Part shown: positions 1-64,000 of the stretch, piece after piece
Layout of the letters: every line of letters starts with the position of its first letter
Numbering within the stretch: position 1 is the stretch's first letter
Assembly: GCF_030408395.1 (NCBI RefSeq)
Contig: NZ_CP046980.1
Span: forward strand, 124,001 to 188,000
DNA: 64,000 nucleotides
Source of the DNA: Corynebacterium aquatimens
GTDB taxonomy: Bacteria > Actinomycetota > Actinomycetes > Mycobacteriales > Mycobacteriaceae
Direction of reading: 5' to 3'
Program-made: the position numbers and the translations under genes
Notes under the pieces: generated by a model
The model's input: only the letters and a program-made list of their open reading frames with translations
The model's database searches: none
What the model was told of the DNA's origin: nothing

Positions 1-1312
1 GCTTTGGCGCCCGCGCCCGGTCCAGATCACCGTTCATGCCCTCCGCCATCGCCGCAACCGTCGTCGCAGCTCCCGCGCCGTGTGTCAGCAGAGCAGCCCC
101 CATCCGAGGGTCCAGCGGCAACCGCGCCAGCCGCTCGCCGAACTCCGTAATCGCACCGTCAACGGCTCCGAGCGCCCTCAGCGTCGCCAGCGTCGCCAGC
201 GCATCCTCCATCGCCTGCGCCGGCGGTTCCGACAGCAACGGCAGATCCGGTGAACCCCACGCCGCCATGGTCAACGCCGCTGAGGTCAGGTCACTCGACG
301 CGATCTCCGGCACAATATCGGCCGCGAAGTGCTGATAATCCTCGCGCGAGTACGCACGCAATACAGTCCCCGGACCCAGGCGTCCCGCGCGTCCCGCGCG
401 CTGATCAGCACTCGTCCGGGCCGCGGACACCGTGACGAGACCGGTCATCCCCCGCGCCGCATCACGCCGCGGCACGCGTGCAAGCCCGGCATCCACAACA
501 CGCCGCACACCCGGCACCGTTATCGACGACTCCGCGATCGACGTCGCCACCACCACCCGCGCGTCGCCATTGAGCGCCGCGTCTTGCTCCGCAGAGCTCA
601 ACCGCCCGTGCAGCGGCACCGCGTCACGACTCGCCCCGCACACCAGCTCCACCTCGCGGACACCGGGAACGAACACCAGGGTGCGATCGTCGCCGTCGGC
701 AAGCGAAGCGACGTGCTCATAGAACTCCCGCGTTCCCTGCGCGCGCCCCGGATGCGGGTGGTAGCTCACCTCCACCGGGTGCGTCACCGCTTCAGTCGAG
801 AGCACCTGCGCCCCCATGTGCGCGGCCAGGGCCTTCGCGTCCAGCGTCGCGGACATCGCCGCCAGATACAGGTCATCGCGCAGGTACGCGACCTCCATCG
901 CCATCGCCAGCACCAGGTCCGTCTCCAGCCCGCGCTCGTGCACCTCATCGATCACGATCGCGCCGACGCCGGTCAGCTCCGGATCCGCGATCAGCCGGTT
1001 CAGCAGCACCCCCGGCGTCACAAACTCCACCAGCGAGCCATCGCGGTGCTCGCCCCGAATCGAGTACCCCACCCTATCGCCCAGCACCGATTCGTCGAGA
1101 AGCGCCAAGCGCCTCGCGGCCGCGCGCACAGCCACTCGCCGCGGCGCCGTCACGAGGGTCACCCCTTCCACACGATTGCTTATCGACGGCGGGAGCAACG
1201 TCGTCTTACCCGTTCCCGGTGGCGCTTCCACAACCAATGGCCCAGTTGGCGGCAGTGAATCGATCACATTCGCCACCGGCAACCCCGCGCCGATCTTTAG
1301 AAGGTCAAACAT
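1..1312 (-). CDS. hrpB: ATP-dependent helicase HrpB, 5' part (runs off left edge)
   Basis: Leftward gene cut by the window edge; about the first 437 residues are present. The start is the ATG at 1312, opening MFDLLKIGAG. A Walker A motif (APPGTGKTT, residues about 30-38) is followed by a DEVH Walker B box near residue 121 (IDEVHERG) and a SAT motif near residue 154, the order expected of DEAH/DEVH superfamily 2 helicases. The HrpB assignment rests on overall resemblance of this N-terminal region; the family is predicted to be an RNA helicase but its cellular role is poorly defined. The gene is divergent from the paralog at 1457, so the 144-bp gap may hold promoters for both. One copy of the repeated word CGTCGATAAGC lies just after the Walker A codons (1178-1188). 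Confidence 0.85.
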   Translation of the reverse strand, partial: MFDLLKIGAGLPVANVIDSLPPTGPLVVEAPPGTGKTTLLPPSISNRVEGVTLVTAPRRVAVRAAARRLALLDESVLGDRVGYSIRGEHRDGSLVEFVTPGVLLNRLIADPELTGVGAIVIDEVHERGLETDLVLAMAMEVAYLRDDLYLAAMSATLDAKALAAHMGAQVLSTEAVTHPVEVSYHPHPGRAQGTREFYEHVASLADGDDRTLVFVPGVREVELVCGASRDAVPLHGRLSSAEQDAALNGDARVVVATSIAESSITVPGVRRVVDAGLARVPRRDAARGMTGLVTVSAARTSADQRAGRAGRLGPGTVLRAYSREDYQHFAADIVPEIASSDLTSAALTMAAWGSPDLPLLSEPPAQAMEDALATLATLRALGAVDGAITEFGERLARLPLDPRMGAALLTHGAGAATTVAAMAEGMNGDLDRARAPK

Positions 1313-1338
1313 CACGATCCAGGGTACAAACCCAACCT

Positions 1339-1395
1339 AGTTAGACTCCCGAAACCCGAAAATGGTTCCCTCGGTTTTGCACACTATAGTGTGCA
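1339..1395 (+). promoter_or_regulatory. Control region copy 1 with 18-bp palindrome
   Basis: The stretch opens with AGTTAGACTCCCGAAACCCG (1339-1358) and ends with the perfect palindrome TGCACACTATAGTGTGCA (1378-1395). Both parts recur in the same order and spacing at 3638-3698, ahead of a paralog of the downstream gene. The palindrome contains TATAGT, a plausible -10 hexamer, so a protein bound there would block the promoter. Seen: repeat and palindrome. Inferred: operator function. Confidence 0.6.
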
Positions 1396-1456
1396 GAATT
1401 TCCTTGGCACCGCGTAGTACTGCCCGTAGCGTTAAAAAGCGAAGGGGGTACAACAC

Positions 1457-2167
1457 ATGCAAATTCCAAGTTTCACTATCCGTTACTGTCCGAACGACCA
1501 TTTCTACCTGCCCATCGGCCTTATAGCTATGGATTCCGAGTCGGGTGAAGTCGCAGTCCCGATCATGAACGGCATGCATCCTGCGGCACCGATTGGGTAC
1601 ACCGACGAGGCCGCCGCCGCAATCGCCGAGCGCATCGGTGATTTCCTCGAAGACAGCATGCTCAACGGCGGACCGAACCACGATCTTTTGGGCGATCACA
1701 TTGACCTCGTGGACAATCCCGTGGTCGAAGCTGATGACTTCGAAACCGGGCTGGACACGCTCATCGAACTTCATATCTTGAACCCGCGCGGGTTCGCCTC
1801 GGATATTTATGACACCTTTACTCTGGATATCCGGCGCGACCGTGCTCATGACCCGATGTGCACCTGCTACGAACCGATTGCGGTGTTTGCCATCAACCTC
1901 CGCAGCGGGGATCTTCACACCACGTGGCTCAGCGATAACTATCCACTCCATGATCCCCCGCTCACTCGTGAGGAACGGCGGATGGTGAAACGTGAACGCA
2001 AGCGCTTGGCCAAACACCTTCGCGGCCCTAATCCGCACAGGGCGTTCGACAAAGTTAGCCGCCCGCAATTCTGCGTCCACCCAGTTGGGCAGTACGACGC
2101 CTTGTCCGGCCAAGATGCAATCTCTGCCGCGTGTGTTCATCTGGTCGGCACCAACGCGTTCGCCTAA
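1457..2167 (+). CDS. Hypothetical protein, paralog A of a three-member family
   Basis: A 236-residue protein I do not recognise. It is clearly related to the products of 3757-4482 and 4503-5333: all open with an M-x-I-x-SFTI-x-Y-x-P segment, have an IxDxF or FxLDxR segment followed by PIAVF in the middle, and share a RPQF motif about 35 residues before the end. This copy is the most diverged. No signal peptide or membrane segment is visible, so it is probably cytoplasmic. The start is set by the strong GAAGGGGG ribosome site 7-8 bases upstream, a sequence also found before both other copies. A palindrome-bearing control region lies at 1339-1395. The HNH gene on the other strand ends immediately downstream (2173). 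Confidence 0.8.
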   Translation: MQIPSFTIRYCPNDHFYLPIGLIAMDSESGEVAVPIMNGMHPAAPIGYTDEAAAAIAERIGDFLEDSMLNGGPNHDLLGDHIDLVDNPVVEADDFETGLDTLIELHILNPRGFASDIYDTFTLDIRRDRAHDPMCTCYEPIAVFAINLRSGDLHTTWLSDNYPLHDPPLTREERRMVKRERKRLAKHLRGPNPHRAFDKVSRPQFCVHPVGQYDALSGQDAISAACVHLVGTNAFA

Positions 2168-2172
2168 GCGCC

Positions 2173-3372
2173 TCATACCGGTAGTCCTTCGAAGATGGAA
2201 TCATCGAAGCTGTCTGCATCGATCAATGCTGGGGTCGGCCGGCGCGAGTCATCGCGGTGGACATGCCCGTGCTCGCGTGAGACGAACGCGGAGCCATCTG
2301 GGAAGAAGAAGCAGGTGTCCTGCCCCTGCTTCTCTATCGAAATACATCCGTCGGTGACCATCGAATGGCACGCACTGCACAGCGGCAGCAAGTTATCAAT
2401 GTTCGTTTCACCGCCGTCTGCCCATGAAGTGATGTGGTGGATCTCGATGAACCGCGTGTGGGTGCAGCCAGGCATGGCGCATTGCTCATGCCAGTACCGC
2501 AAAAGGGCGTTGACCTGGCCGGGGGACGCCAGGCGATGCCCGCGTCCGAGATGGAGCGACACTCCCTTGTCGTTGACTCCTTCGAGCCTGCCAAGCGCGC
2601 TGCCAATCAACCGGGTAAGCGATTTCGAGGGGGCCTTCGGGTTCGACGGCATGTAAATGTGCCCATCAAGGTTTACAACTAGATTCACCTGTGCCCCGGG
2701 CGTACGCAAAGGGGGGTTCACGCAGTCGCGTGCTATATGAACTATGCCCATTAACGCAGCTAGCAGGGATCTGCCAACGGGCATACCGAATCCCGATACC
2801 CGCTGTGGGCGGGAGTTTTCGGCGTTTTCACCGTCATCTTGAGAGGCTGTCTCGGGCGTACCGAAATACGCCGCCTCACCCGTTTTGAGCGCAGCCTTGA
2901 ACATCGCTCCGTCCGTTGCGTTCAATCGCGCAGTAATCGTCACGTCACCGTTGTCCTCGTCCCGGATGCGTAGGAAGTGTTCTGGCTGCGTACCGTCATC
3001 GTTGGTGTCGTACCCAGCCAGTGCTTTACGCAGATCCTCATGCGATAGCTTCTTCGCCAGCGCTAACAGATCCCCTTGGTTAGCAGGCGTAATGTATTTC
3101 AGCAGGAAGCGCAGGGTGGAATAGTGGATCTCACCATCTTCCAGCGCATCGAGGAGCCCCGGAAACTGCCTGAGCCTGCGAGCCACACTCGTGTACTCAA
3201 ACGCGGTCGACCTAGAAACGCCGACATGGCGGATGAGCAGCGTGGACAGGCTTGACGTGCCGTACAAGTCGGCCAACCGTTCTTCGTCCAACTCTCCGAG
3301 CAACCGGAGCAACCGTGCCTTGCATGAATTGATCATCGAAAATTCGTAGCTTATTAGTTCGAGCGGATTCAT
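2173..3372 (-). CDS. DUF222 / 13E12-type HNH endonuclease
   Basis: A 399-residue leftward gene. The C-terminal third holds an HNH nuclease domain: a CAMPGC segment, then EIHHITSWADGGET with the HH pair, then the NLLPLCSACHS zinc/HNH segment (about residues 300-345). The N-terminal part is helical and rich in charged residues, as in the actinobacterial 13E12 repeat (DUF222) family, whose members are often multicopy and of unknown function. The ATG at 3372 is preceded by AGGGGG at 7-8 bases. The gene sits inside the three-paralog locus on the opposite strand, and its stop is 5 bases from that of paralog A. A second, only distantly similar HNH gene lies at 50379-51857. I infer nuclease activity from the motif; the biological role is unknown. 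Confidence 0.85.
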   Translation of the reverse strand: MNPLELISYEFSMINSCKARLLRLLGELDEERLADLYGTSSLSTLLIRHVGVSRSTAFEYTSVARRLRQFPGLLDALEDGEIHYSTLRFLLKYITPANQGDLLALAKKLSHEDLRKALAGYDTNDDGTQPEHFLRIRDEDNGDVTITARLNATDGAMFKAALKTGEAAYFGTPETASQDDGENAENSRPQRVSGFGMPVGRSLLAALMGIVHIARDCVNPPLRTPGAQVNLVVNLDGHIYMPSNPKAPSKSLTRLIGSALGRLEGVNDKGVSLHLGRGHRLASPGQVNALLRYWHEQCAMPGCTHTRFIEIHHITSWADGGETNIDNLLPLCSACHSMVTDGCISIEKQGQDTCFFFPDGSAFVSREHGHVHRDDSRRPTPALIDADSFDDSIFEGLPV

Positions 3373-3388
3373 TATTCCCCCTATCTGC

Positions 3389-3403
3389 TTGCGTTATACG
3401 CAA
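3389..3403 (-). promoter_or_regulatory. 15-bp inverted repeat upstream of HNH gene
   Basis: TTGCGTTATACGCAA has perfect 6-bp arms around TAT, 17 bp upstream of the HNH start codon. On the minus strand it contains GTATAAC, which could serve as a -10 element. Operator function is inferred only from symmetry and position. Confidence 0.35.
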
Positions 3404-3479
3404 CTAGGTAAGCGATTATTCGTTTGTGTGTTCCATAGTAAAAACGCCCGCGACACCAAGCGCCCGAAATGTTCGAAAA

Positions 3480-3495
3480 TAGATCACATGTTCGA
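3480..3495. promoter_or_regulatory. Weak LexA-box-like site
   Basis: TAGATCACATGTTCGA matches my memory of the actinobacterial SOS box (TCGAAC-N4-GTTCGA) at about 14 of 16 positions, with a second TGTTCGA half-site just to the left (3470-3476). It lies in the 384-bp gap between the HNH gene and paralog B. LexA control is speculative. Confidence 0.2.
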
Positions 3496-3600
3496 ATAAA
3501 TCCGCAAAACCCCAGTTCAGAACAGGTCCGCGAGTCCGCCCTGCGGACTTTCAAAACCGGACAACCGTCCACAGGGGGACTCGAACGCGGCCAGAAGGAT

Positions 3601-3611
3601 CGTCGATAAGC
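3601..3611 (+). repeat. Intergenic copy of the 11-bp word CGTCGATAAGC
   Basis: One of 17 exact copies of CGTCGATAAGC or its complement. Starts: 1178, 3601, 5084, 8734, 17413, 20551, 25021, 30053, 30962, 40185, 45933, 49457, 49972, 53908, 57374, 58584, 59654; a 10-of-11 match begins at 6785. This copy is outside any gene, which argues against a protein-coding cause. Confidence 0.75.
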
Positions 3612-3637
3612 AAAGGCTCGAGTGAAAGCCGCAACTT

Positions 3638-3698
3638 AGTTAGACTCCCGAAACCCGTAGAAGGTTCCCCCGAAGTTGCACACTATAGTGTGCAACTT
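3638..3698 (+). promoter_or_regulatory. Control region copy 2 with 26-bp palindrome
   Basis: Repeats the AGTTAGACTCCCGAAACCCG block (3638-3657) seen at 1339. The 18-bp palindrome core of copy 1 is here extended to 26 bp of perfect symmetry (3673-3698), with AAGTTGCA at one end and TGCAACTT at the other. It lies 59 bp before paralog B. TATAGT at the centre could be the -10 box, giving a layout typical of repressor-controlled promoters. The regulator is not identified. Confidence 0.65.
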
Positions 3699-3756
3699 TC
3701 CCTTGCCCCCGAGTGGCCGGACGCTTTAGCGTTGAACATCGAAGGGGGTAATACAC

Positions 3757-4482
3757 ATGTACATCGGAAGTTTCACAATTCACTACACACCAACCGAACA
3801 CTACGACGCAGCCGACAGCTTTCCAGTGGGGATCATTGCCTTTGAGCTGGAGACGGGGGAGCGGATCACTAGGCTTCTTGAGCCTGACTCAGCAGCGGCT
3901 CCTGAATGGTACTGCGAGTCTCTCGCCAGAGACATCGAGGAAGAGATCAACGAGTTTCTACTGGATTCGAACACGAGCTTGGTCAACGAGTTCGGTCAGA
4001 TCATGGTGGGAAGCGACATCGAGCTGACGCTCAACCGCCCGTTAGGGGTATCCGACTTTGAGGCCGGGATGGCGCTGCTCATGCAAACGTACGTGACGCG
4101 CGCGTTGGGCCATGAGTACAAGACGTACGAGACCTTTAGCCTCGATTTCCGCACCAACATCAAGAAAGACGAGCACTTCCCAATCGCCGTGTTCTCATAC
4201 TGCGCGCCGACGGGCGAGTTTTCCGCAGCTTGGCTCAATGACGAGAACCCGTTCGAACCGGCTAGGCTCAACCGCTCGCAAAGAAAGCACATCCAACGCC
4301 AGACCGAGGAGTTCATGGCCAACATGGACTCGGACAACATCCAGATCGCATTCAATAACATCCGCCGCCCGCAATTCGGCATCTTTAAAATCGACGAATT
4401 CCAGGCCATGTCCAGCGGCCAAGCGCTCGACATAGCCATCGACGACCTGAAGAAGCTCTGGGCAAGCAGGAAAGCGGCGTAA
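3757..4482 (+). CDS. Hypothetical protein, paralog B
   Basis: A 241-residue protein of unknown function, closely related to the product of the next gene: from the FPVGII segment onward most residues are shared, including ETF-LDFRTNIKKDEH, PIAVF-YCAPTGEFSA and the RRPQFGI stretch. It lacks the acidic, tyrosine-rich insert found in paralog C. No signal peptide, membrane span or known catalytic motif is visible. The ATG is preceded by GAAGGGGG, the ribosome site shared by all three copies, and a palindromic control region lies upstream. The next gene follows after 20 bp, so B and C probably form one transcript ending at the terminator at 5342. Confidence 0.85.
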   Translation: MYIGSFTIHYTPTEHYDAADSFPVGIIAFELETGERITRLLEPDSAAAPEWYCESLARDIEEEINEFLLDSNTSLVNEFGQIMVGSDIELTLNRPLGVSDFEAGMALLMQTYVTRALGHEYKTYETFSLDFRTNIKKDEHFPIAVFSYCAPTGEFSAAWLNDENPFEPARLNRSQRKHIQRQTEEFMANMDSDNIQIAFNNIRRPQFGIFKIDEFQAMSSGQALDIAIDDLKKLWASRKAA

Positions 4483-4502
4483 GCATCGAAGGGGGTAAAA
4501 AC

Positions 4503-5333
4503 ATGCAAATCGCAAGTTTCACAATTCACTACACGCCATCAGAAGACGACTACTACTACGACAACGACGAGGTTTGGGCCGCGTACTACGACCTGTATCC
4601 GGATGAGGACGTCGATTTCGAGACATTCATCGAAGATAACCCGGAGTTTGGCACCTACACGGGCGAGAGCTTCCCGGTGGGGATCATCACGTTCGATCCG
4701 AGTGACGGAAAGCGCGTGACGAAGCTTCTTGATCCTTACTCAATAGAAGCGCCGGAGTGGTACAGCGACTACATCGCGTGCGACATCGAGGAGATTATCG
4801 ACGAGTTCTTCAAATCGGACGGACCCGGTCTATTCGATGAGGAGGGCCGGTGCTGCCCCACATGGGATATCGAACTCACCGTCAATCGTCCGCTCAGCGC
4901 GGCAAACTTCGAAGCGGCGCTCGATCGCCTCATGGACACCTTCGTCACTCGCGCGCTGAACCACGAACACCGGCTGTATGAAACGTTCACGCTGGATTTT
5001 CGCACCAACATTAAAAAGGACGAGCATTTGCCCATCGCGGTGTTCGCTTACTGCGCGCCCACGGGTGAGTTTTCCGCCGAATGGCTTATCGACGACAACC
5101 CATTCGCGCCGCCAAAACTCAACCGCGCACAGCGCAAACACATCCAGCGTCAAACAGACGAATTCATGGCAAATATGACTGCCGAGAACATCCAAATTGC
5201 CTTCAACAACATCCGCCGTCCGCAGTTCGGCATATACAGAGTTGATTCGTACCCCGCGCTGTCGAGCGGTCAAGCCGTGGATATGGCACTCGCGGACCTG
5301 AAAGAGCTTTGGAGCACCAGGAAAGCTGCCTAA
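4503..5333 (+). CDS. Hypothetical protein, paralog C with acidic insert
   Basis: A 276-residue paralog of the preceding gene. It differs mainly by an insert at about residues 14-52 that is very rich in D, E and Y. The remaining sequence is collinear with paralog B, ending with RRPQFGI, a short variable stretch, then LSSGQAVDMALADLK and TRKAA. It has its own GAAGGGGG ribosome site and no separate promoter is evident in the 20-bp gap. Function is unknown. The strong B/C similarity indicates a recent tandem duplication, while paralog A is an older branch. A copy of the 11-bp word lies in the coding sequence at 5084. Confidence 0.85.
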   Translation: MQIASFTIHYTPSEDDYYYDNDEVWAAYYDLYPDEDVDFETFIEDNPEFGTYTGESFPVGIITFDPSDGKRVTKLLDPYSIEAPEWYSDYIACDIEEIIDEFFKSDGPGLFDEEGRCCPTWDIELTVNRPLSAANFEAALDRLMDTFVTRALNHEHRLYETFTLDFRTNIKKDEHLPIAVFAYCAPTGEFSAEWLIDDNPFAPPKLNRAQRKHIQRQTDEFMANMTAENIQIAFNNIRRPQFGIYRVDSYPALSSGQAVDMALADLKELWSTRKAA

Positions 5334-5341
5334 AGAAAGCA

Positions 5342-5370
5342 AAAAGCCGGTGGGAACGCCGGCTTTTGTT
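5342..5370. terminator. Bidirectional intrinsic terminator
   Basis: A 9-bp stem (AAAAGCCGG / CCGGCTTTT) closes an 8-base loop, with a T-rich tail on both strands. It ends the B-C operon on the plus strand and also lies just beyond the stop of the leftward gene at 5399. Confidence 0.85.
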
Positions 5371-5398
5371 GTTAGAAAAAGTAAGGCTTAGGAGTTCT

Positions 5399-5731
5399 TT
5401 ATTTTCCCGAGCTCGCTTCAGCGCTTCCGGCAATTGCGACGCCAGTGAGATTAAGGATCGCAGCAATCACCCCACCGAAGACCGCAAGGAAGATATCGAC
5501 AAGGATCCAGGCGGCGCCGATTTTCAGGATGTTCTCGACGTCGGCGCGAGGCATCTGGGGGGCCAAGCCGTGGAAGAAGTTGGTCACGTCAGCCGGGATG
5601 ACCAGGCGAGAGCTCGGCTCCGGAGCGATGATCTGTGCCTGAGCAACCGGAGCGACGGTGGTCACAGCCGGGGTGCCGGTCAGGATGAGGGCGGAAGCGG
5701 TGACCGCGGCGATAGACTTGCGGATCTTCAT
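5399..5731 (-). CDS. Small secreted or membrane-associated hypothetical protein
   Basis: A 110-residue product. I start it at the ATG at 5731 (MKIRKS), which has a GGAG site six bases upstream, rather than at a further upstream ATG. Residues 1-33 form a Sec signal peptide with a TPAVTTVAPVAQAQ cleavage region. The mature part contains one long hydrophobic stretch (about residues 70-100, AAWILVDIFLAVFGGVIAAI) rich in small residues, so it may insert into a membrane; corynebacteria have several small hydrophobic pore proteins, but I cannot assign this to any. It is monocistronic between the terminator at 5342 and a 236-bp gap before the divergent lipoprotein gene; that gap shows no other gene. 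Confidence 0.7.
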   Translation of the reverse strand: MKIRKSIAAVTASALILTGTPAVTTVAPVAQAQIIAPEPSSRLVIPADVTNFFHGLAPQMPRADVENILKIGAAWILVDIFLAVFGGVIAAILNLTGVAIAGSAEASSGK

Positions 5732-5967
5732 GGTGACTCCTCGTTTCGAAGGTCGGGTTTTCTTGACGTGTTGATTATATGCACGACCGTTCAAGTGTTC
5801 CCCTGTCTTCTGGCAGGAATTTTCAAGGTGTGATCAAGGACACTGTAAGCCTGGATGTGGCGGGTATGCATATGCGCAGGCGAAACGTCTGTGCGGGGAA
5901 TAGACCCCAGGGAATATAGCGACAATTGCAAAAGAAGTTGCCGCCTTGGGTAACCGAAGAAATCTCC

Positions 5968-6477
5968 GTGCGTGCGTCATACACTACGTACGTGGTTCGT
6001 TTCTTAGCAGCTATCGCATTGTGCGCGGCGGTGCCGGCGCTGGGTGCGTGTGCGGCGGAGACGGCGGCGCCGGGCATTGAGCCGATGTTCGCGGATGTGG
6101 AGCCGGAGTCGTCGGATACTTCGCCTGACATCAGTGCGGAGCAGCAGAGGGCGTTTTTCGTTCGGGCTAGTGATGGGACGGAGCCATCAAGTCCGCAGTG
6201 TGATGGCAGGGGTGTGCTGATTCTCGCATCGGTCCAGCTGTGGGCGGATGAGGTTCCAGATCGCTTGGCGCGTGAGCTTGCGGCGGATCCGCGGGCGGAA
6301 TTCACGTACCCGGGCCAGTGCCGTTCGTTGCGCGACAGGGATAATGGGGACCCGATTTACCCCGTGTACATCGATTTTGGGAATGACATCGACGCGCTGT
6401 GTGACGCGGCCGCGTCCCATCCTGGCGGCACGACGAGGTTGCTCAGGAATGTCTACGACGATGTGATGCCGTGCTGA
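5968..6477 (+). CDS. Lipoprotein upstream of Ser/Thr kinase
   Basis: A predicted lipoprotein of 169 residues if the GTG at 5968 is used; a TTG at 5926 and a GTG at 5992 are alternatives because no ribosome site is convincing. A hydrophobic leader (FLAAIALCAAVPAL) runs into the lipobox LGAC. The mature part has an acidic linker, then a domain starting PQCDGRG with four cysteines and a DGDP-like/PIYPVY segment. I associate that pattern with small extracytoplasmic domains next to actinobacterial kinases, from memory only. The stop overlaps the kinase start by 7 bases, implying translational coupling, so it may act with the kinase sensor domain at the cell surface. Confidence 0.65.
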   Translation: MRASYTTYVVRFLAAIALCAAVPALGACAAETAAPGIEPMFADVEPESSDTSPDISAEQQRAFFVRASDGTEPSSPQCDGRGVLILASVQLWADEVPDRLARELAADPRAEFTYPGQCRSLRDRDNGDPIYPVYIDFGNDIDALCDAAASHPGGTTRLLRNVYDDVMPC

Positions 6478-7760
6478 GAGACATCGCAGAAGAGCTTTCT
6501 TATGCCGGGTACGAGCTCATTGAGGAGATCGGCCACGGTGGGATGGGCACCGTCTATAAGGCGCGTCACCGGGCGCTGAGCCGTGAAGTGGCCGTCAAAG
6601 TCCTGTCGGCGCAGCTCAGCCGCGACCCGGTCGCGATGGCGCGATTTGATAATGAGATGGTGACCATGGCCAGCCTCGATTTCCCGTCGATCGCGCGGGT
6701 GTACGACGGCGCGATTACGGGCTCGGGCGTGCCGTACTTTGTCATGGATCTCATCGAGGGGCCTTCGCTTGCCGACGAGCTTTCTCTTATCGACGAGCCC
6801 TTCGAGCCCGCGCAGGTCGCTGAAATGCTCCGGCCGATTGCGCAGGCGGTTGACCACCTGCATGAAGCGGGCATTGTGCACAGGGATATTAAGCCAGAGA
6901 ACATTCTGTTGTCACCGTCGGGCGCGGTGCTTACGGACTTCGGTATTTCCTATTTGAGCGACATCGCGCAGGAAAGCCGATTGACGATGGAGGGAATCGT
7001 TGTCGGTACTGGAATGTACATGGCGCCTGAATTGTACGAAGCGGGCGTGACTTCCCCAACCCCGGCGACGGATGATTACGCCCTGGCTCTCATTGCCTAC
7101 GAAATGGTGACGGGTAGTTCGTTCTACTCCACCGTGAGCAGGGAGGCGTGGCGTGGGCCACGGCCGTTGGCCCACCTTAAAGAAGTCCCAGTGGGACATG
7201 TTTTTGAGCAAGCGCTAGCCAACGACCCGTCCAAGCGTTTTCCCAACTCGCGTTCCTTTATCAATGCGCTGGAATGCTCCCAGGCGGTAAAGCGTCAGCC
7301 GAAATGGTGGGTCGCTGCCGTGGCGGCAGTAATGGCCGTTGTCGTGGCGGCGGAATTGATCGGCCGTGACGCTGCTACAGGGTGGAATCCGACCGAAGAA
7401 GCCATGGTCAAGATGTACTCACTCATGCTTCCGGAAGATGTCAACGGCACTGGGTGGAGGGACTCGACCTGTACGCGCGGGACTTTGGAAGAAGGGCAAG
7501 AGGCGAAAATTGTCTGCTACGGCACTAAGTTCACTTTCGCGATAGCGGACTATGGGTCGCGGGAAAATTTGGAGAAGTCACTCCACGTTCCGGAAGAAGA
7601 CGACTTAGTTCACAATTTTTGCTATTCCTTCTACGAGGATGCGGATCCGGTCGCAGAGCCGACGTACGTAGCAATCCAAGAAAAGCCGTTGGATTCGTAC
7701 GCGATTTTGGTAACTGGGTTGCTCAGCAGCGATCTCATACTGTCGCTGCCTTTCTGTTAG
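6471..7760 (+). CDS. Membrane serine/threonine protein kinase (Pkn family)
   Basis: A 429-residue eukaryotic-type kinase with a complete active site: glycine loop GHGGMGTVY (residues 21-29), ATP-binding Lys43 in AVKVL, catalytic HRDIKPEN (137-144), DFG at 156-158, and MAPE of the APE motif. About residues 297-317 form one membrane span (WWVAAVAAVMAVVVAAEL). An extracellular part of roughly 115 residues follows, containing four cysteines and no PASTA repeats, so it is not a PknB-type receptor. The start is GTG, overlapping the upstream lipoprotein stop. It phosphorylates Ser/Thr on unknown substrates; the FHA protein encoded next is a natural candidate reader. The extracellular domain and the lipoprotein suggest surface sensing, which is inference. 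Confidence 0.88.
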   Translation: MLRDIAEELSYAGYELIEEIGHGGMGTVYKARHRALSREVAVKVLSAQLSRDPVAMARFDNEMVTMASLDFPSIARVYDGAITGSGVPYFVMDLIEGPSLADELSLIDEPFEPAQVAEMLRPIAQAVDHLHEAGIVHRDIKPENILLSPSGAVLTDFGISYLSDIAQESRLTMEGIVVGTGMYMAPELYEAGVTSPTPATDDYALALIAYEMVTGSSFYSTVSREAWRGPRPLAHLKEVPVGHVFEQALANDPSKRFPNSRSFINALECSQAVKRQPKWWVAAVAAVMAVVVAAELIGRDAATGWNPTEEAMVKMYSLMLPEDVNGTGWRDSTCTRGTLEEGQEAKIVCYGTKFTFAIADYGSRENLEKSLHVPEEDDLVHNFCYSFYEDADPVAEPTYVAIQEKPLDSYAILVTGLLSSDLILSLPFC

Positions 7761-7857
7761 ACAACTGGGGGTTGCACCCCGCAAACGTTGAAAGCCTCCC
7801 ACGCGCAATAGATCATATTTCTATTAAGTGTGAAGCGGTCTGAAAGGCGTATGACGG

Positions 7858-8532
7858 GTGTTGGTGCGGGGCAATCTGTTGGTGGAAGACATCGGTGGTG
7901 GTCAGAGCATGACTTTATCGTCGCGGCAGCACATCACGATTGGGCGAAGCGCTGACTTTACTATTGGGGCCTCCGACCCAGGAATGCACAGGCATCTGTT
8001 TCACTTTTGGGATTCTGACGGTGATTGGTTAGTCAAGAACGTGGGATCTTTGATCACGGCCCGGATTGTGCCCGCCGGCAACGTTCGTTTCTTGCCGCTG
8101 CGTCTCGCGCCGGGGGATGTGCTCTATGTTCCCGCAGGCCGCTCCACCGTGGGGTGGTCAACCAAGGAAGCCGATTACGCGATCAAACTGACCAACGCCA
8201 CTGTAATCCGCGAGCCCCAGGTTCGAGCGGCCTTCGACCGACGAGCGACCAACGAGCACTTCGTTCCCTCCGCCGAGCAGCGCATGTTGCTCAATGCTCT
8301 TGCAGCCCCGCTTGTGGAAGACCCCATGGCAGAGGCACATATTGTTGTGCCGAGCGTCGACAAGTTGGCTGTGGAGCTGGGGTGGACACGGAAGAAAACT
8401 GAGCAAAAGATGCTGCGCATTGTCGACGCGTTGGAGCGCGCCGGGGTCCCGGAATTCCAGCGCTCCGAAAACCGCGCGCCGTGGCGGATCCTGCTGGCGC
8501 GCTTCGCGTTTGAGCAATACGGCCGCGGTTAG
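7858..8532 (+). CDS. FHA-domain protein with C-terminal helix-turn-helix-like region
   Basis: A 224-residue soluble protein. Residues about 8-105 resemble a forkhead-associated domain: ITIGRSADFTIGASDPGMHRHLF gives the GR and S/H landmarks, with a later NVGS segment, though the usual SxxH is altered to GMHRH. Residues about 130-215 form a helical region (KLAVELGWTRKKTEQKMLRIVDAL) that resembles a winged helix-turn-helix. FHA domains bind phosphothreonine peptides, so with the kinase 97 bp upstream this could be its effector and possibly a transcription regulator; that is inference. The GTG at 7858 is chosen because AAAGG precedes it by about 10 bases; TTG and GTG follow immediately and are possible. 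Confidence 0.7.
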   Translation: MLVRGNLLVEDIGGGQSMTLSSRQHITIGRSADFTIGASDPGMHRHLFHFWDSDGDWLVKNVGSLITARIVPAGNVRFLPLRLAPGDVLYVPAGRSTVGWSTKEADYAIKLTNATVIREPQVRAAFDRRATNEHFVPSAEQRMLLNALAAPLVEDPMAEAHIVVPSVDKLAVELGWTRKKTEQKMLRIVDALERAGVPEFQRSENRAPWRILLARFAFEQYGRG

Positions 8533-8548
8533 CCATACACTCGGGGTC

Positions 8549-9262
8549 ATGGTGGAAAAGAAAGTAGCAGTAGTCACCGGCGGATCAGCAGGAATCGGGG
8601 AGGCGGCTGCCCGTGCGCTCGCCTCTGATGGGTGGTTGGTGTACGTGGCGGCTCGTCGGAAAGAGCGCTGCGATGCCGTTGCCGCCGAGATCGGCGGGAT
8701 TGGCGTTGAGTTGGATGTTACGGACCAGGGGTCCGTCGATAAGCTAGCTGCGCAGCTTGACCGCGTGGACCTGCTGGTCAACAACGCGGGCGGGGCGAAG
8801 GGGCTTGATTTGCTGCGCGAGGCGAATTTGGACGATTGGGAGTGGATGTACCAGACCAACGTCGTGGGCACCGTAAGGATGATGAAAGCGCTGTACCCGC
8901 AGCTCGTGGCGGCAGAAGGTCTGGTCATTAACGTCGGGTCCGTCGCCGGCTGGGACGCGTACGTCGGGGGCAGCGGCTACAACGCCGCGAAGTTCGGTCT
9001 ACGCGCGCTCACGCGTGCTTTTCGACGAGAGGAAGTGGACCAGCCGATCCGCATTACCGAAATTGACCCGGGCCGCGTGAAAACGGACTTTGCGCTGAAC
9101 CGTTTTGAAGGTGATAAGCAGCGTGCCGCCGCCGTGTACGAGGGGAAACTGAACCTCACGGCCGAGGACATCGCTGAAGCGATCCGCTGGGTGGCGTCGT
9201 TGCCTGCACACATGAACATCGACACGATGAGCATTATGCCGAGGGATCAGGCGGAGCGCTAA
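8549..9262 (+). CDS. Short-chain dehydrogenase/reductase
   Basis: A 237-residue classical SDR. The NAD(P) site is TGGSAGIG (residues 9-16), followed by NNAG, the catalytic serine in NVGSVAG, and the YNAAK catalytic pair (YxxxK). The late ITEIDPGRVKTDF segment is the usual substrate-loop boundary. It resembles YdfG/3-hydroxy acid dehydrogenase-type members, but the substrate cannot be told from sequence. I start at the ATG at 8549 (MVEKKVAVVTGG); upstream in-frame sequence belongs to the FHA gene in another frame. The 11-bp word occurs at 8734. Confidence 0.88.
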   Translation: MVEKKVAVVTGGSAGIGEAAARALASDGWLVYVAARRKERCDAVAAEIGGIGVELDVTDQGSVDKLAAQLDRVDLLVNNAGGAKGLDLLREANLDDWEWMYQTNVVGTVRMMKALYPQLVAAEGLVINVGSVAGWDAYVGGSGYNAAKFGLRALTRAFRREEVDQPIRITEIDPGRVKTDFALNRFEGDKQRAAAVYEGKLNLTAEDIAEAIRWVASLPAHMNIDTMSIMPRDQAER

Positions 9263-9271
9263 ACTCTCTGG

Positions 9272-9913
9272 GTGACCTTTTCGAGTTTCTGTGCATTACT
9301 GGGCATCTGGCTAGTCGGCATCGTGAGCCCCGGGCCCGATGTGCTGCAGATAACCAGGCAGGGGGCGAAGTCCCGGGCGGCGGGCGTGGCGTGCGCGCTG
9401 GGCATCATGGTTGGCAACACGTTTTGGATTGCGGCGTCGCTTCTGGGGCTCAGCGCCTTAATCCAGGCGTTCCCGCAGATCCTGGCCGTGCTGCAGCTCG
9501 TTGGTGGCTCGTACCTGCTGTACATGGGTATCGGCGCGGTTCGTGCGGGGTGCGCGGCCCGCGGGAAGAGCGGGCTGCGGGTGGAGGCGGCTGGGGGGTC
9601 GTCGTCAAGCAAAGCGTTTTGGGTGGGCGTGGCCACCAACCTCTCGAACCCCAAGGCCGTGCTGTTTTTTGGGGCGGTGTTCGCGCAGTTCATCAAACCC
9701 GGGATGGGTTGGGAATGGATGGTGGCAATTCTGGTCACCATGGTGATCACCGGCGTGGCATGGTTCGTCGGCTTTGCTCTGCTCATCGACGTGATTGCCG
9801 GGTTCTTGGATCGGTGGGGTTACCTCGTGGACATTGTCGCGGGTGTCATCTTTGCGGTGCTAGCGGTGTGGATGATTTTTGAGGGTGCGACGGCGCTTCT
9901 AAGTGGGGTATAA
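9272..9913 (+). CDS. LysE/RhtB-family amino acid exporter
   Basis: A 213-residue inner-membrane protein with about six hydrophobic spans. The first contains IVSPGPDVLQ, the signature of the LysE/RhtB superfamily, and the fourth region has NLSNPKAVLFF, also typical. Members export amino acids or similar small metabolites; the substrate here is unknown. GTG start nine bases after the SDR stop, so the two may be co-transcribed. Confidence 0.88.
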   Translation: MTFSSFCALLGIWLVGIVSPGPDVLQITRQGAKSRAAGVACALGIMVGNTFWIAASLLGLSALIQAFPQILAVLQLVGGSYLLYMGIGAVRAGCAARGKSGLRVEAAGGSSSSKAFWVGVATNLSNPKAVLFFGAVFAQFIKPGMGWEWMVAILVTMVITGVAWFVGFALLIDVIAGFLDRWGYLVDIVAGVIFAVLAVWMIFEGATALLSGV

Positions 9914-9920
9914 CAACTCC

Positions 9921-10733
9921 GTGAAGTTAAAAGGCATAATCGCTGCTTTATTCCTCGTCGCCGCTGTCATTTTTGTGCCTCAGGCCGCTGCTATGGATGT
10001 GCGAGCGGGAGCCCAAGGGGGACGCACCGCGGTTGCGGTCTACCACCCGAATGGCTCGTGGACCGGTTCACCCGATGCAACGCAGCCGCGCCGAGCGCTT
10101 TCGCTGTCCAAGCTCTACCTTGGCTACTGGATTCTGCAGCACGGCTCCCCCGGTGAAAAAGCGCAGGTTGAGCACATGATTAGGGTCTCGTCGGATAGCA
10201 TCGCGGCGCGATTAGATAGCGCGCACCCGCAGGCTATTGATGTTGTAGCGCGAAACTTCGGGCTGCATGCCACTCACCGCAACGGGCGGTGGGGGAATAC
10301 CTCTACTTCCGCGTACGACGTTGCAAAATTTGTCAATGACATCCGTTTCGATCCTGTCGCGCAACCGATCATCAATGGCATGCGTACTGCCGCACCGATT
10401 GCGCAAGATGGATTTGCTCAGAACTACGGCACCTCCCGCCTTCCGGGCGCTGAGGGGACGAAATTCGGATGGTCTGATAATCGCTGGTCAAATATGGCGA
10501 GCGTGAGCTTCGGGCCAGGTTGGACTGCCGCTGCGATGACGAACGGCAACGCTGCGGCAAATACGAATGACGCTTTGGCGATGATCGGTCCGGAGGTTCA
10601 CCATTTTGCAGGCAGTTCGTTTGCGCTTCCCACGATTCGTTGGGTTCCGATACGCGAGCTCCTTCCCCCGTTCTTTCCGCCACAGCTGGTTGATCTCATA
10701 GCGCCCGAACTCCTGTGGCCCGTGCTGGGTTAA
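9921..10733 (+). CDS. Secreted beta-lactamase-like serine hydrolase homolog
   Basis: A 270-residue protein beginning with a signal peptide (VKLKGIIAALFLVAAVIFVPQAAA) when started at the GTG at 9921; a GTG at 9903 would overlap the preceding gene. The mature part contains SLSKLYLGYW, an SxxK nucleophile motif typical of penicillin-recognising hydrolases, and a later TKFGWSD segment in the place of the KTG motif. The usual SxN/YxN motif is not obvious. It may act on peptidoglycan or be a catalytically altered member of the family. No specific function can be claimed. Confidence 0.65.
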   Translation: MKLKGIIAALFLVAAVIFVPQAAAMDVRAGAQGGRTAVAVYHPNGSWTGSPDATQPRRALSLSKLYLGYWILQHGSPGEKAQVEHMIRVSSDSIAARLDSAHPQAIDVVARNFGLHATHRNGRWGNTSTSAYDVAKFVNDIRFDPVAQPIINGMRTAAPIAQDGFAQNYGTSRLPGAEGTKFGWSDNRWSNMASVSFGPGWTAAAMTNGNAAANTNDALAMIGPEVHHFAGSSFALPTIRWVPIRELLPPFFPPQLVDLIAPELLWPVLG

Positions 10734-10743
10734 GGTGGCACCA

Positions 10744-11019
10744 ATGGAGATTGAAATTTCAGGCAGCAGCATCAAGCTGGGGCAATTCCTCAAGCTTGCC
10801 AACATCGTGGAGACCGGAGGGCACGCGAAAGAGGTGATCGCCGACGGGGAGGTCACCGTCAATGGCGAGGTAGTCACTGCGCGTGGGCACATGCTTCACG
10901 ACGGCGATGTGGTGAGCGTGAGCGGAATCAAAGCGGTTGTTGCCACTGGTAGTGGTGATTATTTTGATGAGCGCACTGCCGATGATGATTTTGACCCTGA
11001 AAAGTGGAGGAACCTTTAA
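10744..11019 (+). CDS. S4-domain RNA-binding protein (YbcJ/YaaA type)
   Basis: A 91-residue protein that is nearly all one S4 domain: IKLGQFLKLANIVETGGHAKEVIADGEVTVNGE gives the helix-loop-strand landmarks of S4. Small stand-alone S4 proteins bind structured RNA, often ribosomal, with poorly defined roles. I use the ATG at 10744 because AAGGTGG lies five to six bases upstream; a GTG at 10735 is less likely. The next gene starts directly after its stop codon. Confidence 0.8.
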   Translation: MEIEISGSSIKLGQFLKLANIVETGGHAKEVIADGEVTVNGEVVTARGHMLHDGDVVSVSGIKAVVATGSGDYFDERTADDDFDPEKWRNL

Positions 11020-11802
11020 ATGCCAGCCTTTGCAGCGCAACCGGGAATGCCGTACTGGATTGACTTGGTCACTTCGGAAGCGCGCAAGTCATCCTATTTC
11101 TATTCCAAGCTGCTGGGGTGGGACATTGATGCCGGCGATTACCGGGTAGCGCGGCTCCAGGGTCTGCCGGTGGCAGGAATGGTCAGCGCGGAAGCCATGG
11201 GGGACGCGTGGGTGACGTACTTTTTCAGTGCGGACATCTCAGCCGACGCAGAAAAGGTGGCTGAGCTCGGTGGGCGGGTTGTCGCGGAGCCGACCGAGGT
11301 GTCGTTGGGAACCATGGCGCTGTGCGCGGACGTGGCCGGCGGGTGGTTCGGGCTGTTCCAGCCGGCGGGTGAAGACGCATTCGTCGCCGCGGGGGAGCCA
11401 GGGACACCTGTGTGGCATGAATACACCTCGACGAGTGACGTGGCTGCCGTGATTGACTTTTACGGTGACCTCTTCGGGTGGGAGATCGTAGAGAACAACG
11501 GCTACTACCTGGTCATGGCAGACGGGGCTGCCTTCGCTGGAATCTGGGATGCACAGGATCAGATCCCGGCGGATGTGCCCAGCTTCTGGCAGACCTATCT
11601 GGGCGTGGCCAACATCGCCGAGGCTCGGTCGCGGATCAGCGAGTTCGGCGGCGAGGTACTGCGCGGGCCGGAGAACTCCCCGTTCGGGCTGTTGCTAACG
11701 GCAGTGGACTCGACGGGTGCCGTCGTCACGTTGTGCGAAGTCGATGAGCCGGTGGACGAGGACGCCCTGAGCGAAGCCGATTCGATCCTGGACTTTATGT
11801 AG
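11020..11802 (+). CDS. Two-domain VOC (glyoxalase-like) family protein
   Basis: A 260-residue protein with two vicinal-oxygen-chelate repeats: the first opens PYWIDLVTSEARKSSYFYSKLLGWD, the second HEYTSTSDVAAVIDFYGDLFGWE near residue 128. This tandem form is common in actinobacteria and usually lacks a known substrate. The ATG follows the S4 stop immediately and has GGAGG upstream. Its last 8 bases overlap the end of the convergent hydrolase gene. Confidence 0.82.
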   Translation: MPAFAAQPGMPYWIDLVTSEARKSSYFYSKLLGWDIDAGDYRVARLQGLPVAGMVSAEAMGDAWVTYFFSADISADAEKVAELGGRVVAEPTEVSLGTMALCADVAGGWFGLFQPAGEDAFVAAGEPGTPVWHEYTSTSDVAAVIDFYGDLFGWEIVENNGYYLVMADGAAFAGIWDAQDQIPADVPSFWQTYLGVANIAEARSRISEFGGEVLRGPENSPFGLLLTAVDSTGAVVTLCEVDEPVDEDALSEADSILDFM

Positions 11803-12730
11803 ACAGAAAATCGGCGACGTCGCGGATGCGGCGACGGGATTCCTCGGGGGTGGCGATGGTGTGGGTGGAGTGGTAGTCCACCACCCGCACGCTGGCGGGA
11901 AGATCGGGGCGGGCGACCCTGTCGTCGTAAAGCGCGATCTGCACGAGCGTGCGCGGCCATGACTCCGCCGGCGGGATTTCTGCGCCGGCGCGGATGTCGT
12001 CTGGAAGGCGCCCGAACTCGTTGAGCGACGGGTAGGTGAGTACGAGGGCGTCCACGTCGTTGGAAAGGAGCGTGGCCAGCGTTCCGCCCGAGCTTGCGCC
12101 CCAGATGGTGACGGACTGAGGGTTGTGGCTGCGCACAACGTCGAGCGCCCGACGGACGTGGGCAACCATGTCCGCGACCGTGTGCTCGGGGGCAAGCGGG
12201 TAATCCAGGTCGACGATGGTGGTGCCGGACAGCTGCGCCGCGGCGGCGACCTCCGGCTGCCAGCGCATCTGGCGCGCGATGCCCGCACCGCGCCACCAGC
12301 CGCCCGGGTGCAGCGAAATGGCCCATCGGCCGGTGGGCTCGGACGGGGTGAACAGCGTGGCTGCGAGATCGGGCAGTTCCTCCACCGTGATCCCGTCGGA
12401 GTAGGCCACGCCAGGCATCGTGTGGTCTAGAGCCGAGCCGAGCATCAGCATCGCCGCGTGGGTGATGCGGTCAGGCAGGTGAGCCAAGTAGAGATCTGCT
12501 TCCGCACGATCGCCGGCGCCGCCGCGCCACGGTGCGGTGACGTCTGGGCGCGGGTAAGTCGCGTCCATGTAGGACACGAGCTGATTCAGCTGGTCAGCGG
12601 GGGAAAGGGTGCGCTTTACGCCCCCGACCGTGAACTCGGCTTCCGCCTCACCGATAGGCAGCGGCTCGCTCGGCTCAGCAGGTTCGGGGATGTGCCGCAT
12701 CCGTGCCTGTGCGTCCTCAAAGCGGCTCAC
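11795..12730 (-). CDS. Alpha/beta hydrolase
   Basis: A 311-residue protein with the hormone-sensitive-lipase-like layout: an oxyanion HGG-type loop written LHPGGWWRG (about residue 140) and the nucleophile elbow GASSGG (about 210). A late D and the H of VVDYHSTHT are candidates for the rest of the triad. It is probably a cytoplasmic esterase; the substrate is unknown. The GTG start overlaps the stop of the M13 peptidase gene (GTGA), placing it last in the long leftward cell-wall operon. Confidence 0.8.
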   Translation of the reverse strand: MSRFEDAQARMRHIPEPAEPSEPLPIGEAEAEFTVGGVKRTLSPADQLNQLVSYMDATYPRPDVTAPWRGGAGDRAEADLYLAHLPDRITHAAMLMLGSALDHTMPGVAYSDGITVEELPDLAATLFTPSEPTGRWAISLHPGGWWRGAGIARQMRWQPEVAAAAQLSGTTIVDLDYPLAPEHTVADMVAHVRRALDVVRSHNPQSVTIWGASSGGTLATLLSNDVDALVLTYPSLNEFGRLPDDIRAGAEIPPAESWPRTLVQIALYDDRVARPDLPASVRVVDYHSTHTIATPEESRRRIRDVADFLST

Positions 12731-14661
12731 CAGATCACCACGCGGTCTTTCTCCTCAATCCGCATTGCGGAATCGGCGTACTCCGGGAACGCCTCGTAGA
12801 ACTCATCGATGTTCGCGGCGATCACGTTGCAGCGGAACTCGGCCGGCGAGTGCGGGTCGATGGCGAGGTACTGCGCGGCCATCTCCGGGCGGATGGCTGT
12901 GCGCCAGACGCGTGCCCAGGCGAGGAACAACCGCTGCATGCCTGTGTACGTATTTCCGGACAACGCCGCATCGGCGCCGTCGACATCGAAGGGGAGCGCC
13001 GGGCCGTCGTCAAGCTCATGCTCAGCGAGGTAGTTTTTGTACGCCACGATCGCGATGCCCAGCCCACCGAGGTCGCCAATGTTCTCGCCCAGCGTGAACT
13101 TTCCGTTGACGCCAGCGACCTCTTCGCGGCCCTCGAGCACCGTGGGAATTAGACCATCGAATTGCTCGACGAGTTTGCTGGTCAGCTCCTCAAAGCGCGC
13201 GCGGTCTTCGTCGGTCCACCAGGAGTTGAGGTTGCCGTCGCCGTCGTAACGCGAGCCCTGGTCGTCGAAGCCATGCCCGATCTCATGGCCGATCACCGCG
13301 CCGATGGCGCCGAAGTTCTCCGCGGCGTCGGCCTCTGGGTCGAAGAACGGTGGCTGCAAGATCGCCGCGGGGAACGTGATGTCGTTGACCACGGGGTGGT
13401 AGAACGCGTTGACGGTCTGCGGGGTGGACACCCACTCGTCGCGGTCGGTCGGCTGGCCAACCTTGGACACGTGGTAGTCGTGCTCGAAGGCCGAACCGCG
13501 GCGCACGTTTTCAACCAAGTCACTGCCTGCGGGGGAGAAACTCAGGTCGCTGTAGTCGCGCCACTTGTCTGGGTAGCCAATCTTTGCGCGGAACTTCTCA
13601 AGCTTGGTCAGCGCGCGGCCGCGGGTTTCTTCGCTCATCCACGCCAGCGCGCTGATGCGTTGGCGGTAGGCGGACACGAGGTAGTCCACAAGCTCAAGCA
13701 TCTGCTCCTTCGACGAAGGCGGGAAATGCTTGTCGACGTACACCTTGCCGATGTCCTCACCCACCAGTGATTCGGCGAGGCTCACGCCGCGCTTCCAGCG
13801 GTCGCGCTGCTCCGTGGCGCCGGAGAGGACCGTGCCGTAGAAGTCGAAGTTGGCCGTACCGATTTCCTCGGCGACGAGGCCAGCGCGGGAACGCAAAATA
13901 TGCCAGGTGCCCCACAACTGCCAGTCAGCCAGGGCGTCCGGGCGTAGCATCGCGGCAAGGTCGTCGACGAAGGACGGCATCATCACCACGACGCGGCCCG
14001 GTCCCAGACCGGATGCGGCGAGCATCGTCTGAATGATCTGCGGCAAGTCAGAAAACTCGCGCGGGTTGTAGATCTTCAGCGCGTCGCGCGAATCCACGAC
14101 GTCCCAGTGGCTCGCCGCGATCTGAGCTTCAAGCTTGACGACGCGCTGTGCTGCCACGTCCGCACCCAGGCCAAACAGTCGCGCCGGGTCGAGGAAACCA
14201 AGCATGCGCTCAACGTGGTCGAGGTACGCGCGCAGGGTCTCTTTGTGGGCGGGTTCGCGGTAATAAGCTTCGTCCGGAAGACCGAGGCCCGCTTGCACCA
14301 GATGGGGGACGCTGGTTTCGCCTTGGGAGTCCTTTTCCACCCAGTAGCTCACCGGCGCGGCGATGCCGGTGCGTTCCAATAGGCCCAGGTTGTGCGCGAA
14401 TTCATTGATGTCTTTCACGCTTAAAAGGTCGAAGTCTTTTTTAAGGGGCGCTAAGCCCGCGGCGTTGATGGATTCCGTGTCCATGAAGGAGTCGTAGAGA
14501 GTGCCGCCCAAACTGTCGGAGGCGGTGAGGATATCTCGGACGTCTACTTCGGCCTTATCCCGAAGCGCGTGGAAGGTGCCGTCGACCCCGCGGTCGGCGG
14601 GGATGACGTGCGAGTCCAGCCAAGGACCATTCACCAGGCGGTACAGATCGGTGTTAGTCAT
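12727..14661 (-). CDS. M13-family (neprilysin/PepO-like) zinc metallopeptidase
   Basis: A 644-residue protein with the M13 zinc site: HEIGH in IGHEIGHGFDDQG (about residues 458-465) and the third ligand region ENIGDLGG about 65 residues later. Length is normal for PepO-type enzymes. There is no signal peptide, as in many bacterial members. The ATG at 14661 has GGAGGAG close upstream and lies inside the end of the emb gene (8-base overlap), so it is translated with the arabinan operon; whether it serves cell-wall assembly is unknown. Confidence 0.9.
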   Translation of the reverse strand: MTNTDLYRLVNGPWLDSHVIPADRGVDGTFHALRDKAEVDVRDILTASDSLGGTLYDSFMDTESINAAGLAPLKKDFDLLSVKDINEFAHNLGLLERTGIAAPVSYWVEKDSQGETSVPHLVQAGLGLPDEAYYREPAHKETLRAYLDHVERMLGFLDPARLFGLGADVAAQRVVKLEAQIAASHWDVVDSRDALKIYNPREFSDLPQIIQTMLAASGLGPGRVVVMMPSFVDDLAAMLRPDALADWQLWGTWHILRSRAGLVAEEIGTANFDFYGTVLSGATEQRDRWKRGVSLAESLVGEDIGKVYVDKHFPPSSKEQMLELVDYLVSAYRQRISALAWMSEETRGRALTKLEKFRAKIGYPDKWRDYSDLSFSPAGSDLVENVRRGSAFEHDYHVSKVGQPTDRDEWVSTPQTVNAFYHPVVNDITFPAAILQPPFFDPEADAAENFGAIGAVIGHEIGHGFDDQGSRYDGDGNLNSWWTDEDRARFEELTSKLVEQFDGLIPTVLEGREEVAGVNGKFTLGENIGDLGGLGIAIVAYKNYLAEHELDDGPALPFDVDGADAALSGNTYTGMQRLFLAWARVWRTAIRPEMAAQYLAIDPHSPAEFRCNVIAANIDEFYEAFPEYADSAMRIEEKDRVVIW

Positions 14662-17600
14662 ATTTCTTCTCCTCCGGGTCACGGATCTTCATGTCGGACG
14701 GGTGCCAGAGTCCGGAACGAGTCACGGTTTCATAGTTGATCGTTGCCAGATCTGGGTTTTCACCTAGGGAGTTCGTGCGCAGAATGTACTGGTTCACCGA
14801 ACCCCAGTCCCGCTGCCAGTCCTTATCCAGGTAGCCGGGTAGCTCGTACGCCGCGTTGACTGCCTCCGCGGTGGACATGGCGCCGCCGCCCAGGAAGTCC
14901 TGGAAAGCACTGAGCTCCTTCTTACCCGGAGCGTCGGGGCTGATGCGGAAGGTGGGGATCTCCGCTACGCCAGCGTAGTGGTTGAACGGGCGGTTGCAGG
15001 GGAACTGCAGGGAGGTCGACCAGTCAAGCAAGCCGGGTTCATCCCTATCAAACCTTTCGGTGAGATGCTGCAGCTGCGGGTTGCGCAGCGGAGTAATCGC
15101 TAGCCATTCGTACTGGTCCCAGGAACTGTCCTGCGCCACCAAGCGGACCACGTCAGCATCTTCGGGCAGGTCCGCGATGGGGTAGCGGACATTGCGCCAT
15201 TTCATGTTTGGACCCGGGTCGAGCATTTCTACTTCGCCGATGTTGTGCACGGAGCCGTCCGGCTCGCGGGTGCCGTACTCCAGCTTGAGAACCTGGCCGG
15301 GCTGTTCAATGCCGTCGATATCGTGGTGTTTGATGCGGCCCGCGACCGAGGCGACGAGTAGCGGTGCCGCATCGGTGGCCTCAGGGAGCTCGTACCAGGT
15401 GGTTTTGGCTACGGACTTACCGGCTGCGGGGACGGCGAAGGTACCAATCACCGGAACGCGGTTGTAGTCCAGGTTGTACGGCAGGCGCACCGTCGATCCA
15501 TTCACGCCCACCTTGTCTTCGGTGCGGTTGCCCTGTGTCTCGGCTTCGGAGGTGGACTGTTCTGCCTCCGTGTCAGCGGTTTGTTGGCCGCCTTGCTGAT
15601 CCGCGACCGCAGCATCCGGGGTGGTGCGGGATCGGCCGATGTTCGCGGCGGTGTTTTCGTCATCGTCGATGATGAAGGCGGGGACACCATTGGGGTCGAA
15701 GCCTTCCGGCTGGCCGATCTCAAGCGACTTGCCCAGCGGGATGCCGTCGATAGGCGTGAGGAAGGAATCGTTCGTGTTGGCCTCCACCAGCACGTCCCCG
15801 CCCATTGCACAGGTTTCTCCGCCGAAGTTGCGTACGTTGCCCAAACCGACAGAGTAAGCGGGGTACTGGTCCACAAAGGACTTGACAAACACCAGCATGC
15901 AGAACACCACCACGCCCACGCAGGACACTGCAATCGGGGCGCGCATGAGGCGGTTGACGCGAGTGTCCGGAAGCGGTGTGTCGCCGTCCGAACGCAGCGA
16001 CTGAATGATGCCCACGATCACCGTGATGACGCACAGCCCCAGCATTACGGTGGCGGCCTCAATGCCCTTGTACTGCACCATCTTGTCCCACCAGGGCACG
16101 TTGAAGGAGGAAATGTACCACCACGCGTTCCACCCAGCGAGAGAGATCGCTAGTAGACCCATGACAGCGGCTAAGGAGAACGTCCGCGCGCGGGCCGATT
16201 TCACAGCCAGCTGCGCGAGCACGACCGCGCCGAGTGCCGCGGCGGCACCGGCGATGCCCGCGAAGATACCAAAGTGGTGCGTCCACTTCGTTGGGGTGAA
16301 CATGAGGAAGAACGCCGCTGCAGCAAATATCAACAACATGCGGCGGGTGGGGGCCTTCTCTGCGCCAATGACCTCGCCGTAGCGGGAAATGCTCCATGCG
16401 ACAAGAACAAGGCAGAAGATCAAAGTGAACATGGCGAAGCGGCGGGGCAGTGAGCCGTCGGCGGCTTCTTCAAAAAGCGTGGAGTAGCGGACAAACTCCG
16501 CGTACCAGTTCAGTGCGGGACCCACGGCGGAACGCACCGCGGTGGATTCGCGTACCGTCGCCAGCGTTTGGTCGTGGAAGACCGCGACCATGACCACCGT
16601 GCCGGCGGCCAGGAACGGGAAGACGTGCGCCGCGCCGGGGGCGATGGGGGCGCGCTCACGCATGATGCGGAACAGTGCTGGCAGACAGATCAAGAACACG
16701 CCCACCGCGGACAGGCCCGTGGGGCCGCAGGCCAGGGTGAACGCGGCCATGATTGTGCCCACGGCGGCGGGTGTGAGGCGGCGCGTGGCGCAGGCACGCT
16801 CAAACGACGCCCACGTGGCAATGAGGCCGAGAGCGATAATCGGCTCCGGGCGCAGACCGTTGTTGTACGGAAGCCAGAACGCCAAGAACATGAACGCGGC
16901 CGTCCAGTAAGCCACGCGACGTGTTGCGATCGCCTCCCCGAGACGGGGCAGGATCTCCCGGGAGAGAATCCACCAAATCAAAATGCCCGCGATGAGCGTG
17001 GGAATGCGCATCCACACCGACGCGGTGGAGATCTTGGCGAACAGCGACAAGATGTCGTAGAACGGCGATCCGAACGGTGCCTCCGGAACGCCGTACCAGC
17101 GGTAATAGTTGGCCATGTAATCCGAGTCATTGGCCACTCGCGCCATGGTGAGCAAGAAGCCATCATCGGAGGTGTTAGCACCGAAGATGTGCCAAAAGCC
17201 CAACACGAAGAGCACGATCCCGTCGAGCGGGTGGAACCTCCGCCACTCGCCGCGAAATGCCGGAATCTTCTTTCCGTCCCATTGATCAAGGCGCCACAAG
17301 CACCACAGAGAGAGAATGGTGAGCAGCGTGCCTAGGATCATTGCCGCCCACTTGAGCACCGTGGGCGAAGAGGTGAAACGCGAGTTGATCTCGATGTGGG
17401 CGGATAACCCTTCGTCGATAAGCCGCTGTGCTTGATCCCCCTTGATCTCCGTGTACACGCCGGTGACCTGCGGACGCATGTCCTCCTCTACGGTCTCTGT
17501 GTAGTCGGTGCCCGGAATCGCGATGGTCATCTCCGAGTCTGTGACCTCGAGTTTCAGCTTCGCGTCGGCGGGCACCTCAGCGAGCTCATCAGGAGTGAGT

Positions 17601-17977
17601 TCGAAGACCACCTCGTTGATAGAAATGACCGTCAACCCAGCATCTTTGCCCGCAGACACGAACAAACCGCGGTCGGCGGCCTCGGGCGAGTCGGGCGGGA
17701 GGGTGGACAAGACGTTGACCTGGCCGTCGTTAAGCGACGCGGCAGCGCTGAGCGGAATTTCTGCGTTGAGTGACTCAGGCGCCAGCGAGATAAGCGGAGC
17801 GTTAACAGAGTTCAACGTGCCGTTCTGCGGCCAGTCCAAGGATGACTGGACTTGCTTGACCGGCAAGAACGGGATGGCGACTAGGCAGATAAACGCGAGA
17901 AGGCCGCTGATGATGGCGGTGTTGGCCAACCACCGCGGCGCAGAAATTTTTGTACTCATCGTGTTCGATCGTCTCAT
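14654..17977 (-). CDS. embC: Arabinosyltransferase (Emb family)
   Basis: A protein of about 1107 residues, the size of the single Emb arabinosyltransferase of corynebacteria, which extends arabinan from decaprenyl-phospho-arabinose in the arabinogalactan. One N-terminal span and an extracellular domain come first, then a multi-span GT-C core. The GT-C acidic motif is visible as NTSDDG near residue 269. The long C-terminal extracytoplasmic domain is rich in W and Y, as expected for the carbohydrate-binding part. The ATG at 17977 forms an ATGA overlap with the aftA stop; an ATG at 17959 (MSTKIS) is the alternative. It is the known target family of ethambutol. The symbol follows corynebacterial usage. 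Confidence 0.93.
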   Translation of the reverse strand: MRRSNTMSTKISAPRWLANTAIISGLLAFICLVAIPFLPVKQVQSSLDWPQNGTLNSVNAPLISLAPESLNAEIPLSAAASLNDGQVNVLSTLPPDSPEAADRGLFVSAGKDAGLTVISINEVVFELTPDELAEVPADAKLKLEVTDSEMTIAIPGTDYTETVEEDMRPQVTGVYTEIKGDQAQRLIDEGLSAHIEINSRFTSSPTVLKWAAMILGTLLTILSLWCLWRLDQWDGKKIPAFRGEWRRFHPLDGIVLFVLGFWHIFGANTSDDGFLLTMARVANDSDYMANYYRWYGVPEAPFGSPFYDILSLFAKISTASVWMRIPTLIAGILIWWILSREILPRLGEAIATRRVAYWTAAFMFLAFWLPYNNGLRPEPIIALGLIATWASFERACATRRLTPAAVGTIMAAFTLACGPTGLSAVGVFLICLPALFRIMRERAPIAPGAAHVFPFLAAGTVVMVAVFHDQTLATVRESTAVRSAVGPALNWYAEFVRYSTLFEEAADGSLPRRFAMFTLIFCLVLVAWSISRYGEVIGAEKAPTRRMLLIFAAAAFFLMFTPTKWTHHFGIFAGIAGAAAALGAVVLAQLAVKSARARTFSLAAVMGLLAISLAGWNAWWYISSFNVPWWDKMVQYKGIEAATVMLGLCVITVIVGIIQSLRSDGDTPLPDTRVNRLMRAPIAVSCVGVVVFCMLVFVKSFVDQYPAYSVGLGNVRNFGGETCAMGGDVLVEANTNDSFLTPIDGIPLGKSLEIGQPEGFDPNGVPAFIIDDDENTAANIGRSRTTPDAAVADQQGGQQTADTEAEQSTSEAETQGNRTEDKVGVNGSTVRLPYNLDYNRVPVIGTFAVPAAGKSVAKTTWYELPEATDAAPLLVASVAGRIKHHDIDGIEQPGQVLKLEYGTREPDGSVHNIGEVEMLDPGPNMKWRNVRYPIADLPEDADVVRLVAQDSSWDQYEWLAITPLRNPQLQHLTERFDRDEPGLLDWSTSLQFPCNRPFNHYAGVAEIPTFRISPDAPGKKELSAFQDFLGGGAMSTAEAVNAAYELPGYLDKDWQRDWGSVNQYILRTNSLGENPDLATINYETVTRSGLWHPSDMKIRDPEEKKYD

Positions 17978-19977
17978 GAAGCGCGGACCACCACCACGAG
18001 CGGGCCAAACTGCTTGACGTCCCAAGCTTTCGAGTCGAAAGCCTCGGGGTTGAAGTACAGCGCGTCATAGCGGACGTTGGGTTGGTTGGGGTAAATATCG
18101 TGCGCAACGTGGGTCTTCCACTGCTGGTCATTAACGTTCTCAGCGTTTTCATTGCCCCGGAAGATGAACGCGTCAGGGGCGCGCCACGGCGAAGACTCGA
18201 CGGCTTTGAGGAAGGCTTCCGGGTCTTTGAGCTCGTTGAATGAGCCATTGCCCCACGCCTCGATTACCTTGTTGCGTTCCTCAAATTCACCCATCGGGTT
18301 GGCGTAGTGGCTGGTGAACGCATTGAAGGCGTAGTAGGGGTAGTAGGACATGAAGTTGATCTCATCCGTCATCACCACGGTGTCCGCTGGCTCACGGCCG
18401 TGGCTTCGGAGGAATTCATCAATCGCGCCGTAGTACTTCGCCGCATCCGGAGCGCGACGGTCAGCACGCTCACCATATCCATCGGTGTCCGCGTAGGCCT
18501 GGTCGATGTACTTCTCATTCTCAGCCGGGATCTGCTGTACATACGCCAGCCCCGCAAAGGCGAGGACCACGATGAACACGGCCGAGACGGTGCGCTCGCC
18601 CTTTTTATCCAAGGCACCCGGGTAGAGGTAATCAAACCCGGTGAGGCGCAAGTCAGCGATGGCCAAGATTCCCGCGGTTGCAAGCAGCAGGGAGATGAGC
18701 ACCTCAACGCGGAAACCCAACAAGGTGGTGCCCACCACCGTGACCACCATGGATCCGATGCACCAGACGTAGCACACGCCAGTGGCGATTCCGAGGGCGC
18801 CGATCTTCGGGGTGGAGAACCGCGCGATGATGTAGATCAGACCCACGAAAGTCAGGATGCCCAGCAGGGAAAGCTGGAAGATAGGCATCGGGAAAACTGT
18901 GCCCTCCCGCGGGAGGAAGTGCTGTGCCGTCGAGCTCAAGACACCGTCAAAGGTCGCGGCTTTGATGAGGTAGGGCCCCCACGCCAACAGCGCAATAAGG
19001 ATGGAGCCCACGCCCATCACAGCCAAGTGAATGACCGGGCGCCAGCTGCGGTCGCGGGAGAAGAACACGATAAACGCGTAGACCACCATCGTTAGTGCCA
19101 TCACGCCCGTGTAGAGGGTGTAGAAGCAGGCGGAAACTCCGAGGTAGATCATGACAGCGATGGTCGATGCCCAGTGCCCGCGGAAGGCATAGGTAGCAAT
19201 GATCGCTATAGCCGGGGCAAGCATGGCCACGACCGCGGCATAGGGCTCCTCCGGAACGAGGCGCAAAACAATCGCCGTCGTTGTCAGCGCGATGGCGACA
19301 GCAACGGGCAAAGAACCAGTGAGCTTGCGCCAAATCGGGGTGAGTGCGCTGGCGGCCATGGCAAGCGACACCAGTGCCCACGGCTGGTAGGCCTCCCACC
19401 CGGGAAGACCCAGCAGTGCGCCAAAACGTCCGCCCAGCCAGAACCACCCGGACGGGTAGTAGGACGGCATGTCCACGTAGGCCATGTCCGAGTTGGATGC
19501 CGTTTGGACCATGCGGCTTAAAAACTGGGTGCGGAAGCCCTGGTCAACCTGGATTCCGTCGAGGTACAGGCGGGTGGAGGCAAGCGGAATGCCGATCGAG
19601 GTGAGCACGATGCCCGCCGGGGCCATCGCGCACACGCCTTCGGTAAGGATGTAGCGCCAGCGTGGACGCTCGCCAGGTTTATTGCGGCCCTCCGGACGTG
19701 CGTCGCGAAGCCAGAAGAAAGCCAACGTCGCCGTTACGGCTAGGACCATGAGCGACCCAGCGGTGGACAGCGCCCGAGTCACCATGGAGGAACTGAACGC
19801 GGGAAGCGACGTGGCGCGCAGAGCGTACCACCCTATCAAGACGAGCATTCCGCCAGAGATCATCGCGATGATCATGCGGATTACGGCACTGCGGAGGCTC
19901 ACAGCGTCCGGCGCGTACTCCTGGACTTCAAAATTCAGGGCCTCAAAGCGCGAGGTGTGCGTGGGGCGGTCAGTCAT
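17974..19977 (-). CDS. aftA: Galactan 5-O-arabinofuranosyltransferase AftA
   Basis: A 667-residue polytopic protein with about a dozen hydrophobic spans and a soluble C-terminal tail. Position between the dprE genes and emb, size, and the N-terminal segment match AftA, the GT-C enzyme that adds the first arabinofuranose to galactan. The ATG at 19977 (MTDRPTHTS) is chosen over an upstream GTG/ATG choice. Overlap with emb and a 31-bp gap from dprE2 indicate one operon. Confidence 0.92.
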   Translation of the reverse strand: MTDRPTHTSRFEALNFEVQEYAPDAVSLRSAVIRMIIAMISGGMLVLIGWYALRATSLPAFSSSMVTRALSTAGSLMVLAVTATLAFFWLRDARPEGRNKPGERPRWRYILTEGVCAMAPAGIVLTSIGIPLASTRLYLDGIQVDQGFRTQFLSRMVQTASNSDMAYVDMPSYYPSGWFWLGGRFGALLGLPGWEAYQPWALVSLAMAASALTPIWRKLTGSLPVAVAIALTTTAIVLRLVPEEPYAAVVAMLAPAIAIIATYAFRGHWASTIAVMIYLGVSACFYTLYTGVMALTMVVYAFIVFFSRDRSWRPVIHLAVMGVGSILIALLAWGPYLIKAATFDGVLSSTAQHFLPREGTVFPMPIFQLSLLGILTFVGLIYIIARFSTPKIGALGIATGVCYVWCIGSMVVTVVGTTLLGFRVEVLISLLLATAGILAIADLRLTGFDYLYPGALDKKGERTVSAVFIVVLAFAGLAYVQQIPAENEKYIDQAYADTDGYGERADRRAPDAAKYYGAIDEFLRSHGREPADTVVMTDEINFMSYYPYYAFNAFTSHYANPMGEFEERNKVIEAWGNGSFNELKDPEAFLKAVESSPWRAPDAFIFRGNENAENVNDQQWKTHVAHDIYPNQPNVRYDALYFNPEAFDSKAWDVKQFGPLVVVVRAS

Positions 19978-20008
19978 AGAAAACAGTGTCCCACACAAAC
20001 ACGTTGGG

Positions 20009-20776
20009 CTAGAAGCTCAACCGCCGCATGATCGGTGCCGGGATGTGCTGCAGCACTAATGAAATTGGGCCGAACAGCGGGTGGACAAAGATCGCGGTCT
20101 TCTTCTTCACAACGGCATCAACAGTGGCCTTGGCCACTTCTTCCTTGTCCACTGTCAGCGGGGCTTCCTTGCCCAAGTCCGCGGTCATCTTCGTACGTAC
20201 TTGGCCTGGGCGCACCACCAAGACGTTCACGCCGCTATCGCGCAGCGCTTCGCCGAGCTGCATGTAGAAGCCGTCCATGCCTGCTTTGGCCGAGCCGTAC
20301 ACGAAGTTGGAGCGGCGCACTTTCATGCCCGCTACCGAGGACATCGCGATGATCGTGCCGTGACCCTGCTCCTTCATCTTCTGGCCCAACAGCACGCCCA
20401 CGGACACGGGCGCGGTGTAGTTGGTTTGCGCGGAAGCTACTGCGGCCTGCTGGTTTTGCCACAGTTCTTCCTGGTCACCCAGAGTACCGAAGGCCACGAT
20501 GGCCACGTCCACGTCATCTTCAGCGAAGACTGCGTCGATCACGCCTTCATGCTTATCGACGGCGAAAGCGTCGAAGTCAATCACGCGCACCTCGCGCGCA
20601 CCGGCTGCACGGACCTCCTCCACCGCCGCGTCAAGGCGAGGGGAGTTTTCACGGGCAGCCAGGGTGACTACTGGGTTGCCGCCGCGCACGAGAAATTCGC
20701 GCACAATGGCAAGCCCGATGTCGGAGGTTCCGCCGAGGAGAAGAATGTGTTGAGCTTGTCCTACTGCATTGAGCAT
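20009..20776 (-). CDS. dprE2: Decaprenylphosphoryl-2-keto-ribose reductase DprE2
   Basis: A 255-residue SDR. GGTSDIG supplies the nucleotide-binding turn, AMSSVAG the serine and YGSAKAG the YxxxK pair. With DprE1 it epimerises decaprenyl-phospho-ribose to decaprenyl-phospho-arabinose, the arabinan donor. It is identified chiefly by sequence class plus its place directly after dprE1 (25-bp gap) and before aftA. A copy of the 11-bp word lies at 20551. Confidence 0.92.
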   Translation of the reverse strand: MLNAVGQAQHILLLGGTSDIGLAIVREFLVRGGNPVVTLAARENSPRLDAAVEEVRAAGAREVRVIDFDAFAVDKHEGVIDAVFAEDDVDVAIVAFGTLGDQEELWQNQQAAVASAQTNYTAPVSVGVLLGQKMKEQGHGTIIAMSSVAGMKVRRSNFVYGSAKAGMDGFYMQLGEALRDSGVNVLVVRPGQVRTKMTADLGKEAPLTVDKEEVAKATVDAVVKKKTAIFVHPLFGPISLVLQHIPAPIMRRLSF

Positions 20777-20801
20777 GTTTAATCCTTATTTTCTGAGCGA
20801 G

Positions 20802-22217
20802 CTACGCGAGCTCAAGTCGACGGGACATGTCGGAGGCGAAAACGCCGTGCGGGTCAATCGCGTTGCGGGTGGCAAGCCAGTTGTCCATCTCTGGGTACAT
20901 CGCGTGGAATTTTTCTGCGGTTGTGCGTGATTCCTTCGCGAGGTAGAGACGGCCGCCGAACTCCATGACTTGGTCATCCAAGCGGTCCAGGAAGGAGTGC
21001 AGGCCCGGGCGGATTGGGAAGTCCACGCAGACGTTCCAGCCGCGCATCGGGTAGCTCAGCGGGGCACGGTTGCCTTCACCGAAGAGCTTGAACACGTTGA
21101 GCGCCGTGTAGTGGCCAGAAGACTGGATGTCGTAGATGATCTGCTTGAACGGCTCAACGGCGTCAGTGGGCACGACGAACTGGTACTGCAGGAAGCCAGC
21201 TGGGCCGTAGCCGCGGTTCCACTCCGCGATCATGTCCAGCGGCTGGTAGAACTGCGTCAGGTTCTTGATGTCGTTCTTGCTGTCCTTGCCCATGAAGTAG
21301 TAGGCCTCACCGATCGCCATAAGCGTCAGCTTGTTCATCGTCCAGGACGGGAAGATGTCTGGCACGGTGAGCAGCTGCGGGGCCGAGAACTTCAGCGGGT
21401 CCTTTGCCAATTTCGGCGCGAATTCCTCGAGCTGCGCAAGCGTAGCTAGAGAACCACGGGAAATCGTCGAGCGGCCTGTCTTAGGCGGACCGGAGATCGC
21501 ATCGAACCATGCGGAGGAGTAGGTGTAGCCCTCCTCTTGACCGTGGCTGTGTTCTTCAATGGTCTCATCCAGCGTGGAGGTACGGACCGTGTCCGCGATG
21601 TAGTACGCGGTTTCCGTGCGCGTCATTTGAATGCGGGCGCGCAGGATAATGCCGGTCAAGCCCATTCCGCCGACGGTGGCCCAGAACAACGTGCCGTCCG
21701 GGTCATCCGGGGAGCCGTTCGGTTCCAAGTGCAGCACGCGGCCGTCTGCGACAAGGAGCTCCATGGACAGCACGTGGTCACCGAAGGAGCCGGCGGAGTG
21801 GTGGTTCTTGCCGTGAATGTCTGGGCCGATCGCGCCACCGATGGTGACCTGGCGGGTGCCCGGCAACACCGGGACCCACAGGCCGTACGGCACGGCTGCA
21901 CGCATCAGCTGGTCCAGCGTCACGCCACCGTCCACGTCTACGATCGCGGTTTCAGGATCGATCGAGTGGATTGTGCTCAGTGGCTGCATATCAATGACTA
22001 AGCCACCGCCGTTTTGCGCGGGGTCGCCGTAGGAGCGGCCCATTCCGCGGGCGATTACGCCGCGCTGGACGGCCTTTGGCGATGATTCATTAGCTTCCGC
22101 AACGAGGCGGACTGCGTCTGCGATTACCTCTACATCCGGGGTGCTCAGAACGTGGGCCGTGGACGGTGCAGTGCGCCCCCAGCCGTAAAGCGATTTGGCG
22201 GTGGTGTGAAGTTCCAT
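20802..22217 (-). CDS. dprE1: Decaprenylphosphoryl-beta-D-ribose oxidase DprE1
   Basis: A 471-residue FAD enzyme of the PCMH/vanillyl-alcohol oxidase fold. Residues about 50-135 hold the FAD-binding segment ([10 protein letters not shown], then [14 protein letters not shown]). Cys397 in [10 protein letters not shown] is the equivalent of the active-site cysteine (Cys387 in Mycobacterium tuberculosis) that benzothiazinones attack, so the drug-binding residue is kept. It oxidises decaprenyl-phospho-ribose to the 2-keto form in the periplasmic-face arabinan donor pathway. ATG start; it is preceded in the same direction by a 66-codon gene. Confidence 0.95.
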
Positions 22218-22237
22218 GCCCGCCAGCCTACCCGCGG

Positions 22238-22438
22238 CTAGAGGTCTAGGACTTCGCGCACGCGCGGAGGAAGCTCGTCTTGGCTACAGATCACAGGACC
22301 GTCGTAGCTGTGCAATTCCTCATACACAATCCCGCGGCTGACGCTGTCGAGCAACGGGAGTTCCTGGGCCACCAACCGCGTCATGTAGTCATCCAGCGGA
22401 ACCTCGGTCAACTGTGCCGCGATGTGCTTTTCACTCAT
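22238..22438 (-). CDS. Small hypothetical protein upstream of dprE1
   Basis: A 66-residue acidic protein ([10 protein letters not shown]..., ending [10 protein letters not shown]) with no signal or membrane segment and no known motif. It is read with dprE1 after a 20-bp gap, so it may be part of the arabinan operon. Its ATG at 22438 lies only 9 bp from the start of the divergent gene at 22448, with no ribosome site, which suggests a leaderless transcript. Upstream in-frame sequence exists but runs antisense through the divergent gene and is not believable. Confidence 0.6.
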
Positions 22439-22447
22439 ACGCCTACT

Positions 22448-22912
22448 ATGGCACCCATGACAGCCACGATCCAAGACCAAGTTGGTGAAACCGCCATTGA
22501 TTACAACGCGCTTGACAACACGACGGCGGGCCGCGCGCTTCAAGCGGCGTTCGTCGGCGCGTTTTATGCTGTGCCGGACTACGTAGCTCGGGGCCGCGGG
22601 GTGGCCTCGCTGGGGGTCCTCGCTGCGCTTGTTGCCACCATTGGCGTGTTCAACTCCTTCGATGAGGACCCGCGCAATGACTTGACCGCCCAGCTGGACC
22701 ACGGGCACGAGGTGGGTTCACCCGCGAAGACCTGGGGATTGCTCGTCGGTCTCACCGCGGGGTTGGCCGGTGCACTCGCCGGGCACGTGAAATTCCATGG
22801 CTGGCTGAACACCACGCTGCGTAAGAAGGGCTGGGCCCGCCCGCACACCCGGATCGGCGCCGCTGCGGCCATTGCCACCTTCGCGGTGACGGAAGCGCTG
22901 GCTCGGCGATAG
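22448..22912 (+). CDS. Conserved-looking membrane protein
   Basis: A 154-residue protein with three hydrophobic stretches (about residues 50-68, 97-113 and 135-150) and an acidic soluble N-terminus. I do not recognise the family. ATGs at 22448 and 22457 are both possible; neither has a ribosome site, so leaderless translation is likely. It diverges from the small dprE1-linked gene and is followed by 22937 in the same direction. Confidence 0.65.
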   Translation: MAPMTATIQDQVGETAIDYNALDNTTAGRALQAAFVGAFYAVPDYVARGRGVASLGVLAALVATIGVFNSFDEDPRNDLTAQLDHGHEVGSPAKTWGLLVGLTAGLAGALAGHVKFHGWLNTTLRKKGWARPHTRIGAAAAIATFAVTEALARR

Positions 22913-22936
22913 CGCGAAAATAGCTACCCTGGGGTC

Positions 22937-23872
22937 ATGCCCAGCACGCTGTACCGTCCGCAACGCCACCAGCAGGTGGCGGAGGTCGTCGACCTTGCAG
23001 CGGCCCGCGCGCGTCTTCGGGGGACAGACTTAAGCGGGCGCACTTTGCTGGTGCGCTGCAGCGTCGCGCTCGGGGACGAAGAGGTGCTGCGCCACATTGG
23101 TGTGTGCGGTGACACCACGTTGGAGGACTTCCGCGGCGTCATTGAGAAGGCCTTCAGCCTGCCCCAGGTGGACAGTCCTGAGCGTTTCACGCACGGATAC
23201 GATGATGACGGCCGGTTGGACCCGCACGATCCCCTTGGCCGCTACCTTGCGCACCCTGGGGACGAGCTGTTTTTCCATTGGGGCCTGTGGACGTTCCAGA
23301 TTACGGCGTTGGAGGACTATCTGCGTGACTCGGCGACGCCCACTGCGCTGTGCGTGGCGGGTGCCGGAAGTTTCCCCGACAGCTCGTTTGATATCGCCGC
23401 GGTGAACGCGCAGCTGCTTGGGCCAACGGCGATCCAGGCCGTCTTGGGGCAGACGCGTCCGGAGGTCAAAGACGTGGTAGACCGTGCGCCCTCGCTGGAC
23501 TTCCCAGCACTGCTCAAGGCAATGGACTTGGAACGCCCGGAAAGCATGGAGCGTCGCAAGCGCGAAACACTGCGGAGCCTGCCGCGGGAGAAATCACCAA
23601 AAGCGCGCGATGCATTTTGGGCCACGGTGCTAGCCCATTCGTGCATGACCGATGCGTCCACCACGGATGCTGTCATTGAGGCCACGATGGATGCGCTTGG
23701 CTATACGGAAGCCCACGGCAACAAGGTCACGGCGGCGGGCGCGAAGCGCCTGTGCTCCGGGTCGTTGGTGCGTCTCGCCGGGATCGGCGCGTATGGGCCG
23801 GGATCGGCATCGGCGGTGGATCGCTTGGACGTCTACCGCGCGCTGCTTCGCCGCCAGGGCCCCGCCGAGTAG
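22937..23872 (+). CDS. Hypothetical protein with pRiA4b ORF-3-like region
   Basis: A 311-residue soluble protein. Residues about 40-130 (LLVRCSVALGDEEVLRHIGV ... ELFFHWGLWTFQITALED) resemble the plasmid pRiA4b ORF-3-like fold in strand and motif order; this is pattern recall only. The C-terminal half is helical with no motif I can name. It lies between a membrane protein and the GtrA gene; a link to cell-wall assembly is not supported by sequence. Confidence 0.6.
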   Translation: MPSTLYRPQRHQQVAEVVDLAAARARLRGTDLSGRTLLVRCSVALGDEEVLRHIGVCGDTTLEDFRGVIEKAFSLPQVDSPERFTHGYDDDGRLDPHDPLGRYLAHPGDELFFHWGLWTFQITALEDYLRDSATPTALCVAGAGSFPDSSFDIAAVNAQLLGPTAIQAVLGQTRPEVKDVVDRAPSLDFPALLKAMDLERPESMERRKRETLRSLPREKSPKARDAFWATVLAHSCMTDASTTDAVIEATMDALGYTEAHGNKVTAAGAKRLCSGSLVRLAGIGAYGPGSASAVDRLDVYRALLRRQGPAE

Positions 23873-23883
23873 ACTTCACGGCC

Positions 23884-24324
23884 GTGAAAACAGATTCTGC
23901 ATTAGCCCAGCTCATCCGCTTCACCATCGTGGGCCTGTTTACCGCATGCATTGACTTCGGTTTGACCTACACCCTCACCCACGTTGCTGGGTGGGACCGC
24001 GTGAACGCGAAAATTATCGGCTGGTGCGCGGGAACCGCTACGGCGTATGTGCTGAATTCGCGTTACACGTTCAAGGCGGAGCTCACGGCCAAACGAGCTT
24101 GGGCCGTGTTTATTTTGTACGCCACGACGTTCGCGATTCAGGTGGGCTTGTTCAAGCTGACAAACGCGCCGCTGATCGCCTTGGGCTTTGAAGATCCGTG
24201 GAAGGACACGATTTCTTTCGTCATCGCGCAAGGCGTGGCAACGATCACCAACTTTGTGCTCCAGCGCGTCCTCATCTTTAAGGACGCCGGAAATCTTCCT
24301 GCGCACCCATCCGCAGAAGCCTAA
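23884..24324 (+). CDS. GtrA-family membrane protein (Rv3789-like)
   Basis: A 146-residue protein with four membrane spans and the GtrA/DPMS layout: an N-terminal LIRFTIVGLFTACIDFGLTY span, then NSRYTFK after the second span, and a C-terminal FVLQRVLIF. In mycobacteria the GtrA protein next to dprE1 (Rv3789) takes part in arabinan synthesis, by handling the decaprenyl-phospho-arabinose donor or by recruiting priming enzymes. The start is the GTG at 23884. Its last 47 bases overlap the end of the convergent glfT1 gene. Confidence 0.82.
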   Translation: MKTDSALAQLIRFTIVGLFTACIDFGLTYTLTHVAGWDRVNAKIIGWCAGTATAYVLNSRYTFKAELTAKRAWAVFILYATTFAIQVGLFKLTNAPLIALGFEDPWKDTISFVIAQGVATITNFVLQRVLIFKDAGNLPAHPSAEA

Positions 24325-25183
24325 GCCAGCGCACGAATTCCTTCGGGTTCTTCCGCTCAATGAGGAAGAACCACCCAAAGCGCACGAATTCCTGCAGCTG
24401 CATCTTCTTCATTCCCCGCTGGCCGATGATGTAGCCGCGGTTGCGGTAGGTGAAGTAGCGCTTGACCTCGTTGTCCGGGTACTGCGCGTGTGCGCGTCCG
24501 CCCATGATGGGGTGGAACTCGCTCGAGCCGTCCGGGTGCAGGTATGCGCACGTCAGAGCGGTCCCAAACGGCATCCCGCTGCGCGCTAATCGGCGGTGGT
24601 ATTCCACCTCATCGCCGCGGATGAACAGGCGGTAGTCCGGCACGCCAATGCGCTCCATCGCTTTCGCGGAGATCAGCGCGCCATTGAACAGCGACGCAAT
24701 GCCCGGCAGGAAGTCCCCCTCTAGTTCATCGCGGCGCCGGCGCCACACAAGCCCTTGGCGCAGCGGAAACGCCAAGGCTTCCGCGTCGTCGATGTTGGCA
24801 ACAACGGGGGAGACCTCGCTCAGCCCCTCACGCGTGGCCACGCGGTACAGCTCTTCCAACACGCCCGAATCCGCGGGCATTCCATCATCGTCGGCGCACC
24901 AAATCGCGTCCGCGCCCAACGCCAGCGCGTGCAAGAATCCGTACGCAAAGCCACCCGCGCCCCCGAGGTTTGTCTTCGACGGCAGGTACACCGCACGTTC
25001 GCCAGCCACAGAGCTCACTAGCTTATCGACGGCTTCCTCACACCCGTTATCCACCACAACGACCCAGTCCACAGGGTGCGTTTGCCGGACGACCTGGCGC
25101 AAGGATCGTTCCAGTAGATCGACGCGTTTGTGCGTCACGATCACTGCGGCGGTCGTGCCGTGTGCATTGAGTTGGGTGCTCAC
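24278..25183 (-). CDS. glfT1: Galactofuranosyltransferase GlfT1
   Basis: A 301-residue family 2 glycosyltransferase: AAVIVTHKR at the N-terminus, the metal/UDP-binding CADDDGMP near residue 97, and a later RGDEVEYHRR catalytic segment. Size and neighbours (Wzt/Wzm downstream in coordinate, GtrA on the other side) match GlfT1, which adds the first galactofuranoses to the lipid-linked linker of arabinogalactan. The GTG start overlaps the stop of the ATPase gene (GTGA). The convergent overlap with the GtrA gene is unusually long. Confidence 0.88.
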   Translation of the reverse strand: MSTQLNAHGTTAAVIVTHKRVDLLERSLRQVVRQTHPVDWVVVVDNGCEEAVDKLVSSVAGERAVYLPSKTNLGGAGGFAYGFLHALALGADAIWCADDDGMPADSGVLEELYRVATREGLSEVSPVVANIDDAEALAFPLRQGLVWRRRRDELEGDFLPGIASLFNGALISAKAMERIGVPDYRLFIRGDEVEYHRRLARSGMPFGTALTCAYLHPDGSSEFHPIMGGRAHAQYPDNEVKRYFTYRNRGYIIGQRGMKKMQLQEFVRFGWFFLIERKNPKEFVRWLRLLRMGAQEDFRRP

Positions 25184-25986
25184 TGGCCCAGACCTTCCTC
25201 TTCACTGTCGAAGCGCACCAACAGATCCCGGACGTATTTGCCGGCCTCGGGTCCTTCGTAGGCCTCCACAATCTCGTCCACAAGACCTGCTTGGCGGATT
25301 TCGCCCTTATCGATCCACAGCGCTGTGTTGCACAGTTGCGCCAAAAAATCATTGGAGTGGCTGGCAAACACCAAAATTCCGGAGCGCTCCACAAGCTCGG
25401 CCAACCTGTGGCGAGCTTTGGCCATGAAGGCGGCATCAACGGCGCCAATCCCTTCGTCGAGAAGCAAAATCTCTGGCTCAATGGACGTGACAACCCCAAG
25501 CGCTAAGCGCACGCGCATGCCCGTGGAGTAGGTGCGCAGCGGCATGTTGAGGTAATCGCCGAGCTCCGAGAACTCCGCGATCTCATCAATCTTTGCCTTC
25601 ATTTGCTTGCGTGTCTGCCCAAGGAAGAGCCCGCGGATGATGATGTTTTCATACCCGGAGATCTCCGGGTCCATGCCTACGCCCAGGTCGAAGACGGGGG
25701 CCACTCGGCCGCGAACGTTAGCCACGCCGCGGGTGGGCTCGTAAATGCCGGAGAGAAGGCGCAACAGCGTGGACTTGCCGGCGCCATTGTGGCCGACCAG
25801 CCCCACGCGATCGCCTTCACGAAGGTGCAAGTTGATGTCACGCAGCGCCTCAACGACGACGGTATTGGATTCGTTCTTACCAATCGCCCCGCCAGCAGAA
25901 GAGATCATTGCTTTTTTTAGCGAGCGCGATTTGGCGTCGAAGATGGGGAAGTCAACGCAGGCGCCGTACGTATCAATGGAAACCAT
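25180..25986 (-). CDS. wzt: Galactan exporter ABC ATPase (Wzt-like)
   Basis: A 268-residue ABC ATPase: Walker A GHNGAGKST, signature YSTGM, and Walker B LLLDEGIGAVD. It belongs to the polysaccharide-export (Wzt/RfbE) branch judging by the permease partner and the N-terminal SLKKA segment. In mycobacteria the homologs Rv3781/Rv3783 move lipid-linked galactan across the membrane. There is no C-terminal carbohydrate-binding extension, as in the mycobacterial protein. The ATG at 25986 has AGGTGAG upstream; a GTG at 25995 is less likely. Confidence 0.9.
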   Translation of the reverse strand: MVSIDTYGACVDFPIFDAKSRSLKKAMISSAGGAIGKNESNTVVVEALRDINLHLREGDRVGLVGHNGAGKSTLLRLLSGIYEPTRGVANVRGRVAPVFDLGVGMDPEISGYENIIIRGLFLGQTRKQMKAKIDEIAEFSELGDYLNMPLRTYSTGMRVRLALGVVTSIEPEILLLDEGIGAVDAAFMAKARHRLAELVERSGILVFASHSNDFLAQLCNTALWIDKGEIRQAGLVDEIVEAYEGPEAGKYVRDLLVRFDSEEEGLGQ

Positions 25987-26002
25987 TTTTATCACTCACC
26001 TG

Positions 26003-26902
26003 TTAGACCCAGTACGGGACGCGGTAGCGCCACTGCTTCATAACCACGAGCGCCAGGAGCAAACCAACGGCAGTGCACCCCAACACCACCCACCAGTGGT
26101 AGGCGGCCAGCGGCTGGTCAATCAGTGGCGCGCGGACGATTTCAAGGTAGTGGTACAAGGGGTTGAGCTCCGCGATCTTCGCGCGCTGCGCCACGTCACC
26201 GCCTTGTTCTTTCAACGTCTGCGTGGTCCAGACAATCGGCGTGACGTAGAACAACAGCTGCACCAGCGCCTCAAGCAGCGGCGCAACATCGCGGAAACGG
26301 GTAGCCACCACGCCGAAGAGCATGGTGACCCATACCCCGTTGAGGATGAGCAGCGCCAACGCCGGAACCACCAACAGCGTGTGCAGCGTGAGCGGGATGC
26401 GGAAAATGATCACCAGCACCAGCCAGATCACCATGTTGTGCGCTAGAAACAGCAGTTGGCGCCACACCAACCGGTACACGTGCACGCTTAAGGCGGAAGG
26501 AAGCTGCTTAATCAGCCCCTCGTTGTCAATGAAGACGTTTGCACCTTCCCTGATGCAGCCGGAGATGAAACCCCACACGATGAAACCGACCGTGACGTGC
26601 GGAAGAAATTCCCGCACGGAGATCTGGAAGAGCATGGAATACAACAGTCCGAGCGCCAGCGCCATCACGCCCGTCGCGATGGTGATCCACAACGGGCCCA
26701 GCACGCTTCGGCGGTAGCGCTGCTTAATGTCCTGCCAGCCCAACTGCAACCACAGCTCGTACTGGCCCCACCCCCGGGTGAGGTCCGAGGCGGCGGCAGA
26801 CATGGTTTGGGACGCGGACTTTGGCGGCGCGTCTGCGTCAGCGGACGTCATCCGCGACACATCGGCGCGCAGTTTCTCTTTCTCCTGCTGGTGTGCAACC
26901 AC
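26003..26902 (-). CDS. wzm: Galactan exporter ABC permease (Wzm-like)
   Basis: A permease of up to 299 residues with six membrane spans in the ABC-2 arrangement. The segment LGWQDIKQRYRRSVLGPLW before the first span is typical of Wzm proteins. It pairs with the ATPase gene 17 bp downstream to export the galactan intermediate. The GTG at 26902 has a weak ribosome site; the ATG at 26851 is a real alternative that removes a charged 17-residue N-terminus. Confidence 0.88.
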   Translation of the reverse strand: MVAHQQEKEKLRADVSRMTSADADAPPKSASQTMSAAASDLTRGWGQYELWLQLGWQDIKQRYRRSVLGPLWITIATGVMALALGLLYSMLFQISVREFLPHVTVGFIVWGFISGCIREGANVFIDNEGLIKQLPSALSVHVYRLVWRQLLFLAHNMVIWLVLVIIFRIPLTLHTLLVVPALALLILNGVWVTMLFGVVATRFRDVAPLLEALVQLLFYVTPIVWTTQTLKEQGGDVAQRAKIAELNPLYHYLEIVRAPLIDQPLAAYHWWVVLGCTAVGLLLALVVMKQWRYRVPYWV

Positions 26903-27024
26903 GTCCTAAACCCTAGTCACCGTCTGGGGGCCAGTGTGCGTTCTACCCGCCGCGCAGGCATACTAGTTCCCATTGGGGATCCTCACTCAAGGGATGAATA
27001 CACGTAAAGGAAAGGGGCCGTGCC

Positions 27025-28254
27025 GTGGCGTATGACTGGTCGTACGATGTCGCCAGTGTGCGTGGGCTGTACAGCTCCTTGTCCAACGGGTGGACTTACC
27101 TGAACGCGGACGTGTGCCCGCAAGTCCCCGAACGCGTCGCCTCTGCGGTTGCTCGCTCTTTCCGCTTGGCCGCATCCGTTTCTCCCCCTGAGGCTGCATC
27201 AGGCTCCCACTCCCGCCGCCTCATCGGCCAACCGGAGGGGCTCAACTACTTAGCCAGCGCCCGCTACGCCATCGCCGACCTGGTCGGCGCTACGGCCAAC
27301 CGCGTGGTGCTTGGTCCCAGCCTGCCGGTCCTCTACGCCTCCCTCATCGCGGCGATGCGCCCGCAGTTCCGCTACAACTCTTCCGTTGTGGTCACGCACC
27401 TAGACCGCCCGGAGCTTCACGCGGGGCTCTCCCTCGTCGATGCAGATGTGCGCCGCGCTCACGCCGACTTGGGCACAGGGGAGCTGCCTGCCTGGCAGTT
27501 CACAGAGCTCGTTAGCGGCACCACGCGCCTAATCACCGTTCCCGCTGCGCACCACCAACTGGGCACGCTCGTGGACGTCGCTGACGTGGTGGATATGGTC
27601 CATGAGCGCTCGCGCGCCTGGGTGCTTGTGGACGCATCGGCGTACGCTGCCTACCGCTGCATCGACTTCGATGAGTGGGGCGCGGACATCGTCGGCATTG
27701 ATGTGAGTCAGATCGGCGGCCCGCAGATTTCCGCCCTGGTTTTCCGCGACACCGCGATGTTCCGCCGCCTCGGCGGCACCGTCGCATTGGATGTCGCGCC
27801 GGGCCTCGCCGGCGGCGCCGCCGAAGCAGTGGAACACTTAGCCGTTTTGGCTGCCTTGCAGCAGCCTGCCTCCGGCAAAGTCACCCGCCGTGACCGGCTG
27901 AAGGCCTCCATGACGCAGACCACCGCCTACATGGATCACCTGCGCGATGACCTGTACACCTTCCTAGGCACCCTGCCCGCGGTCCACATCATGGGCGCCA
28001 GTGGTGAAGCAGCAGCAGAAGCTGCCCCCGACCGGCTCCCGGTGTTGACCTTCGGCGTGCGTGGCGTTCCCGCCGCGACGGTGTACGAGCGCCTCATTGA
28101 CAACGGCATCGTCACATCCCTTGCCGCGCCGTCCCCGCTGCTGACGGACATGGGCTTGGAGGAAATGAACGGCGCCGTGACCGTGGGCTTGAGCCCCTTC
28201 AACACGGAAGCGGACATCAACCAACTAATCCGCGTCGTGGCCTCCCTGGCGTAA
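27025..28254 (+). CDS. Class-V aminotransferase-like protein (cysteine desulfurase family)
   Basis: A 409-residue protein with the fold signature of class-V PLP enzymes: YLNADVCPQVP opening, WVLVDASAYAAY for the cofactor Asp, and GIDVSQIGGPQISALVF in the place that normally carries the Schiff-base lysine (SxHK). Here the lysine position reads Q (about residue 228), so ordinary PLP chemistry is in doubt. It resembles Rv3778c, which sits in the matching mycobacterial neighbourhood. The start is GTG at 27025, after AAAGGAAAGGGG. It diverges from the Wzm/Wzt operon. Confidence 0.72.
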   Translation: MAYDWSYDVASVRGLYSSLSNGWTYLNADVCPQVPERVASAVARSFRLAASVSPPEAASGSHSRRLIGQPEGLNYLASARYAIADLVGATANRVVLGPSLPVLYASLIAAMRPQFRYNSSVVVTHLDRPELHAGLSLVDADVRRAHADLGTGELPAWQFTELVSGTTRLITVPAAHHQLGTLVDVADVVDMVHERSRAWVLVDASAYAAYRCIDFDEWGADIVGIDVSQIGGPQISALVFRDTAMFRRLGGTVALDVAPGLAGGAAEAVEHLAVLAALQQPASGKVTRRDRLKASMTQTTAYMDHLRDDLYTFLGTLPAVHIMGASGEAAAEAAPDRLPVLTFGVRGVPAATVYERLIDNGIVTSLAAPSPLLTDMGLEEMNGAVTVGLSPFNTEADINQLIRVVASLA

Positions 28255-28329
28255 ACAGCCCCCACGATTCACGCCCACGGGCCGCCGTTAGCTAGAATTC
28301 CTTGTGCCCGAAGCGTTGGCATCGGGCAA

Positions 28330-28414
28330 GGAGACGTGGCAGAGCGGCCGAATGCACTGGTCTTGAAAACCAGCGAGGGTCACACCTCCGCGGGTTCAAA
28401 TCCCGCCGTCTCCG
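28330..28414 (+). tRNA. tRNA-Ser(UGA)
   Basis: An 85-nt cloverleaf: acceptor GGAGACG / CGTCTCC, anticodon stem CTGGT/ACCAG around loop CTTGAAA (anticodon TGA), a long variable arm typical of serine tRNA, and GGTTCAAATCC in the T arm. CCA is not encoded. Confidence 0.95.
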
Positions 28415-28423
28415 CTTTTTTCT

Positions 28424-29302
28424 TTAGAGGTTGCGCGCGACCTGCTCCGCCATGAAGCGCGAACCAGCGGGGGAGGGGTGCAGGTTCATGTTGTGCTCCA
28501 CGTACGGGTCCATAAAGCCCACGACCCAGCGGTCCTTGTCTAGTGCGCAGGTGTTGTGGCCAGCGGACGGATCCTTGATCTCAATGTAGGTAGCGCCGGT
28601 TGCGCGGGCTGCCGCACGCTGATTGTCGCGGTTGAAGTTTTCAACCTGCTGCAGGGCTGGCAGCGGAAGACCAATTGGCATGTTCGGTGCCGCGACCAGG
28701 AGACAAATGGAGTTCAAACGGTACGGCTCCGAAATGGACAAGGTGCCCGGCAGCAAGACCTTCGCGTTCGGAGCGGCGCGGCGGATCTTGCCCACTGCAA
28801 CGCTGATGTTGTGCACGTACTCGCGGTGCATGCGCGGCTGGTCCAATGGGTTTGCGCCGCGGGCTATGCCCCACGGCCCGTAGTCGTTGATGCCAACGGC
28901 GATAACAACGGCGCGGGTGCCGCGGTGGATGTCACCGTTGCGGATTGCCCGGTCAACCTTGCCTGGGATCACGTGGGAGGACTCCGCAGTGCAGGAGTAG
29001 TCCGAGATCGGCGCGCCGGTCATGCCGCCGAGCATGCGCGGCCAGTTATTCGGGGCCTGCAGGCAGCCATCACGGCTGGGGTAGGTGCCCCACACGAAGT
29101 GCTGCACCTGCGGGATTTTGATCCCCTTCACCGTGTTGCGTAGCTCGTCAGGGTTCGATGTGTAGGAATCACCAAAAGTGACGATGTTGCCGTTCGGTGC
29201 CGCGTCAGCGGTGACGGTCATGGTGCCAGCGCCAAGTGCTGCCACACCCAGGCAGGCGGCAAGAACTGTGCTGATTTTGGAGCGGATTTTCGTGCGGAAC
29301 AT
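28424..29302 (-). CDS. Secreted SGNH/GDSL-family hydrolase
   Basis: A 292-residue exported protein with a signal peptide ending in TADAAP (about residues 1-35). The mature enzyme has the block I GDSYT nucleophile (FGDSYT), VGIND of block III, and a late HNMNLHPSP that gives the block V His. It is therefore an extracytoplasmic esterase or lipase; the substrate is unknown. The ATG has AAAGAAAAC upstream, a weak ribosome site. Its stop lies just 9 bp beyond the tRNA-Ser gene on the other strand. Confidence 0.85.
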   Translation of the reverse strand: MFRTKIRSKISTVLAACLGVAALGAGTMTVTADAAPNGNIVTFGDSYTSNPDELRNTVKGIKIPQVQHFVWGTYPSRDGCLQAPNNWPRMLGGMTGAPISDYSCTAESSHVIPGKVDRAIRNGDIHRGTRAVVIAVGINDYGPWGIARGANPLDQPRMHREYVHNISVAVGKIRRAAPNAKVLLPGTLSISEPYRLNSICLLVAAPNMPIGLPLPALQQVENFNRDNQRAAARATGATYIEIKDPSAGHNTCALDKDRWVVGFMDPYVEHNMNLHPSPAGSRFMAEQVARNL

Positions 29303-29394
29303 CAGTTTTCTTTCAGGTGTCCGGGGGGGCAGTCCCCACTAACGTGTGTTACTGGAGTGACGATTTTAGCTAATTCTAAGACTGTTGTCACGTG

Positions 29395-29426
29395 AAAAAT
29401 CCCGCCGACCAGAGGGCCGACGGGAT
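29395..29426 (-). terminator. Intrinsic terminator of the holin-like gene
   Basis: On the minus strand a 12-bp stem with two G-U pairs (ATCCCG outermost, CTCT loop) is followed by TTTTT at 29398-29394, 13 bp after the stop of the gene at 29440. Confidence 0.8.
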
Positions 29427-29439
29427 GGGTAAAAGAACC

Positions 29440-29811
29440 TTAGACGGTTGCTTCGGTGTTCTTTGCGCCGAGTGCGGAGAAGATTCCCTCGACGATCCAC
29501 AGTGCGATGGTCATCACGATCGCACCGAAGAATGCGGCCCAGAAGCCGCTGATGTTCAGGCCGGAGAGCCAGCCGGTGATGGAGAACAGGAGGGTGTTGA
29601 CCAGCAGTGAGAAGATACCGAAGGTCACGATCTTCAGCGGAAGGCTCAGGGTGTGCAGGATCGGGGAGATCACCGCGTTCACGAACATGAACACCAGGGC
29701 GACCCAGATGAAGGAGCCGACGCCGCCGTTGACTTCAACGCCGGGGACAATTGCGGTAACCAGCCAGAGGGCCAGGATGGTCACAATAATGTCAGTAATA
29801 AAACGCACCAT
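29440..29811 (-). CDS. Phage holin family IV / YvlD-like membrane protein
   Basis: A 123-residue protein made of four hydrophobic spans with short loops, opening MVRFITDIIVTILALWLV and containing NAVISPILHTLSLPLKIVTFG, the hallmark of the small membrane proteins annotated as phage holin family 4 (PF04020). In bacterial chromosomes these are not phage genes and the role is unknown. It has its own terminator and is probably monocistronic. Confidence 0.8.
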   Translation of the reverse strand: MVRFITDIIVTILALWLVTAIVPGVEVNGGVGSFIWVALVFMFVNAVISPILHTLSLPLKIVTFGIFSLLVNTLLFSITGWLSGLNISGFWAAFFGAIVMTIALWIVEGIFSALGAKNTEATV

Positions 29812-29836
29812 GATTGATTTCTTTCTCTTCGATTTT

Positions 29837-30247
29837 CTAGATGTATAGCTCGCTCATAACGTGAAACTGCCGCTCACCCGGCACGTCCGCCAGCGCTGCT
29901 TGAGCGCCGCGGAGCCCCGCGCGGTTCGCCGCCGCAACAATGCGAATCGCCTCAGCGGGCAGCGGTGCGTCCAGCTCAATCGTCGCGTTCGCGCCGTCGT
30001 GGTACGCCAATTCCTGCGGGTTCACCCCAGACGCGAGTGCATGCTTATCGACGCCCCCTAGCTCACCAACCAGCACGCCGTACAGCGCTGCATTTTCGCT
30101 CAGTCCGGGGATTGCCCGCGGGGCCAAGTACAAAGTGGTGGAGGTGGGATCGGTGGTCCAGGCGATCCATGCATCGACGTTGTCTGTCGTGGGGACCGCG
30201 CCATCGCCGGAAGCAAAGCCCGAGGTCAGGGAGTAGTTCAGTTTCAC
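29837..30247 (-). CDS. Hypothetical protein
   Basis: A 136-residue soluble protein (MKLNYSLTSG, then a helical C-terminus ending MSELYI). No signal peptide, membrane span or known motif. The base composition and codon use match neighbours. It is encoded 58 bp after the aminotransferase gene in the same direction and may be co-transcribed. A copy of the 11-bp word occurs at 30053. Confidence 0.6.
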   Translation of the reverse strand: MKLNYSLTSGFASGDGAVPTTDNVDAWIAWTTDPTSTTLYLAPRAIPGLSENAALYGVLVGELGGVDKHALASGVNPQELAYHDGANATIELDAPLPAEAIRIVAAANRAGLRGAQAALADVPGERQFHVMSELYI

Positions 30248-30305
30248 TCCTGCCAGTGTAGCCGGGAATGCATCAGCCGATTCTTACAATTTGGCATCAA
30301 ACCGC

Positions 30306-31382
30306 TCACGAGGCAGCATCGGCGCTGGCCTTGGCCTCGGCGACGGACGCATCCCACGCGGAGAGAAATTCATCGGCCTCCTCCTGGTTGGTCACGGTCA
30401 CGCGAAGGCCCTCTGGGAACGCGCGGGTCAGAACCCCGTGAACGGCTAAGCGGGATGCCATGTCGTAGGGGTCGATCGTCAGGCCGTCGAACGTGTGGCC
30501 CGCGGGAAGCCAGACGAAGTTCGCTTGCGAGTGTGCAGCACCTACGTGGTCCGCCACCTCGTCGCGGACCGCAACAGTTTCTTCGCAGCGGTCCAGCACC
30601 TCGTCGCGACGGCGCAAGGATGCAAGAGCGCCTGCTTGCGCCACGGCACTGACCTGGAACGGCACGCCCACTTTGTCCAGGGCCTCGATGATTTCCGCAG
30701 GGCCGAACGCGTACCCCACGCGCGCGCCGGCTAACCCGTATGCCTTGGAGAAAGTTCGCAGCCCCACGACGTTGTCATAGTTGCGGATTTCCTCCGTCGC
30801 GTTCACGGCTTCCGGGTCGCGTACGTACTCAAAGTACGCCTCATCCAAGGCGACGGTGACATGATCGGGGACCTGCGACATGAACTGACGGAACTCATCG
30901 GTGGAGATCACAGCGCCTGAGGGGTTGTTCGGCGTGCATAGGAAAATCAGTGAGGTGGAGTCGTCGATAAGCGAAGCCATGCCCTCTAAATCGAGCTTGC
31001 CGGAGTCTAACAGTGGAGCCGAACGCTGCTGCGCGCCCACGATTGAGCAGAAGATGGGGTACGCCTCAAAGCTGCGCCAGGGGTAGATGACGTTGTTGGC
31101 GCTGGTCGAGGTAGCCTGCACCAGCTGCTGGCACAGCGCGGATGAGCCGCACCCCACCGCGACCTGGTGGGAGGTCACCCCCAGGTGGTCAGCGAGTGCC
31201 CTCTTCAATGCCACCACTGACATGTCCGGGTAGCGGTTACTGTTAGCCGCGGCCCGCGCCATCGCATCCGCGGCGGCCGGAATCGGCGGTACGTGGGACT
31301 CATTCGAGGACAGCTTCAGCGCCTCCGGGTCACTGGTGCCGGGCACGTACGCGGGAATGGATTCCAAATCAGGGCGGATCAT
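30306..31382 (-). CDS. pat: HisC-family / aromatic amino acid aminotransferase
   Basis: A 358-residue class-I/II PLP aminotransferase with PNNPSG, a conserved DEAYFEYV, and the Schiff-base Lys213 in TFSKAYGLAGARVGY. It resembles the second HisC-like enzyme of actinobacteria, which acts on phenylpyruvate and related keto acids (Pat), rather than the hisC of the histidine operon, because no his genes are near. HisC activity cannot be excluded. ATG start with no strong ribosome site. Carries a copy of the 11-bp word at 30962. Confidence 0.82.
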   Translation of the reverse strand: MIRPDLESIPAYVPGTSDPEALKLSSNESHVPPIPAAADAMARAAANSNRYPDMSVVALKRALADHLGVTSHQVAVGCGSSALCQQLVQATSTSANNVIYPWRSFEAYPIFCSIVGAQQRSAPLLDSGKLDLEGMASLIDDSTSLIFLCTPNNPSGAVISTDEFRQFMSQVPDHVTVALDEAYFEYVRDPEAVNATEEIRNYDNVVGLRTFSKAYGLAGARVGYAFGPAEIIEALDKVGVPFQVSAVAQAGALASLRRRDEVLDRCEETVAVRDEVADHVGAAHSQANFVWLPAGHTFDGLTIDPYDMASRLAVHGVLTRAFPEGLRVTVTNQEEADEFLSAWDASVAEAKASADAAS

Positions 31383-31459
31383 GGAGTGAAATTCTAGTAT
31401 TCGAGTCTCAAGTATTTGTGTCTAAGGCGCGGAATTAGGTACTATTCAAATTCGGCTTT

Positions 31460-31549
31460 GGAGATGTGCCAGAGTGGCCGAATGGGGCTCCCTGCTAAGG
31501 AGTTGCTCTCTCGCGAGGGCCGCAGGTTCAAATCCTGTCATCTCCGCCA
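31460..31549 (+). tRNA. tRNA-Ser(GCU)
   Basis: Acceptor GGAGATG / CATCTCC, anticodon loop CTGCTAA (anticodon GCT), long variable arm (CTCTCTCGCGAG), and CAGGTTCAAATCCTG in the T arm. The encoded CCA ends at 31549. Confidence 0.95.
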
Positions 31550-31550
31550 C

Positions 31551-31626
31551 GCGCCCGTAGCTCAACGGATAGAGCATCTGACTACGGATCAGAAGGTTGG
31601 GGGTTCGAATCCCTCCGGGCGCGCCA
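31551..31626 (+). tRNA. tRNA-Arg(ACG), copy 1
   Basis: Acceptor GCGCCCG / CGGGCGC, anticodon loop CTACGGA (anticodon ACG), T arm GGGGGTTCGAATCCCTC, encoded CCA. An identical gene lies at 33068. The ACG anticodon is normally deaminated to ICG by TadA, whose gene is at 40268. Confidence 0.95.
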
Positions 31627-31642
31627 CTTTTTATGCGCCATA

Positions 31643-33010
31643 ATGGCAGTTATGAAAACAGACGCTGCCGTGTCGCAGCTGCGCGAAGTGCTGAAGTCTA
31701 GCGGCACGATTGATTCGGATCGCGCGGAAGAAATCCAAGGTCTTGTTAACAAGACCCCGCTCAATGACCTCCTCCGCCTCATGGAGCGGTATCCCGCGAA
31801 AAAGGGTGCCGTGTTGTTCCGCCTACTCCCGCCTGAGCGCGCGAGCATTGTCTTTGATTCGCTCGACCCGCGCCACCAGGCTGAGCTGGTGACCGCGCTC
31901 GGCGGTGATTCGGTCAACGAGTTCTTCACGGAGATGGGCGCGGAGGATCGCGTCATGCTTCTCGACGAACTCCCGGCCGAAGTTGCCGACCGACTCATCG
32001 AGGAGCTCGGCGAGGACGACAAGGACCGCACGAACGTTGTTCTTGGCTACGAAAAGGGTACCGTCGGGCGCGTCATGAGCCCGGAGATTCCCCTGATCAC
32101 CGGCGAAATGACGGTGGGGGACGCGGCGGAACTGATTCGCGACCAGCATGACCACCTGGAAACGATCTACACCCTGCCAGTCGTTGATGAGGACCGTTTA
32201 CTTTTGGGCGCCGTTCGAATGCGGGACCTCTTCCTCGCCGATCGCGACACGGTAATGAGTGATCTTGCGAGCGAAACACCCACGGCGCACGCCAGCGATA
32301 ATGCCGAGGACACTGCGCGCACCTTCCTCACCTCCGGGCGAATCGCTATTCCGGTTCTGGATGATTCAGAGCAGCTCGTGGGCATTTTCACGTACGACGA
32401 GGCGTACCGCATCGTGGAGAGCGCGGACAACGAGGATTCCGCACGCCACGGTGGTTCCGAGTCCCTGCGCCAGCCCTACTTCACCACGCCGGTGCTCGCC
32501 CTGGTGCGCTCGCGCATCGTGTGGCTACTCGTCTTGGCGGTCTCCGCCATCCTCACCGTCCAGGTCCTGGATATTTTTGAGGCCACCCTGGAACAGAAAG
32601 TCGTGCTGTCCCTGTTCATTCCGCTGCTCACCGGCACCGGCGGCAACACCGGTAACCAAGCCGCCACCACCGTCACGCGCGCGCTGGCACTCGGCGACGT
32701 GCACAAGTCCGACATTGTCAAGGTCATGTGGCGCGAAGTCCGCGTGGGGCTCACGCTAGGTGCCGTGCTGGGCGCACTCGGGTTCGGTGTGGCATCCATC
32801 TTCTACGGCATGGACATCGGCACCGTCATTGGGCTGACCTTGCTGGCCGTGTGCACGATGTCCGCCACCGTCGGCGGTGCCATGCCGATCATCGCAAAGG
32901 CCGTCGGCGCGGACCCGGCGGTGTTTTCCAACCCCTTCATCTCCACTTTCTGCGATGCCACCGGCTTGGTGATCTACTTCTTCATCGCCAAGGCGGTGCT
33001 GGGGATTTAG
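31643..33010 (+). CDS. mgtE: Magnesium transporter MgtE
   Basis: A 455-residue protein with the full MgtE layout: an acidic N-terminal MgtE_N superhelix (residues about 15-130), two CBS domains (about 140-260), and a C-terminal domain of five spans containing PLLTGTGGNTGNQAAT, the conserved pore segment. It admits Mg2+ down the gradient and is gated by cytoplasmic Mg2+. Starts at ATG 31643 or 31652 are both possible; there is no ribosome site, and the tRNA gene ends 16 bp upstream, leaving no room for an Mg riboswitch. Confidence 0.93.
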   Translation: MAVMKTDAAVSQLREVLKSSGTIDSDRAEEIQGLVNKTPLNDLLRLMERYPAKKGAVLFRLLPPERASIVFDSLDPRHQAELVTALGGDSVNEFFTEMGAEDRVMLLDELPAEVADRLIEELGEDDKDRTNVVLGYEKGTVGRVMSPEIPLITGEMTVGDAAELIRDQHDHLETIYTLPVVDEDRLLLGAVRMRDLFLADRDTVMSDLASETPTAHASDNAEDTARTFLTSGRIAIPVLDDSEQLVGIFTYDEAYRIVESADNEDSARHGGSESLRQPYFTTPVLALVRSRIVWLLVLAVSAILTVQVLDIFEATLEQKVVLSLFIPLLTGTGGNTGNQAATTVTRALALGDVHKSDIVKVMWREVRVGLTLGAVLGALGFGVASIFYGMDIGTVIGLTLLAVCTMSATVGGAMPIIAKAVGADPAVFSNPFISTFCDATGLVIYFFIAKAVLGI

Positions 33011-33067
33011 CTGGTCCTAGCTGGCAATTTTGGATTCTTCGGTCGGGGGAGTACAGTTTAGCGAGTT

Positions 33068-33143
33068 GCGCCCGTAGCTCAACGGATAGAGCATCTGACT
33101 ACGGATCAGAAGGTTGGGGGTTCGAATCCCTCCGGGCGCGCCA
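33068..33143 (+). tRNA. tRNA-Arg(ACG), copy 2
   Basis: Identical over its whole length, including CCA and the following CT, to the gene at 31551. Mobile-element debris begins directly after its 3' end, so it marks the boundary of the accessory island. Confidence 0.95.
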
Positions 33144-33286
33144 CTGTCCTGAGTCGCGACATGTTTGACAGATGAGTCGCGACATAGTGGACAAACCGGT
33201 GTCTCAGTTTTTTGTGTTCTGGGGCACCGGTTTTGGGTTAGTCGGGGCGTAGTGGTGGTTCGCCGTGTTTCCAGTAGGCCTTTTCT
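33144..33286 (-). pseudogene. Transposase remnant, probably IS481-type: 3' end and terminal sequence
   Basis: On the minus strand 15 codons ending AYWKHGEPPLRPD-stop (33238-33285) look like the tail of a transposase; the frame is broken upstream at 33286. Between it and the tRNA lie two copies of GAGTCGCGACAT, one of them followed by GTTTGACAGAT. I associate this sequence with the ends of actinobacterial IS481-type elements, from memory. The rest of the element is missing here. Confidence 0.5.
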
Positions 33287-33508
33287 CAATGAAGCCCACA
33301 GCAAATTCTATCCATGAGGTACGTCAGTAAATCCTTGCATTGTGTCATTTCTTTGTCGATTCGGGGTAGTTGGTACCGCGAGTCCGCGTAGTTGGTACCG
33401 GTGTTCCACGTACTCGGTACTGCAAGGGGTTTTCTTTCATAGTTGATGTTGGCGACACCACAATCCGGTGGTGTCGCGTCAACATCTACTTGGAAGGAGC
33501 CGGTCCTT

Positions 33509-35116
33509 GTGGCCAACTTCAAACAGATCATCGCGATGTGCCTTGACGGTGCAAGCTATGCGCAGATCACACACGCATTGGGATGTTCACGGCGAGAAGT
33601 ATCCCGCGCAAAGAAAGTCATCGCTGATGAGGCACTAACGCCAGAGCGTTTCCGCCAACTCCCACCGGGATGGTTCGATGAACGATTCAGCGACGGCCGG
33701 AGTAAGCGGACGATGTCCTACGACCAGCCTGATTTTCAAGCCCTTGCACGCAAGCTCCAAAGCAAAAAGCACGTGACCAGGCATAAGCTGTGGATGGACT
33801 ACTTGTCGCAGCCGTGTCCGACGGACAAGACAAAGTACCAGTACTCCCAGTTTTGCAGTGGGCTCAATGAATTTCTCCGTGCTCATGATCTTGTCGAAGT
33901 CGTCACCCATGAGCCGGGGCAAGAGCTTTACGTCGACTGGGCTGGCGACAAAGTGCCGGTGGTGGATCAGGCCAGTGGTGATACCGCATTCAAGGCGTCA
34001 CTGTTTATCGCGGTATGCCCGTACTCAGGACTGATGTACGTCACTGCTGCTGCGAATGAGAAGATGCCGGCTTGGATTGAGTGCCACGTCAAAGCGTTGA
34101 ACTATCTTGGCAAATTACCGGCGGTCATCGTGCCGGATAATGCCTCTACGGCGACCTACCGGCCGAGGAAGCATTCAGGCTACCGGATGGTCACTGACCG
34201 CTACGCAGCGTTTGCCGACTATTACGGGGTCACGATTGTGCCGACAAGACCTGGCAGGCCACGCGACAAAGCGGCAGTAGAACGTGCTGTGAAAATCGCC
34301 TACGCCAAAATACTCGGGTATTTCAGCGACGAGGTCTTCTACAATCTCGATGAACTCAATGAGGCAATCGCTGACCGGCTTGCCGATATCAACAGCGCAA
34401 TGACACGGGCTGATGGCACAACACGGCGCATGCGCTTTGAGCAAGAAGAAGCATCAGTGATGCGCGATCTGCCGCCGACACCGTTTACGGAAGTGTCATA
34501 CAAGCGGCTCAAAGTCGACCGTAATTGGCACATCACCTGTGACTACCAGTACTACTCTGTGCCATTTCAGCTGGTAGGAGAGGCAGTGACGGTCAGGCTC
34601 ACCCCGCAACTGGTGAGCATCTTCAACGGCGATCAACTAGTTGCTGAACACACACGCCTTCACGGATTCAAATACCGGTACTCCACTGATCCCAACCATG
34701 GGCCAAGCAGCGATGACGAAGGCCACAAGGCGCTCACCCGCGACGAACTCTTGGCTTGGGCCTCGTCGTTCGGTTCTGCAACGCACACAGTCATAGCGAT
34801 GATCCTCGATCGTAATAGTGCCGCCGTCCCCCGCGGACTTCTCCAAGCTCGCAACGTGCTGGCCAACCTGGGCAAAAAGCACAGCAAAACCACCCTCGAG
34901 CCGGCGTGCCAGCAGGTCTTAGAAAAGAAGCTGGCTCCAACTATGGCTGTGATCAAGCGCATCCAGACTGACATTGCGCACGCTCAGCAGCACCCTGCTG
35001 CACCAGGGCGAAGGACACAGCCCGCGACGAAGAACCAACAACGCCCAGGCGCCCCGCTTACCAGCGACGCAGCTGACGCCGTCTTCATCCGGCCTGCTGA
35101 CCACTACGAAAACTAG
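33509..35116 (+). CDS. istA: IS21-family transposase IstA
   Basis: A 535-residue DDE transposase. It has an N-terminal helix-turn-helix (CSRREVSRAKK), then the DDE core: YVDWAGDK carries the first Asp, VPDNAST the second, and DKAAVERAVK the Glu. The GTG at 33509 is selected because GGAAGGAG precedes it by nine bases; an in-frame ATG upstream lacks this. It cuts the element ends and joins them to target DNA together with IstB, whose gene follows after 14 bp. No internal stops. Confidence 0.92.
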   Translation: MANFKQIIAMCLDGASYAQITHALGCSRREVSRAKKVIADEALTPERFRQLPPGWFDERFSDGRSKRTMSYDQPDFQALARKLQSKKHVTRHKLWMDYLSQPCPTDKTKYQYSQFCSGLNEFLRAHDLVEVVTHEPGQELYVDWAGDKVPVVDQASGDTAFKASLFIAVCPYSGLMYVTAAANEKMPAWIECHVKALNYLGKLPAVIVPDNASTATYRPRKHSGYRMVTDRYAAFADYYGVTIVPTRPGRPRDKAAVERAVKIAYAKILGYFSDEVFYNLDELNEAIADRLADINSAMTRADGTTRRMRFEQEEASVMRDLPPTPFTEVSYKRLKVDRNWHITCDYQYYSVPFQLVGEAVTVRLTPQLVSIFNGDQLVAEHTRLHGFKYRYSTDPNHGPSSDDEGHKALTRDELLAWASSFGSATHTVIAMILDRNSAAVPRGLLQARNVLANLGKKHSKTTLEPACQQVLEKKLAPTMAVIKRIQTDIAHAQQHPAAPGRRTQPATKNQQRPGAPLTSDAADAVFIRPADHYEN

Positions 35117-35130
35117 AAGGAGCGTGAACC

Positions 35131-35889
35131 ATGAGCAACATCAATGACGAAACAGTACGGGCAAAAATGCGAAAGCTTCGCGTATCGACCTTCGCTGATG
35201 TCTTCTACGAGATTGTCAACGACGAGGCCTACGCGGATGCGCTACCAGAGGACATCTTCCTCGCAGCAGTCGAAGAGGCCTACACACAGCGGCAACAACG
35301 CAACATCGCCAAAGCCATCACCCAGGCACAATTCCGATACCCGGACGCGAGCCTTGCTGAAGTCACCCGAGCAGAACAACGCGGCATCAACATGCGCCAA
35401 CTGAAACGAATCGCGGCGACCAACTGGCGGGAAAATCCGACCAACATTCACATCCTCGCGCCGACCGGAACAGGGAAAACATACATAGTCTGCGCCATCG
35501 GCGTCGCCGCATGTCAAGCCGGATACTCCGTGGCCTACTACCGGCTAGACCAACTCGTAGACATGTTGGCGGTCTTCTCACCGACTGACCAGAACTACCT
35601 CGATAAGATGCGGAAACTGATCAATGTCGATGTCCTTATCATCGACGATTTTATGACCATGAGCATCAACCAGCGCGGGCAAGAAGACCTGAGCAAGATC
35701 ATATTCGACCGCGACGGTCGGCTCCCAACACTGATCTCCTCCCAATCGGCCGCCGCCTACTGGGTCGAAGCCCTCCCCGACAGAGTCGGAGCCGATTCAC
35801 TCGTTAGCCGCCTCAACAACGGCCACCGAATCCGCATCGGAGACTTCGACATGCGCAAGGCCACCACCCCAATAGAACCGGACGAATAA
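35131..35889 (+). CDS. istB: IS21-family helper ATPase IstB
   Basis: A 252-residue AAA+ protein: Walker A is APTGTGKT near residue 112 and Walker B is VLIIDDF near 170. It helps IstA choose targets and assemble the transposition complex. The ribosome site GAAGGAG sits before the ATG. The two genes form one operon. Confidence 0.92.
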
Positions 35890-35897
35890 AGCAAACA

Positions 35898-35922
35898 GCC
35901 GGGCCGACTCCGTCGGCCCGGC
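35898..35922 (+). terminator. Strong hairpin after istB
   Basis: A perfect 11-bp GC-rich stem (GCCGGGCCGAC / GTCGGCCCGGC) with a 3-base loop, 9 bp after the istB stop. There is no T-run, so it may stabilise mRNA or block transcription weakly. Confidence 0.5.
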
Positions 35923-36041
35923 CCCCGGTACCAACTACCCGGAACCCGGCAGTACCGGGTCTCCGGAACACCGGTACCAAAAACCCGCATCTGACAATTT
36001 CTTCGATTAGTTTTGGTTACAAACAATAATCGACACAAAGC

Positions 36042-36070
36042 TTGAAGTAATACGCGCTAGGTTACTTCAA
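36042..36070 (+). promoter_or_regulatory. Perfect 9-bp inverted repeat upstream of secreted-protein gene
   Basis: TTGAAGTAA and TTACTTCAA are separated by 11 bases, ending 27 bp before the start codon at 36098. A plausible -10 (AATAAT) lies just upstream at 36025-36030, so the repeat would be either a leader hairpin or an operator. Confidence 0.5.
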
Positions 36071-36097
36071 CGCTCTAAACCCATAAGGACCCCCAAA

Positions 36098-36592
36098 ATG
36101 CTGGGAAACACTCGTACTCGCCTCGCCACGATGGCCCTCATATTCACACTGCCCCTTGCAGTTGCCCCGGTAGCTGCGGCAGAGACTCCTGCTCCTGTCG
36201 AATCTGCAGGAACCGTCGACGAACAAGCACTCGCCCAATACTTTGCCAAAATTGACAATGCTCAAACCGAAAAGGAAGCACATGACGCACTCGTAGATTT
36301 CCTCGGTGAAGACGCAGCTAATCAAGCAATCAAGGAGAATTCTGCCTCCGGTCAGTCCGTGTCCTCGCGCGGGGCTGGAACATTCCTCACCTGTGTTAAG
36401 GGAAAAGCCTCTGATGACATCAAGAGCGTCTTCGACATTAACGTAGTTGCCGCCGCGATTGGCCAAGAAAACTACGCCAAGGCCGCAAAGGAAGCAGTGA
36501 AGTACCTAGCTAAGCAAGGCATCAAGAGAAATGCCGCTGCTCTGGCTGGCATGTTCGCGTATTGGGGTTGGCAGTGCCGAGGTAGCTGGTAA
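36098..36592 (+). CDS. Secreted hypothetical protein, bacteriocin-like candidate
   Basis: A 164-residue exported protein. Residues 1-29 form a signal peptide (MLGNTRTRLATMALIFTLPL, cleavage near VAAAETP). An acidic, alanine-rich stretch (30-90) is followed, after SSRGAG, by a cationic C-terminal part with two cysteines and an AYWGWQCRGSW end. The layout (leader, acidic pro-part, compact Lys-rich tail with Trp and Cys) resembles Sec-exported bacteriocin precursors; I know of no specific family match. A two-span membrane protein gene follows after 38 bp, as immunity genes do. The gene lies in a mobile-element-rich island next to IS21. Function is a hypothesis. Confidence 0.6.
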   Translation: MLGNTRTRLATMALIFTLPLAVAPVAAAETPAPVESAGTVDEQALAQYFAKIDNAQTEKEAHDALVDFLGEDAANQAIKENSASGQSVSSRGAGTFLTCVKGKASDDIKSVFDINVVAAAIGQENYAKAAKEAVKYLAKQGIKRNAAALAGMFAYWGWQCRGSW

Positions 36593-36630
36593 ATCCTTAG
36601 CATCACAAGCAGAACTAGAAGGGCGTATGC

Positions 36631-36819
36631 GTGGAAGCTGTAGGAAAATTCCTGGTCAGGTGGATTATCATGATCCTGATCATCGGAGCGTACGTTGTAC
36701 TCCGGGACGTCATAGGATGGGATGAGGATCTAGACTGGTCGCGGTTTGCAGACTTCTCTGCACTGGGAACCCTTGGTCTTTTCCTGCTGGCCGTCTACTC
36801 GCGCGAAAAGGCAGACTAA
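36631..36819 (+). CDS. Small two-span membrane protein (possible immunity protein)
   Basis: A 62-residue product with two predicted membrane helices (FLVRWIIMILIIGAYVVL and GTLGLFLLAV) separated by an acidic loop (GWDEDLDW). GTG start with AGAAGGG 8-10 bases upstream. It follows the secreted-protein gene closely in the same direction, so the pair is probably co-transcribed. Immunity to the neighbour product is inferred only from this arrangement. Confidence 0.6.
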   Translation: MEAVGKFLVRWIIMILIIGAYVVLRDVIGWDEDLDWSRFADFSALGTLGLFLLAVYSREKAD

Positions 36820-37087
36820 TCTAATCTCACTGTAAGATTACCTGCTTTGCTCTTCTTAGCCTTGATGACTAGCTCAGCCTACGTAAAGCAATATCCGCGT
36901 CTTAGATCCCTATTTCATCGTCGATGCCGCTGTCCGTACCCGGCATATTCACTCCTAGAGCAGGGAGTGGTTTGGTGTCACACCAAGCTCATTAGATCTG
37001 GATTTGATCCGCTTGCCCATGCGGTAGAGAAAACACCAGGATAATCCGGGAGCCCGATACCCATCAACTCAGCACCTAACAGCGGAG
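36820..37087. other. Gap with no recognisable gene
   Basis: About 270 bp of AT-richer sequence between the small membrane protein and transposase debris. I see a 15-bp inverted repeat, TTGGTGTCACACCAA, at 36972-36986, and no convincing coding frame. Confidence 0.5.
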
Positions 37088-37226
37088 CATGTCGGCCTGC
37101 AGCATTCGTTGGGCAGTGCGGCTTCGAAGCGGATGTAGGCGCTTTTCGGCTTCTTCTTCGGGGGATGAGCCCCACTTTGGTCAGGATGCGACGGATCGTA
37201 TGCGATCGTTTCGGCCCCGCCCTGAG
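37088..37226 (-). pseudogene. Fragment of an IS481-type transposase
   Basis: Read on the minus strand, it encodes GPKRSHTIRRILTKVGLI, then after a one-base shift PKKKPKSAYIRFEAALPNEC, followed by what would be WQADM if one base were restored. This matches the region of IS481-type transposases from the late helix-turn-helix to the first catalytic Asp. At least two frameshifts show it is dead. The IS3 element at 37239 has inserted just upstream of it, and the rest of the gene is not present. Confidence 0.65.
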
Positions 37227-37272
37227 GATCCTGACATCTGAACTAGCCCCCGAAAGTTGGACTGGTTTAATT

Positions 37273-38082
37273 CTAGGCGGTTAGGGCTTCAAGGGTCTGA
37301 TTCCGATATTGCATCGGGGTCAGGCCCTTGAGTCGTTGTTGGATGCGTTCGGTGTTGTACCACTGGATGTACTCGTCGATCGCCTGGTTGAACTCTGCGA
37401 CGGTGTCGAAGACTTCCCCGTGGTACATCTCGGCTTTCAGGTGGCCGAAGAAGTTCTCCATCACCGCGTTGTCGTAGCAGTTGGCTTTACGCGACATCGA
37501 CTGAACACCACCGTTATCGCCGATCAGGTCACGCCACGAGGAATGCTGGTACTGGAAGCCTTGATCGGTGTGCATCATCCACCCGGGTTCAGGTGCACAC
37601 GCCGCGATTGCCTTGGATAAAGAAGCGGCGGTAAACGCTGTCGACGGCGATGTAGCCACGGTGTGGGCAACGATTGAACGGTCGAACAGGTCCATCACCG
37701 GTGACAGATATACCTTGCGGCCTGCGACCCTGAACTCGGTGACGTCGCTGACAAAGACGGCATTTGGCTTATCTGGGGTGAACTTGCGGTCAAGTGTGTT
37801 GGCGGCAATGTGGCTGATCGTCCCGTTGTAGGAAACATATGGCCTGCGCTGGCGGACCTTGGCTCGAAGCCCCATCTCGCACATGAGCTTGTAGACGAGC
37901 TTGTGGTTGACCACCCAGCCCTGGTTGCGCAGGTCAAGTAGCACTCGTCGGTAGCCATAGCGATGCTTATTACGCTCGAAACTTTCCCGGATCGCGTCTT
38001 TGAGCGCAGCGTGCTTATCCGGCTCGCGCAGGCGTTTCTGGTGGTAGAAGAACGTCGATCTCGCCATGCCCGCCGCATCCAA
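37273..38082 (-). CDS. IS3-family transposase OrfB (rve domain)
   Basis: The frame carries the DDE integrase core: FVSDVTEF (first Asp), MMHTDQGFQYQ (second Asp) and NAVMENFFGHLK (Glu), plus the C-terminal YNTERIQQRLKGLTPMQYR. The listed ATG at 38082 is internal. The frame is open further upstream to the A7 slippery run at 38166-38172, so the product is expected as an OrfAB fusion made by -1 frameshifting. Open throughout. Confidence 0.9.
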   Translation of the reverse strand: MDAAGMARSTFFYHQKRLREPDKHAALKDAIRESFERNKHRYGYRRVLLDLRNQGWVVNHKLVYKLMCEMGLRAKVRQRRPYVSYNGTISHIAANTLDRKFTPDKPNAVFVSDVTEFRVAGRKVYLSPVMDLFDRSIVAHTVATSPSTAFTAASLSKAIAACAPEPGWMMHTDQGFQYQHSSWRDLIGDNGGVQSMSRKANCYDNAVMENFFGHLKAEMYHGEVFDTVAEFNQAIDEYIQWYNTERIQQRLKGLTPMQYRNQTLEALTA

Positions 38083-38132
38083 AAGGTATTGCAGACGATG
38101 TTGTGACTTGAGGATGACAATCGCCTGGACTT

Positions 38133-38615
38133 TCAGGCGCGTCCCTGGTTCCTCAAGTCCCGCAATTTTTTTAGATATGCGTTTTCCGCTTCCAACCGTG
38201 CGATCTGGCGGCGCAGCTTCTCTTCCTCCGACAGCGGCTTCGGTGCGACCGAGCCTCTGGGCCTACCCTTCGGCTTCGGTTTTAGCGCCTCATCGCCACC
38301 TTTACGCCATTTCCACGACCACCCTTTAACTAGCTGGTCTGATGACAGGCCAAACTCACGCGCAAGATCCATCGCCGTCTCACCGGCAAGGTGGCGTTGG
38401 ACAACTTCCTTCTTGATTTCGAACGAATACTGCTGCTTAGTCGGTTTCTCCACAAGACATAGCTTGCCATGCAGCGTAAACCGACGATAGAGCATACGGG
38501 CGGCGTATCTGGAGACACCAAGAGCAATGGCAGCGGCCTGGCAACCCATCCCCTGCTCGAAAAGCTCCACTAACTGTTCACGCTGAACTTCACTGAGCGA
38601 ACTACGTGCTCTCAA
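38133..38615 (-). CDS. IS3-family transposase OrfA
   Basis: A 160-residue protein with two helix-turn-helix units (residues about 10-45 and 75-105) and a leucine-rich coiled coil near the end (EEKLRRQIARLEAENAYLKKL). The coiled coil is followed by the CTA-AAA-AAA slippery sequence. It binds the element ends. Normal translation ends at 38133; a -1 shift at 38166-38172 continues into orfB. Confidence 0.9.
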   Translation of the reverse strand: MRARSSLSEVQREQLVELFEQGMGCQAAAIALGVSRYAARMLYRRFTLHGKLCLVEKPTKQQYSFEIKKEVVQRHLAGETAMDLAREFGLSSDQLVKGWSWKWRKGGDEALKPKPKGRPRGSVAPKPLSEEEKLRRQIARLEAENAYLKKLRDLRNQGRA

Positions 38616-38617
38616 AG

Positions 38618-38675
38618 GAACTGCTCCCCACTAGTCGGTAACTGATTTCTCAGTCCAACTAATGGGGAGCAGTTC
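38618..38675. repeat. 13-bp inverted repeat at the IS3 right end
   Basis: GAACTGCTCCCCA at 38618-38630 is exactly complementary to TGGGGAGCAGTTC at 38663-38675, inside the element between orfA and the terminal repeat. It could form a hairpin in transcripts entering from outside. Confidence 0.7.
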
Positions 38676-38710
38676 AATCCCCGGGCGGGGTTCATTACTA
38701 TCCGGCCCCT

Positions 38711-38739
38711 AAACCTGCAGGTCAAAAACGTGCAGGTTT
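38711..38739 (-). terminator. Hairpin downstream of tyrA
   Basis: A 9-bp stem AAACCTGCA / TGCAGGTTT with an 11-base loop, about 55 bp beyond the tyrA stop. There is no T-run on the minus strand, so termination is uncertain. Confidence 0.4.
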
Positions 38740-38793
38740 CCTTATGGGTGTCTGCGTTGTCAGGATCGTCAGGGCCGTCAGGATCATCCTGAG

Positions 38794-39765
38794 TTACATC
38801 ACCTCGATGCGGCCGCCAATGGATTCGGCCTGCTTGAGCTGGTCCACCCAGCCCGGCCCGCCGGGGTTAATCCGCATCACGGGCCGCGATGCCCGCGCGC
38901 CGAACCGGACGTAGGCGTTGTTGCCGGCCTCCGCGAGGTCCTTGATGGTCGGCGTTTCTAGGTCCTCCCGCGCCTTCTGGAGGATCGGGATGATCTCATC
39001 CAGCGTTTTCACCAGAGCGGGGCCGTTGGTTTCGCACATCGCGCGGACGAGTTCCGGCTTGGTCCCAGCCACCCGGGTGGCGCCAGCAAAAGAGCCAGCA
39101 GCGAGCGATTGCGCCAGCGTGCCGCCCCGATCGCCGATGACCGCCAATGCTTCAGCGAGCACGTGGGGGAGGTGGGAAACGCGGGCGACGGATTCGTCGT
39201 GGTGCCCGACCGTCACCGGCACAATCTCCGACCCGCAGATCTGGGCGACAGCGCACACCTGCCCAAAGACGTCCATCCACTTTTGCGAAGTGGGGTTTTC
39301 CAGCGCGTAGTCGTAGGCCACGGCCCACGCCGCGCCGTCAAAGAGCCCGGTCTTCGAGGCCATCCAGCCGGAGTACTCCGTACCCGCCATCGGGTGCCCA
39401 CCCACGTAACGCTGGCCCATGCCGCGCTCGCGCACGAGGTCGTAGACGGCAGCTTTCACACTCACGACGTCAGTGATTCCGCAATTCGGTGCGTGTTCAT
39501 TGATCGCGTCCAACGCGACACCCACCGCGTGCATCGGCACCGCGATCACAATCAGTGCCCCGGCTTTTTCGGCGCGCTGCAGCACCGCAGTCAAATCCGT
39601 GGTGACATCAAAGCCGTCTTTTTCCGCCCCGCGCGCGCCCGCTGCGGAACGGTTATAGCCGAAAACCTCCACATCGGCCGCGGCAAGGTCGCGCATAATC
39701 GACCCGCCGATCAGGCCAAGGCCGAGCACACACACGCTGAGAGAATTCTTCGAAGGATCGATCAC
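38794..39765 (-). CDS. tyrA: Prephenate/arogenate dehydrogenase
   Basis: A 323-residue enzyme of tyrosine synthesis. The NAD(P) site GLGLIGGS is at residues about 15-22. GGHPMAGTEYSG is the conserved His/Gly block, and PVTVGHHDESVARVSHLPH holds the catalytic-region HD...SHLPH. In corynebacteria the enzyme is usually arogenate-specific, so both activities are named. There is no ACT domain. ATG start. The accessory island ends just downstream. Confidence 0.92.
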   Translation of the reverse strand: MIDPSKNSLSVCVLGLGLIGGSIMRDLAAADVEVFGYNRSAAGARGAEKDGFDVTTDLTAVLQRAEKAGALIVIAVPMHAVGVALDAINEHAPNCGITDVVSVKAAVYDLVRERGMGQRYVGGHPMAGTEYSGWMASKTGLFDGAAWAVAYDYALENPTSQKWMDVFGQVCAVAQICGSEIVPVTVGHHDESVARVSHLPHVLAEALAVIGDRGGTLAQSLAAGSFAGATRVAGTKPELVRAMCETNGPALVKTLDEIIPILQKAREDLETPTIKDLAEAGNNAYVRFGARASRPVMRINPGGPGWVDQLKQAESIGGRIEVM

Positions 39766-39804
39766 AAAACCAAGTGTCCCACATTGCTATTAGGCTGACT
39801 AGGC

Positions 39805-40281
39805 ATGAACCAGGAAGGCTACGCAATCACCGTCACCCAGCGCGAGGGACGGTGGGAAGTGCGCGAGTTCGCCGACAACTTCACGCGCGTCAGCCACGCG
39901 ATTTCAGCCGTGCGCAACTTGCGTAGTGAGTCCGCGGCGTTCGCCATCGTCAACGTCGAGGAGGAGTACCTCGCCATCGTTCGCCCCGGTCCCCGCGGCA
40001 CCCGCGCGCTAATTTCGGACGCGACGATGGCGGTCGACGATGACTTCGCGGCGGATATTTGCGAAGAAGCAGGCATCGAGATCCCCGACATCGACCCGGC
40101 CGACCTGGACGACGTTGACGCGTACGCCGACGGGGACTTCGACATCCTCGCAGACCTCGGCCTGAGTGAGGGCACGTTAGCCGTGCTTATCGACGATGGG
40201 GAGGCGGACCCATCAGAGATCATCGAGCGGATCGCTGATGAGCTCGGTTTTCTTGACGAATTGCTCGATGCAGTTGGATAA
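39805..40281 (+). CDS. TadA-associated protein
   Basis: A 158-residue, strongly acidic protein (DDVDAYADGDFDILADLGLSEG ...) of the type annotated as tRNA adenosine deaminase-associated protein in actinobacteria, always next to tadA. Function unknown. It is divergent from tyrA and its end overlaps the tadA start by 14 bp. Contains the 11-bp word at 40185. Confidence 0.85.
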   Translation: MNQEGYAITVTQREGRWEVREFADNFTRVSHAISAVRNLRSESAAFAIVNVEEEYLAIVRPGPRGTRALISDATMAVDDDFAADICEEAGIEIPDIDPADLDDVDAYADGDFDILADLGLSEGTLAVLIDDGEADPSEIIERIADELGFLDELLDAVG

Positions 40282-40987
40282 CCGTTTGGATAAGCGCCTG
40301 GATAACCGAATGCAGCGCGCTCTGGACATCGCGCGCACCACCCCGGACGGTGACATTCCTGTGGGCGCCGTTGTGTACGGGCCGGGTGGGGAGGAGCTTG
40401 GGGTGGGGACCAATCGTCGTCAAGCAAGCTGCGATCCCACAGCCCACGCGGAGGTTGAAGCGATACGCGCAGCCGCGAGTGCGTTGGGCACGTGGCGGCT
40501 CGACGGCTGCGAGCTGGTGGTGACGCTGGAGCCGTGCACGATGTGCGCGGGCGCGATCCTAGGCGCGCGGATCGAAAGCCTGGTTTTCGGTGCATACGAG
40601 CCGAAAACTGGCGCCGTGGGTTCGGTTCTTGATGCGCTGCGTGACCCGCATCATCTGCACACGGTTGAGGTGCGCGGTGGAATTCGTGAGCGAGAGTGTG
40701 CCGAATTGTTACACAACTTCTTTAGGCCCCGCCGTACCATGGGTCGAAACAATTACTTCAACGAAAAGGAGACAATCATGGGTTTGGCTGACAAGGCAGA
40801 ATCTCTCAAGGGCGACGCTAAGGAAGCTCTGGGCGACGCTACCGACAACAACGAGCTGAAGAACGAGGGCAAGGCTGACCAGCTGTCCGGCGACATCAAG
40901 GACAAGCTGGACCAGGCTGGAGACGCTATCAAGGACAAGGCCAACGAGGTCGCTGGCAAGATCCAGGACGCACGCGAGAACAACTAA
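40268..40987 (+). CDS. tadA: tRNA-specific adenosine deaminase TadA, in-frame C-terminal CsbD extension
   Basis: TadA converts A34 to inosine in tRNA-Arg(ACG). The deaminase core is complete: HAEVEA (zinc His plus catalytic Glu) and PCTMCAGAI (two zinc Cys), with the normal C-terminal LLHNFFRPRR. There is no stop codon there: translation would continue through TMGRNNYFNEKETI into all 69 residues of a CsbD protein, ending at 40987 and giving about 239 residues. A Shine-Dalgarno site (AAAAGGAG) precedes the CsbD ATG, so separate CsbD is also made. The start is ATG 40268; ATG 40310 (MQRALD) is the other option. Either a genuine fusion or a lost stop codon. Confidence 0.85.
   Translation: MQLDNRLDKRLDNRMQRALDIARTTPDGDIPVGAVVYGPGGEELGVGTNRRQASCDPTAHAEVEAIRAAASALGTWRLDGCELVVTLEPCTMCAGAILGARIESLVFGAYEPKTGAVGSVLDALRDPHHLHTVEVRGGIRERECAELLHNFFRPRRTMGRNNYFNEKETIMGLADKAESLKGDAKEALGDATDNNELKNEGKADQLSGDIKDKLDQAGDAIKDKANEVAGKIQDARENN
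40778..40987 (+). CDS. CsbD-family stress protein (internal start)
   Basis: A 69-residue, lysine/aspartate-rich helical protein (MGLADKAESLKGDAKEALGD, with NNELKNEGKADQLSGD) matching CsbD, a small general-stress family of unknown role. The ATG has AAAAGGAG 6-7 bases upstream and is in frame with tadA, whose stop codon is missing. It is therefore likely to be produced both alone and as the tail of TadA. Confidence 0.8.
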   Translation: MGLADKAESLKGDAKEALGDATDNNELKNEGKADQLSGDIKDKLDQAGDAIKDKANEVAGKIQDARENN

Positions 40988-41025
40988 TTTGGTTTCATAG
41001 GCGCGCTACCGCTAACGTATTTCGC

Positions 41026-41113
41026 GGTAGCGTGTCCGAGCGGCCGAAGGTACTCGCCTCGAAAGCGAGTGAGGGTAAAACCTCCGCGGGTTCAAATCCC
41101 GCCGCTACCGCCA
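41026..41113 (+). tRNA. tRNA-Ser(CGA)
   Basis: Acceptor GGTAGCG / CGCTACC, anticodon loop CTCGAAA (anticodon CGA), serine-type variable arm, T arm CGGGTTCAAATCCCG, encoded CCA to 41113. Its 5' strand is also part of an inverted repeat with CGCTACCGC at 41004-41012. Confidence 0.95.
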
Positions 41114-41200
41114 CAGAAGTCCGCAGCCACACGGCTGACGGACTTTTTCCATATTCATTTCCGATTCATTTCCGTTCGATGCGCTGAAGGGACTCGTCAC

Positions 41201-43579
41201 GTGGCGACAATGCTCTACCGGCTGGGCAAATGGTCCTTCCTGAATAAGTGGAAGGTGATCGTTGCCTGGGTGCTGCTCTTCGTCGGTGGGGCACTCGGCG
41301 CGGTCACGCTCTCCAAGCCGCTGACGAGTGACTTTGCTATTTCTGGCACGCCATCTATCGACGCGCTGGTGACGCTGACCGAGCAATTCCCCGATCAATC
41401 CGATCCCGTCCAGGCCCCCACCGTGAACCTCGTGTTCGCGGCGCCGCAGGGAGATAGTTTGGCCAACCACACCGACGCCATCGACGCCACGGTGGGCTAC
41501 ATCAAAGACAACCTCAGCGGCATCAAGGGCGACCAGCGCTTTGGTAATCCGGTAGAGATCAACAAAGCCCAAACCGAACAGATCGTCTCCATGATGACGG
41601 AGATGGGGTTGCCGAAAGAACGCGCCGAAGCTGATGCGCACAACGTTCGCCTCGTGTCCGACGACGGCAGGATCGGCTACACCACCTTTGAATTCGGCGC
41701 TGAAACCTCCATGCAGGTCACCGATGAAGAGCGCGCGGTGGTGGACCGGGCACTGGAAATCGGCCGGGAACGCGGGCTTCAGGTTGAGGCCGGCGGGCCG
41801 GGATTCGGTGAGCCAATCCAGATCAAGTCCACCTCTGAGATCGTCGGTATCGCGATTGCCTTTTTGGTCATGATGGTGACCTTCGGCTCCCTCATTGCTG
41901 CCGGCATGCCGGTCATTACCGCAGTGGTGGGGGTGGGCCTAGGCGCTTTCCTCACGTTGATTGTGACCAACTGGGTGGACCTCAATGAGGTCACGCCGGT
42001 TATGGCCATCATGATCGGCCTGGCCGTGGGAATCGACTACGCGCTGTTCATTCTGTCGCGCTACCGCCAGGAGCGCAGGCACCTCCCCGGGCCTGAAGCT
42101 GCTGGCTTAGCGACGGGCACCGCGGGTTCGTCCGTGGTCTTCGCCGGAAGCACCGTCTTCACGGCGCTCGTCGCGCTTGTCCTCGCGCGCATCGAATTCT
42201 TGTCGTGGATGGGCTTGTCCGCTGCGCTCACGGTCGCCATTGCTGTGGCCGTGGCGATCACACTCCTACCTGCCCTCATGGGCCTGTTCGGCGACAAGAT
42301 GTTTGGGGTGCGCCTGCCTTTCGTCGCTAAGCATGATGAAAACGGCCGAACCATGGGCCGCGCCTGGGTGAATTTTGTCGCGAAGGCTCCCGCGCTGGTG
42401 ATGGCTGTGGTCGTGTTGGCGCTGGGTGGGCTCGCGTTGCCCGCGCTGAACATGGAGCTGTCCCTTCCTTCGGACTCCAACAGCGACACCGACACCACGC
42501 AGCGTAAATCCGCCGACCTGATGGCCGAGGGATTCGGACCCGGCGTGAACGCGCCGTTCCTCCTCGTCGTTGATGCGCACGATGCGAAGCCCGATTCAGA
42601 AGGCCTCAAGCCCTACATCAACCTCATCCCCGACGAGCAAGCCCCTGGCCCGCAGAAAAAGGCTGCTTTGGCCACGTTCATGTACGCGATGGAGCGCGCT
42701 GGGACGAGCGCGGGGATCACCCACGCGCAGCTCGTCGGCGTCAACGAAGACATGACGGCCGCCCAGATCCTGGCCACGCCGAAGACGGGCCCGGACGACG
42801 AATACACCGTGGATACCGCCCACGCGCTGCGCGAAATCGATCGTGAGATTGAGGACGTCACCGGCGCAAAGGTTGGATTGACCGGGTTCACGGCAGTCCA
42901 GATGGACATCACCGAAGCGTTAAGTGGCGCGATGCCGCTCTACCTCGCGATCGTCGTGGGTCTCGCCATCGTGCTGCTTATTCTGGTGTTCCGCTCGCTG
43001 CTCGTGCCGCTGGTAGCAGGCCTTGGCTTCCTGTTGTCCATGGCGGCATCTTTCGGCGTCACCGTCGCTGTGTTCCAGAACGGCTTCGGCGGCCTGGTCA
43101 ACACCCCCGGCCCGATCCTGTCATTCCTTCCGATCCTGCTGATCGGCGTTACCTTCGGTCTTGCCATGGACTACCAGGTCTTCCTGGTCACTCGCATGCG
43201 TGAGGAGTACACCCGCCTACGCAGTGCCGACAGTGACGACAGTGACGGCAGCGATTCCGACGCGCGCCTCCACGCGGTTGAACGATCCACCATCGAAGGT
43301 TTCACCCGCGGCGCCCGCGTGGTCACGGCCGCCGCGATCATCATGATCGCCGTCTTCGTTGCCTTCATTGACCAGCCGCTGCCATTCATCAAGATCTTCG
43401 GCTTCTCCCTCGGCGCCGCCGTGCTTTTCGACGCCTTCTTTGTCCGCATGGCCCTTGTTCCCGCCACGATGTTCATCCTGGGCAACGCAACGTGGTGGAT
43501 GCCCAAGTGGCTGGACAAAGCCCTGCCCAACCTTGACATCGAGGGCGAGGCGCTGGAAAAGGAATTCGCCCATGCCTGA
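41201..43579 (+). CDS. MMPL-family RND transporter
   Basis: A membrane protein of about 792 residues with two copies of the MMPL unit: one span, a large extracytoplasmic loop, then five to six spans. The first transmembrane block has FGSLIAAGMPVITAVVGVG and the conserved GLAVGIDYALFILSRYR; the second has GVTFGLAMDYQVFLVTRMREE. MMPL proteins use proton motive force to export lipids such as trehalose mycolates or siderophores; the substrate here is not decided. The GTG at 41201 is chosen because GAAGGG lies about nine bases upstream. Its end overlaps tgt by 8 bases. Confidence 0.9.
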   Translation: MATMLYRLGKWSFLNKWKVIVAWVLLFVGGALGAVTLSKPLTSDFAISGTPSIDALVTLTEQFPDQSDPVQAPTVNLVFAAPQGDSLANHTDAIDATVGYIKDNLSGIKGDQRFGNPVEINKAQTEQIVSMMTEMGLPKERAEADAHNVRLVSDDGRIGYTTFEFGAETSMQVTDEERAVVDRALEIGRERGLQVEAGGPGFGEPIQIKSTSEIVGIAIAFLVMMVTFGSLIAAGMPVITAVVGVGLGAFLTLIVTNWVDLNEVTPVMAIMIGLAVGIDYALFILSRYRQERRHLPGPEAAGLATGTAGSSVVFAGSTVFTALVALVLARIEFLSWMGLSAALTVAIAVAVAITLLPALMGLFGDKMFGVRLPFVAKHDENGRTMGRAWVNFVAKAPALVMAVVVLALGGLALPALNMELSLPSDSNSDTDTTQRKSADLMAEGFGPGVNAPFLLVVDAHDAKPDSEGLKPYINLIPDEQAPGPQKKAALATFMYAMERAGTSAGITHAQLVGVNEDMTAAQILATPKTGPDDEYTVDTAHALREIDREIEDVTGAKVGLTGFTAVQMDITEALSGAMPLYLAIVVGLAIVLLILVFRSLLVPLVAGLGFLLSMAASFGVTVAVFQNGFGGLVNTPGPILSFLPILLIGVTFGLAMDYQVFLVTRMREEYTRLRSADSDDSDGSDSDARLHAVERSTIEGFTRGARVVTAAAIIMIAVFVAFIDQPLPFIKIFGFSLGAAVLFDAFFVRMALVPATMFILGNATWWMPKWLDKALPNLDIEGEALEKEFAHA

Positions 43580-44831
43580 TCTCTCGTTCACAGTGGGCTC
43601 CACCCACGGCCGCGCGCGAAGCGGCGTGATCACAACTCCCCACGGGGACATTGCCACGCCTGCGTTCATTCCCGTTGCAACCAAGGCGACGGTGAAGATG
43701 CTCACCCCGGAGCAGGTCGCAGCCGCCGGTGCCCAGGCGGTCCTGTCGAATGCGTATCACCTGTACCTCCAGCCTGGCCCGGACATCGTCGATGAAGCCG
43801 GGGGTGTTGCGGCTTTTGAGAACTGGCGCGGCCCCACCTACACCGATTCCGGCGGCTTCCAGGTCTTGAGCCTGGGCGTGGGATTTAAAAAAATCCTCGC
43901 CATGGACGTTGCGGAGCTCACGGAAGGCGACATTCGCGCCGCGAAGAAAGACCGCATGGCGCGTGTCGACGACGACGGGGTGGACTTCAAATCCGTCATC
44001 GACGGCTCCTCCCACCGCTTCACGCCCGAGGTGTCCATGCAGATTCAGCACCAACTCGGTGCGGACATCATGTTTGCCTTTGATGAGCTCACAACGCTCG
44101 TCGATACGCGTGCGTACCAGGAGGAATCTGTGGCGCGCACCCACCGCTGGGCGCAGCGCTGCCTTGATGAGCACGACCGGCTGACCAACGCTCGCGCGAT
44201 CACCCATCCCGACCGGCCCAAGCAGTCGCTGTGGGGTGTGGTGCAGGGGGCGCAGTACGAGGATTTGCGCCGCCAAGCCACCCGCGGGCTCGTAGAAATT
44301 AGTGACCGCGCCCAGGCTGAGGGGCGGCGCGGTTTCGGCGGCTACGGCATCGGTGGCGCATTAGAAAAGAACATCCTGGGCACGATCACCAGCTGGGTCA
44401 CCGACGAACTCCCCGATGACAAACCGCGTCACATGCTGGGAATTTCTGAACCCGATGACCTGTTTGAGTGCATCGCCAACGGCGCCGACACGTTTGATTG
44501 CGTCGCCCCGACCCGCCTTGGCCGCCGCGGCGGCGTTTACACCCTCGACGGACGGATGAACCTCGCCGCCGCCAGGTTCAAACGGGATTTTGGCGGAATC
44601 GACGACGAGTTCGCCGCTGCGACCGGCGCCTACGTGTCCTCTAATTACTCCCGTGCTTACATCCACCACCTTTTAAAGGCGAAGGAATTCCTCGGCGGGA
44701 CCTTGTGCACGCTCCACAATTTGGAGTTCATGCTTCGCCTTGTGGACAACATCCGCGCCTCCATCGACGAAGGCCGGTTCGAGGAGTACCGTGCCGAATT
44801 CCTCGGCCGGTACTACGGGCCTCGCAGCTAA
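43572..44831 (+). CDS. tgt: tRNA-guanine transglycosylase homolog, zinc cysteines missing
   Basis: A 419-residue TIM-barrel protein of the Tgt family. Catalytic aspartates are present: Asp92 (TDSGGFQ) and Asp309 (FDCVAPTRLGRRGG). Three zinc cysteines of the classical CxCxxC before NYSRAY are replaced (Thr351, Ala353, Ser356 in ATGAYVSSNYSRAY), although His382 of LHN remains. Two substrate-pocket positions also differ: the bacterial FDEC is FDEL (Leu173), and GGLAVGE is GGALEKN. It may exchange guanine for a 7-deazaguanine in tRNA with altered specificity. Neighbours are a queuosine precursor transporter and GluQ. ATG at 43572, overlapping the MMPL gene. Confidence 0.82.
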   Translation: MPDLSFTVGSTHGRARSGVITTPHGDIATPAFIPVATKATVKMLTPEQVAAAGAQAVLSNAYHLYLQPGPDIVDEAGGVAAFENWRGPTYTDSGGFQVLSLGVGFKKILAMDVAELTEGDIRAAKKDRMARVDDDGVDFKSVIDGSSHRFTPEVSMQIQHQLGADIMFAFDELTTLVDTRAYQEESVARTHRWAQRCLDEHDRLTNARAITHPDRPKQSLWGVVQGAQYEDLRRQATRGLVEISDRAQAEGRRGFGGYGIGGALEKNILGTITSWVTDELPDDKPRHMLGISEPDDLFECIANGADTFDCVAPTRLGRRGGVYTLDGRMNLAAARFKRDFGGIDDEFAAATGAYVSSNYSRAYIHHLLKAKEFLGGTLCTLHNLEFMLRLVDNIRASIDEGRFEEYRAEFLGRYYGPRS

Positions 44832-45496
44832 GCGGTTTCCGCGCTCACGCGCTCCTCAGCCCGGCGCACGGCTGCGATGGTCGGGTACGTGATCGGCAAC
44901 AGCACGACCTCGAGCAAGGTCTTCCACAGGAATCCAACTGCCACGTAGTTCACAAATGCTTGCCACGAGTCGATTCCGATCACCGTGGCTGCGATGGAGC
45001 AGAACAACAAGGTGTCCGCGAATTCACCGACGACGGTCGAACCGATCAAACGTGCCCACAGGTTGCCGTGGCCCATGCGATTCTTCATCTCCTGCAGCAC
45101 CCACGCGTTGAGCAGCTGGCCCACGACGTAGCCGGCGAGCGATGCAGCAACGATCTGCGGAAGCAGGCCAAGAACAGCGGAGAACGTGTCCTGCATGTCG
45201 TAGAAGCTCGCCGCCGGCAGCCAGATCGCGATGTAGAAGGACGCGATGGCAAGCAACGCAATTCCGAATCCGGTGAACACCGCACGGCGGGCGGCCTTGA
45301 ACCCGTAGACTTCCGCCAACACATCGCCGATCACGTACGACAGCGGGAAGAGGAAGAACGCACCGTCGGTCACGAGGGGTCCGATCTCCACGCCCTTTTG
45401 GGCAGTGATATTTGAGATCAAGAACACCGCGCAAAAGACGGCGACGAGGTACGGAAACGGTGAGCGGGCCACTGGGTGAGTCACGGGTTGAGTCAT
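44828..45496 (-). CDS. Queuosine precursor transporter (YhhQ/QPTR, DUF165)
   Basis: A 222-residue membrane protein with about six spans and the YhhQ signature: [41 protein letters not shown] at the N-terminus and EFADTLLF in the fifth span. The family imports preQ0, preQ1 or queuine. No queC/D/E/F genes are seen, so the organism may depend on salvage. The stop overlaps the tgt end (convergent) and the ATG at 45496 nearly abuts the start of gluQ. Confidence 0.88.
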
Positions 45497-45502
45497 GCGC
45501 AA

Positions 45503-45508
45503 TATCAT
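45503..45508 (+). promoter_or_regulatory. -10 box of gluQ, leaderless
   Basis: TATCAT ends seven bases before the ATG at 45516, the spacing of a leaderless start, and no ribosome site is present. Confidence 0.4.
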
Positions 45509-45515
45509 GGCACAT

Positions 45516-46469
45516 ATGCACGACACTCGCCCCAACGATCACGCGGGCGCGGGCCGCTACGCCCCCTCACCCAGCGGCGATCTGCATTTTGGAAATCTAC
45601 GCACAGCCGTCCTGGCCTGGCTCTTTGCCCGTCAATCAGGCCGCGATTTCTACCTTCGCGTCGAGGACATCGATACCGCTCGCTCGTCGCAAGAGTCCGC
45701 GATCCGCCAGATCGAGGATCTCGAAGCCGTGGGCCTCGCCTTCGACCCGCCGGTTGTCTACCAATCGACGCGCCACGCCGCCTACGCGGAGGCCTTAGCC
45801 CAGCTCAACACCTATGAGTGCTTCTGCTCACGCAAGGACATTCGCGAGGCCACCTCAGCGCCTCACGCCCGCCCGGATCTTCAGCCCGGCATGTACCCCG
45901 GCACATGTAGGAACCTCACGCAGGAGCAGATCGCTTATCGACGGTCGGAATTTACCAAAAACAACCGCTCCCCAGCCATCCGTCTCAGAGCGAATTCTGA
46001 GAAATGGACAATCCACGACTTTTACCACGGGGAATACACCGGCCCAGTCGATGACGTAGTCCTCCACCGCGGCGGGATTGGTGACCAAGCCGACGATTGG
46101 GCGTACAACTTGGCCGTGGTCGTTGACGATGGTTACCAAAATATCGACCAGATCGTTCGCGGCGATGACCTTCTTCCCTCGGCGCCCACGCAGGCCTACA
46201 TCGCGCACGAACTGGGCGTGGAACAACGTTTTTACGTGCATGTTCCGCTTGTTGTCGCGGGCGATGGCCGTCGTTTAGCGAAACGCGATGGGGCAGTCAC
46301 TTTCAGGGAGATGTCCGCGAACGGGGGTACCCAACAGGTTGTGGAAACATTGTGTAAATCTATCGGCTACCCCGAAGTGAAAACGCTCAATGAGCTGCTG
46401 GAATGCTTTGATCCACACCGTTTATCCACAGAACCGTGGCTGTGGAATCCTGTGGATAACCTAAGTTAA
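45516..46469 (+). CDS. gluQ: Glutamyl-Q tRNA(Asp) synthetase
   Basis: A 317-residue paralog of the catalytic half of glutamyl-tRNA synthetase. [13 protein letters not shown] contains the HIGH-like motif (here HFGN) and LAKRDG the KMSKS equivalent. Anticodon-binding domains are absent, as in GluQ-RS, which attaches glutamate to queuosine in tRNA-Asp. Its presence implies that queuosine is made here. The CxC and later Cys (YECFC ... Y, GTC) fit the family zinc site. ATG 45516 is chosen for the leaderless -10; ATG 45507 is an alternative. Carries an 11-bp word copy at 45933. Confidence 0.87.
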
Positions 46470-46549
46470 ATTATTCTAAAACTTGAAAAACATTTAGAAA
46501 CGTCTCATAGTAAGCAGTAATTTCTAATCACATCCACAGAAAGATGCCC

Positions 46550-49402
46550 ATGAGACTCTCCAGAAAAATCACCGCCAGCGCCCTCGCCCTAACGCTCGGC
46601 GCAGGCGTACTCACCGCCCCGTACGCCGAAGCCCTTCCCGCCACTTTCCAAAGCCCTCCCGGTTTGAACATCGGCTATGAACGCGGTTGCCGGAACACAG
46701 TCTCCCACTCCGTGGAACCCGGACAGCATGCGCGCTTCTACGAACGTTCGGAATCAAACGGACAGGCCGTGGGGACATACCGTGTTGAAGATTGGATCAA
46801 CAAGCGTACGGAGTTTTACATCTGGGCTGAGGCTGTTCCCGAAGGTGATCGTATGTTCCGACTGCTTCAGTTCACCCCTGAGCTCCGCAACGTTTCGAAG
46901 CAGAACGTCACGTACAAGATTGAACGGGTAAAGCCTGGCGTCTACGCGTGGAAGGACGTCGCAACTTCTCAAGGCACGCAAGACGTTTCGGTGAAGGTCA
47001 CAGACACCCTGGGTCTTCGTGACTCAACGATAACCCTGGCACCGGGGGAATCCAAGAGTTCGTGGGCTCAGCTATCTGCATCAGACCTGAAAGAGAAGAA
47101 GGTTTGGATGTGGAAGATCACGGCCCCATTCGATCCGACAGATCGTGATCTGTACATGTCCCAGGCGCGCCCGGTCCTTGAAGGACACGCGGAACCGTGG
47201 CCGTTTGAAACTGACGAGTGCCAGCCCATGCTCCCGTCCCAACAGAAGACGGTGAGCGTCATCGCCGACGGTCGCGAGTACGACTCCGGCATTGTCGTGG
47301 CTAACGCCAAGGAGGACTATGAGCGCCTGACGGGAAGGGTTTTCTGGGCAGGCAAGCAGGTTGACAGAGCGCAGGTACGCGTTGATTCTGCAGGTAAAGT
47401 CTTTGTGACCTTGCAGCCGGGCTCCACTGGTGAGTGGGACGACAACAAGCCGAAGCAGCTTGATGTGGAGATCTGGGCGAAGCCACGTGAAAATACGAAG
47501 GATTCGATGTACGCGGCGTACAGCAACGAGCAGTTCTTGCGGATTGAGAATAAGGCAAGGCCTGGTTCGGTCGACCACAACTCGAAGAAGTTCGTGGGCA
47601 AGGTGAACATCGCTTCGTTCAACCCTGCTTACCCCGCCGAGAGCACGGTGCAAGCAGGAAAGACCCTCGAGATCTCTTTGGAAAAGACGATCACGGAGGT
47701 CATTGGTGGCCAGAAAGTCATCGATGGCACGACGTTTAGCGTCGCCAAGCCTGTTGGTGGTTGGAACGCGACGATTGATAAAAAAACTGGCACGTTGACT
47801 GTGGCCGCGCCGGCAGATGCGCGTGCCGGCGAGGTACAGGCGCTCGAGGTAACGGTCACCTACCCGGATGGCTCAAAGGACGTTTTGAAACCGGGTGTCA
47901 AGGTCGCCACCGAAGCCGACTTCCATAACCCGAAGTACGGCGAAGGAAAGGGTAAGCCCGGCGACACCATCATTTTGGAGCAGCTGACCCCAGGCATCCC
48001 GTCGGGCTCGACGTATGTGATCTCCCCAAACCAGATCCTCGGTGACTGGAAGCCGACCATTGATCCGAACACCGGCAAGATCACCGTTGTCATCCCGCCG
48101 AGCGCGAACGAGGGAGACGTGCAGCAAATTCTCGTCGACGTCACGTACCCGGACGGCACGAAAGACGAACGGGTACCGGCCAAGGTGACCGTCGAAAAGC
48201 CTGCGAGCCCTGGGGTTCCAACCAACCCGGTCACCGTGTACCCCGGTTACACCATCAACATCACCATTGGCGGCCCCGGTACTACGGCGACGATCGACCC
48301 GTCGAAGATCCCCGCTGGCTGGATCATCACCCCTGGGCCCGATGGGACCCTCACGGTCATTGTGCCCCCGGGATACAACGGGCCAGACAAGGTCACCATT
48401 CCAGTCACGGTGACGCAGCCAGGTGGCGGCACCAAGGTCATTGAGATTCCGGTCGTGGTGGAAAAGCCAGGCACACCGGGCACCCCGACGAATCCGATCA
48501 TCGTCTACCCAGGTGGACCGTACGTGATCAACCCAACGATCATCGGCAACCCCGCTGGCACGAAGTTTGAACTCGATCCAAAGTGGACGGCACCTGCGGG
48601 TTGGGTAGTCACCGTTGACCCGAGCACCGGCCAGCTGACGGTGACTGTTCCTAGCACGGCAAAACCCGGTGAGACGGTAACAATTCCGGTCAAGGTCACC
48701 CTGCCCAGCGGTGAAACCAAGATCATCGAGGTTCCGTTCGTGGTCGGCGGCGGCACAGTCGTTGGGCAGCCGGGCAACCCGATTATCGTGTACGTGCCAG
48801 GCGGCACGAACGCGGGCACGATCAAGCTTCCCGAAGGCTGGAGCTACGCCCGCGACGGCGACAAAATCACGATCATCGTCCCGCCCGGCGCTAACTCAGG
48901 CAACAACACCGTGGTGATCCCCGATGGCAAAGGCGGCGAGATCAAGATCAACGTCGAGGTCACACGGCCTGGTGCTGGCGGCTCCAGCGACAATGGGTCC
49001 TCGAACAAAATCAACCAATGCTTCCAGGACATGTCTTCGGAGGCTGGTCCATGGATGGCACTGCTTCCGCTGGGTCTGCTCTTCCTGATCGGTCTGCCAA
49101 TCGCCGGGCCATTCAGCCACGAGCTTGGTAAATCCATAGGAGCCGTAACCGACAAGCTGGGCATCAAAACCCCGGACTTCGGTAACGGTGGCCACGGTCG
49201 CCCACGCTCCGAAGCGGAGATCCAGGCAGGTATCGAGGCGCAGCGTCTCAACGAAATGTTTGGCCAGCAGATCGCTCAGGCCGCAGGCATCGGCCTCGCG
49301 CTGATCGGATTGTCCAGCCTGATCGGCTTCATCGGTTGGTACTGCAATGCCACGCCGGAGGAGCACGCGAAAGCCGGGGCTTCTTCGTCGCGAAGCAAGT
49401 GA
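46550..49402 (+). CDS. Large surface protein with YPDG repeats and C-terminal membrane anchor
   Basis: A 950-residue secreted protein. A signal peptide spans residues 1-30 (ALALTLGAGVLTAPYAEA). A unique N-terminal domain (about 30-330) with a few cysteines follows. From about 350 to 800 are beta-rich repeat units of about 90-100 residues that end in YPDGSKDV (437) or YPDGTKDE (532), with degenerate forms at about 620 and 716, joined by proline/glycine linkers (EKPGTPGTPTNPI). This is the Rib/YPDG adhesin style. Two membrane spans near residues 834-853 and 910-932 anchor it; no LPxTG is visible. A role in adhesion or surface layer is inferred. ATG 46550 (AGAAAG upstream) is preferred over 46544. 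Confidence 0.82.
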   Translation: MRLSRKITASALALTLGAGVLTAPYAEALPATFQSPPGLNIGYERGCRNTVSHSVEPGQHARFYERSESNGQAVGTYRVEDWINKRTEFYIWAEAVPEGDRMFRLLQFTPELRNVSKQNVTYKIERVKPGVYAWKDVATSQGTQDVSVKVTDTLGLRDSTITLAPGESKSSWAQLSASDLKEKKVWMWKITAPFDPTDRDLYMSQARPVLEGHAEPWPFETDECQPMLPSQQKTVSVIADGREYDSGIVVANAKEDYERLTGRVFWAGKQVDRAQVRVDSAGKVFVTLQPGSTGEWDDNKPKQLDVEIWAKPRENTKDSMYAAYSNEQFLRIENKARPGSVDHNSKKFVGKVNIASFNPAYPAESTVQAGKTLEISLEKTITEVIGGQKVIDGTTFSVAKPVGGWNATIDKKTGTLTVAAPADARAGEVQALEVTVTYPDGSKDVLKPGVKVATEADFHNPKYGEGKGKPGDTIILEQLTPGIPSGSTYVISPNQILGDWKPTIDPNTGKITVVIPPSANEGDVQQILVDVTYPDGTKDERVPAKVTVEKPASPGVPTNPVTVYPGYTINITIGGPGTTATIDPSKIPAGWIITPGPDGTLTVIVPPGYNGPDKVTIPVTVTQPGGGTKVIEIPVVVEKPGTPGTPTNPIIVYPGGPYVINPTIIGNPAGTKFELDPKWTAPAGWVVTVDPSTGQLTVTVPSTAKPGETVTIPVKVTLPSGETKIIEVPFVVGGGTVVGQPGNPIIVYVPGGTNAGTIKLPEGWSYARDGDKITIIVPPGANSGNNTVVIPDGKGGEIKINVEVTRPGAGGSSDNGSSNKINQCFQDMSSEAGPWMALLPLGLLFLIGLPIAGPFSHELGKSIGAVTDKLGIKTPDFGNGGHGRPRSEAEIQAGIEAQRLNEMFGQQIAQAAGIGLALIGLSSLIGFIGWYCNATPEEHAKAGASSSRSK

Positions 49403-49428
49403 GCCAGCTAGCGCGCTAGACTCAGCGC

Positions 49429-49791
49429 GTGCCCCAACGAAAGCTTTTCGCACTCTGCTTATCGACGATTGCCCTCACCCCAATCGTCCTTTCTGGCTGC
49501 ACGTTCTACTACGACCGGCCGACCGTGACCAGCACCATGACGACGACGGCGACCTTGTCCCCAGGCGAGGTCCCGCCGTCGTCATCGTCATTGGAGCCGA
49601 CTGCTGGGTCCAGCACTGTGCCGAGCAGTACCGTGCCGAGCAGCTCGTCCCTCAGCTCGACACTTCTTCCCGAACCCGAAAAAGTGGTCGCACGCTGCGG
49701 TAACCCGGGCAAAGAAGAGCGTGGAACGACCTACTACGTCGACGGCACGAAGGGTTTGACTCAGCTCTGCTACGACCTCATGCCTGAGTAA
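49429..49791 (+). CDS. Putative lipoprotein
   Basis: A 120-residue protein with a leader and lipobox (LTPIVLSGC, Cys24). A Ser/Thr/Pro-rich linker (residues about 35-80) precedes a small domain with two cysteines (VVARCGNPGKEERGTTYYVDGTKGL). GTG start. It follows the surface-protein gene after 26 bp and ends at the terminator at 49797. Function unknown. Contains the 11-bp word at 49457. Confidence 0.75.
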   Translation: MPQRKLFALCLSTIALTPIVLSGCTFYYDRPTVTSTMTTTATLSPGEVPPSSSSLEPTAGSSTVPSSTVPSSSSLSSTLLPEPEKVVARCGNPGKEERGTTYYVDGTKGLTQLCYDLMPE

Positions 49792-49796
49792 GGCAA

Positions 49797-49826
49797 AAAA
49801 TTAAGCCCCAGCATGAGCCGGGGCTT
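49797..49826. terminator. Bidirectional terminator between lipoprotein gene and tRNA-Ser
   Basis: Stem AAGCCCC / GGGGCTT with a 10-base loop. On the minus strand it is followed by TTAATTTTTT, a typical terminator for the leftward tRNA; on the plus strand it follows the lipoprotein stop by about 11 bp. Confidence 0.85.
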
Positions 49827-49829
49827 TGG

Positions 49830-49915
49830 CGGAGGATGTGGGATTTGAACCCACGAGGGTATTGCTACCCGCACGCGTTCCAGGCGTGTGACATAGGCCG
49901 CTAGTCGAATCCTCC
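49830..49915 (-). tRNA. tRNA-Ser(GGA)
   Basis: Minus-strand cloverleaf of 86 nt: acceptor GGAGGAT / ATCCTCC, anticodon loop CTGGAAC (anticodon GGA), large variable arm, T arm TGGGTTCAAATCCCA. CCA is not encoded. Confidence 0.95.
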
Positions 49916-49971
49916 TAGGACGCTAAAGCGTCGAGCACTCACTTTAGCGGATTGGACGGTGGTGACAAAAT

Positions 49972-49982
49972 CGTCGATAAGC
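49972..49982 (+). repeat. Intergenic copy of the 11-bp word CGTCGATAAGC
   Basis: An exact copy between tRNA-Ser(GGA) and the SRP RNA gene, 515 bp from the copy at 49457. All starts are listed in the entry at 3601. Confidence 0.75.
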
Positions 49983-50036
49983 GTGCTCTGAGCGTGCTTT
50001 TTGAAAGCCTTGAGAAAGCCAACTAGACTACCCAAC

Positions 50037-50124
50037 AGGATCCCACGCGGTGCTTATCTTGTGAACTCCCCCAGGGCGGGAACGCAGCAAGGGTCAGCGA
50101 GCTCTGGCAGGTGCGTGGGGTCCC
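50037..50124 (+). ncRNA. ffs: Signal recognition particle RNA, small (4.5S) type
   Basis: A hairpin RNA whose ends pair (GGATCCCACGC with GCGTGGGGTCC). The apical part has the conserved SRP domain IV: AACTCCCCCAGGGCGGGAACG with the GCAGCAAGGGT asymmetric loop. A T6 run follows at 50125. Small bacterial SRP RNAs in corynebacteria lie near dnaX, as here. Confidence 0.88.
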
Positions 50125-50378
50125 TTTTTTGTGCGCAAGATGGGCGGGAAATTGGGGTTATCCACAGCCTACGCACTGTTCAACCTGCGGATTTGCGTTT
50201 TGTCCACAGGTGGGGAGGTTCTTGTCCCGTTGTGTTGTCGGGACCGGTTGCTATCGTGAAAGCATGTCAAAAAGACATAGAACAAACAAGCGTATAAAAG
50301 TTCTCTAAGGCTGCAAAAATAGCCTTGAATCGTTCATACGTACGAGTGTACAATTGAGATTGTAGGGAGGGATGCACA

Positions 50379-51857
50379 ATGACAACAGACAACACGGGCA
50401 CGGACCACGATGAAGGCGGCGCCTACTTCAGGACGGAACTGGAGTCGGATCCCGTCGCGGAGGCTGCGACGTTCATGCGGATGATGGAAGCGGAGATCTT
50501 CGGTGACTACGCCCATGGCTGGATGGACATCGATGATTTGGAAGTCCACGTTGAATCGCTGGCGCGTTCGACGGGCTGGGGTAGGCAGCGCGTAACCAAG
50601 GGAATTTTCGCGTACAAAAGGCTCGATGACTTGCCGTTATTGCGGGAAATGCAGGAGGTTCATCACAGGCTGGATCTTGGGCGTTTGATTGCTATCGACG
50701 AAACGCTGAACCAGCTGGGGCCTGACGCCGGATACAGCGTGATGTGCGAATTCGATTTAATGCTGTGCTGCTTGCTTGATCCGCAACGGCCAGCACAAGA
50801 ATTGCCGTCGCCGCGGGTGATCAAAGAGCGGATTAAGAAATTGATTGCCTCGATGGACGCCGGCATTGCGCACGACGAAGAGAAGCGGGAAGAGCGCGAG
50901 AAGAAGGGCAACGCCGCCAAGAAGACGATTGAGCTCACTGTCTCCTCCGCGGAAGAGGTCGGGCGGGCCGCGATGACGCTGAGCGCTGATTCCACAACAA
51001 TTACGGCGCTCACCGCCGTGATTGAGAAGACGGCGCGGGAACTCAAGCTAGGAAAAGGTGAGGCCGCGCGCCAGATCATCCTGGGCGAAACTGACCCGGC
51101 GCTGGGAGCCAAGCTCTACGGCTTCGTCGCGCTGGATGCCACCGGTGCCCCAGTTCCAGGTGAGTCGATCTACTTCCCACGTTTCGGATGGACGGACGCG
51201 ATCGGCAACGAAGCCTTTGAGTCACTGGTGGCGGAGGAAGACTGCGCCATCGTGAATCTCCTCGACGTGGCGGACCAGGAGACCGAAGCGTACGTCCCCA
51301 CGGAAAGCATGAGGGCGTACGTCATCGCTAGGGACGGTACGTGCATCTGGCCCGGCTGCGGCATGGCGGCAGAGCGTTGCCAGTTAGATCACCGCGTTCC
51401 CTTCGATGAAGGCGGCAAAACCACGCCGAATAACCTGTTCGCCCTATGCCAACACCACCACAACCTCAAGACCCAGCGGCGCGCAACGTACATCCCGGAT
51501 CCGGAGTCCGGTGAAATCGTGTGGCTTTTTAACGACGGGACGTACTCCAAGGTCATGCAGGACGGCTTCCTGTACAACCAGCTATCCACGCGCACCGCAG
51601 GGTGGGGAAGTACGTCGCTCGCGGAAAAGCGGCGTGAAATCGCCGTCGAGGCGGAATTCTTGGCACGGGGCCACGCAATCCTCGACGCCTGCGAAGAAGC
51701 GGCCGATGAGGACGAGTTCTGGGAGGGCATTAAAGCCCTGCAAGCGTTGGAGAAAGAGTATGAAAGATTCTTCCCATTCGATCCCGTGGCGCCAGAGGGA
51801 GTGGAGTTTGAACCCTGGGATCGCCTCGAACAGGGACCCACGGAATCGGTACGATAG
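50379..51857 (+). CDS. HNH endonuclease domain protein (DUF222-like), second copy
   Basis: A 492-residue protein with a C-terminal HNH domain: CIWPGCGM, then QLDHRVPFDEGGKT with the H and N landmarks, and ALCQHHHNLKT (about residues 325-370). A helical, charged N-terminal half is typical of the 13E12/DUF222 group, with a very basic stretch at 165-180. It shares no long identity with the gene at 2173. The ATG has AGGGAGGG upstream. The 248-bp gap before it (50131-50378) holds only a 6-bp hairpin (50306-50325). Role unknown. Confidence 0.8.
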   Translation: MTTDNTGTDHDEGGAYFRTELESDPVAEAATFMRMMEAEIFGDYAHGWMDIDDLEVHVESLARSTGWGRQRVTKGIFAYKRLDDLPLLREMQEVHHRLDLGRLIAIDETLNQLGPDAGYSVMCEFDLMLCCLLDPQRPAQELPSPRVIKERIKKLIASMDAGIAHDEEKREEREKKGNAAKKTIELTVSSAEEVGRAAMTLSADSTTITALTAVIEKTARELKLGKGEAARQIILGETDPALGAKLYGFVALDATGAPVPGESIYFPRFGWTDAIGNEAFESLVAEEDCAIVNLLDVADQETEAYVPTESMRAYVIARDGTCIWPGCGMAAERCQLDHRVPFDEGGKTTPNNLFALCQHHHNLKTQRRATYIPDPESGEIVWLFNDGTYSKVMQDGFLYNQLSTRTAGWGSTSLAEKRREIAVEAEFLARGHAILDACEEAADEDEFWEGIKALQALEKEYERFFPFDPVAPEGVEFEPWDRLEQGPTESVR

Positions 51858-51895
51858 GCACCAGAAAAGCGACAACATACAGAGGATGAAACGCC

Positions 51896-53161
51896 ATGTC
51901 TTTGCTTGATCTTGATACTTCCGCGCGCGAAGAACTCGCTGCGCAGGTCCAGGCCGAATACCAACAGCTGAAGGACCGTAACCTGAACTTAGACCTGACC
52001 CGTGGAAAGCCGTCTTCGGAGCAACTCGACATCTGCTCCGGCCTCCTTTCACTCCCCGGGGATGATCACACGGACGCCACAGGGGCAGATGTGCGCAACT
52101 ACGGGAACCTGAAAGGTATCCAGGACATCCGTGAACTTTGGTCGGACGTCATCGGCATCCCGGTGGAGAACATTTACGCGGGCGATTCATCGTCGCTGAA
52201 CATCATGTTCGACCTCGTGTCGTGGTCATGCTTGTTCGGTAACAACGATTCTCCACGCCCGTGGTCACAAGAAGAAACCATTAAGTGGATCTGCCCGGTT
52301 CCGGGATATGACCGGCACTTCTCCATCACGGAGAAGCTCGGTTTTGAGATGATCCAGGTTCCCATGCTTGAAGACGGCCCAGATGTTGATGCCGTCGCTG
52401 AACTCGCGAAGGACCCAGCGGTCAAGGGCATGTGGGTTGTTCCGATGTTCTCCAACCCAACTGGATACACGGTCACTGAAGACGTTGTTCGTCGTCTGTG
52501 TGAGATGGAGACTGCGGCTCCAGATTTCCGCATTGTGTGGGACAACGCTTATGCAATCCACACGCTGACTGACGAGTTCCCGCCGATCATTGACGTTTTA
52601 AGCGCGGCAGAAAAAGCGGGCAATCCGAACCGCTTCTGGGTCATGAGCTCGACGTCGAAGATTACGCAGGCAGGTTCGGGCGTGGCGTTTTTTGCGTCGT
52701 CAAGCGAAAATCTCGCGTGGTACGCAGACATCGCTGGGATCCGCGGAATCGGTCCGAACAAGGTGAACCAGCTCGCGCACGCGAAGTTCTTCGGTGACGC
52801 TGAGGGTGTGCGTGACGTGATGCGCAAGCATGCGGAATCGATGGGGCCGAAGTTTGCTGCCGTCGACGAGATTCTGCAGAACCGACTCGGTGAGTATGAG
52901 GTGGCGCGGTGGACCAAGCCGACCGGCGGTTACTTCATTTCCCTCGATGTTGTGGACGGCACCGCGACGCGAGTGTGGGAGCTGGCGAAGGACGCAGGAA
53001 TCACGTTGACGAAGGCTGGTTCCTCGTACCCGCTGGGCCAGGATCCGAACAACCGGAACATTCGGCTTGCACCGTCGCTCCCGCCGCTCGAGGAAGTGCG
53101 TACCGCGATGGATGGCGTGGCCACCTGCGTGCTTCTGGCTGCGCTTGAAAAACTCGGGTAG
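51896..53161 (+). CDS. aspT: Aspartate aminotransferase
   Basis: A 421-residue PLP enzyme of the Ic subgroup described for Corynebacterium AspT. SSTSKITQAG holds the Schiff-base Lys255, and MFSNPTGYTVT and DNAYA are the other cofactor contacts. It moves an amino group between aspartate and 2-oxoglutarate, feeding lysine synthesis that begins at lysC at the right end of the window. ATG start after GAGGATGAAACGCC. It ends 6 bp before dnaX. Confidence 0.9.
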   Translation: MSLLDLDTSAREELAAQVQAEYQQLKDRNLNLDLTRGKPSSEQLDICSGLLSLPGDDHTDATGADVRNYGNLKGIQDIRELWSDVIGIPVENIYAGDSSSLNIMFDLVSWSCLFGNNDSPRPWSQEETIKWICPVPGYDRHFSITEKLGFEMIQVPMLEDGPDVDAVAELAKDPAVKGMWVVPMFSNPTGYTVTEDVVRRLCEMETAAPDFRIVWDNAYAIHTLTDEFPPIIDVLSAAEKAGNPNRFWVMSSTSKITQAGSGVAFFASSSENLAWYADIAGIRGIGPNKVNQLAHAKFFGDAEGVRDVMRKHAESMGPKFAAVDEILQNRLGEYEVARWTKPTGGYFISLDVVDGTATRVWELAKDAGITLTKAGSSYPLGQDPNNRNIRLAPSLPPLEEVRTAMDGVATCVLLAALEKLG

Positions 53162-53167
53162 GCGTCG

Positions 53168-54850
53168 GTGGCGCTATATCGCAAGTACCGTCCCGCGTCT
53201 TTCGCGGAGATGATCGGCCAGGAGCAAGTGACCAAGCCGCTGTGCGCAGCCTTGGACAATGGCCGGATCAATCATGCTTACTTGTTTTCGGGGCCGAGGG
53301 GAACGGGTAAGACGTCGTCGGCACGCATTTTGGCGCGCTCTTTGAACTGCGTCGAGGGGCCTACGTCGACCCCGTGCGGCGTGTGTTCCTCCTGCGTGTC
53401 GCTGGCGCCCGGTGGCCCCGGCAACCTTGACGTGAAGGAGCTAGACGCGGCGTCGAACCGCGGTGTCGACGACATGCGATCGCTGCGTGAGAGTGCCTTG
53501 TTCGCCCCGGCGGAATCGCGTTATCGCGTGTTCATCGTGGATGAGGCCCACATGATCACGCGCGAGGGATCAAACGCGCTGCTCAAGATCGTGGAGGAGC
53601 CGCCGGAACATCTCATCTTTATTTTTGCGACGACGGAGCCGGAAAAGATCATTGGAACGATCCGCTCACGCACGCACCACTATCCGTTCCGTCTGCTTAC
53701 TCCGCCTGCGATGCGCGAGTTGATTCACCGTACCGTGGTTGCGGAGGGCGTCCATGTGGATGAGGACGTGTATCCGCTGGTGATTCGGGCTGGCGGTGGC
53801 TCGCCGCGCGATACTCTCTCGATCCTCGACCAGCTCTTGGCCGGCGCGGGGGAGCAAGGCCTGACGTACGACGTCGCCTTGCTGTTGCTTGGGGTTACGG
53901 ACTCTTCGCTTATCGACGCGACGGTGAATGCCCTGGCCGCACACGACGCCGCCGGACTTTTCTCCGTGGTCGATGGAGTGATTGAGGCGGGCCATGAGCC
54001 GCGCCGGTTTGTGACGGATCTTTTAGACCGCCTCCGTGATTTGACTGTGCTGCAGTTCGTTCCTGACGCGATTGAGCAGGGGCTTGTCGACGCTCCTACG
54101 GATCGCGGCGAAACACTGAAGCAGCAGGCCGCGCTGTTCACTGGGGCGCAGCTTGCGGATCTCGCCACCGAAGTCAATGACCGCGTGAGCGATCTGAAAG
54201 GCGCCACCTCTCCTCGTTTGTTGCTCGAGATCATGATGGCGCACTTGGTGGGTAGTGGCTCGAATCCCACTGCGGTCCCGGCTGTGCAGCAGAGTCCGCC
54301 GCAACCAGCGCCACCACAACCAGCGCCGCCGCAACCAGCACCGCCGCGACCTGAGCCACCCAGAGATTCCCTTGCCCAGATTCGGGAGTCCTGGGAAGAG
54401 ATCCGCGGGAAGGTGCAGGGGCGCAATAAGGTCGCCGGGATCCTCCTTGCCGAAGCGCAGCCGGTGGAGCTGGATGGCCAAACGCTGGTTATCGGGCACA
54501 ACACGGGTGCGTTGGCGCAGCGTCTCAACCTCGATGTGAATCGAAGCGCCATTGAGAGTGCGTTAAGGGACGTGGTTGGCACGGCAATCTCTGCACGCTT
54601 CGTCGTAGGCACTGGGTCAAGCACTGGGCAAAGCACGGGGTCCAGCACGGAACCCGAACCAGAGCCCGAACCCGAACCAGAACCAGAGCCCGAACCCGAA
54701 CCAGAACCAGAACCAGAACCGTATTCCAGGGAGGCCGAGGAAGAGGACATGGTGAATCAGTCCCAGGAAGCTGGTGAGCTGGACCACCGTAACCCGACTG
54801 AGATGGCGAGGGACTTGCTGGCTGATGAGTTGGGGGCCCGGCCGGTCTGA
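53168..54850 (+). CDS. dnaX: DNA polymerase III gamma/tau subunit
   Basis: A 560-residue clamp-loader subunit. Walker A is SGPRGTGKTS (about residues 41-50). Zinc cysteines C61, C70, C73 and C76 lie in CVEGPTSTPCGVCSSC, and Walker B DEAH (FIVDEAHMIT) follows. The C-terminal part contains a PQPAPP run and a long Glu-Pro tract (residues about 495-518) of unknown role. GTG start with no clear ribosome site but only 6 bp after aspT, so probably coupled. Contains an 11-bp word copy at 53908. Confidence 0.94.
   Translation: MALYRKYRPASFAEMIGQEQVTKPLCAALDNGRINHAYLFSGPRGTGKTSSARILARSLNCVEGPTSTPCGVCSSCVSLAPGGPGNLDVKELDAASNRGVDDMRSLRESALFAPAESRYRVFIVDEAHMITREGSNALLKIVEEPPEHLIFIFATTEPEKIIGTIRSRTHHYPFRLLTPPAMRELIHRTVVAEGVHVDEDVYPLVIRAGGGSPRDTLSILDQLLAGAGEQGLTYDVALLLLGVTDSSLIDATVNALAAHDAAGLFSVVDGVIEAGHEPRRFVTDLLDRLRDLTVLQFVPDAIEQGLVDAPTDRGETLKQQAALFTGAQLADLATEVNDRVSDLKGATSPRLLLEIMMAHLVGSGSNPTAVPAVQQSPPQPAPPQPAPPQPAPPRPEPPRDSLAQIRESWEEIRGKVQGRNKVAGILLAEAQPVELDGQTLVIGHNTGALAQRLNLDVNRSAIESALRDVVGTAISARFVVGTGSSTGQSTGSSTEPEPEPEPEPEPEPEPEPEPEPEPYSREAEEEDMVNQSQEAGELDHRNPTEMARDLLADELGARPV
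54649..54720 (+). repeat. Hexanucleotide tandem repeat coding for Glu-Pro
   Basis: About 12 imperfect GAACCN or GAGCCC units in the 3' part of dnaX, reading (Glu-Pro)12. The frame is unaffected by unit gain or loss, so length polymorphism is expected. Confidence 0.9.
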
Positions 54851-54929
54851 GGCAAGTAAGGCAAGGCGGGTGGGTACACTGGGAAAAGCAAAATCTCGAA
54901 GTAGAGGAAGAAAGTAGAAGGTCGATACA

Positions 54930-55265
54930 ATGACTACTCCTGAGCAGGGTATGCCGGATATGGAAGAAATCATCCGCCAGGCAGCCGAGGTCCAGGCGCA
55001 GATCCAGCGTGCGCAGGAAGAAATTCTTGCGACCGTGGTGGAGGGCACCGCAGGCGGCGGCTTGGTCACCATCACCATGACCGGTGGTGCGGAGATCCAG
55101 GACCTGGCTATTAAGCCGGAAGCAGTGGACCCGAATGATGTGGAGACGCTGCAGGACCTGATCCTCGCTGCATACCGTGACGCTCACAACCGTGCTGCGG
55201 AGATCGCGCAGGCGAAGATCGCTCCGTTCACCGAGAACACGGGTCTTGGCGGCGGTCTGCAGTAA
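54930..55265 (+). CDS. YbaB/EbfC-family nucleoid-associated protein
   Basis: A 111-residue protein with the family core: VQAQIQRAQEEILATVVEGTAGGGLVTITMTG, then a second helical half with LQDLILAAYRDA. YbaB binds DNA and is always found between dnaX and recR, as here. ATG start with GAAGAAAG upstream. The recR ATG follows its stop directly. Confidence 0.92.
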   Translation: MTTPEQGMPDMEEIIRQAAEVQAQIQRAQEEILATVVEGTAGGGLVTITMTGGAEIQDLAIKPEAVDPNDVETLQDLILAAYRDAHNRAAEIAQAKIAPFTENTGLGGGLQ

Positions 55266-55889
55266 ATGTTTGAGGGCCCGCTCCAAGATCTGATCGACGA
55301 ATTTTCTCGTCTTCCCGGGGTCGGGCCGAAAAGCGCCCAGCGTATCGCGTTCTTTCTGTTGAAGTCCGACCCAGAGGACATTGACAGATTGCGTGACGCG
55401 CTGGGCGCTGTGCGTGACGGGGTGACGTTTTGCAGGATTTGTAACAACGTCTCCCGGGAAGAGGTCTGCCGGGTGTGCGCGGACTCAAACCGGGACGCTG
55501 GGTTGATCTGTGTGGTGGAAGACGCCAAGGACATCCAGGTCATTGAGCGCACGGGGGAATACAACGGCCGCTACCACGTTTTGGGCGGGGCACTTGATCC
55601 GCTGGCAAACGTGGGGCCGAAGGACTTGGCTATCGCGCCGCTGCTGCAACGCATTGGCGGGGTGTTGCCAGACACGGGGGACACAGCGCCGGAGATCCAC
55701 GAGGTCATCGTCGCTACGGACCCTGATACGGAGGGCGAGGCAACGTCGTCTTACCTGGCACGCCTGCTCAAGGATTTCCCGGGGCTAACGGTGTCGCGAT
55801 TGGCGTCGGGGATGCCGCTCGGCGGGGACCTTGAATTCGTCGATGAGTTGACGTTGTCCCGCGCGCTGACTGGCCGCCTGACGCTTTAG
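55266..55889 (+). CDS. recR: Recombination mediator RecR
   Basis: A 207-residue protein, complete. A helix-hairpin-helix ([11 protein letters not shown], residues 16-26) leads into a C4 zinc finger (C56, C59, C68, C71), then a Toprim domain (VVEDAKD ... ATDPDTEGE). It loads RecA at gaps together with RecF/RecO. It abuts ybaB and converges on gatD, whose stop overlaps its own. Confidence 0.94.
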
Positions 55890-56596
55890 CCGCGGAGTCG
55901 TTCGCTGCGGAGTCGGTCGACTTCGGGGAGGGTGAGCGGCTCAAGATCTGCCAGCGACACGTCGAGGGCGCGGGCGATCAGCAGGTCCGCTAGCTGCGGG
56001 TTGCGTGCTAGCGCCGGGCCGTGCATGTATGTTGCGATCACGCTGCCTTGGACGACGCCCTCGCCTGAGTGCTCCACCACGTTGTTGCCGGTCCCGCGGG
56101 TGACAGTGCCTAAAGGTTGCGCGCCGGGGCCGAGGATGGTTGCTCCCAAGTGGTTTTCAAACCCGGTGAGTGGTTCGGTGAGCTCGGGCAGGGTGGGGCG
56201 TGAGGTCACTTCGCCGATCGCGCGGGACGGCATAGCGGCGGTTGTCGCGTCGATGAGTCCCACGCCGTCGACGATTTCGCCATGAGCGTGGAAGGTCTTG
56301 CTTAGTACCTGCAGGCCAGCGCACACTGCGAAAATTGGGCGGTTGTTGGCGGCGGCGCGGGAGAGGCCACCGTCGTTAAGCAAATGCTCTGTGGCGAGCA
56401 CTTGCGCGAAGTCTTCGCCACCGCCCATGCAGTAGAGGTCAAGGTTGTCGGGCACCGCGTCGCCCAGCGCAAGCTTGACGACGGTCGCCTCAATCCCGCG
56501 CAACGCACACCGCTGGCGCAGGACCAGTGCGTTTCCGTTGTCGCCGTACGTGCCAAGCACGTCAGGGAGCACGAGGCCGATGCGAATTTTAGGCAT
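55886..56596 (-). CDS. gatD: Lipid II isoglutaminyl synthase, glutaminase subunit GatD
   Basis: A 236-residue class-I glutamine amidotransferase of the CobB/CobQ-like group. The nucleophile is Cys92 (FAVCAGLQ) and the second residue is His192 ([10 protein letters not shown]). With MurT it amidates the D-glutamate of lipid II, needed for peptidoglycan cross-linking. The ATG at 56596 overlaps the murT stop by 8 bases (ATGCCTAA), so the two are translated together. Confidence 0.9.
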
Positions 56597-57836
56597 TGAT
56601 TTCCCTTTCTAGAGCACGCTTGAGGTCCCGGAAGGACGTGTAATTGGCCAAGACTTCGACACGACCGGGCGGGCAGGCGCGGATGGCTTTCACTGGGTCG
56701 TGGATGAGTTCGTGGTCGATGCCCGCGTAGAGCAGGCGCACGGCGAGGTCCGTGCCGCGCTCACCTGCGGCTTTGACGTGGGTGCCTTCGAAATCCTCGA
56801 AGCTGACGTCCCACAGCCAAGACAGGTCTTCACCGTCAGCGACCTGGCCATTGACGGAAATGACGAGGCCATCTGCGCAGCGATCCACCATGGACAGCGC
56901 CTCTTGCCAGCCCGCGGGATTCTTGGCCAGAAGCAGGTGGATCTCGTGCTCACCGAGGGTCATCGTGGAGTAGCGCCCGGCGACGTTGTCCACGGACTCA
57001 GCCGCGCGAACGGCAGCGTGTACGTCAATGTCGAAGGCGGTAACGGCCGCGGCGATGGCCTGGGCAGCGTTGCCCCGGTTAGCGTTGCCCGGCAGAGTGA
57101 GGTTCAGCTCAACGTCACCGTCGGGCGTGTGGAGGCCATCCGCGTCCACGCGCCACTGCGGGGTGGGGCGGCGGAACTCCCGGCCGTCGGCAAGCGGCTT
57201 TGTCGCGTACCAGTCCTCCCCGTCACGAACGATGAAACCAGGTCCGCGGGGGTTCGTGATGGAATCTTCGACCCACCCGGCGCCGGCGGATACCCACACG
57301 ACGTTGGGCGCGTCGAAGGCGATGGAGGACACGAGCACGTCATCGCAGTTGGCAATCACGGTCATCGCAGGATGCTTATCGACGGCCGCCCGCAACGCCT
57401 TCTCGATCTTGTTGATCTCGCCGACACGGTCGAGTTGGTCGCGGGAGAGGTTGAGCAGGACTAGGGCGGTCGGGGCGAGCCGGTCCGCTGCCGCCGGGAC
57501 GTGGAGCTCGTCGACTTCCAGGACGATGTGAGAGGCGTCTTCATTGGCGAGCAACGCAGAAATAATGCCAGCGTCCATGTTGTCACCGCCGTCGTTGGTG
57601 GCAACCGTGTGCGCGCTGCGCAGAGCGCTAGCCAGCATGCGCGTAGTGGTGGACTTGCCGTTTGTGCCGGTGACCAGCACGGTGGGCCGGCCGCGGCCGA
57701 GTTGGGCAAGGATCGTTGGGTCGATAGCGTTAGCTACCAAGCCACCGATCATTCCGCCGGCCCCGCGGCCAGTGGCGCGGGAGGCAAACGTGGCCATCTT
57801 CGCGGCCGTTACTGCTAGGCGTGTGCGCAATCGCAT
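56589..57836 (-). CDS. murT: Lipid II isoglutaminyl synthase, MurT ligase subunit
   Basis: A 415-residue Mur-ligase-like protein: TGTNGKST (residues 56-63) is the ATP loop, followed by EVDELHVP and the GNANRGNAAQA segment of the central domain. The inserted zinc ribbon found in Staphylococcus MurT, which needs four cysteines, is not evident here: the region NPRGPGFIVRDGEDWYATKP carries none of them. I begin at the ATG at 57836 (MRLRTRLAV); the upstream frame is not coding. The gene follows the exonuclease-like gene by 10 bp. An 11-bp word copy lies at 57374. Confidence 0.87.
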   Translation of the reverse strand: MRLRTRLAVTAAKMATFASRATGRGAGGMIGGLVANAIDPTILAQLGRGRPTVLVTGTNGKSTTTRMLASALRSAHTVATNDGGDNMDAGIISALLANEDASHIVLEVDELHVPAAADRLAPTALVLLNLSRDQLDRVGEINKIEKALRAAVDKHPAMTVIANCDDVLVSSIAFDAPNVVWVSAGAGWVEDSITNPRGPGFIVRDGEDWYATKPLADGREFRRPTPQWRVDADGLHTPDGDVELNLTLPGNANRGNAAQAIAAAVTAFDIDVHAAVRAAESVDNVAGRYSTMTLGEHEIHLLLAKNPAGWQEALSMVDRCADGLVISVNGQVADGEDLSWLWDVSFEDFEGTHVKAAGERGTDLAVRLLYAGIDHELIHDPVKAIRACPPGRVEVLANYTSFRDLKRALEREINA

Positions 57837-57846
57837 AAGGGGAAGT

Positions 57847-58839
57847 TTAATGCGCTGGGTCTGAAACAGCCGCAACGGCGGCGGTGAACTGGCTATCCGT
57901 GAGTAACGGAATCTCCTTGCGCTGCGCGTGCATGGCCTTACCGCGCAGGGCGGCTGGGTCACTCGCGTTCGTCACAACCAGGGAGGTTTCGCGGGTGACC
58001 TTTTCTGAATACGTAAGTTGTGCGTCGAGCGCCGCTTGGATGAGGTCGTCGTGGCAGGTTTGCACATCGTCGGTGATCACGACTTCCATGCCCGGCTTCA
58101 GGCCCGTCACAGGGGAGTAGGGGCCCGGGTTGTCTACCTCAGGTGAAGCCTTATGGGCATCGACGCGAATTCGCGCGCGCTGGAGACCAAATCGGTCCGG
58201 TGCAAGCTCTTCCGGGCTGCGGGTTGCTAGCTCCCCGCTTGCCGCTAAGCAGCGGTAGAGCTCGATCAATGTGTGCGTCCGCGACCGTGAGGTCTCTTCT
58301 TCGGCGCGCGCGGCGCGTTCGGCGCTCGCGGTAGGAGGCTCAACCGTAAGGCCAGAATCGCGGGCCACGGCCTCGAGTCGCTGGTCAACCGGGATCACGC
58401 CTTGGAGTCGCGCGGACGCTAGCGTATCGACGATCACCTTCGGCGTCGGCACATGCCCCACCCGCTGGCGACGACGGCCGTTGCGTTTCCGGTTCGCGCG
58501 CGCCGCAGCGTTCATTGCCCGCCGAGCCTCAGCGACGATAAAACCCCAGCTCGTGGGGGCGTCGTGGAGGATGAGTGTCCGACCGTCGATAAGCTTGTCC
58601 AGCTTCTTTAAGCTGCGGGAGAAACGCGGGGCTTGGCAGAAATCTGACCGTGGCACACCGTGGTTGTGCAGAGGACCCGGGTCGGTGACGGGGTTGAATA
58701 CTGCGTGGAAATCCTCGCCAACATTGCCCTCAGCGTCGAACGCGACCGCGTCGAGCGTGAGCAGATGCCCTGAGCTGGGATGGATCCCCGTGGCCTGGAG
58801 GTAGACGGCGACGAAAGGATAATCGATGGCGCTTACCAT
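57847..58839 (-). CDS. DnaQ-like exonuclease homolog, catalytic residues lost
   Basis: A 330-residue protein that aligns with the actinobacterial DnaQ-type exonuclease encoded next to murT. In true DEDD exonucleases the first motif reads DxExT; here it reads VYLQATG (Tyr13, Gln15). The second motif, HDAPTSWGF, and the third, HTLIELYRC, also lack the acidic residues. A C-terminal BRCT-like region (VITDDVQTCHDDLIQAALDAQLTYSE) remains. It is probably a non-catalytic relative. The ATG overlaps the stop of the upstream gene and murT follows. Confidence 0.72.
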   Translation of the reverse strand: MVSAIDYPFVAVYLQATGIHPSSGHLLTLDAVAFDAEGNVGEDFHAVFNPVTDPGPLHNHGVPRSDFCQAPRFSRSLKKLDKLIDGRTLILHDAPTSWGFIVAEARRAMNAAARANRKRNGRRRQRVGHVPTPKVIVDTLASARLQGVIPVDQRLEAVARDSGLTVEPPTASAERAARAEEETSRSRTHTLIELYRCLAASGELATRSPEELAPDRFGLQRARIRVDAHKASPEVDNPGPYSPVTGLKPGMEVVITDDVQTCHDDLIQAALDAQLTYSEKVTRETSLVVTNASDPAALRGKAMHAQRKEIPLLTDSQFTAAVAAVSDPAH

Positions 58840-60149
58840 CCCAACTGGAACAGGGGTTGGCCAGGCGGAATGTTCGATTCCACGCGCACACCGCCGACGT
58901 CATTGACATACGGGCGCGGGTTCGCTTGTGCGGGTGCGGCTGGTGCCGGCGCAGGAGCCGGGGCTGGCGCTGGCGCGGGTGTGGGAGCTGGGGCCGGAGC
59001 GGGCGCAGGCGGTTGTTGCCGCGGCACCGGGGCGGGGGCCTGCTGCACCGGCGCCGGCTGGTTTTGCTGGACCTGTTGGTTCTGTGGCTGGTTCTGTGGC
59101 TGGTTCTGGTTCTGCCGCGGCGCGGGATCCTTCTTTAGCTCCTCTTTTGGCTTGTCTTTGGGCTCTTCTTTTGCCTCGTCTTTTGGTTTCTCTTCAGACG
59201 TTTTTGGCTCCGACTTCGTGGGTGAGGTGGACCCGGTGAAGGTATCGGATACCTGGTTAGAGCTCACCGTGATGTCCTGGGAGTTCACAGCCATCAAGCC
59301 CACGCCGCCGAGTGCGAGCGCGACCGTGAGGCACGCCGCGACCTGGAAGCTGGTGTATCGCTTCTTTCTCTGTGGTGCCTCCGGCTCATCATCATCTTCG
59401 TCGGCTGCCAATGCTGCGGCTTCCGCGACGCTGTCAGCGGCGAACTGGGGTTCAGGAGCCAGGACGGGGATCGGAGAAGTGATCGGGTGTTCTTCCTTGG
59501 CCACTGGGTTGGCGGACACCGTCAGGGACGGAGCTCCGCCGTTCGGTGCGTGGTAACCGTGCGCCATTGGAATCACGCCGCGCTTCTCTAAGCGGCGCAA
59601 CGTCGGGCTCAGTTCGGCGCCGGTGGCTAGGTCGAACTCGCCCACCTGCTCGCCGTCGATAAGCGCGATGACATCTCCAGCCGCGTCGAAGCCCACCTCG
59701 ACGAGGAAATGCTTGCGCTCAGTAGACGTGGCCAACTTTGCGGTGGGGAGGTACGACACCTGGCGCGGGGCCCCGGTGGGGAGAAGCACCCAGGGCTCCT
59801 CGGGGGGTGTGTTTGCTGGCGTACACAAACCCGGGCGGGGGAGGCGCAGGTGCAGATCCAGGTCGTAATCCGCGACCTCGAGCCGCGCTGTGACCTGCGG
59901 GGACAGGCCAGCCTGGGCGATCGTTGCTAGCTCCGCGTACTCGCGGCTATCGGACGCGGAGAGCGTGCCGAGGGTGTGGCCTTCGAGCACAACCGCGAAG
60001 GGGCTGTCGTGGCCTTCGGGAAACTCGATGGAGACGGTGTAGTCACCTGCGGGCAGTTCGCGCAGCAGGTCCTCATTGAGATCATTAACGGGGATAGTGC
60101 GAATAGCGCCAAGGCCAAGGTCTGGCACCTTGTAACTGGTCGACGTCAA
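58833..60149 (-). CDS. Single-span membrane protein with Pro/Ala/Gln-rich tail
   Basis: A 438-residue protein. The N-terminal 200 residues are soluble, and one segment (IEFPEGHDSPFAVVLEGHTL) faintly resembles a HIRAN-like fold; that is pattern recall. One membrane span (residues about 280-298, AACLTVALALGGVGLMAV) follows a basic anchor (RKKRYTS), then a charged and Lys/Glu/Pro-rich region, a Gln/Asn stretch, and (AP)n repeats, so the C-terminus is probably outside the membrane. The TTG at 60149 is used because GGAGGGG sits just upstream; a GTG at 60167 is the longer option. Unknown function. Confidence 0.65.
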   Translation of the reverse strand: MTSTSYKVPDLGLGAIRTIPVNDLNEDLLRELPAGDYTVSIEFPEGHDSPFAVVLEGHTLGTLSASDSREYAELATIAQAGLSPQVTARLEVADYDLDLHLRLPRPGLCTPANTPPEEPWVLLPTGAPRQVSYLPTAKLATSTERKHFLVEVGFDAAGDVIALIDGEQVGEFDLATGAELSPTLRRLEKRGVIPMAHGYHAPNGGAPSLTVSANPVAKEEHPITSPIPVLAPEPQFAADSVAEAAALAADEDDDEPEAPQRKKRYTSFQVAACLTVALALGGVGLMAVNSQDITVSSNQVSDTFTGSTSPTKSEPKTSEEKPKDEAKEEPKDKPKEELKKDPAPRQNQNQPQNQPQNQQVQQNQPAPVQQAPAPVPRQQPPAPAPAPAPTPAPAPAPAPAPAPAAPAQANPRPYVNDVGGVRVESNIPPGQPLFQLGW

Positions 60150-60208
60150 CGCCCCTCCTTCGATCACGAGGTCTTTCTCAAGTTTTCTTACTGCACCGTA
60201 GGGTTATC

Positions 60209-62149
<1,941 letters not shown>

Positions 62150-62209
62150 CTAGAACCCGCCGCGGCGTAGAAGTAGGGCGCTTCCGCGCGCGTGCATCGG
62201 GGCGTACAT
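62150..62209 (-). CDS. leuL: leuA leader peptide
   Basis: A 19-codon reading frame, MYAPMHARGSALLLRRGGF then TAG. Three consecutive leucine codons (CTA CTT CTA) include the rare CTA. The ATG lies about one base after the predicted transcription start, so it would be translated leaderless. Leucine starvation would stall ribosomes at the triplet and change the downstream fold. Leucine-codon leaders of leuA are known in actinobacteria; the mechanism here is inferred. Confidence 0.7.
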   Translation of the reverse strand: MYAPMHARGSALLLRRGGF

Positions 62210-62216
62210 GCTGGCT

Positions 62217-62245
62217 ACTATACGCGCTTAATGTGTCCGTCGTCA
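62217..62245 (-). promoter_or_regulatory. leuA promoter
   Basis: TATAGT (62217-62222) with a TGACGA-like -35 17 bases upstream, reading leftwards. The start point would fall at about 62210, directly at the leader peptide ATG. Confidence 0.55.
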
Positions 62246-63085
62246 CGCGGGCTTGCGCGAGAGGGCAAAGGTGGCGGCGAACATCGCGAGGACCGCCACC
62301 ACCATGATGAGGTAGCCGACAAAACCCTCGACCTTGAAAGACTCCCCGAGCAACAAAATGCCCAACGTGTACGCGACTAGAGGCTCAAAGACTTTCATTG
62401 CGGGCAGCGATTGAGCAAGGTTGCCGGAGCTAAACGCATATTGCTGGACGACGGTGCCGATCACTGCGGAGGCGAGGAGCGCGTACAACGGCCAAGTGGT
62501 GACCAGGCCAATGATTCCGCCGTGGACGAACTCATCGACGGCAGTTTTAGAAAAAACGGCGAGGTAGCCGAACATTGCACCGCAGATCGCGCCCAGCAGA
62601 AAAGCGCGGGTGGTTCGGTCTTGACGAGCGGCGAGGTAGGACGTGACCACCATAGTGACCGCGCCGACAGCGACTGCGGTGCCCCATTCGACGCCGGTCA
62701 CTGCGCGCGTGCCCGGTAGTGGCCGTCCAATGATGACGAGCGCGCCCACAGCGACCGTGAGGACGGTGGCCCAAAAACTTTCATCGACGTCCATGTGCCG
62801 GCCTTCAACGCGGGCGGCGAGAAGAAGCGTCATCAACAGCGACAAGACGAGCACCGGCTGGACGACAAGGAGTGAACCGTACGCGAGCGCGACCGCCTGG
62901 AACCCGTACGCCAGCCATGCCAGCGAGAGCGACAACCACCAGGTCGGCTTCTTGAAGGTCCCGAGCGTGGAGGAGTCGTGCTGAACCACGATTTGGTGGC
63001 GCCACACAGTGCCCACAGCGATCGTCAGCGCTGAAAGCAGCGCGAAAGTCACTGCGAGAACATTGCTATGCGCGTCAACTTGCAC
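62243..63085 (-). CDS. DMT-superfamily permease
   Basis: A 280-residue protein of nine to ten membrane spans with the two-half layout of drug/metabolite transporters (QPVLVLSLLMTLLLAA in the first half, MKVFEPLVAYTLGILLLGESF in the second). The substrate is unknown. GTG start. It ends right at the leuA promoter region. Confidence 0.8.
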   Translation of the reverse strand: MQVDAHSNVLAVTFALLSALTIAVGTVWRHQIVVQHDSSTLGTFKKPTWWLSLSLAWLAYGFQAVALAYGSLLVVQPVLVLSLLMTLLLAARVEGRHMDVDESFWATVLTVAVGALVIIGRPLPGTRAVTGVEWGTAVAVGAVTMVVTSYLAARQDRTTRAFLLGAICGAMFGYLAVFSKTAVDEFVHGGIIGLVTTWPLYALLASAVIGTVVQQYAFSSGNLAQSLPAMKVFEPLVAYTLGILLLGESFKVEGFVGYLIMVVAVLAMFAATFALSRKPA

Positions 63086-63196
63086 CCTGCCATCCTATGG
63101 CACCCAGTGCTGACGAATCTATTAGAAGACGATGTCGGGGGAATGCCGTAGAGTATTTCCCGCAACATTTTTTCGTTATATAGAGGTAGGAATACC

Positions 63197-64000
63197 GTGG
63201 CACTGATTGTGCAGAAGTACGGCGGTTCGTCGTTGGAGAGCGCGGAGCGAATCCGGGCGGTGGCGGAACGGATCGTCGATACGCATAAGGCGGGCAACGA
63301 CGTAGTGGTGGTGTGCTCCGCGATGGGCGATACCACCGATGAGCTACTGGACCTTGCCGCGCAGGTGAACCCGGTGCCGCCGCCACGCGAGATGGATATG
63401 CTGCTCACCGCGGGTGAGAGGATTTCAAACTCACTGGTGGCAATGGCGATCGCGTCGTTTGGTGCGCCGGTGCAATCCTTCACAGGCTCCCAGGCTGGTG
63501 TTATTACGACGGAGCGTCACGGCAACGCGCGCATCCTGGAAGTCACCCCGGGGCGCGTGAAGGAAGCGATTGACGCCGGCAAGATCGCCATCGTCGCCGG
63601 CTTCCAGGGAGTTAACCGCGACACGAAAGATGTGACCACGCTCGGGCGCGGCGGCTCGGACACGACGGCGGTGGCGCTCGCCGCGGCGCTGGGCGCAGAC
63701 GTGTGTGAGATCTACTCGGACGTCGATGGCGTGTACAGCGCTGACCCACGCATCGTGCCGGACGCGAAGAAGCTTGACCAGATTTCCTTCGAGGAAATGC
63801 TGGAACTGGCTGCATCCGGGTCAAAAATTTTGGTTCTGCGCAGCGTCGAATACGCACGCGCGTTTGGCGTGCCCATGCGAGTACGCTCGTCTTACAGCAA
63901 TGATCCCGGCACACTCGTCGCCGGAGCGATGGAGGATATCCCCGTGGAAGAAGCAGTTCTGGTTGGTGTAGCTACCGACGATTCAGAGGCAAAAATCACC
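63197..64000 (+). CDS. lysC: Aspartokinase alpha subunit, 5' part (runs off right edge)
   Basis: The first 268 residues of aspartokinase, which phosphorylates aspartate for lysine, threonine and methionine synthesis. [16 protein letters not shown] is the kinase start, followed by [11 protein letters not shown] and [17 protein letters not shown]. The regulatory ACT domains lie beyond the window. GTG start with AGAGGTAGG upstream. A second, internal start makes the beta subunit. Confidence 0.95.
63929..64000 (+). CDS. lysC: Aspartokinase beta subunit, internal start (partial)
   Basis: An ATG inside lysC opens [22 protein letters not shown], collinear with the known beta subunit of Corynebacterium glutamicum LysC ([11 protein letters not shown]). 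GGAG lies just upstream. The product is the regulatory ACT part alone. Confidence 0.7.

Follow-up and report, generated by a model that had tools for sequence, protein, structure and literature searches.

The 64-kb window, which is the whole stretch of Corynebacterium aquatimens DNA analysed here, holds 44 copies of the gapped motif CGTCG-NN-AAGC, whose most frequent form is the 11-bp full word CGTCGATAAGC, and an island of insertion sequences. The gap dinucleotide is nearly unconstrained. Around the copies T is preferred at -1, G near -14 and TGC within 24 nt downstream. The features are:

694..704, plus strand, motif copy CGTCGGCAAGC
1093..1103, plus strand, motif copy CGTCGAGAAGC (one-mismatch set)
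1178..1188, minus strand, motif copy, full word CGTCGATAAGC
3601..3611, plus strand, motif copy, full word
5084..5094, minus strand, motif copy, full word
6767..6777, minus strand, motif copy CGTCGGCAAGC
8734..8744, plus strand, motif copy, full word
9017..9027, minus strand, motif copy CGTCGAAAAGC (one-mismatch set)
9600..9610, plus strand, motif copy CGTCGTCAAGC
10893..10903, minus strand, motif copy CGTCGTGAAGC
11923..11933, plus strand, motif copy CGTCGTAAAGC
13005..13015, plus strand, motif copy CGTCGTCAAGC
13728..13738, minus strand, motif copy CGTCGACAAGC (one-mismatch set)
14133..14143, minus strand, motif copy CGTCGTCAAGC
17413..17423, plus strand, motif copy, full word
17725..17735, plus strand, motif copy CGTCGTTAAGC (one-mismatch set)
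19701..19711, plus strand, motif copy CGTCGCGAAGC
20551..20561, minus strand, motif copy, full word
25021..25031, minus strand, motif copy, full word
25455..25465, plus strand, motif copy CGTCGAGAAGC (one-mismatch set)
30043..30053, minus strand, motif copy, full word
30962..30972, plus strand, motif copy, full word
31957..31967, minus strand, motif copy CGTCGAGAAGC (one-mismatch set)
33443..38615, no strand, IS21-type (istA/istB) and IS3-type insertion sequences, motif-free
40185..40195, minus strand, motif copy, full word
40415..40425, plus strand, motif copy CGTCGTCAAGC
42105..42115, minus strand, motif copy CGTCGCTAAGC (one-mismatch set)
42322..42332, plus strand, motif copy CGTCGCTAAGC (one-mismatch set)
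43423..43433, minus strand, motif copy CGTCGAAAAGC (one-mismatch set)
45933..45943, minus strand, motif copy, full word
47740..47750, plus strand, motif copy CGTCGCCAAGC
48190..48200, plus strand, motif copy CGTCGAAAAGC (one-mismatch set)
49386..49396, plus strand, motif copy CGTCGCGAAGC
49457..49467, minus strand, motif copy, full word
49972..49982, plus strand, motif copy, full word
52695..52705, plus strand, motif copy CGTCGTCAAGC
53908..53918, minus strand, motif copy, full word
54082..54092, minus strand, motif copy CGTCGACAAGC (one-mismatch set)
56371..56381, plus strand, motif copy CGTCGTTAAGC (one-mismatch set)
56473..56483, minus strand, motif copy CGTCGTCAAGC
57185..57195, plus strand, motif copy CGTCGGCAAGC
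57374..57384, minus strand, motif copy, full word
58584..58594, plus strand, motif copy, full word
59654..59664, plus strand, motif copy, full word
61712..61722, minus strand, motif copy CGTCGGCAAGC

A first-pass annotation had reported 17 exact 11-mers, divided 7 to 10 between the strands. All 17 and their division were confirmed; dinucleotide shuffles predict 0.02 copies, and none of 100 shuffles reached 17. One of its starts, 30053, marks where the copy spanning 30043-30053 ends, and the single 10-of-11 match that it mentioned gives way to 19 one-mismatch copies, making 36 matches in total against 1.15 expected. Two copies had been called intergenic, whereas our in-house codon-usage gene caller places four of the 17 (1178, 3601, 49457 and 49972) outside genes or at gene edges. 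The flanks, described as unrelated, do differ among copies but share the preferences given above. The word is a genuine signal for which an 11-mer is too narrow a description, since the gap dinucleotide is nearly free. The mobile island lacks it, as had been noticed: no site falls inside the insertion sequences, and no gapped copy occurs from 31,967 to 40,185, a stretch that covers them.

The annotation proposed a chromosome-wide DNA signal and suggested a whole-genome count, along with checks on strand bias, spacing, mobile DNA and related species. The count bears the proposal out. The 2.52 Mb genome contains 1,447 copies of CGTCG-NN-AAGC (719/728 by strand), one per 1.7 kb, compared with 48 for the reversed control; the full 11-mer occurs 515 times, far from expectation, and its reversed control not once. 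In an 864 kb sample the top 11-mer was seen 171 times, with 8.4 expected under an order-5 model. That the word arises by chance, as a coding artefact or from a single repeated gene family is refuted. One codon register does dominate, with 331 of 420 coding sites at offset 2, but across the sampled chromosome the sites fall in every one of the six frames, on either strand and also in non-coding DNA, as had been claimed for frames and strands in the window; the excess over the reversed control and the differing flanks also argue against these readings. Density varies with GC content, from 0.285 sites per kb in the sixth of the sampled chromosome that is poorest in GC to 0.764 in the richest, and the low value may be partly compositional.

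Strand and spacing tests covered 34% of the genome, with the terminus placed at 1.30 Mb by the sign change in GC skew and the origin assumed to be the contig start. Replication-strand bias was absent: the leading strand has 228 of the 477 sampled sites and, for the full word alone, 80 of 171. Across 105 genomes carrying the motif, orientations total 55,453 forward and 55,650 reverse. In E. coli, Chi sites show a strong strand bias relative to replication. The word resembles Chi in being short, dispersed and mostly genic, and its density and its scarcity on plasmids (below) would loosely fit a Chi-like recombination hotspot or regulator for an enzyme of the RecBCD, AddAB or AdnAB type; however, the even orientation speaks against such a role, which would also leave the limit to one genus and the dialect switch described below unexpected, and we consider it very unlikely.

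Site spacing is close to random (variance/mean 0.84 per 20 kb), with no concentration in any one region of the 34% sampled. DUS, the uptake words of Neisseriaceae, are often intergenic, as inverted pairs in terminators, which we regard as a common trait and not a requirement. The intergenic preference, common for DUS and for the USS of Pasteurellaceae, is not seen for CGTCG-NN-AAGC, since 57 of the 477 sites (11.9%) are non-coding or at gene edges and non-coding DNA makes up 12.8%. One passage of PMC3630211 speaks of no preference between coding and non-coding positions, and a passage of PMC5217627 states that the USS of H. influenzae often form terminators.

Putative plasmids beyond the window are also depleted. 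Such contigs from 15 genomes that bear the motif carry 8 sites against 131 expected (reversed control 5), and a C. occultum plasmid has 1 site in 100 kb against 23 expected, all expectations being based on rounded genome sizes. This scarcity and the near-even chromosomal spread are what a chromosome-organising site would show, one recognised within the cell by a protein of nucleoid, segregation or condensin-related type and required by the chromosome though not by plasmids. Such a site is unlikely in our view. The sampled third of the genome shows neither the replication-strand bias or regional concentration that it might have, nor the clustering or polarity of parS, matS or KOPS-type sites, and about a fifth of the Corynebacterium genomes sampled do without the word.

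The motif, here called motif I, is present in 105 of 151 sampled Corynebacterium genomes (∼ 70%). Ten carry a second dialect, GGCATCG-NN-AAGC (II), one of which (G143) has both; five are weak and 32 have neither. The two dialects share a core, occur in mostly different genomes and are in 12- to 40-fold excess. No comparable excess was found in 185 genomes from 30 other genera of the family or in 245 other genomes of the class. Samples of motif-free genomes were scanned for every variant that alters one or two of the nine fixed letters, and no variant approached the 12- to 40-fold level; 60 kb samples from seven genomes that are motif-free or weak (G010, G014, G015, G084, G128, G133 and G147) gave no convincing alternative word. 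As a separate observation, CGTCG-NN-GAGC and its kin are 3- to 8-fold over-represented in some genomes of high GC content (18 seen and 3.6 expected in G133; 13 and 2.6 in C. otitidis), which we tentatively put down to codon context.

Sites are maintained between relatives of the same dialect. Summing both directions of each pair and using shuffled gapped words as the control, 18/18 sites are kept at 94.5% DNA identity (shuffled 28/47) and 18/25 at 80% (18/79). At greater distance maintenance becomes weak, with 4/14 kept at 73% (6/62) and 2/7 at 70% (0/53); two pairs of 5 kb pieces gave 0/2 (2/14) and 2/2 (2/16). Between dialects, G006 and strain ACRPO were compared at 79% DNA identity: of nine type-II sites in G006, eight are type I in ACRPO. 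Place and gap letters are unchanged in these eight, and the sole difference is core position 2. Three of the eight are type II in the outgroup G143, indicating that A became G, a change that creates a CpG and is thus not CpG decay. The tree behind this polarity was built from a single locus, using three of its proteins, with SH-aLRT as the sole measure of support. Dialect I was assigned on it to C. alimapuense, with 3 copies in 21 kb, and to a MAG with 4 in 15 kb; G143, a carrier of both dialects, was entered as II.

The switch bears on two of the alternatives. For a chromosome-organising site, a change in specificity would demand many parallel point changes, each selected at its own site, and the 8/9 one-letter rewriting is easier to obtain by biased uptake with recombination. 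The word might instead reflect DNA modification or mutation bias, as a methylation or restriction-avoidance mark or a mutational hotspot. The G of a CpG occupies core position 2, where a change from G to A would be typical decay; yet the polarised switch runs from A to G, and the word is missing from these cells' putative plasmids, on which both processes act as well. Restriction is expected to yield avoidance of a word rather than its enrichment. HIP1 of cyanobacteria, likewise massively repeated and short, is a palindrome, whereas CGTCGNNAAGC is not, as it differs from its own reverse complement. This explanation is largely refuted, and we rate it as highly improbable.

Among an uptake sequence, a recombination hotspot, a nucleoid or segregation site and a protein-binding site, the four options offered by the first-pass annotation, the evidence favours the first: the lack of strand bias, the near absence from putative plasmids, the dialects within the genus and the one-letter switch all point to it. 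From these sequence patterns we consider CGTCG-NN-AAGC likely to be a DNA uptake sequence of Corynebacterium, probably served by the encoded Tad pilus with ComEA and ComEC. A surface DNA receptor, probably a part of the Tad/Flp pilus, would prefer free double-stranded DNA bearing the word; the pilus and ComEA would draw the DNA across the envelope, ComEC would bring it in and homologous recombination would swap it into the chromosome. Word-bearing fragments would enter more often, so that the word would spread and be kept at hundreds of unrelated places. Such a molecular drive, made up of biased uptake and recombination, may be the force that maintains the sites. Plasmids and insertion sequences, which take no part in such recombination with the chromosome, would remain without the word. 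Were the receptor's preference to shift by one base, the same drive would rewrite existing sites and give rise to dialects.

To our knowledge, Neisseriaceae and Pasteurellaceae, both Gram-negative, are the only families with accepted uptake words. It seems reasonably probable that a system of this kind arose independently outside these two families, in mycolate-bearing actinobacteria, read by a Tad-type pilus in place of a type IVa one and with one lineage rewritten, at almost all sites examined, by the same single-base change as its receptor shifted. Judged by title and the start of the abstract, the matches listed include no report of CGTCG-NN-AAGC or of a Corynebacterium uptake sequence, nor, among the same matches, a paper demonstrating natural transformation in Corynebacterium. 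In the text available, PMC5217627 mentions Corynebacterium solely for CRISPR and PMC12236230 names Neisseria alone for uptake words.

The word resembles the DUS of Neisseriaceae, which passages of PMC3630211 describe as a short word in thousands of copies with clade-wise dialects one or a few bases apart; two dialects share one genome in Simonsiella muelleri (PMC3630211), as they do in G143. It differs in sequence, in its free two-base gap and in its actinobacterial host; the candidate machinery identified here is a Tad locus and not a type IVa pilus with ComP, and the uptake function is a proposed one. USS of Pasteurellaceae also have a short core with weaker flanking positions, on both strands, and a flanking-tract structure; their sequence is unrelated to CGTCG-NN-AAGC and their hosts belong to another phylum. 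About 1,300 copies are given for H. influenzae in a passage of PMC5217627.

Nothing signals a bacterial "self" filter on sex by transformation more clearly than an uptake word. If our reading is correct, a genus that includes commensals, pathogens and industrial strains undergoes, or once underwent, frequent natural transformation, and there would be a second independent case in which to study how uptake words originate, spread and change dialect. Such words might then accompany any outer permeability barrier, here the mycolate membrane. The close pair of different dialect, with its one-letter differences, makes dialect change directly testable, and word-dependence is open to a practical test in which the word is added to donor DNA.

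The closest parallel for the machinery is Micrococcus luteus, an actinobacterium that is not a mycolate bacterium. It has tad and comEA/comEC genes (passages of PMC4322843 and PMC6370729) and needs the Tad (Flp) genes for transformation (PMC4322843); the terms 'uptake sequence' and 'sequence-specific' are absent from the available text of PMC4322843. The host of the word encodes comEA, comEC and a tad locus; ComEA, ComEC and TadA were assigned by family match and further tad genes by order. comEC is present in 151/151 Corynebacterium genomes and TadA lies above the cut-off in 142/151 (148 at E 0.001), motif-free genomes included in both cases, so that presence of the machinery does not track the motif and fails as a discriminator. 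Four motif-I genomes without a good TadA (G075, G092, G113 and G119) are all drafts or incomplete, and in three more (G021, G101 and G112) it is partial or split. ComEC open frames of at least 640 codons occur in 27/31 motif-free and 13/103 motif-I genomes; since length follows deep lineages, we do not claim a longer ComEC as the cause of motif absence. In alignments viewed in part, Flp, TadE and TadE2 (the last small pilin-like protein) showed no clean dialect-tracking residue. Of the three, TadE2 has the lowest conservation in the close different-dialect pair (71%), but it holds that rank in a same-dialect pair too (63%). A scan of 1,416 columns in seven Tad proteins, with ComEA and ComEC outside it, revealed no receptor. 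The column with the strongest link to dialect is in TadC, a presumed membrane component and not a pilin, and is Asp in 15/15 type-I and Ala in 8/9 type-II sequences (p 1.2e-5, uncorrected for columns or kinship).

The first-pass annotation had listed the starts of 17 exact copies of the 11-mer CGTCGATAAGC (the word) in the window. All 17 are present (30053, listed as a start, is the last base of the copy at 30043-30053), and the assertion that chance predicts well under one was borne out by shuffles (0.02 expected). The single 10-of-11 match reported there was an undercount, as a search allowing one mismatch adds 19 copies (1.15 expected in all). The over-representation proved chromosome-wide, as had been supposed: the complete genome (one contig, 2,524,396 bases, with the window at 124,001-188,000) holds 257 + 258 copies of the word and none of its mirror word. 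In an 864 kb sample, made up of the window and 40 stretches of 20 kb spread around the chromosome, no 11-mer exceeds an order-5 model more strongly than the word (171 copies against 8.4 expected). Parts of it lead the 8-, 9- and 10-mers; the 12- and 13-mers are headed by another repeat, not by the word.

A table of one-base changes from the same sample showed positions 1-5, 8, 10 and 11 to be nearly invariant, while position 9 accepts C (28 seen, 1.2 expected). The middle two bases are nearly free (AT 171, TC 45, TT 41, AG 38, GC 32; 0.6 to 2.5 expected each), and the motif is therefore CGTCG-NN-AAGC (motif I), with 477 copies in the sample and 1,447 genome-wide (719/728 by strand; 48 for the motif written backwards, the reversed control). 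At the 57 sample sites that lie between genes or on a gene boundary, T stands at -1 in 36 and G at -14 in 35, the gap letters are A in 36 and T in 41, and TGC follows within 24 nt downstream in 43 (19 expected), suggestive of weaker flank and gap preferences. CGTCG-NN-ACGC is also over-represented in the sample (102 seen, 28 expected) and is possibly a weaker form of the motif in this genome.

We scored a genome for motif I when the count was no less than threefold that of the reversed control, and for a second dialect differing at core position 2, GGCATCG-NN-AAGC (motif II), at 100 copies or more. The 151 genomes of the genus divide into 104 with motif I, 9 with motif II, one with both (G143; 352 and 578 copies), 5 weak and 32 with neither. 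Motif-I genomes carry 115 to 1,891 copies (median 1,081.5, n = 104), and strand totals over the 105 genomes with motif I are 55,453 and 55,650. Carriers of motif I include C. haemomassiliense, C. urinipleomorphum, C. bouchesdurhonense, C. lemuris and C. pilosum; motif II occurs in C. phoceense and in the strains KPL1814 and J010B-136. No more than one copy of either motif turned up in the 21 kb read from each of five species (C. mastitidis, C. otitidis, C. meridianum, C. pygosceleis and C. phocae); C. alimapuense, with 3 copies, is ambiguous. The exact word stays at background (0-7 copies) in the 185 sampled genomes that represent 30 other genera of the family. Across the rest of the sampled class (245 rows judged by eye) CRTCG-NN-AAGC reaches no more than about 2.6-fold over its control, against 20 times in C. 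aquatimens (1,473 versus 73). CGTCG-NN-GAGC is 5-fold over-represented in samples of the motif-free genome G133 (18 versus 3.6) and in a stretch of C. otitidis (13 versus 2.6), reflecting either codon context or a third dialect.

In five of six same-dialect pairs of relatives, sites were retained more often than shuffled gapped words (sites, with control in brackets: 18/25 (18/79), 18/18 (28/47), 4/14 (6/62), 2/7 (0/53) and 2/2 (2/16)), the exception being one short pair with 0/2 sites and 2/14 control words intact. On a tree of three tad-locus proteins (37 taxa: 34 Corynebacterium and three outgroups) the motif is missing from the deepest Corynebacterium lineages, motif I occupies a crown clade that includes C. 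aquatimens, and motif II a neighbouring clade. Motif state requires seven changes (shuffled mean 16.9; none of 200 shuffles that low). C. phocae and G014, both without a clear motif, fall inside the motif-II clade; C. glucuronolyticum and a MAG, scored motif I, lie outside the crown clade without a resolved position.

Strain ACRPO (motif I) has G006 and KPL1814 as neighbours within the motif-II clade, and there the dialect has switched by one letter. Across an 18 kb region common to G006 and ACRPO (79% DNA identity), eight of nine G006 type-II sites are type I at the same place, with identical gap letters and core position 2 alone altered; the remaining one is type II in each genome. KPL1814 gave 9/10 in the same comparison, and shuffled gapped words were intact in 6/55 (G006) and 14/63 (KPL1814). 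G143, which itself carries both dialects and branches outside the G006/ACRPO pair (SH-aLRT 98 and 100), has CATCG at three of the eight switched sites; the change thus ran from A to G. Since 4 of 12 ACRPO sites have no G006 counterpart, new sites also arise. In two shorter pieces of G004 (motif I), 3/8 type-I sites lie on G006 type-II sites, two of them at places known from ACRPO. Several other motif-I genomes hold 20 to 62 type-II copies, which may be relics of a similar switch; most hold fewer than 20.

Leading-strand sites account for 228 of 477 motif copies and 80 of 171 full-word copies in the sample, so replication polarity is absent. Intergenic enrichment was looked for among the 477 sites and was not found: 420 are genic, the other 57 being intergenic or on a gene boundary (11.9%; non-coding DNA makes up 12.8%). 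Every reading frame is used, yet 331 of the 420 genic sites share one codon register, encoding V-x-K or L-x-D. Counts per 20 kb scatter slightly less than Poisson (variance/mean 0.84), spacings are approximately exponential, and low-GC parts of the sampled chromosome are poorer in sites (0.285/kb in the lowest sixth by GC, 0.764/kb in the highest).

Putative plasmids, taken by size as 20 small additional contigs from 15 motif-I genomes (at most 20 kb of each read; one of 1.9 kb appears masked), contain 8 motif-I sites (reversed control 5) against 131 predicted from chromosomal density. One of these contigs, from G139 (very probably C. occultum), is the C. occultum plasmid pCOCCU (108,872 bases; a 200-base piece was located in it), which has one site in 100 kb where 23 are expected. 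C. kefirresidentii and C. tuberculostearicum plasmids have one in 77 kb, a count made on the plasmid sequences. The 33.1-38.7 kb mobile island of the window, an IS21-type and an IS3-type element, was said to lack the word; it has none of the window's 44 motif sites. With three or four expected there, this is a weak sign of motif exclusion. Two tRNA genes lie just before the island (window coordinates):

31551-31626, tRNA-Arg(acg)
33068-33143, tRNA-Arg(acg)

With the main genomic signs present, intergenic enrichment excepted, CGTCG-NN-AAGC appears from its genomic pattern to work like a DNA uptake sequence, and probably is one. Among the papers listed by searches of an open-access library there was no prior report of the word, which does not prove that none exists.

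C. aquatimens encodes a ComEA, whose helix-hairpin-helix scores above the cut-off and whose SLBB scores below it, a short ComEC (469 codons in our own gene calling, Competence domain at 186-452) and a TadA that, among named records, matches Corynebacterium best. Neighbours of tadA, named from order and look, are a CpaE-like protein, TadB, TadC, a short Flp-type pilin and two TadE-like proteins, an order that agrees with the tad order of Micrococcus luteus (PMC4322843). Since almost every genome of the genus has comEA, comEC and tad loci, their presence alone cannot account for which species bear the motif; lineages without it may lack competence or may not discriminate. Comparison of Tad proteins by dialect gave no nameable receptor for the word. 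ComEC frames of at least 640 codons occur in 27 of 31 motif-free and 13 of 103 motif-I genomes; 17 residues follow the Competence domain in C. aquatimens and 149 in G147. In G147 and two other deep motif-free genomes (G054, G010) the tad locus has a single TadB-like gene (362-378 codons) and lacks a separate match to TadC, unlike the motif-bearing clade. TadA appears split in two or partial in three motif-I genomes (G101, G112 and G021), which may reflect decaying competence or assembly errors.

Other repeats were seen. AACGGCTCGATCG, a second over-represented word of C. aquatimens (26 copies in 864 kb), forms short arrays at about 21-base spacing and facing pairs at several loci, and is a dispersed repeat family separate from the motif. 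Example loci (genome coordinates) are:

near 79,281-79,446, AACGGCTCGATCG (stretch L032)
near 316,509, AACGGCTCGATCG (stretch L035)

A word around AACCCGACTGAGCCGAC has about 30-45 copies in 60 kb of G004 and is probably an array or dispersed repeat. The palindrome TTCACGTGAA, which resembles the core of parS, the ParB site, is found at 3 places in 60 kb of G036 (a count of 6 when both strands are read), where 0.03 are expected.
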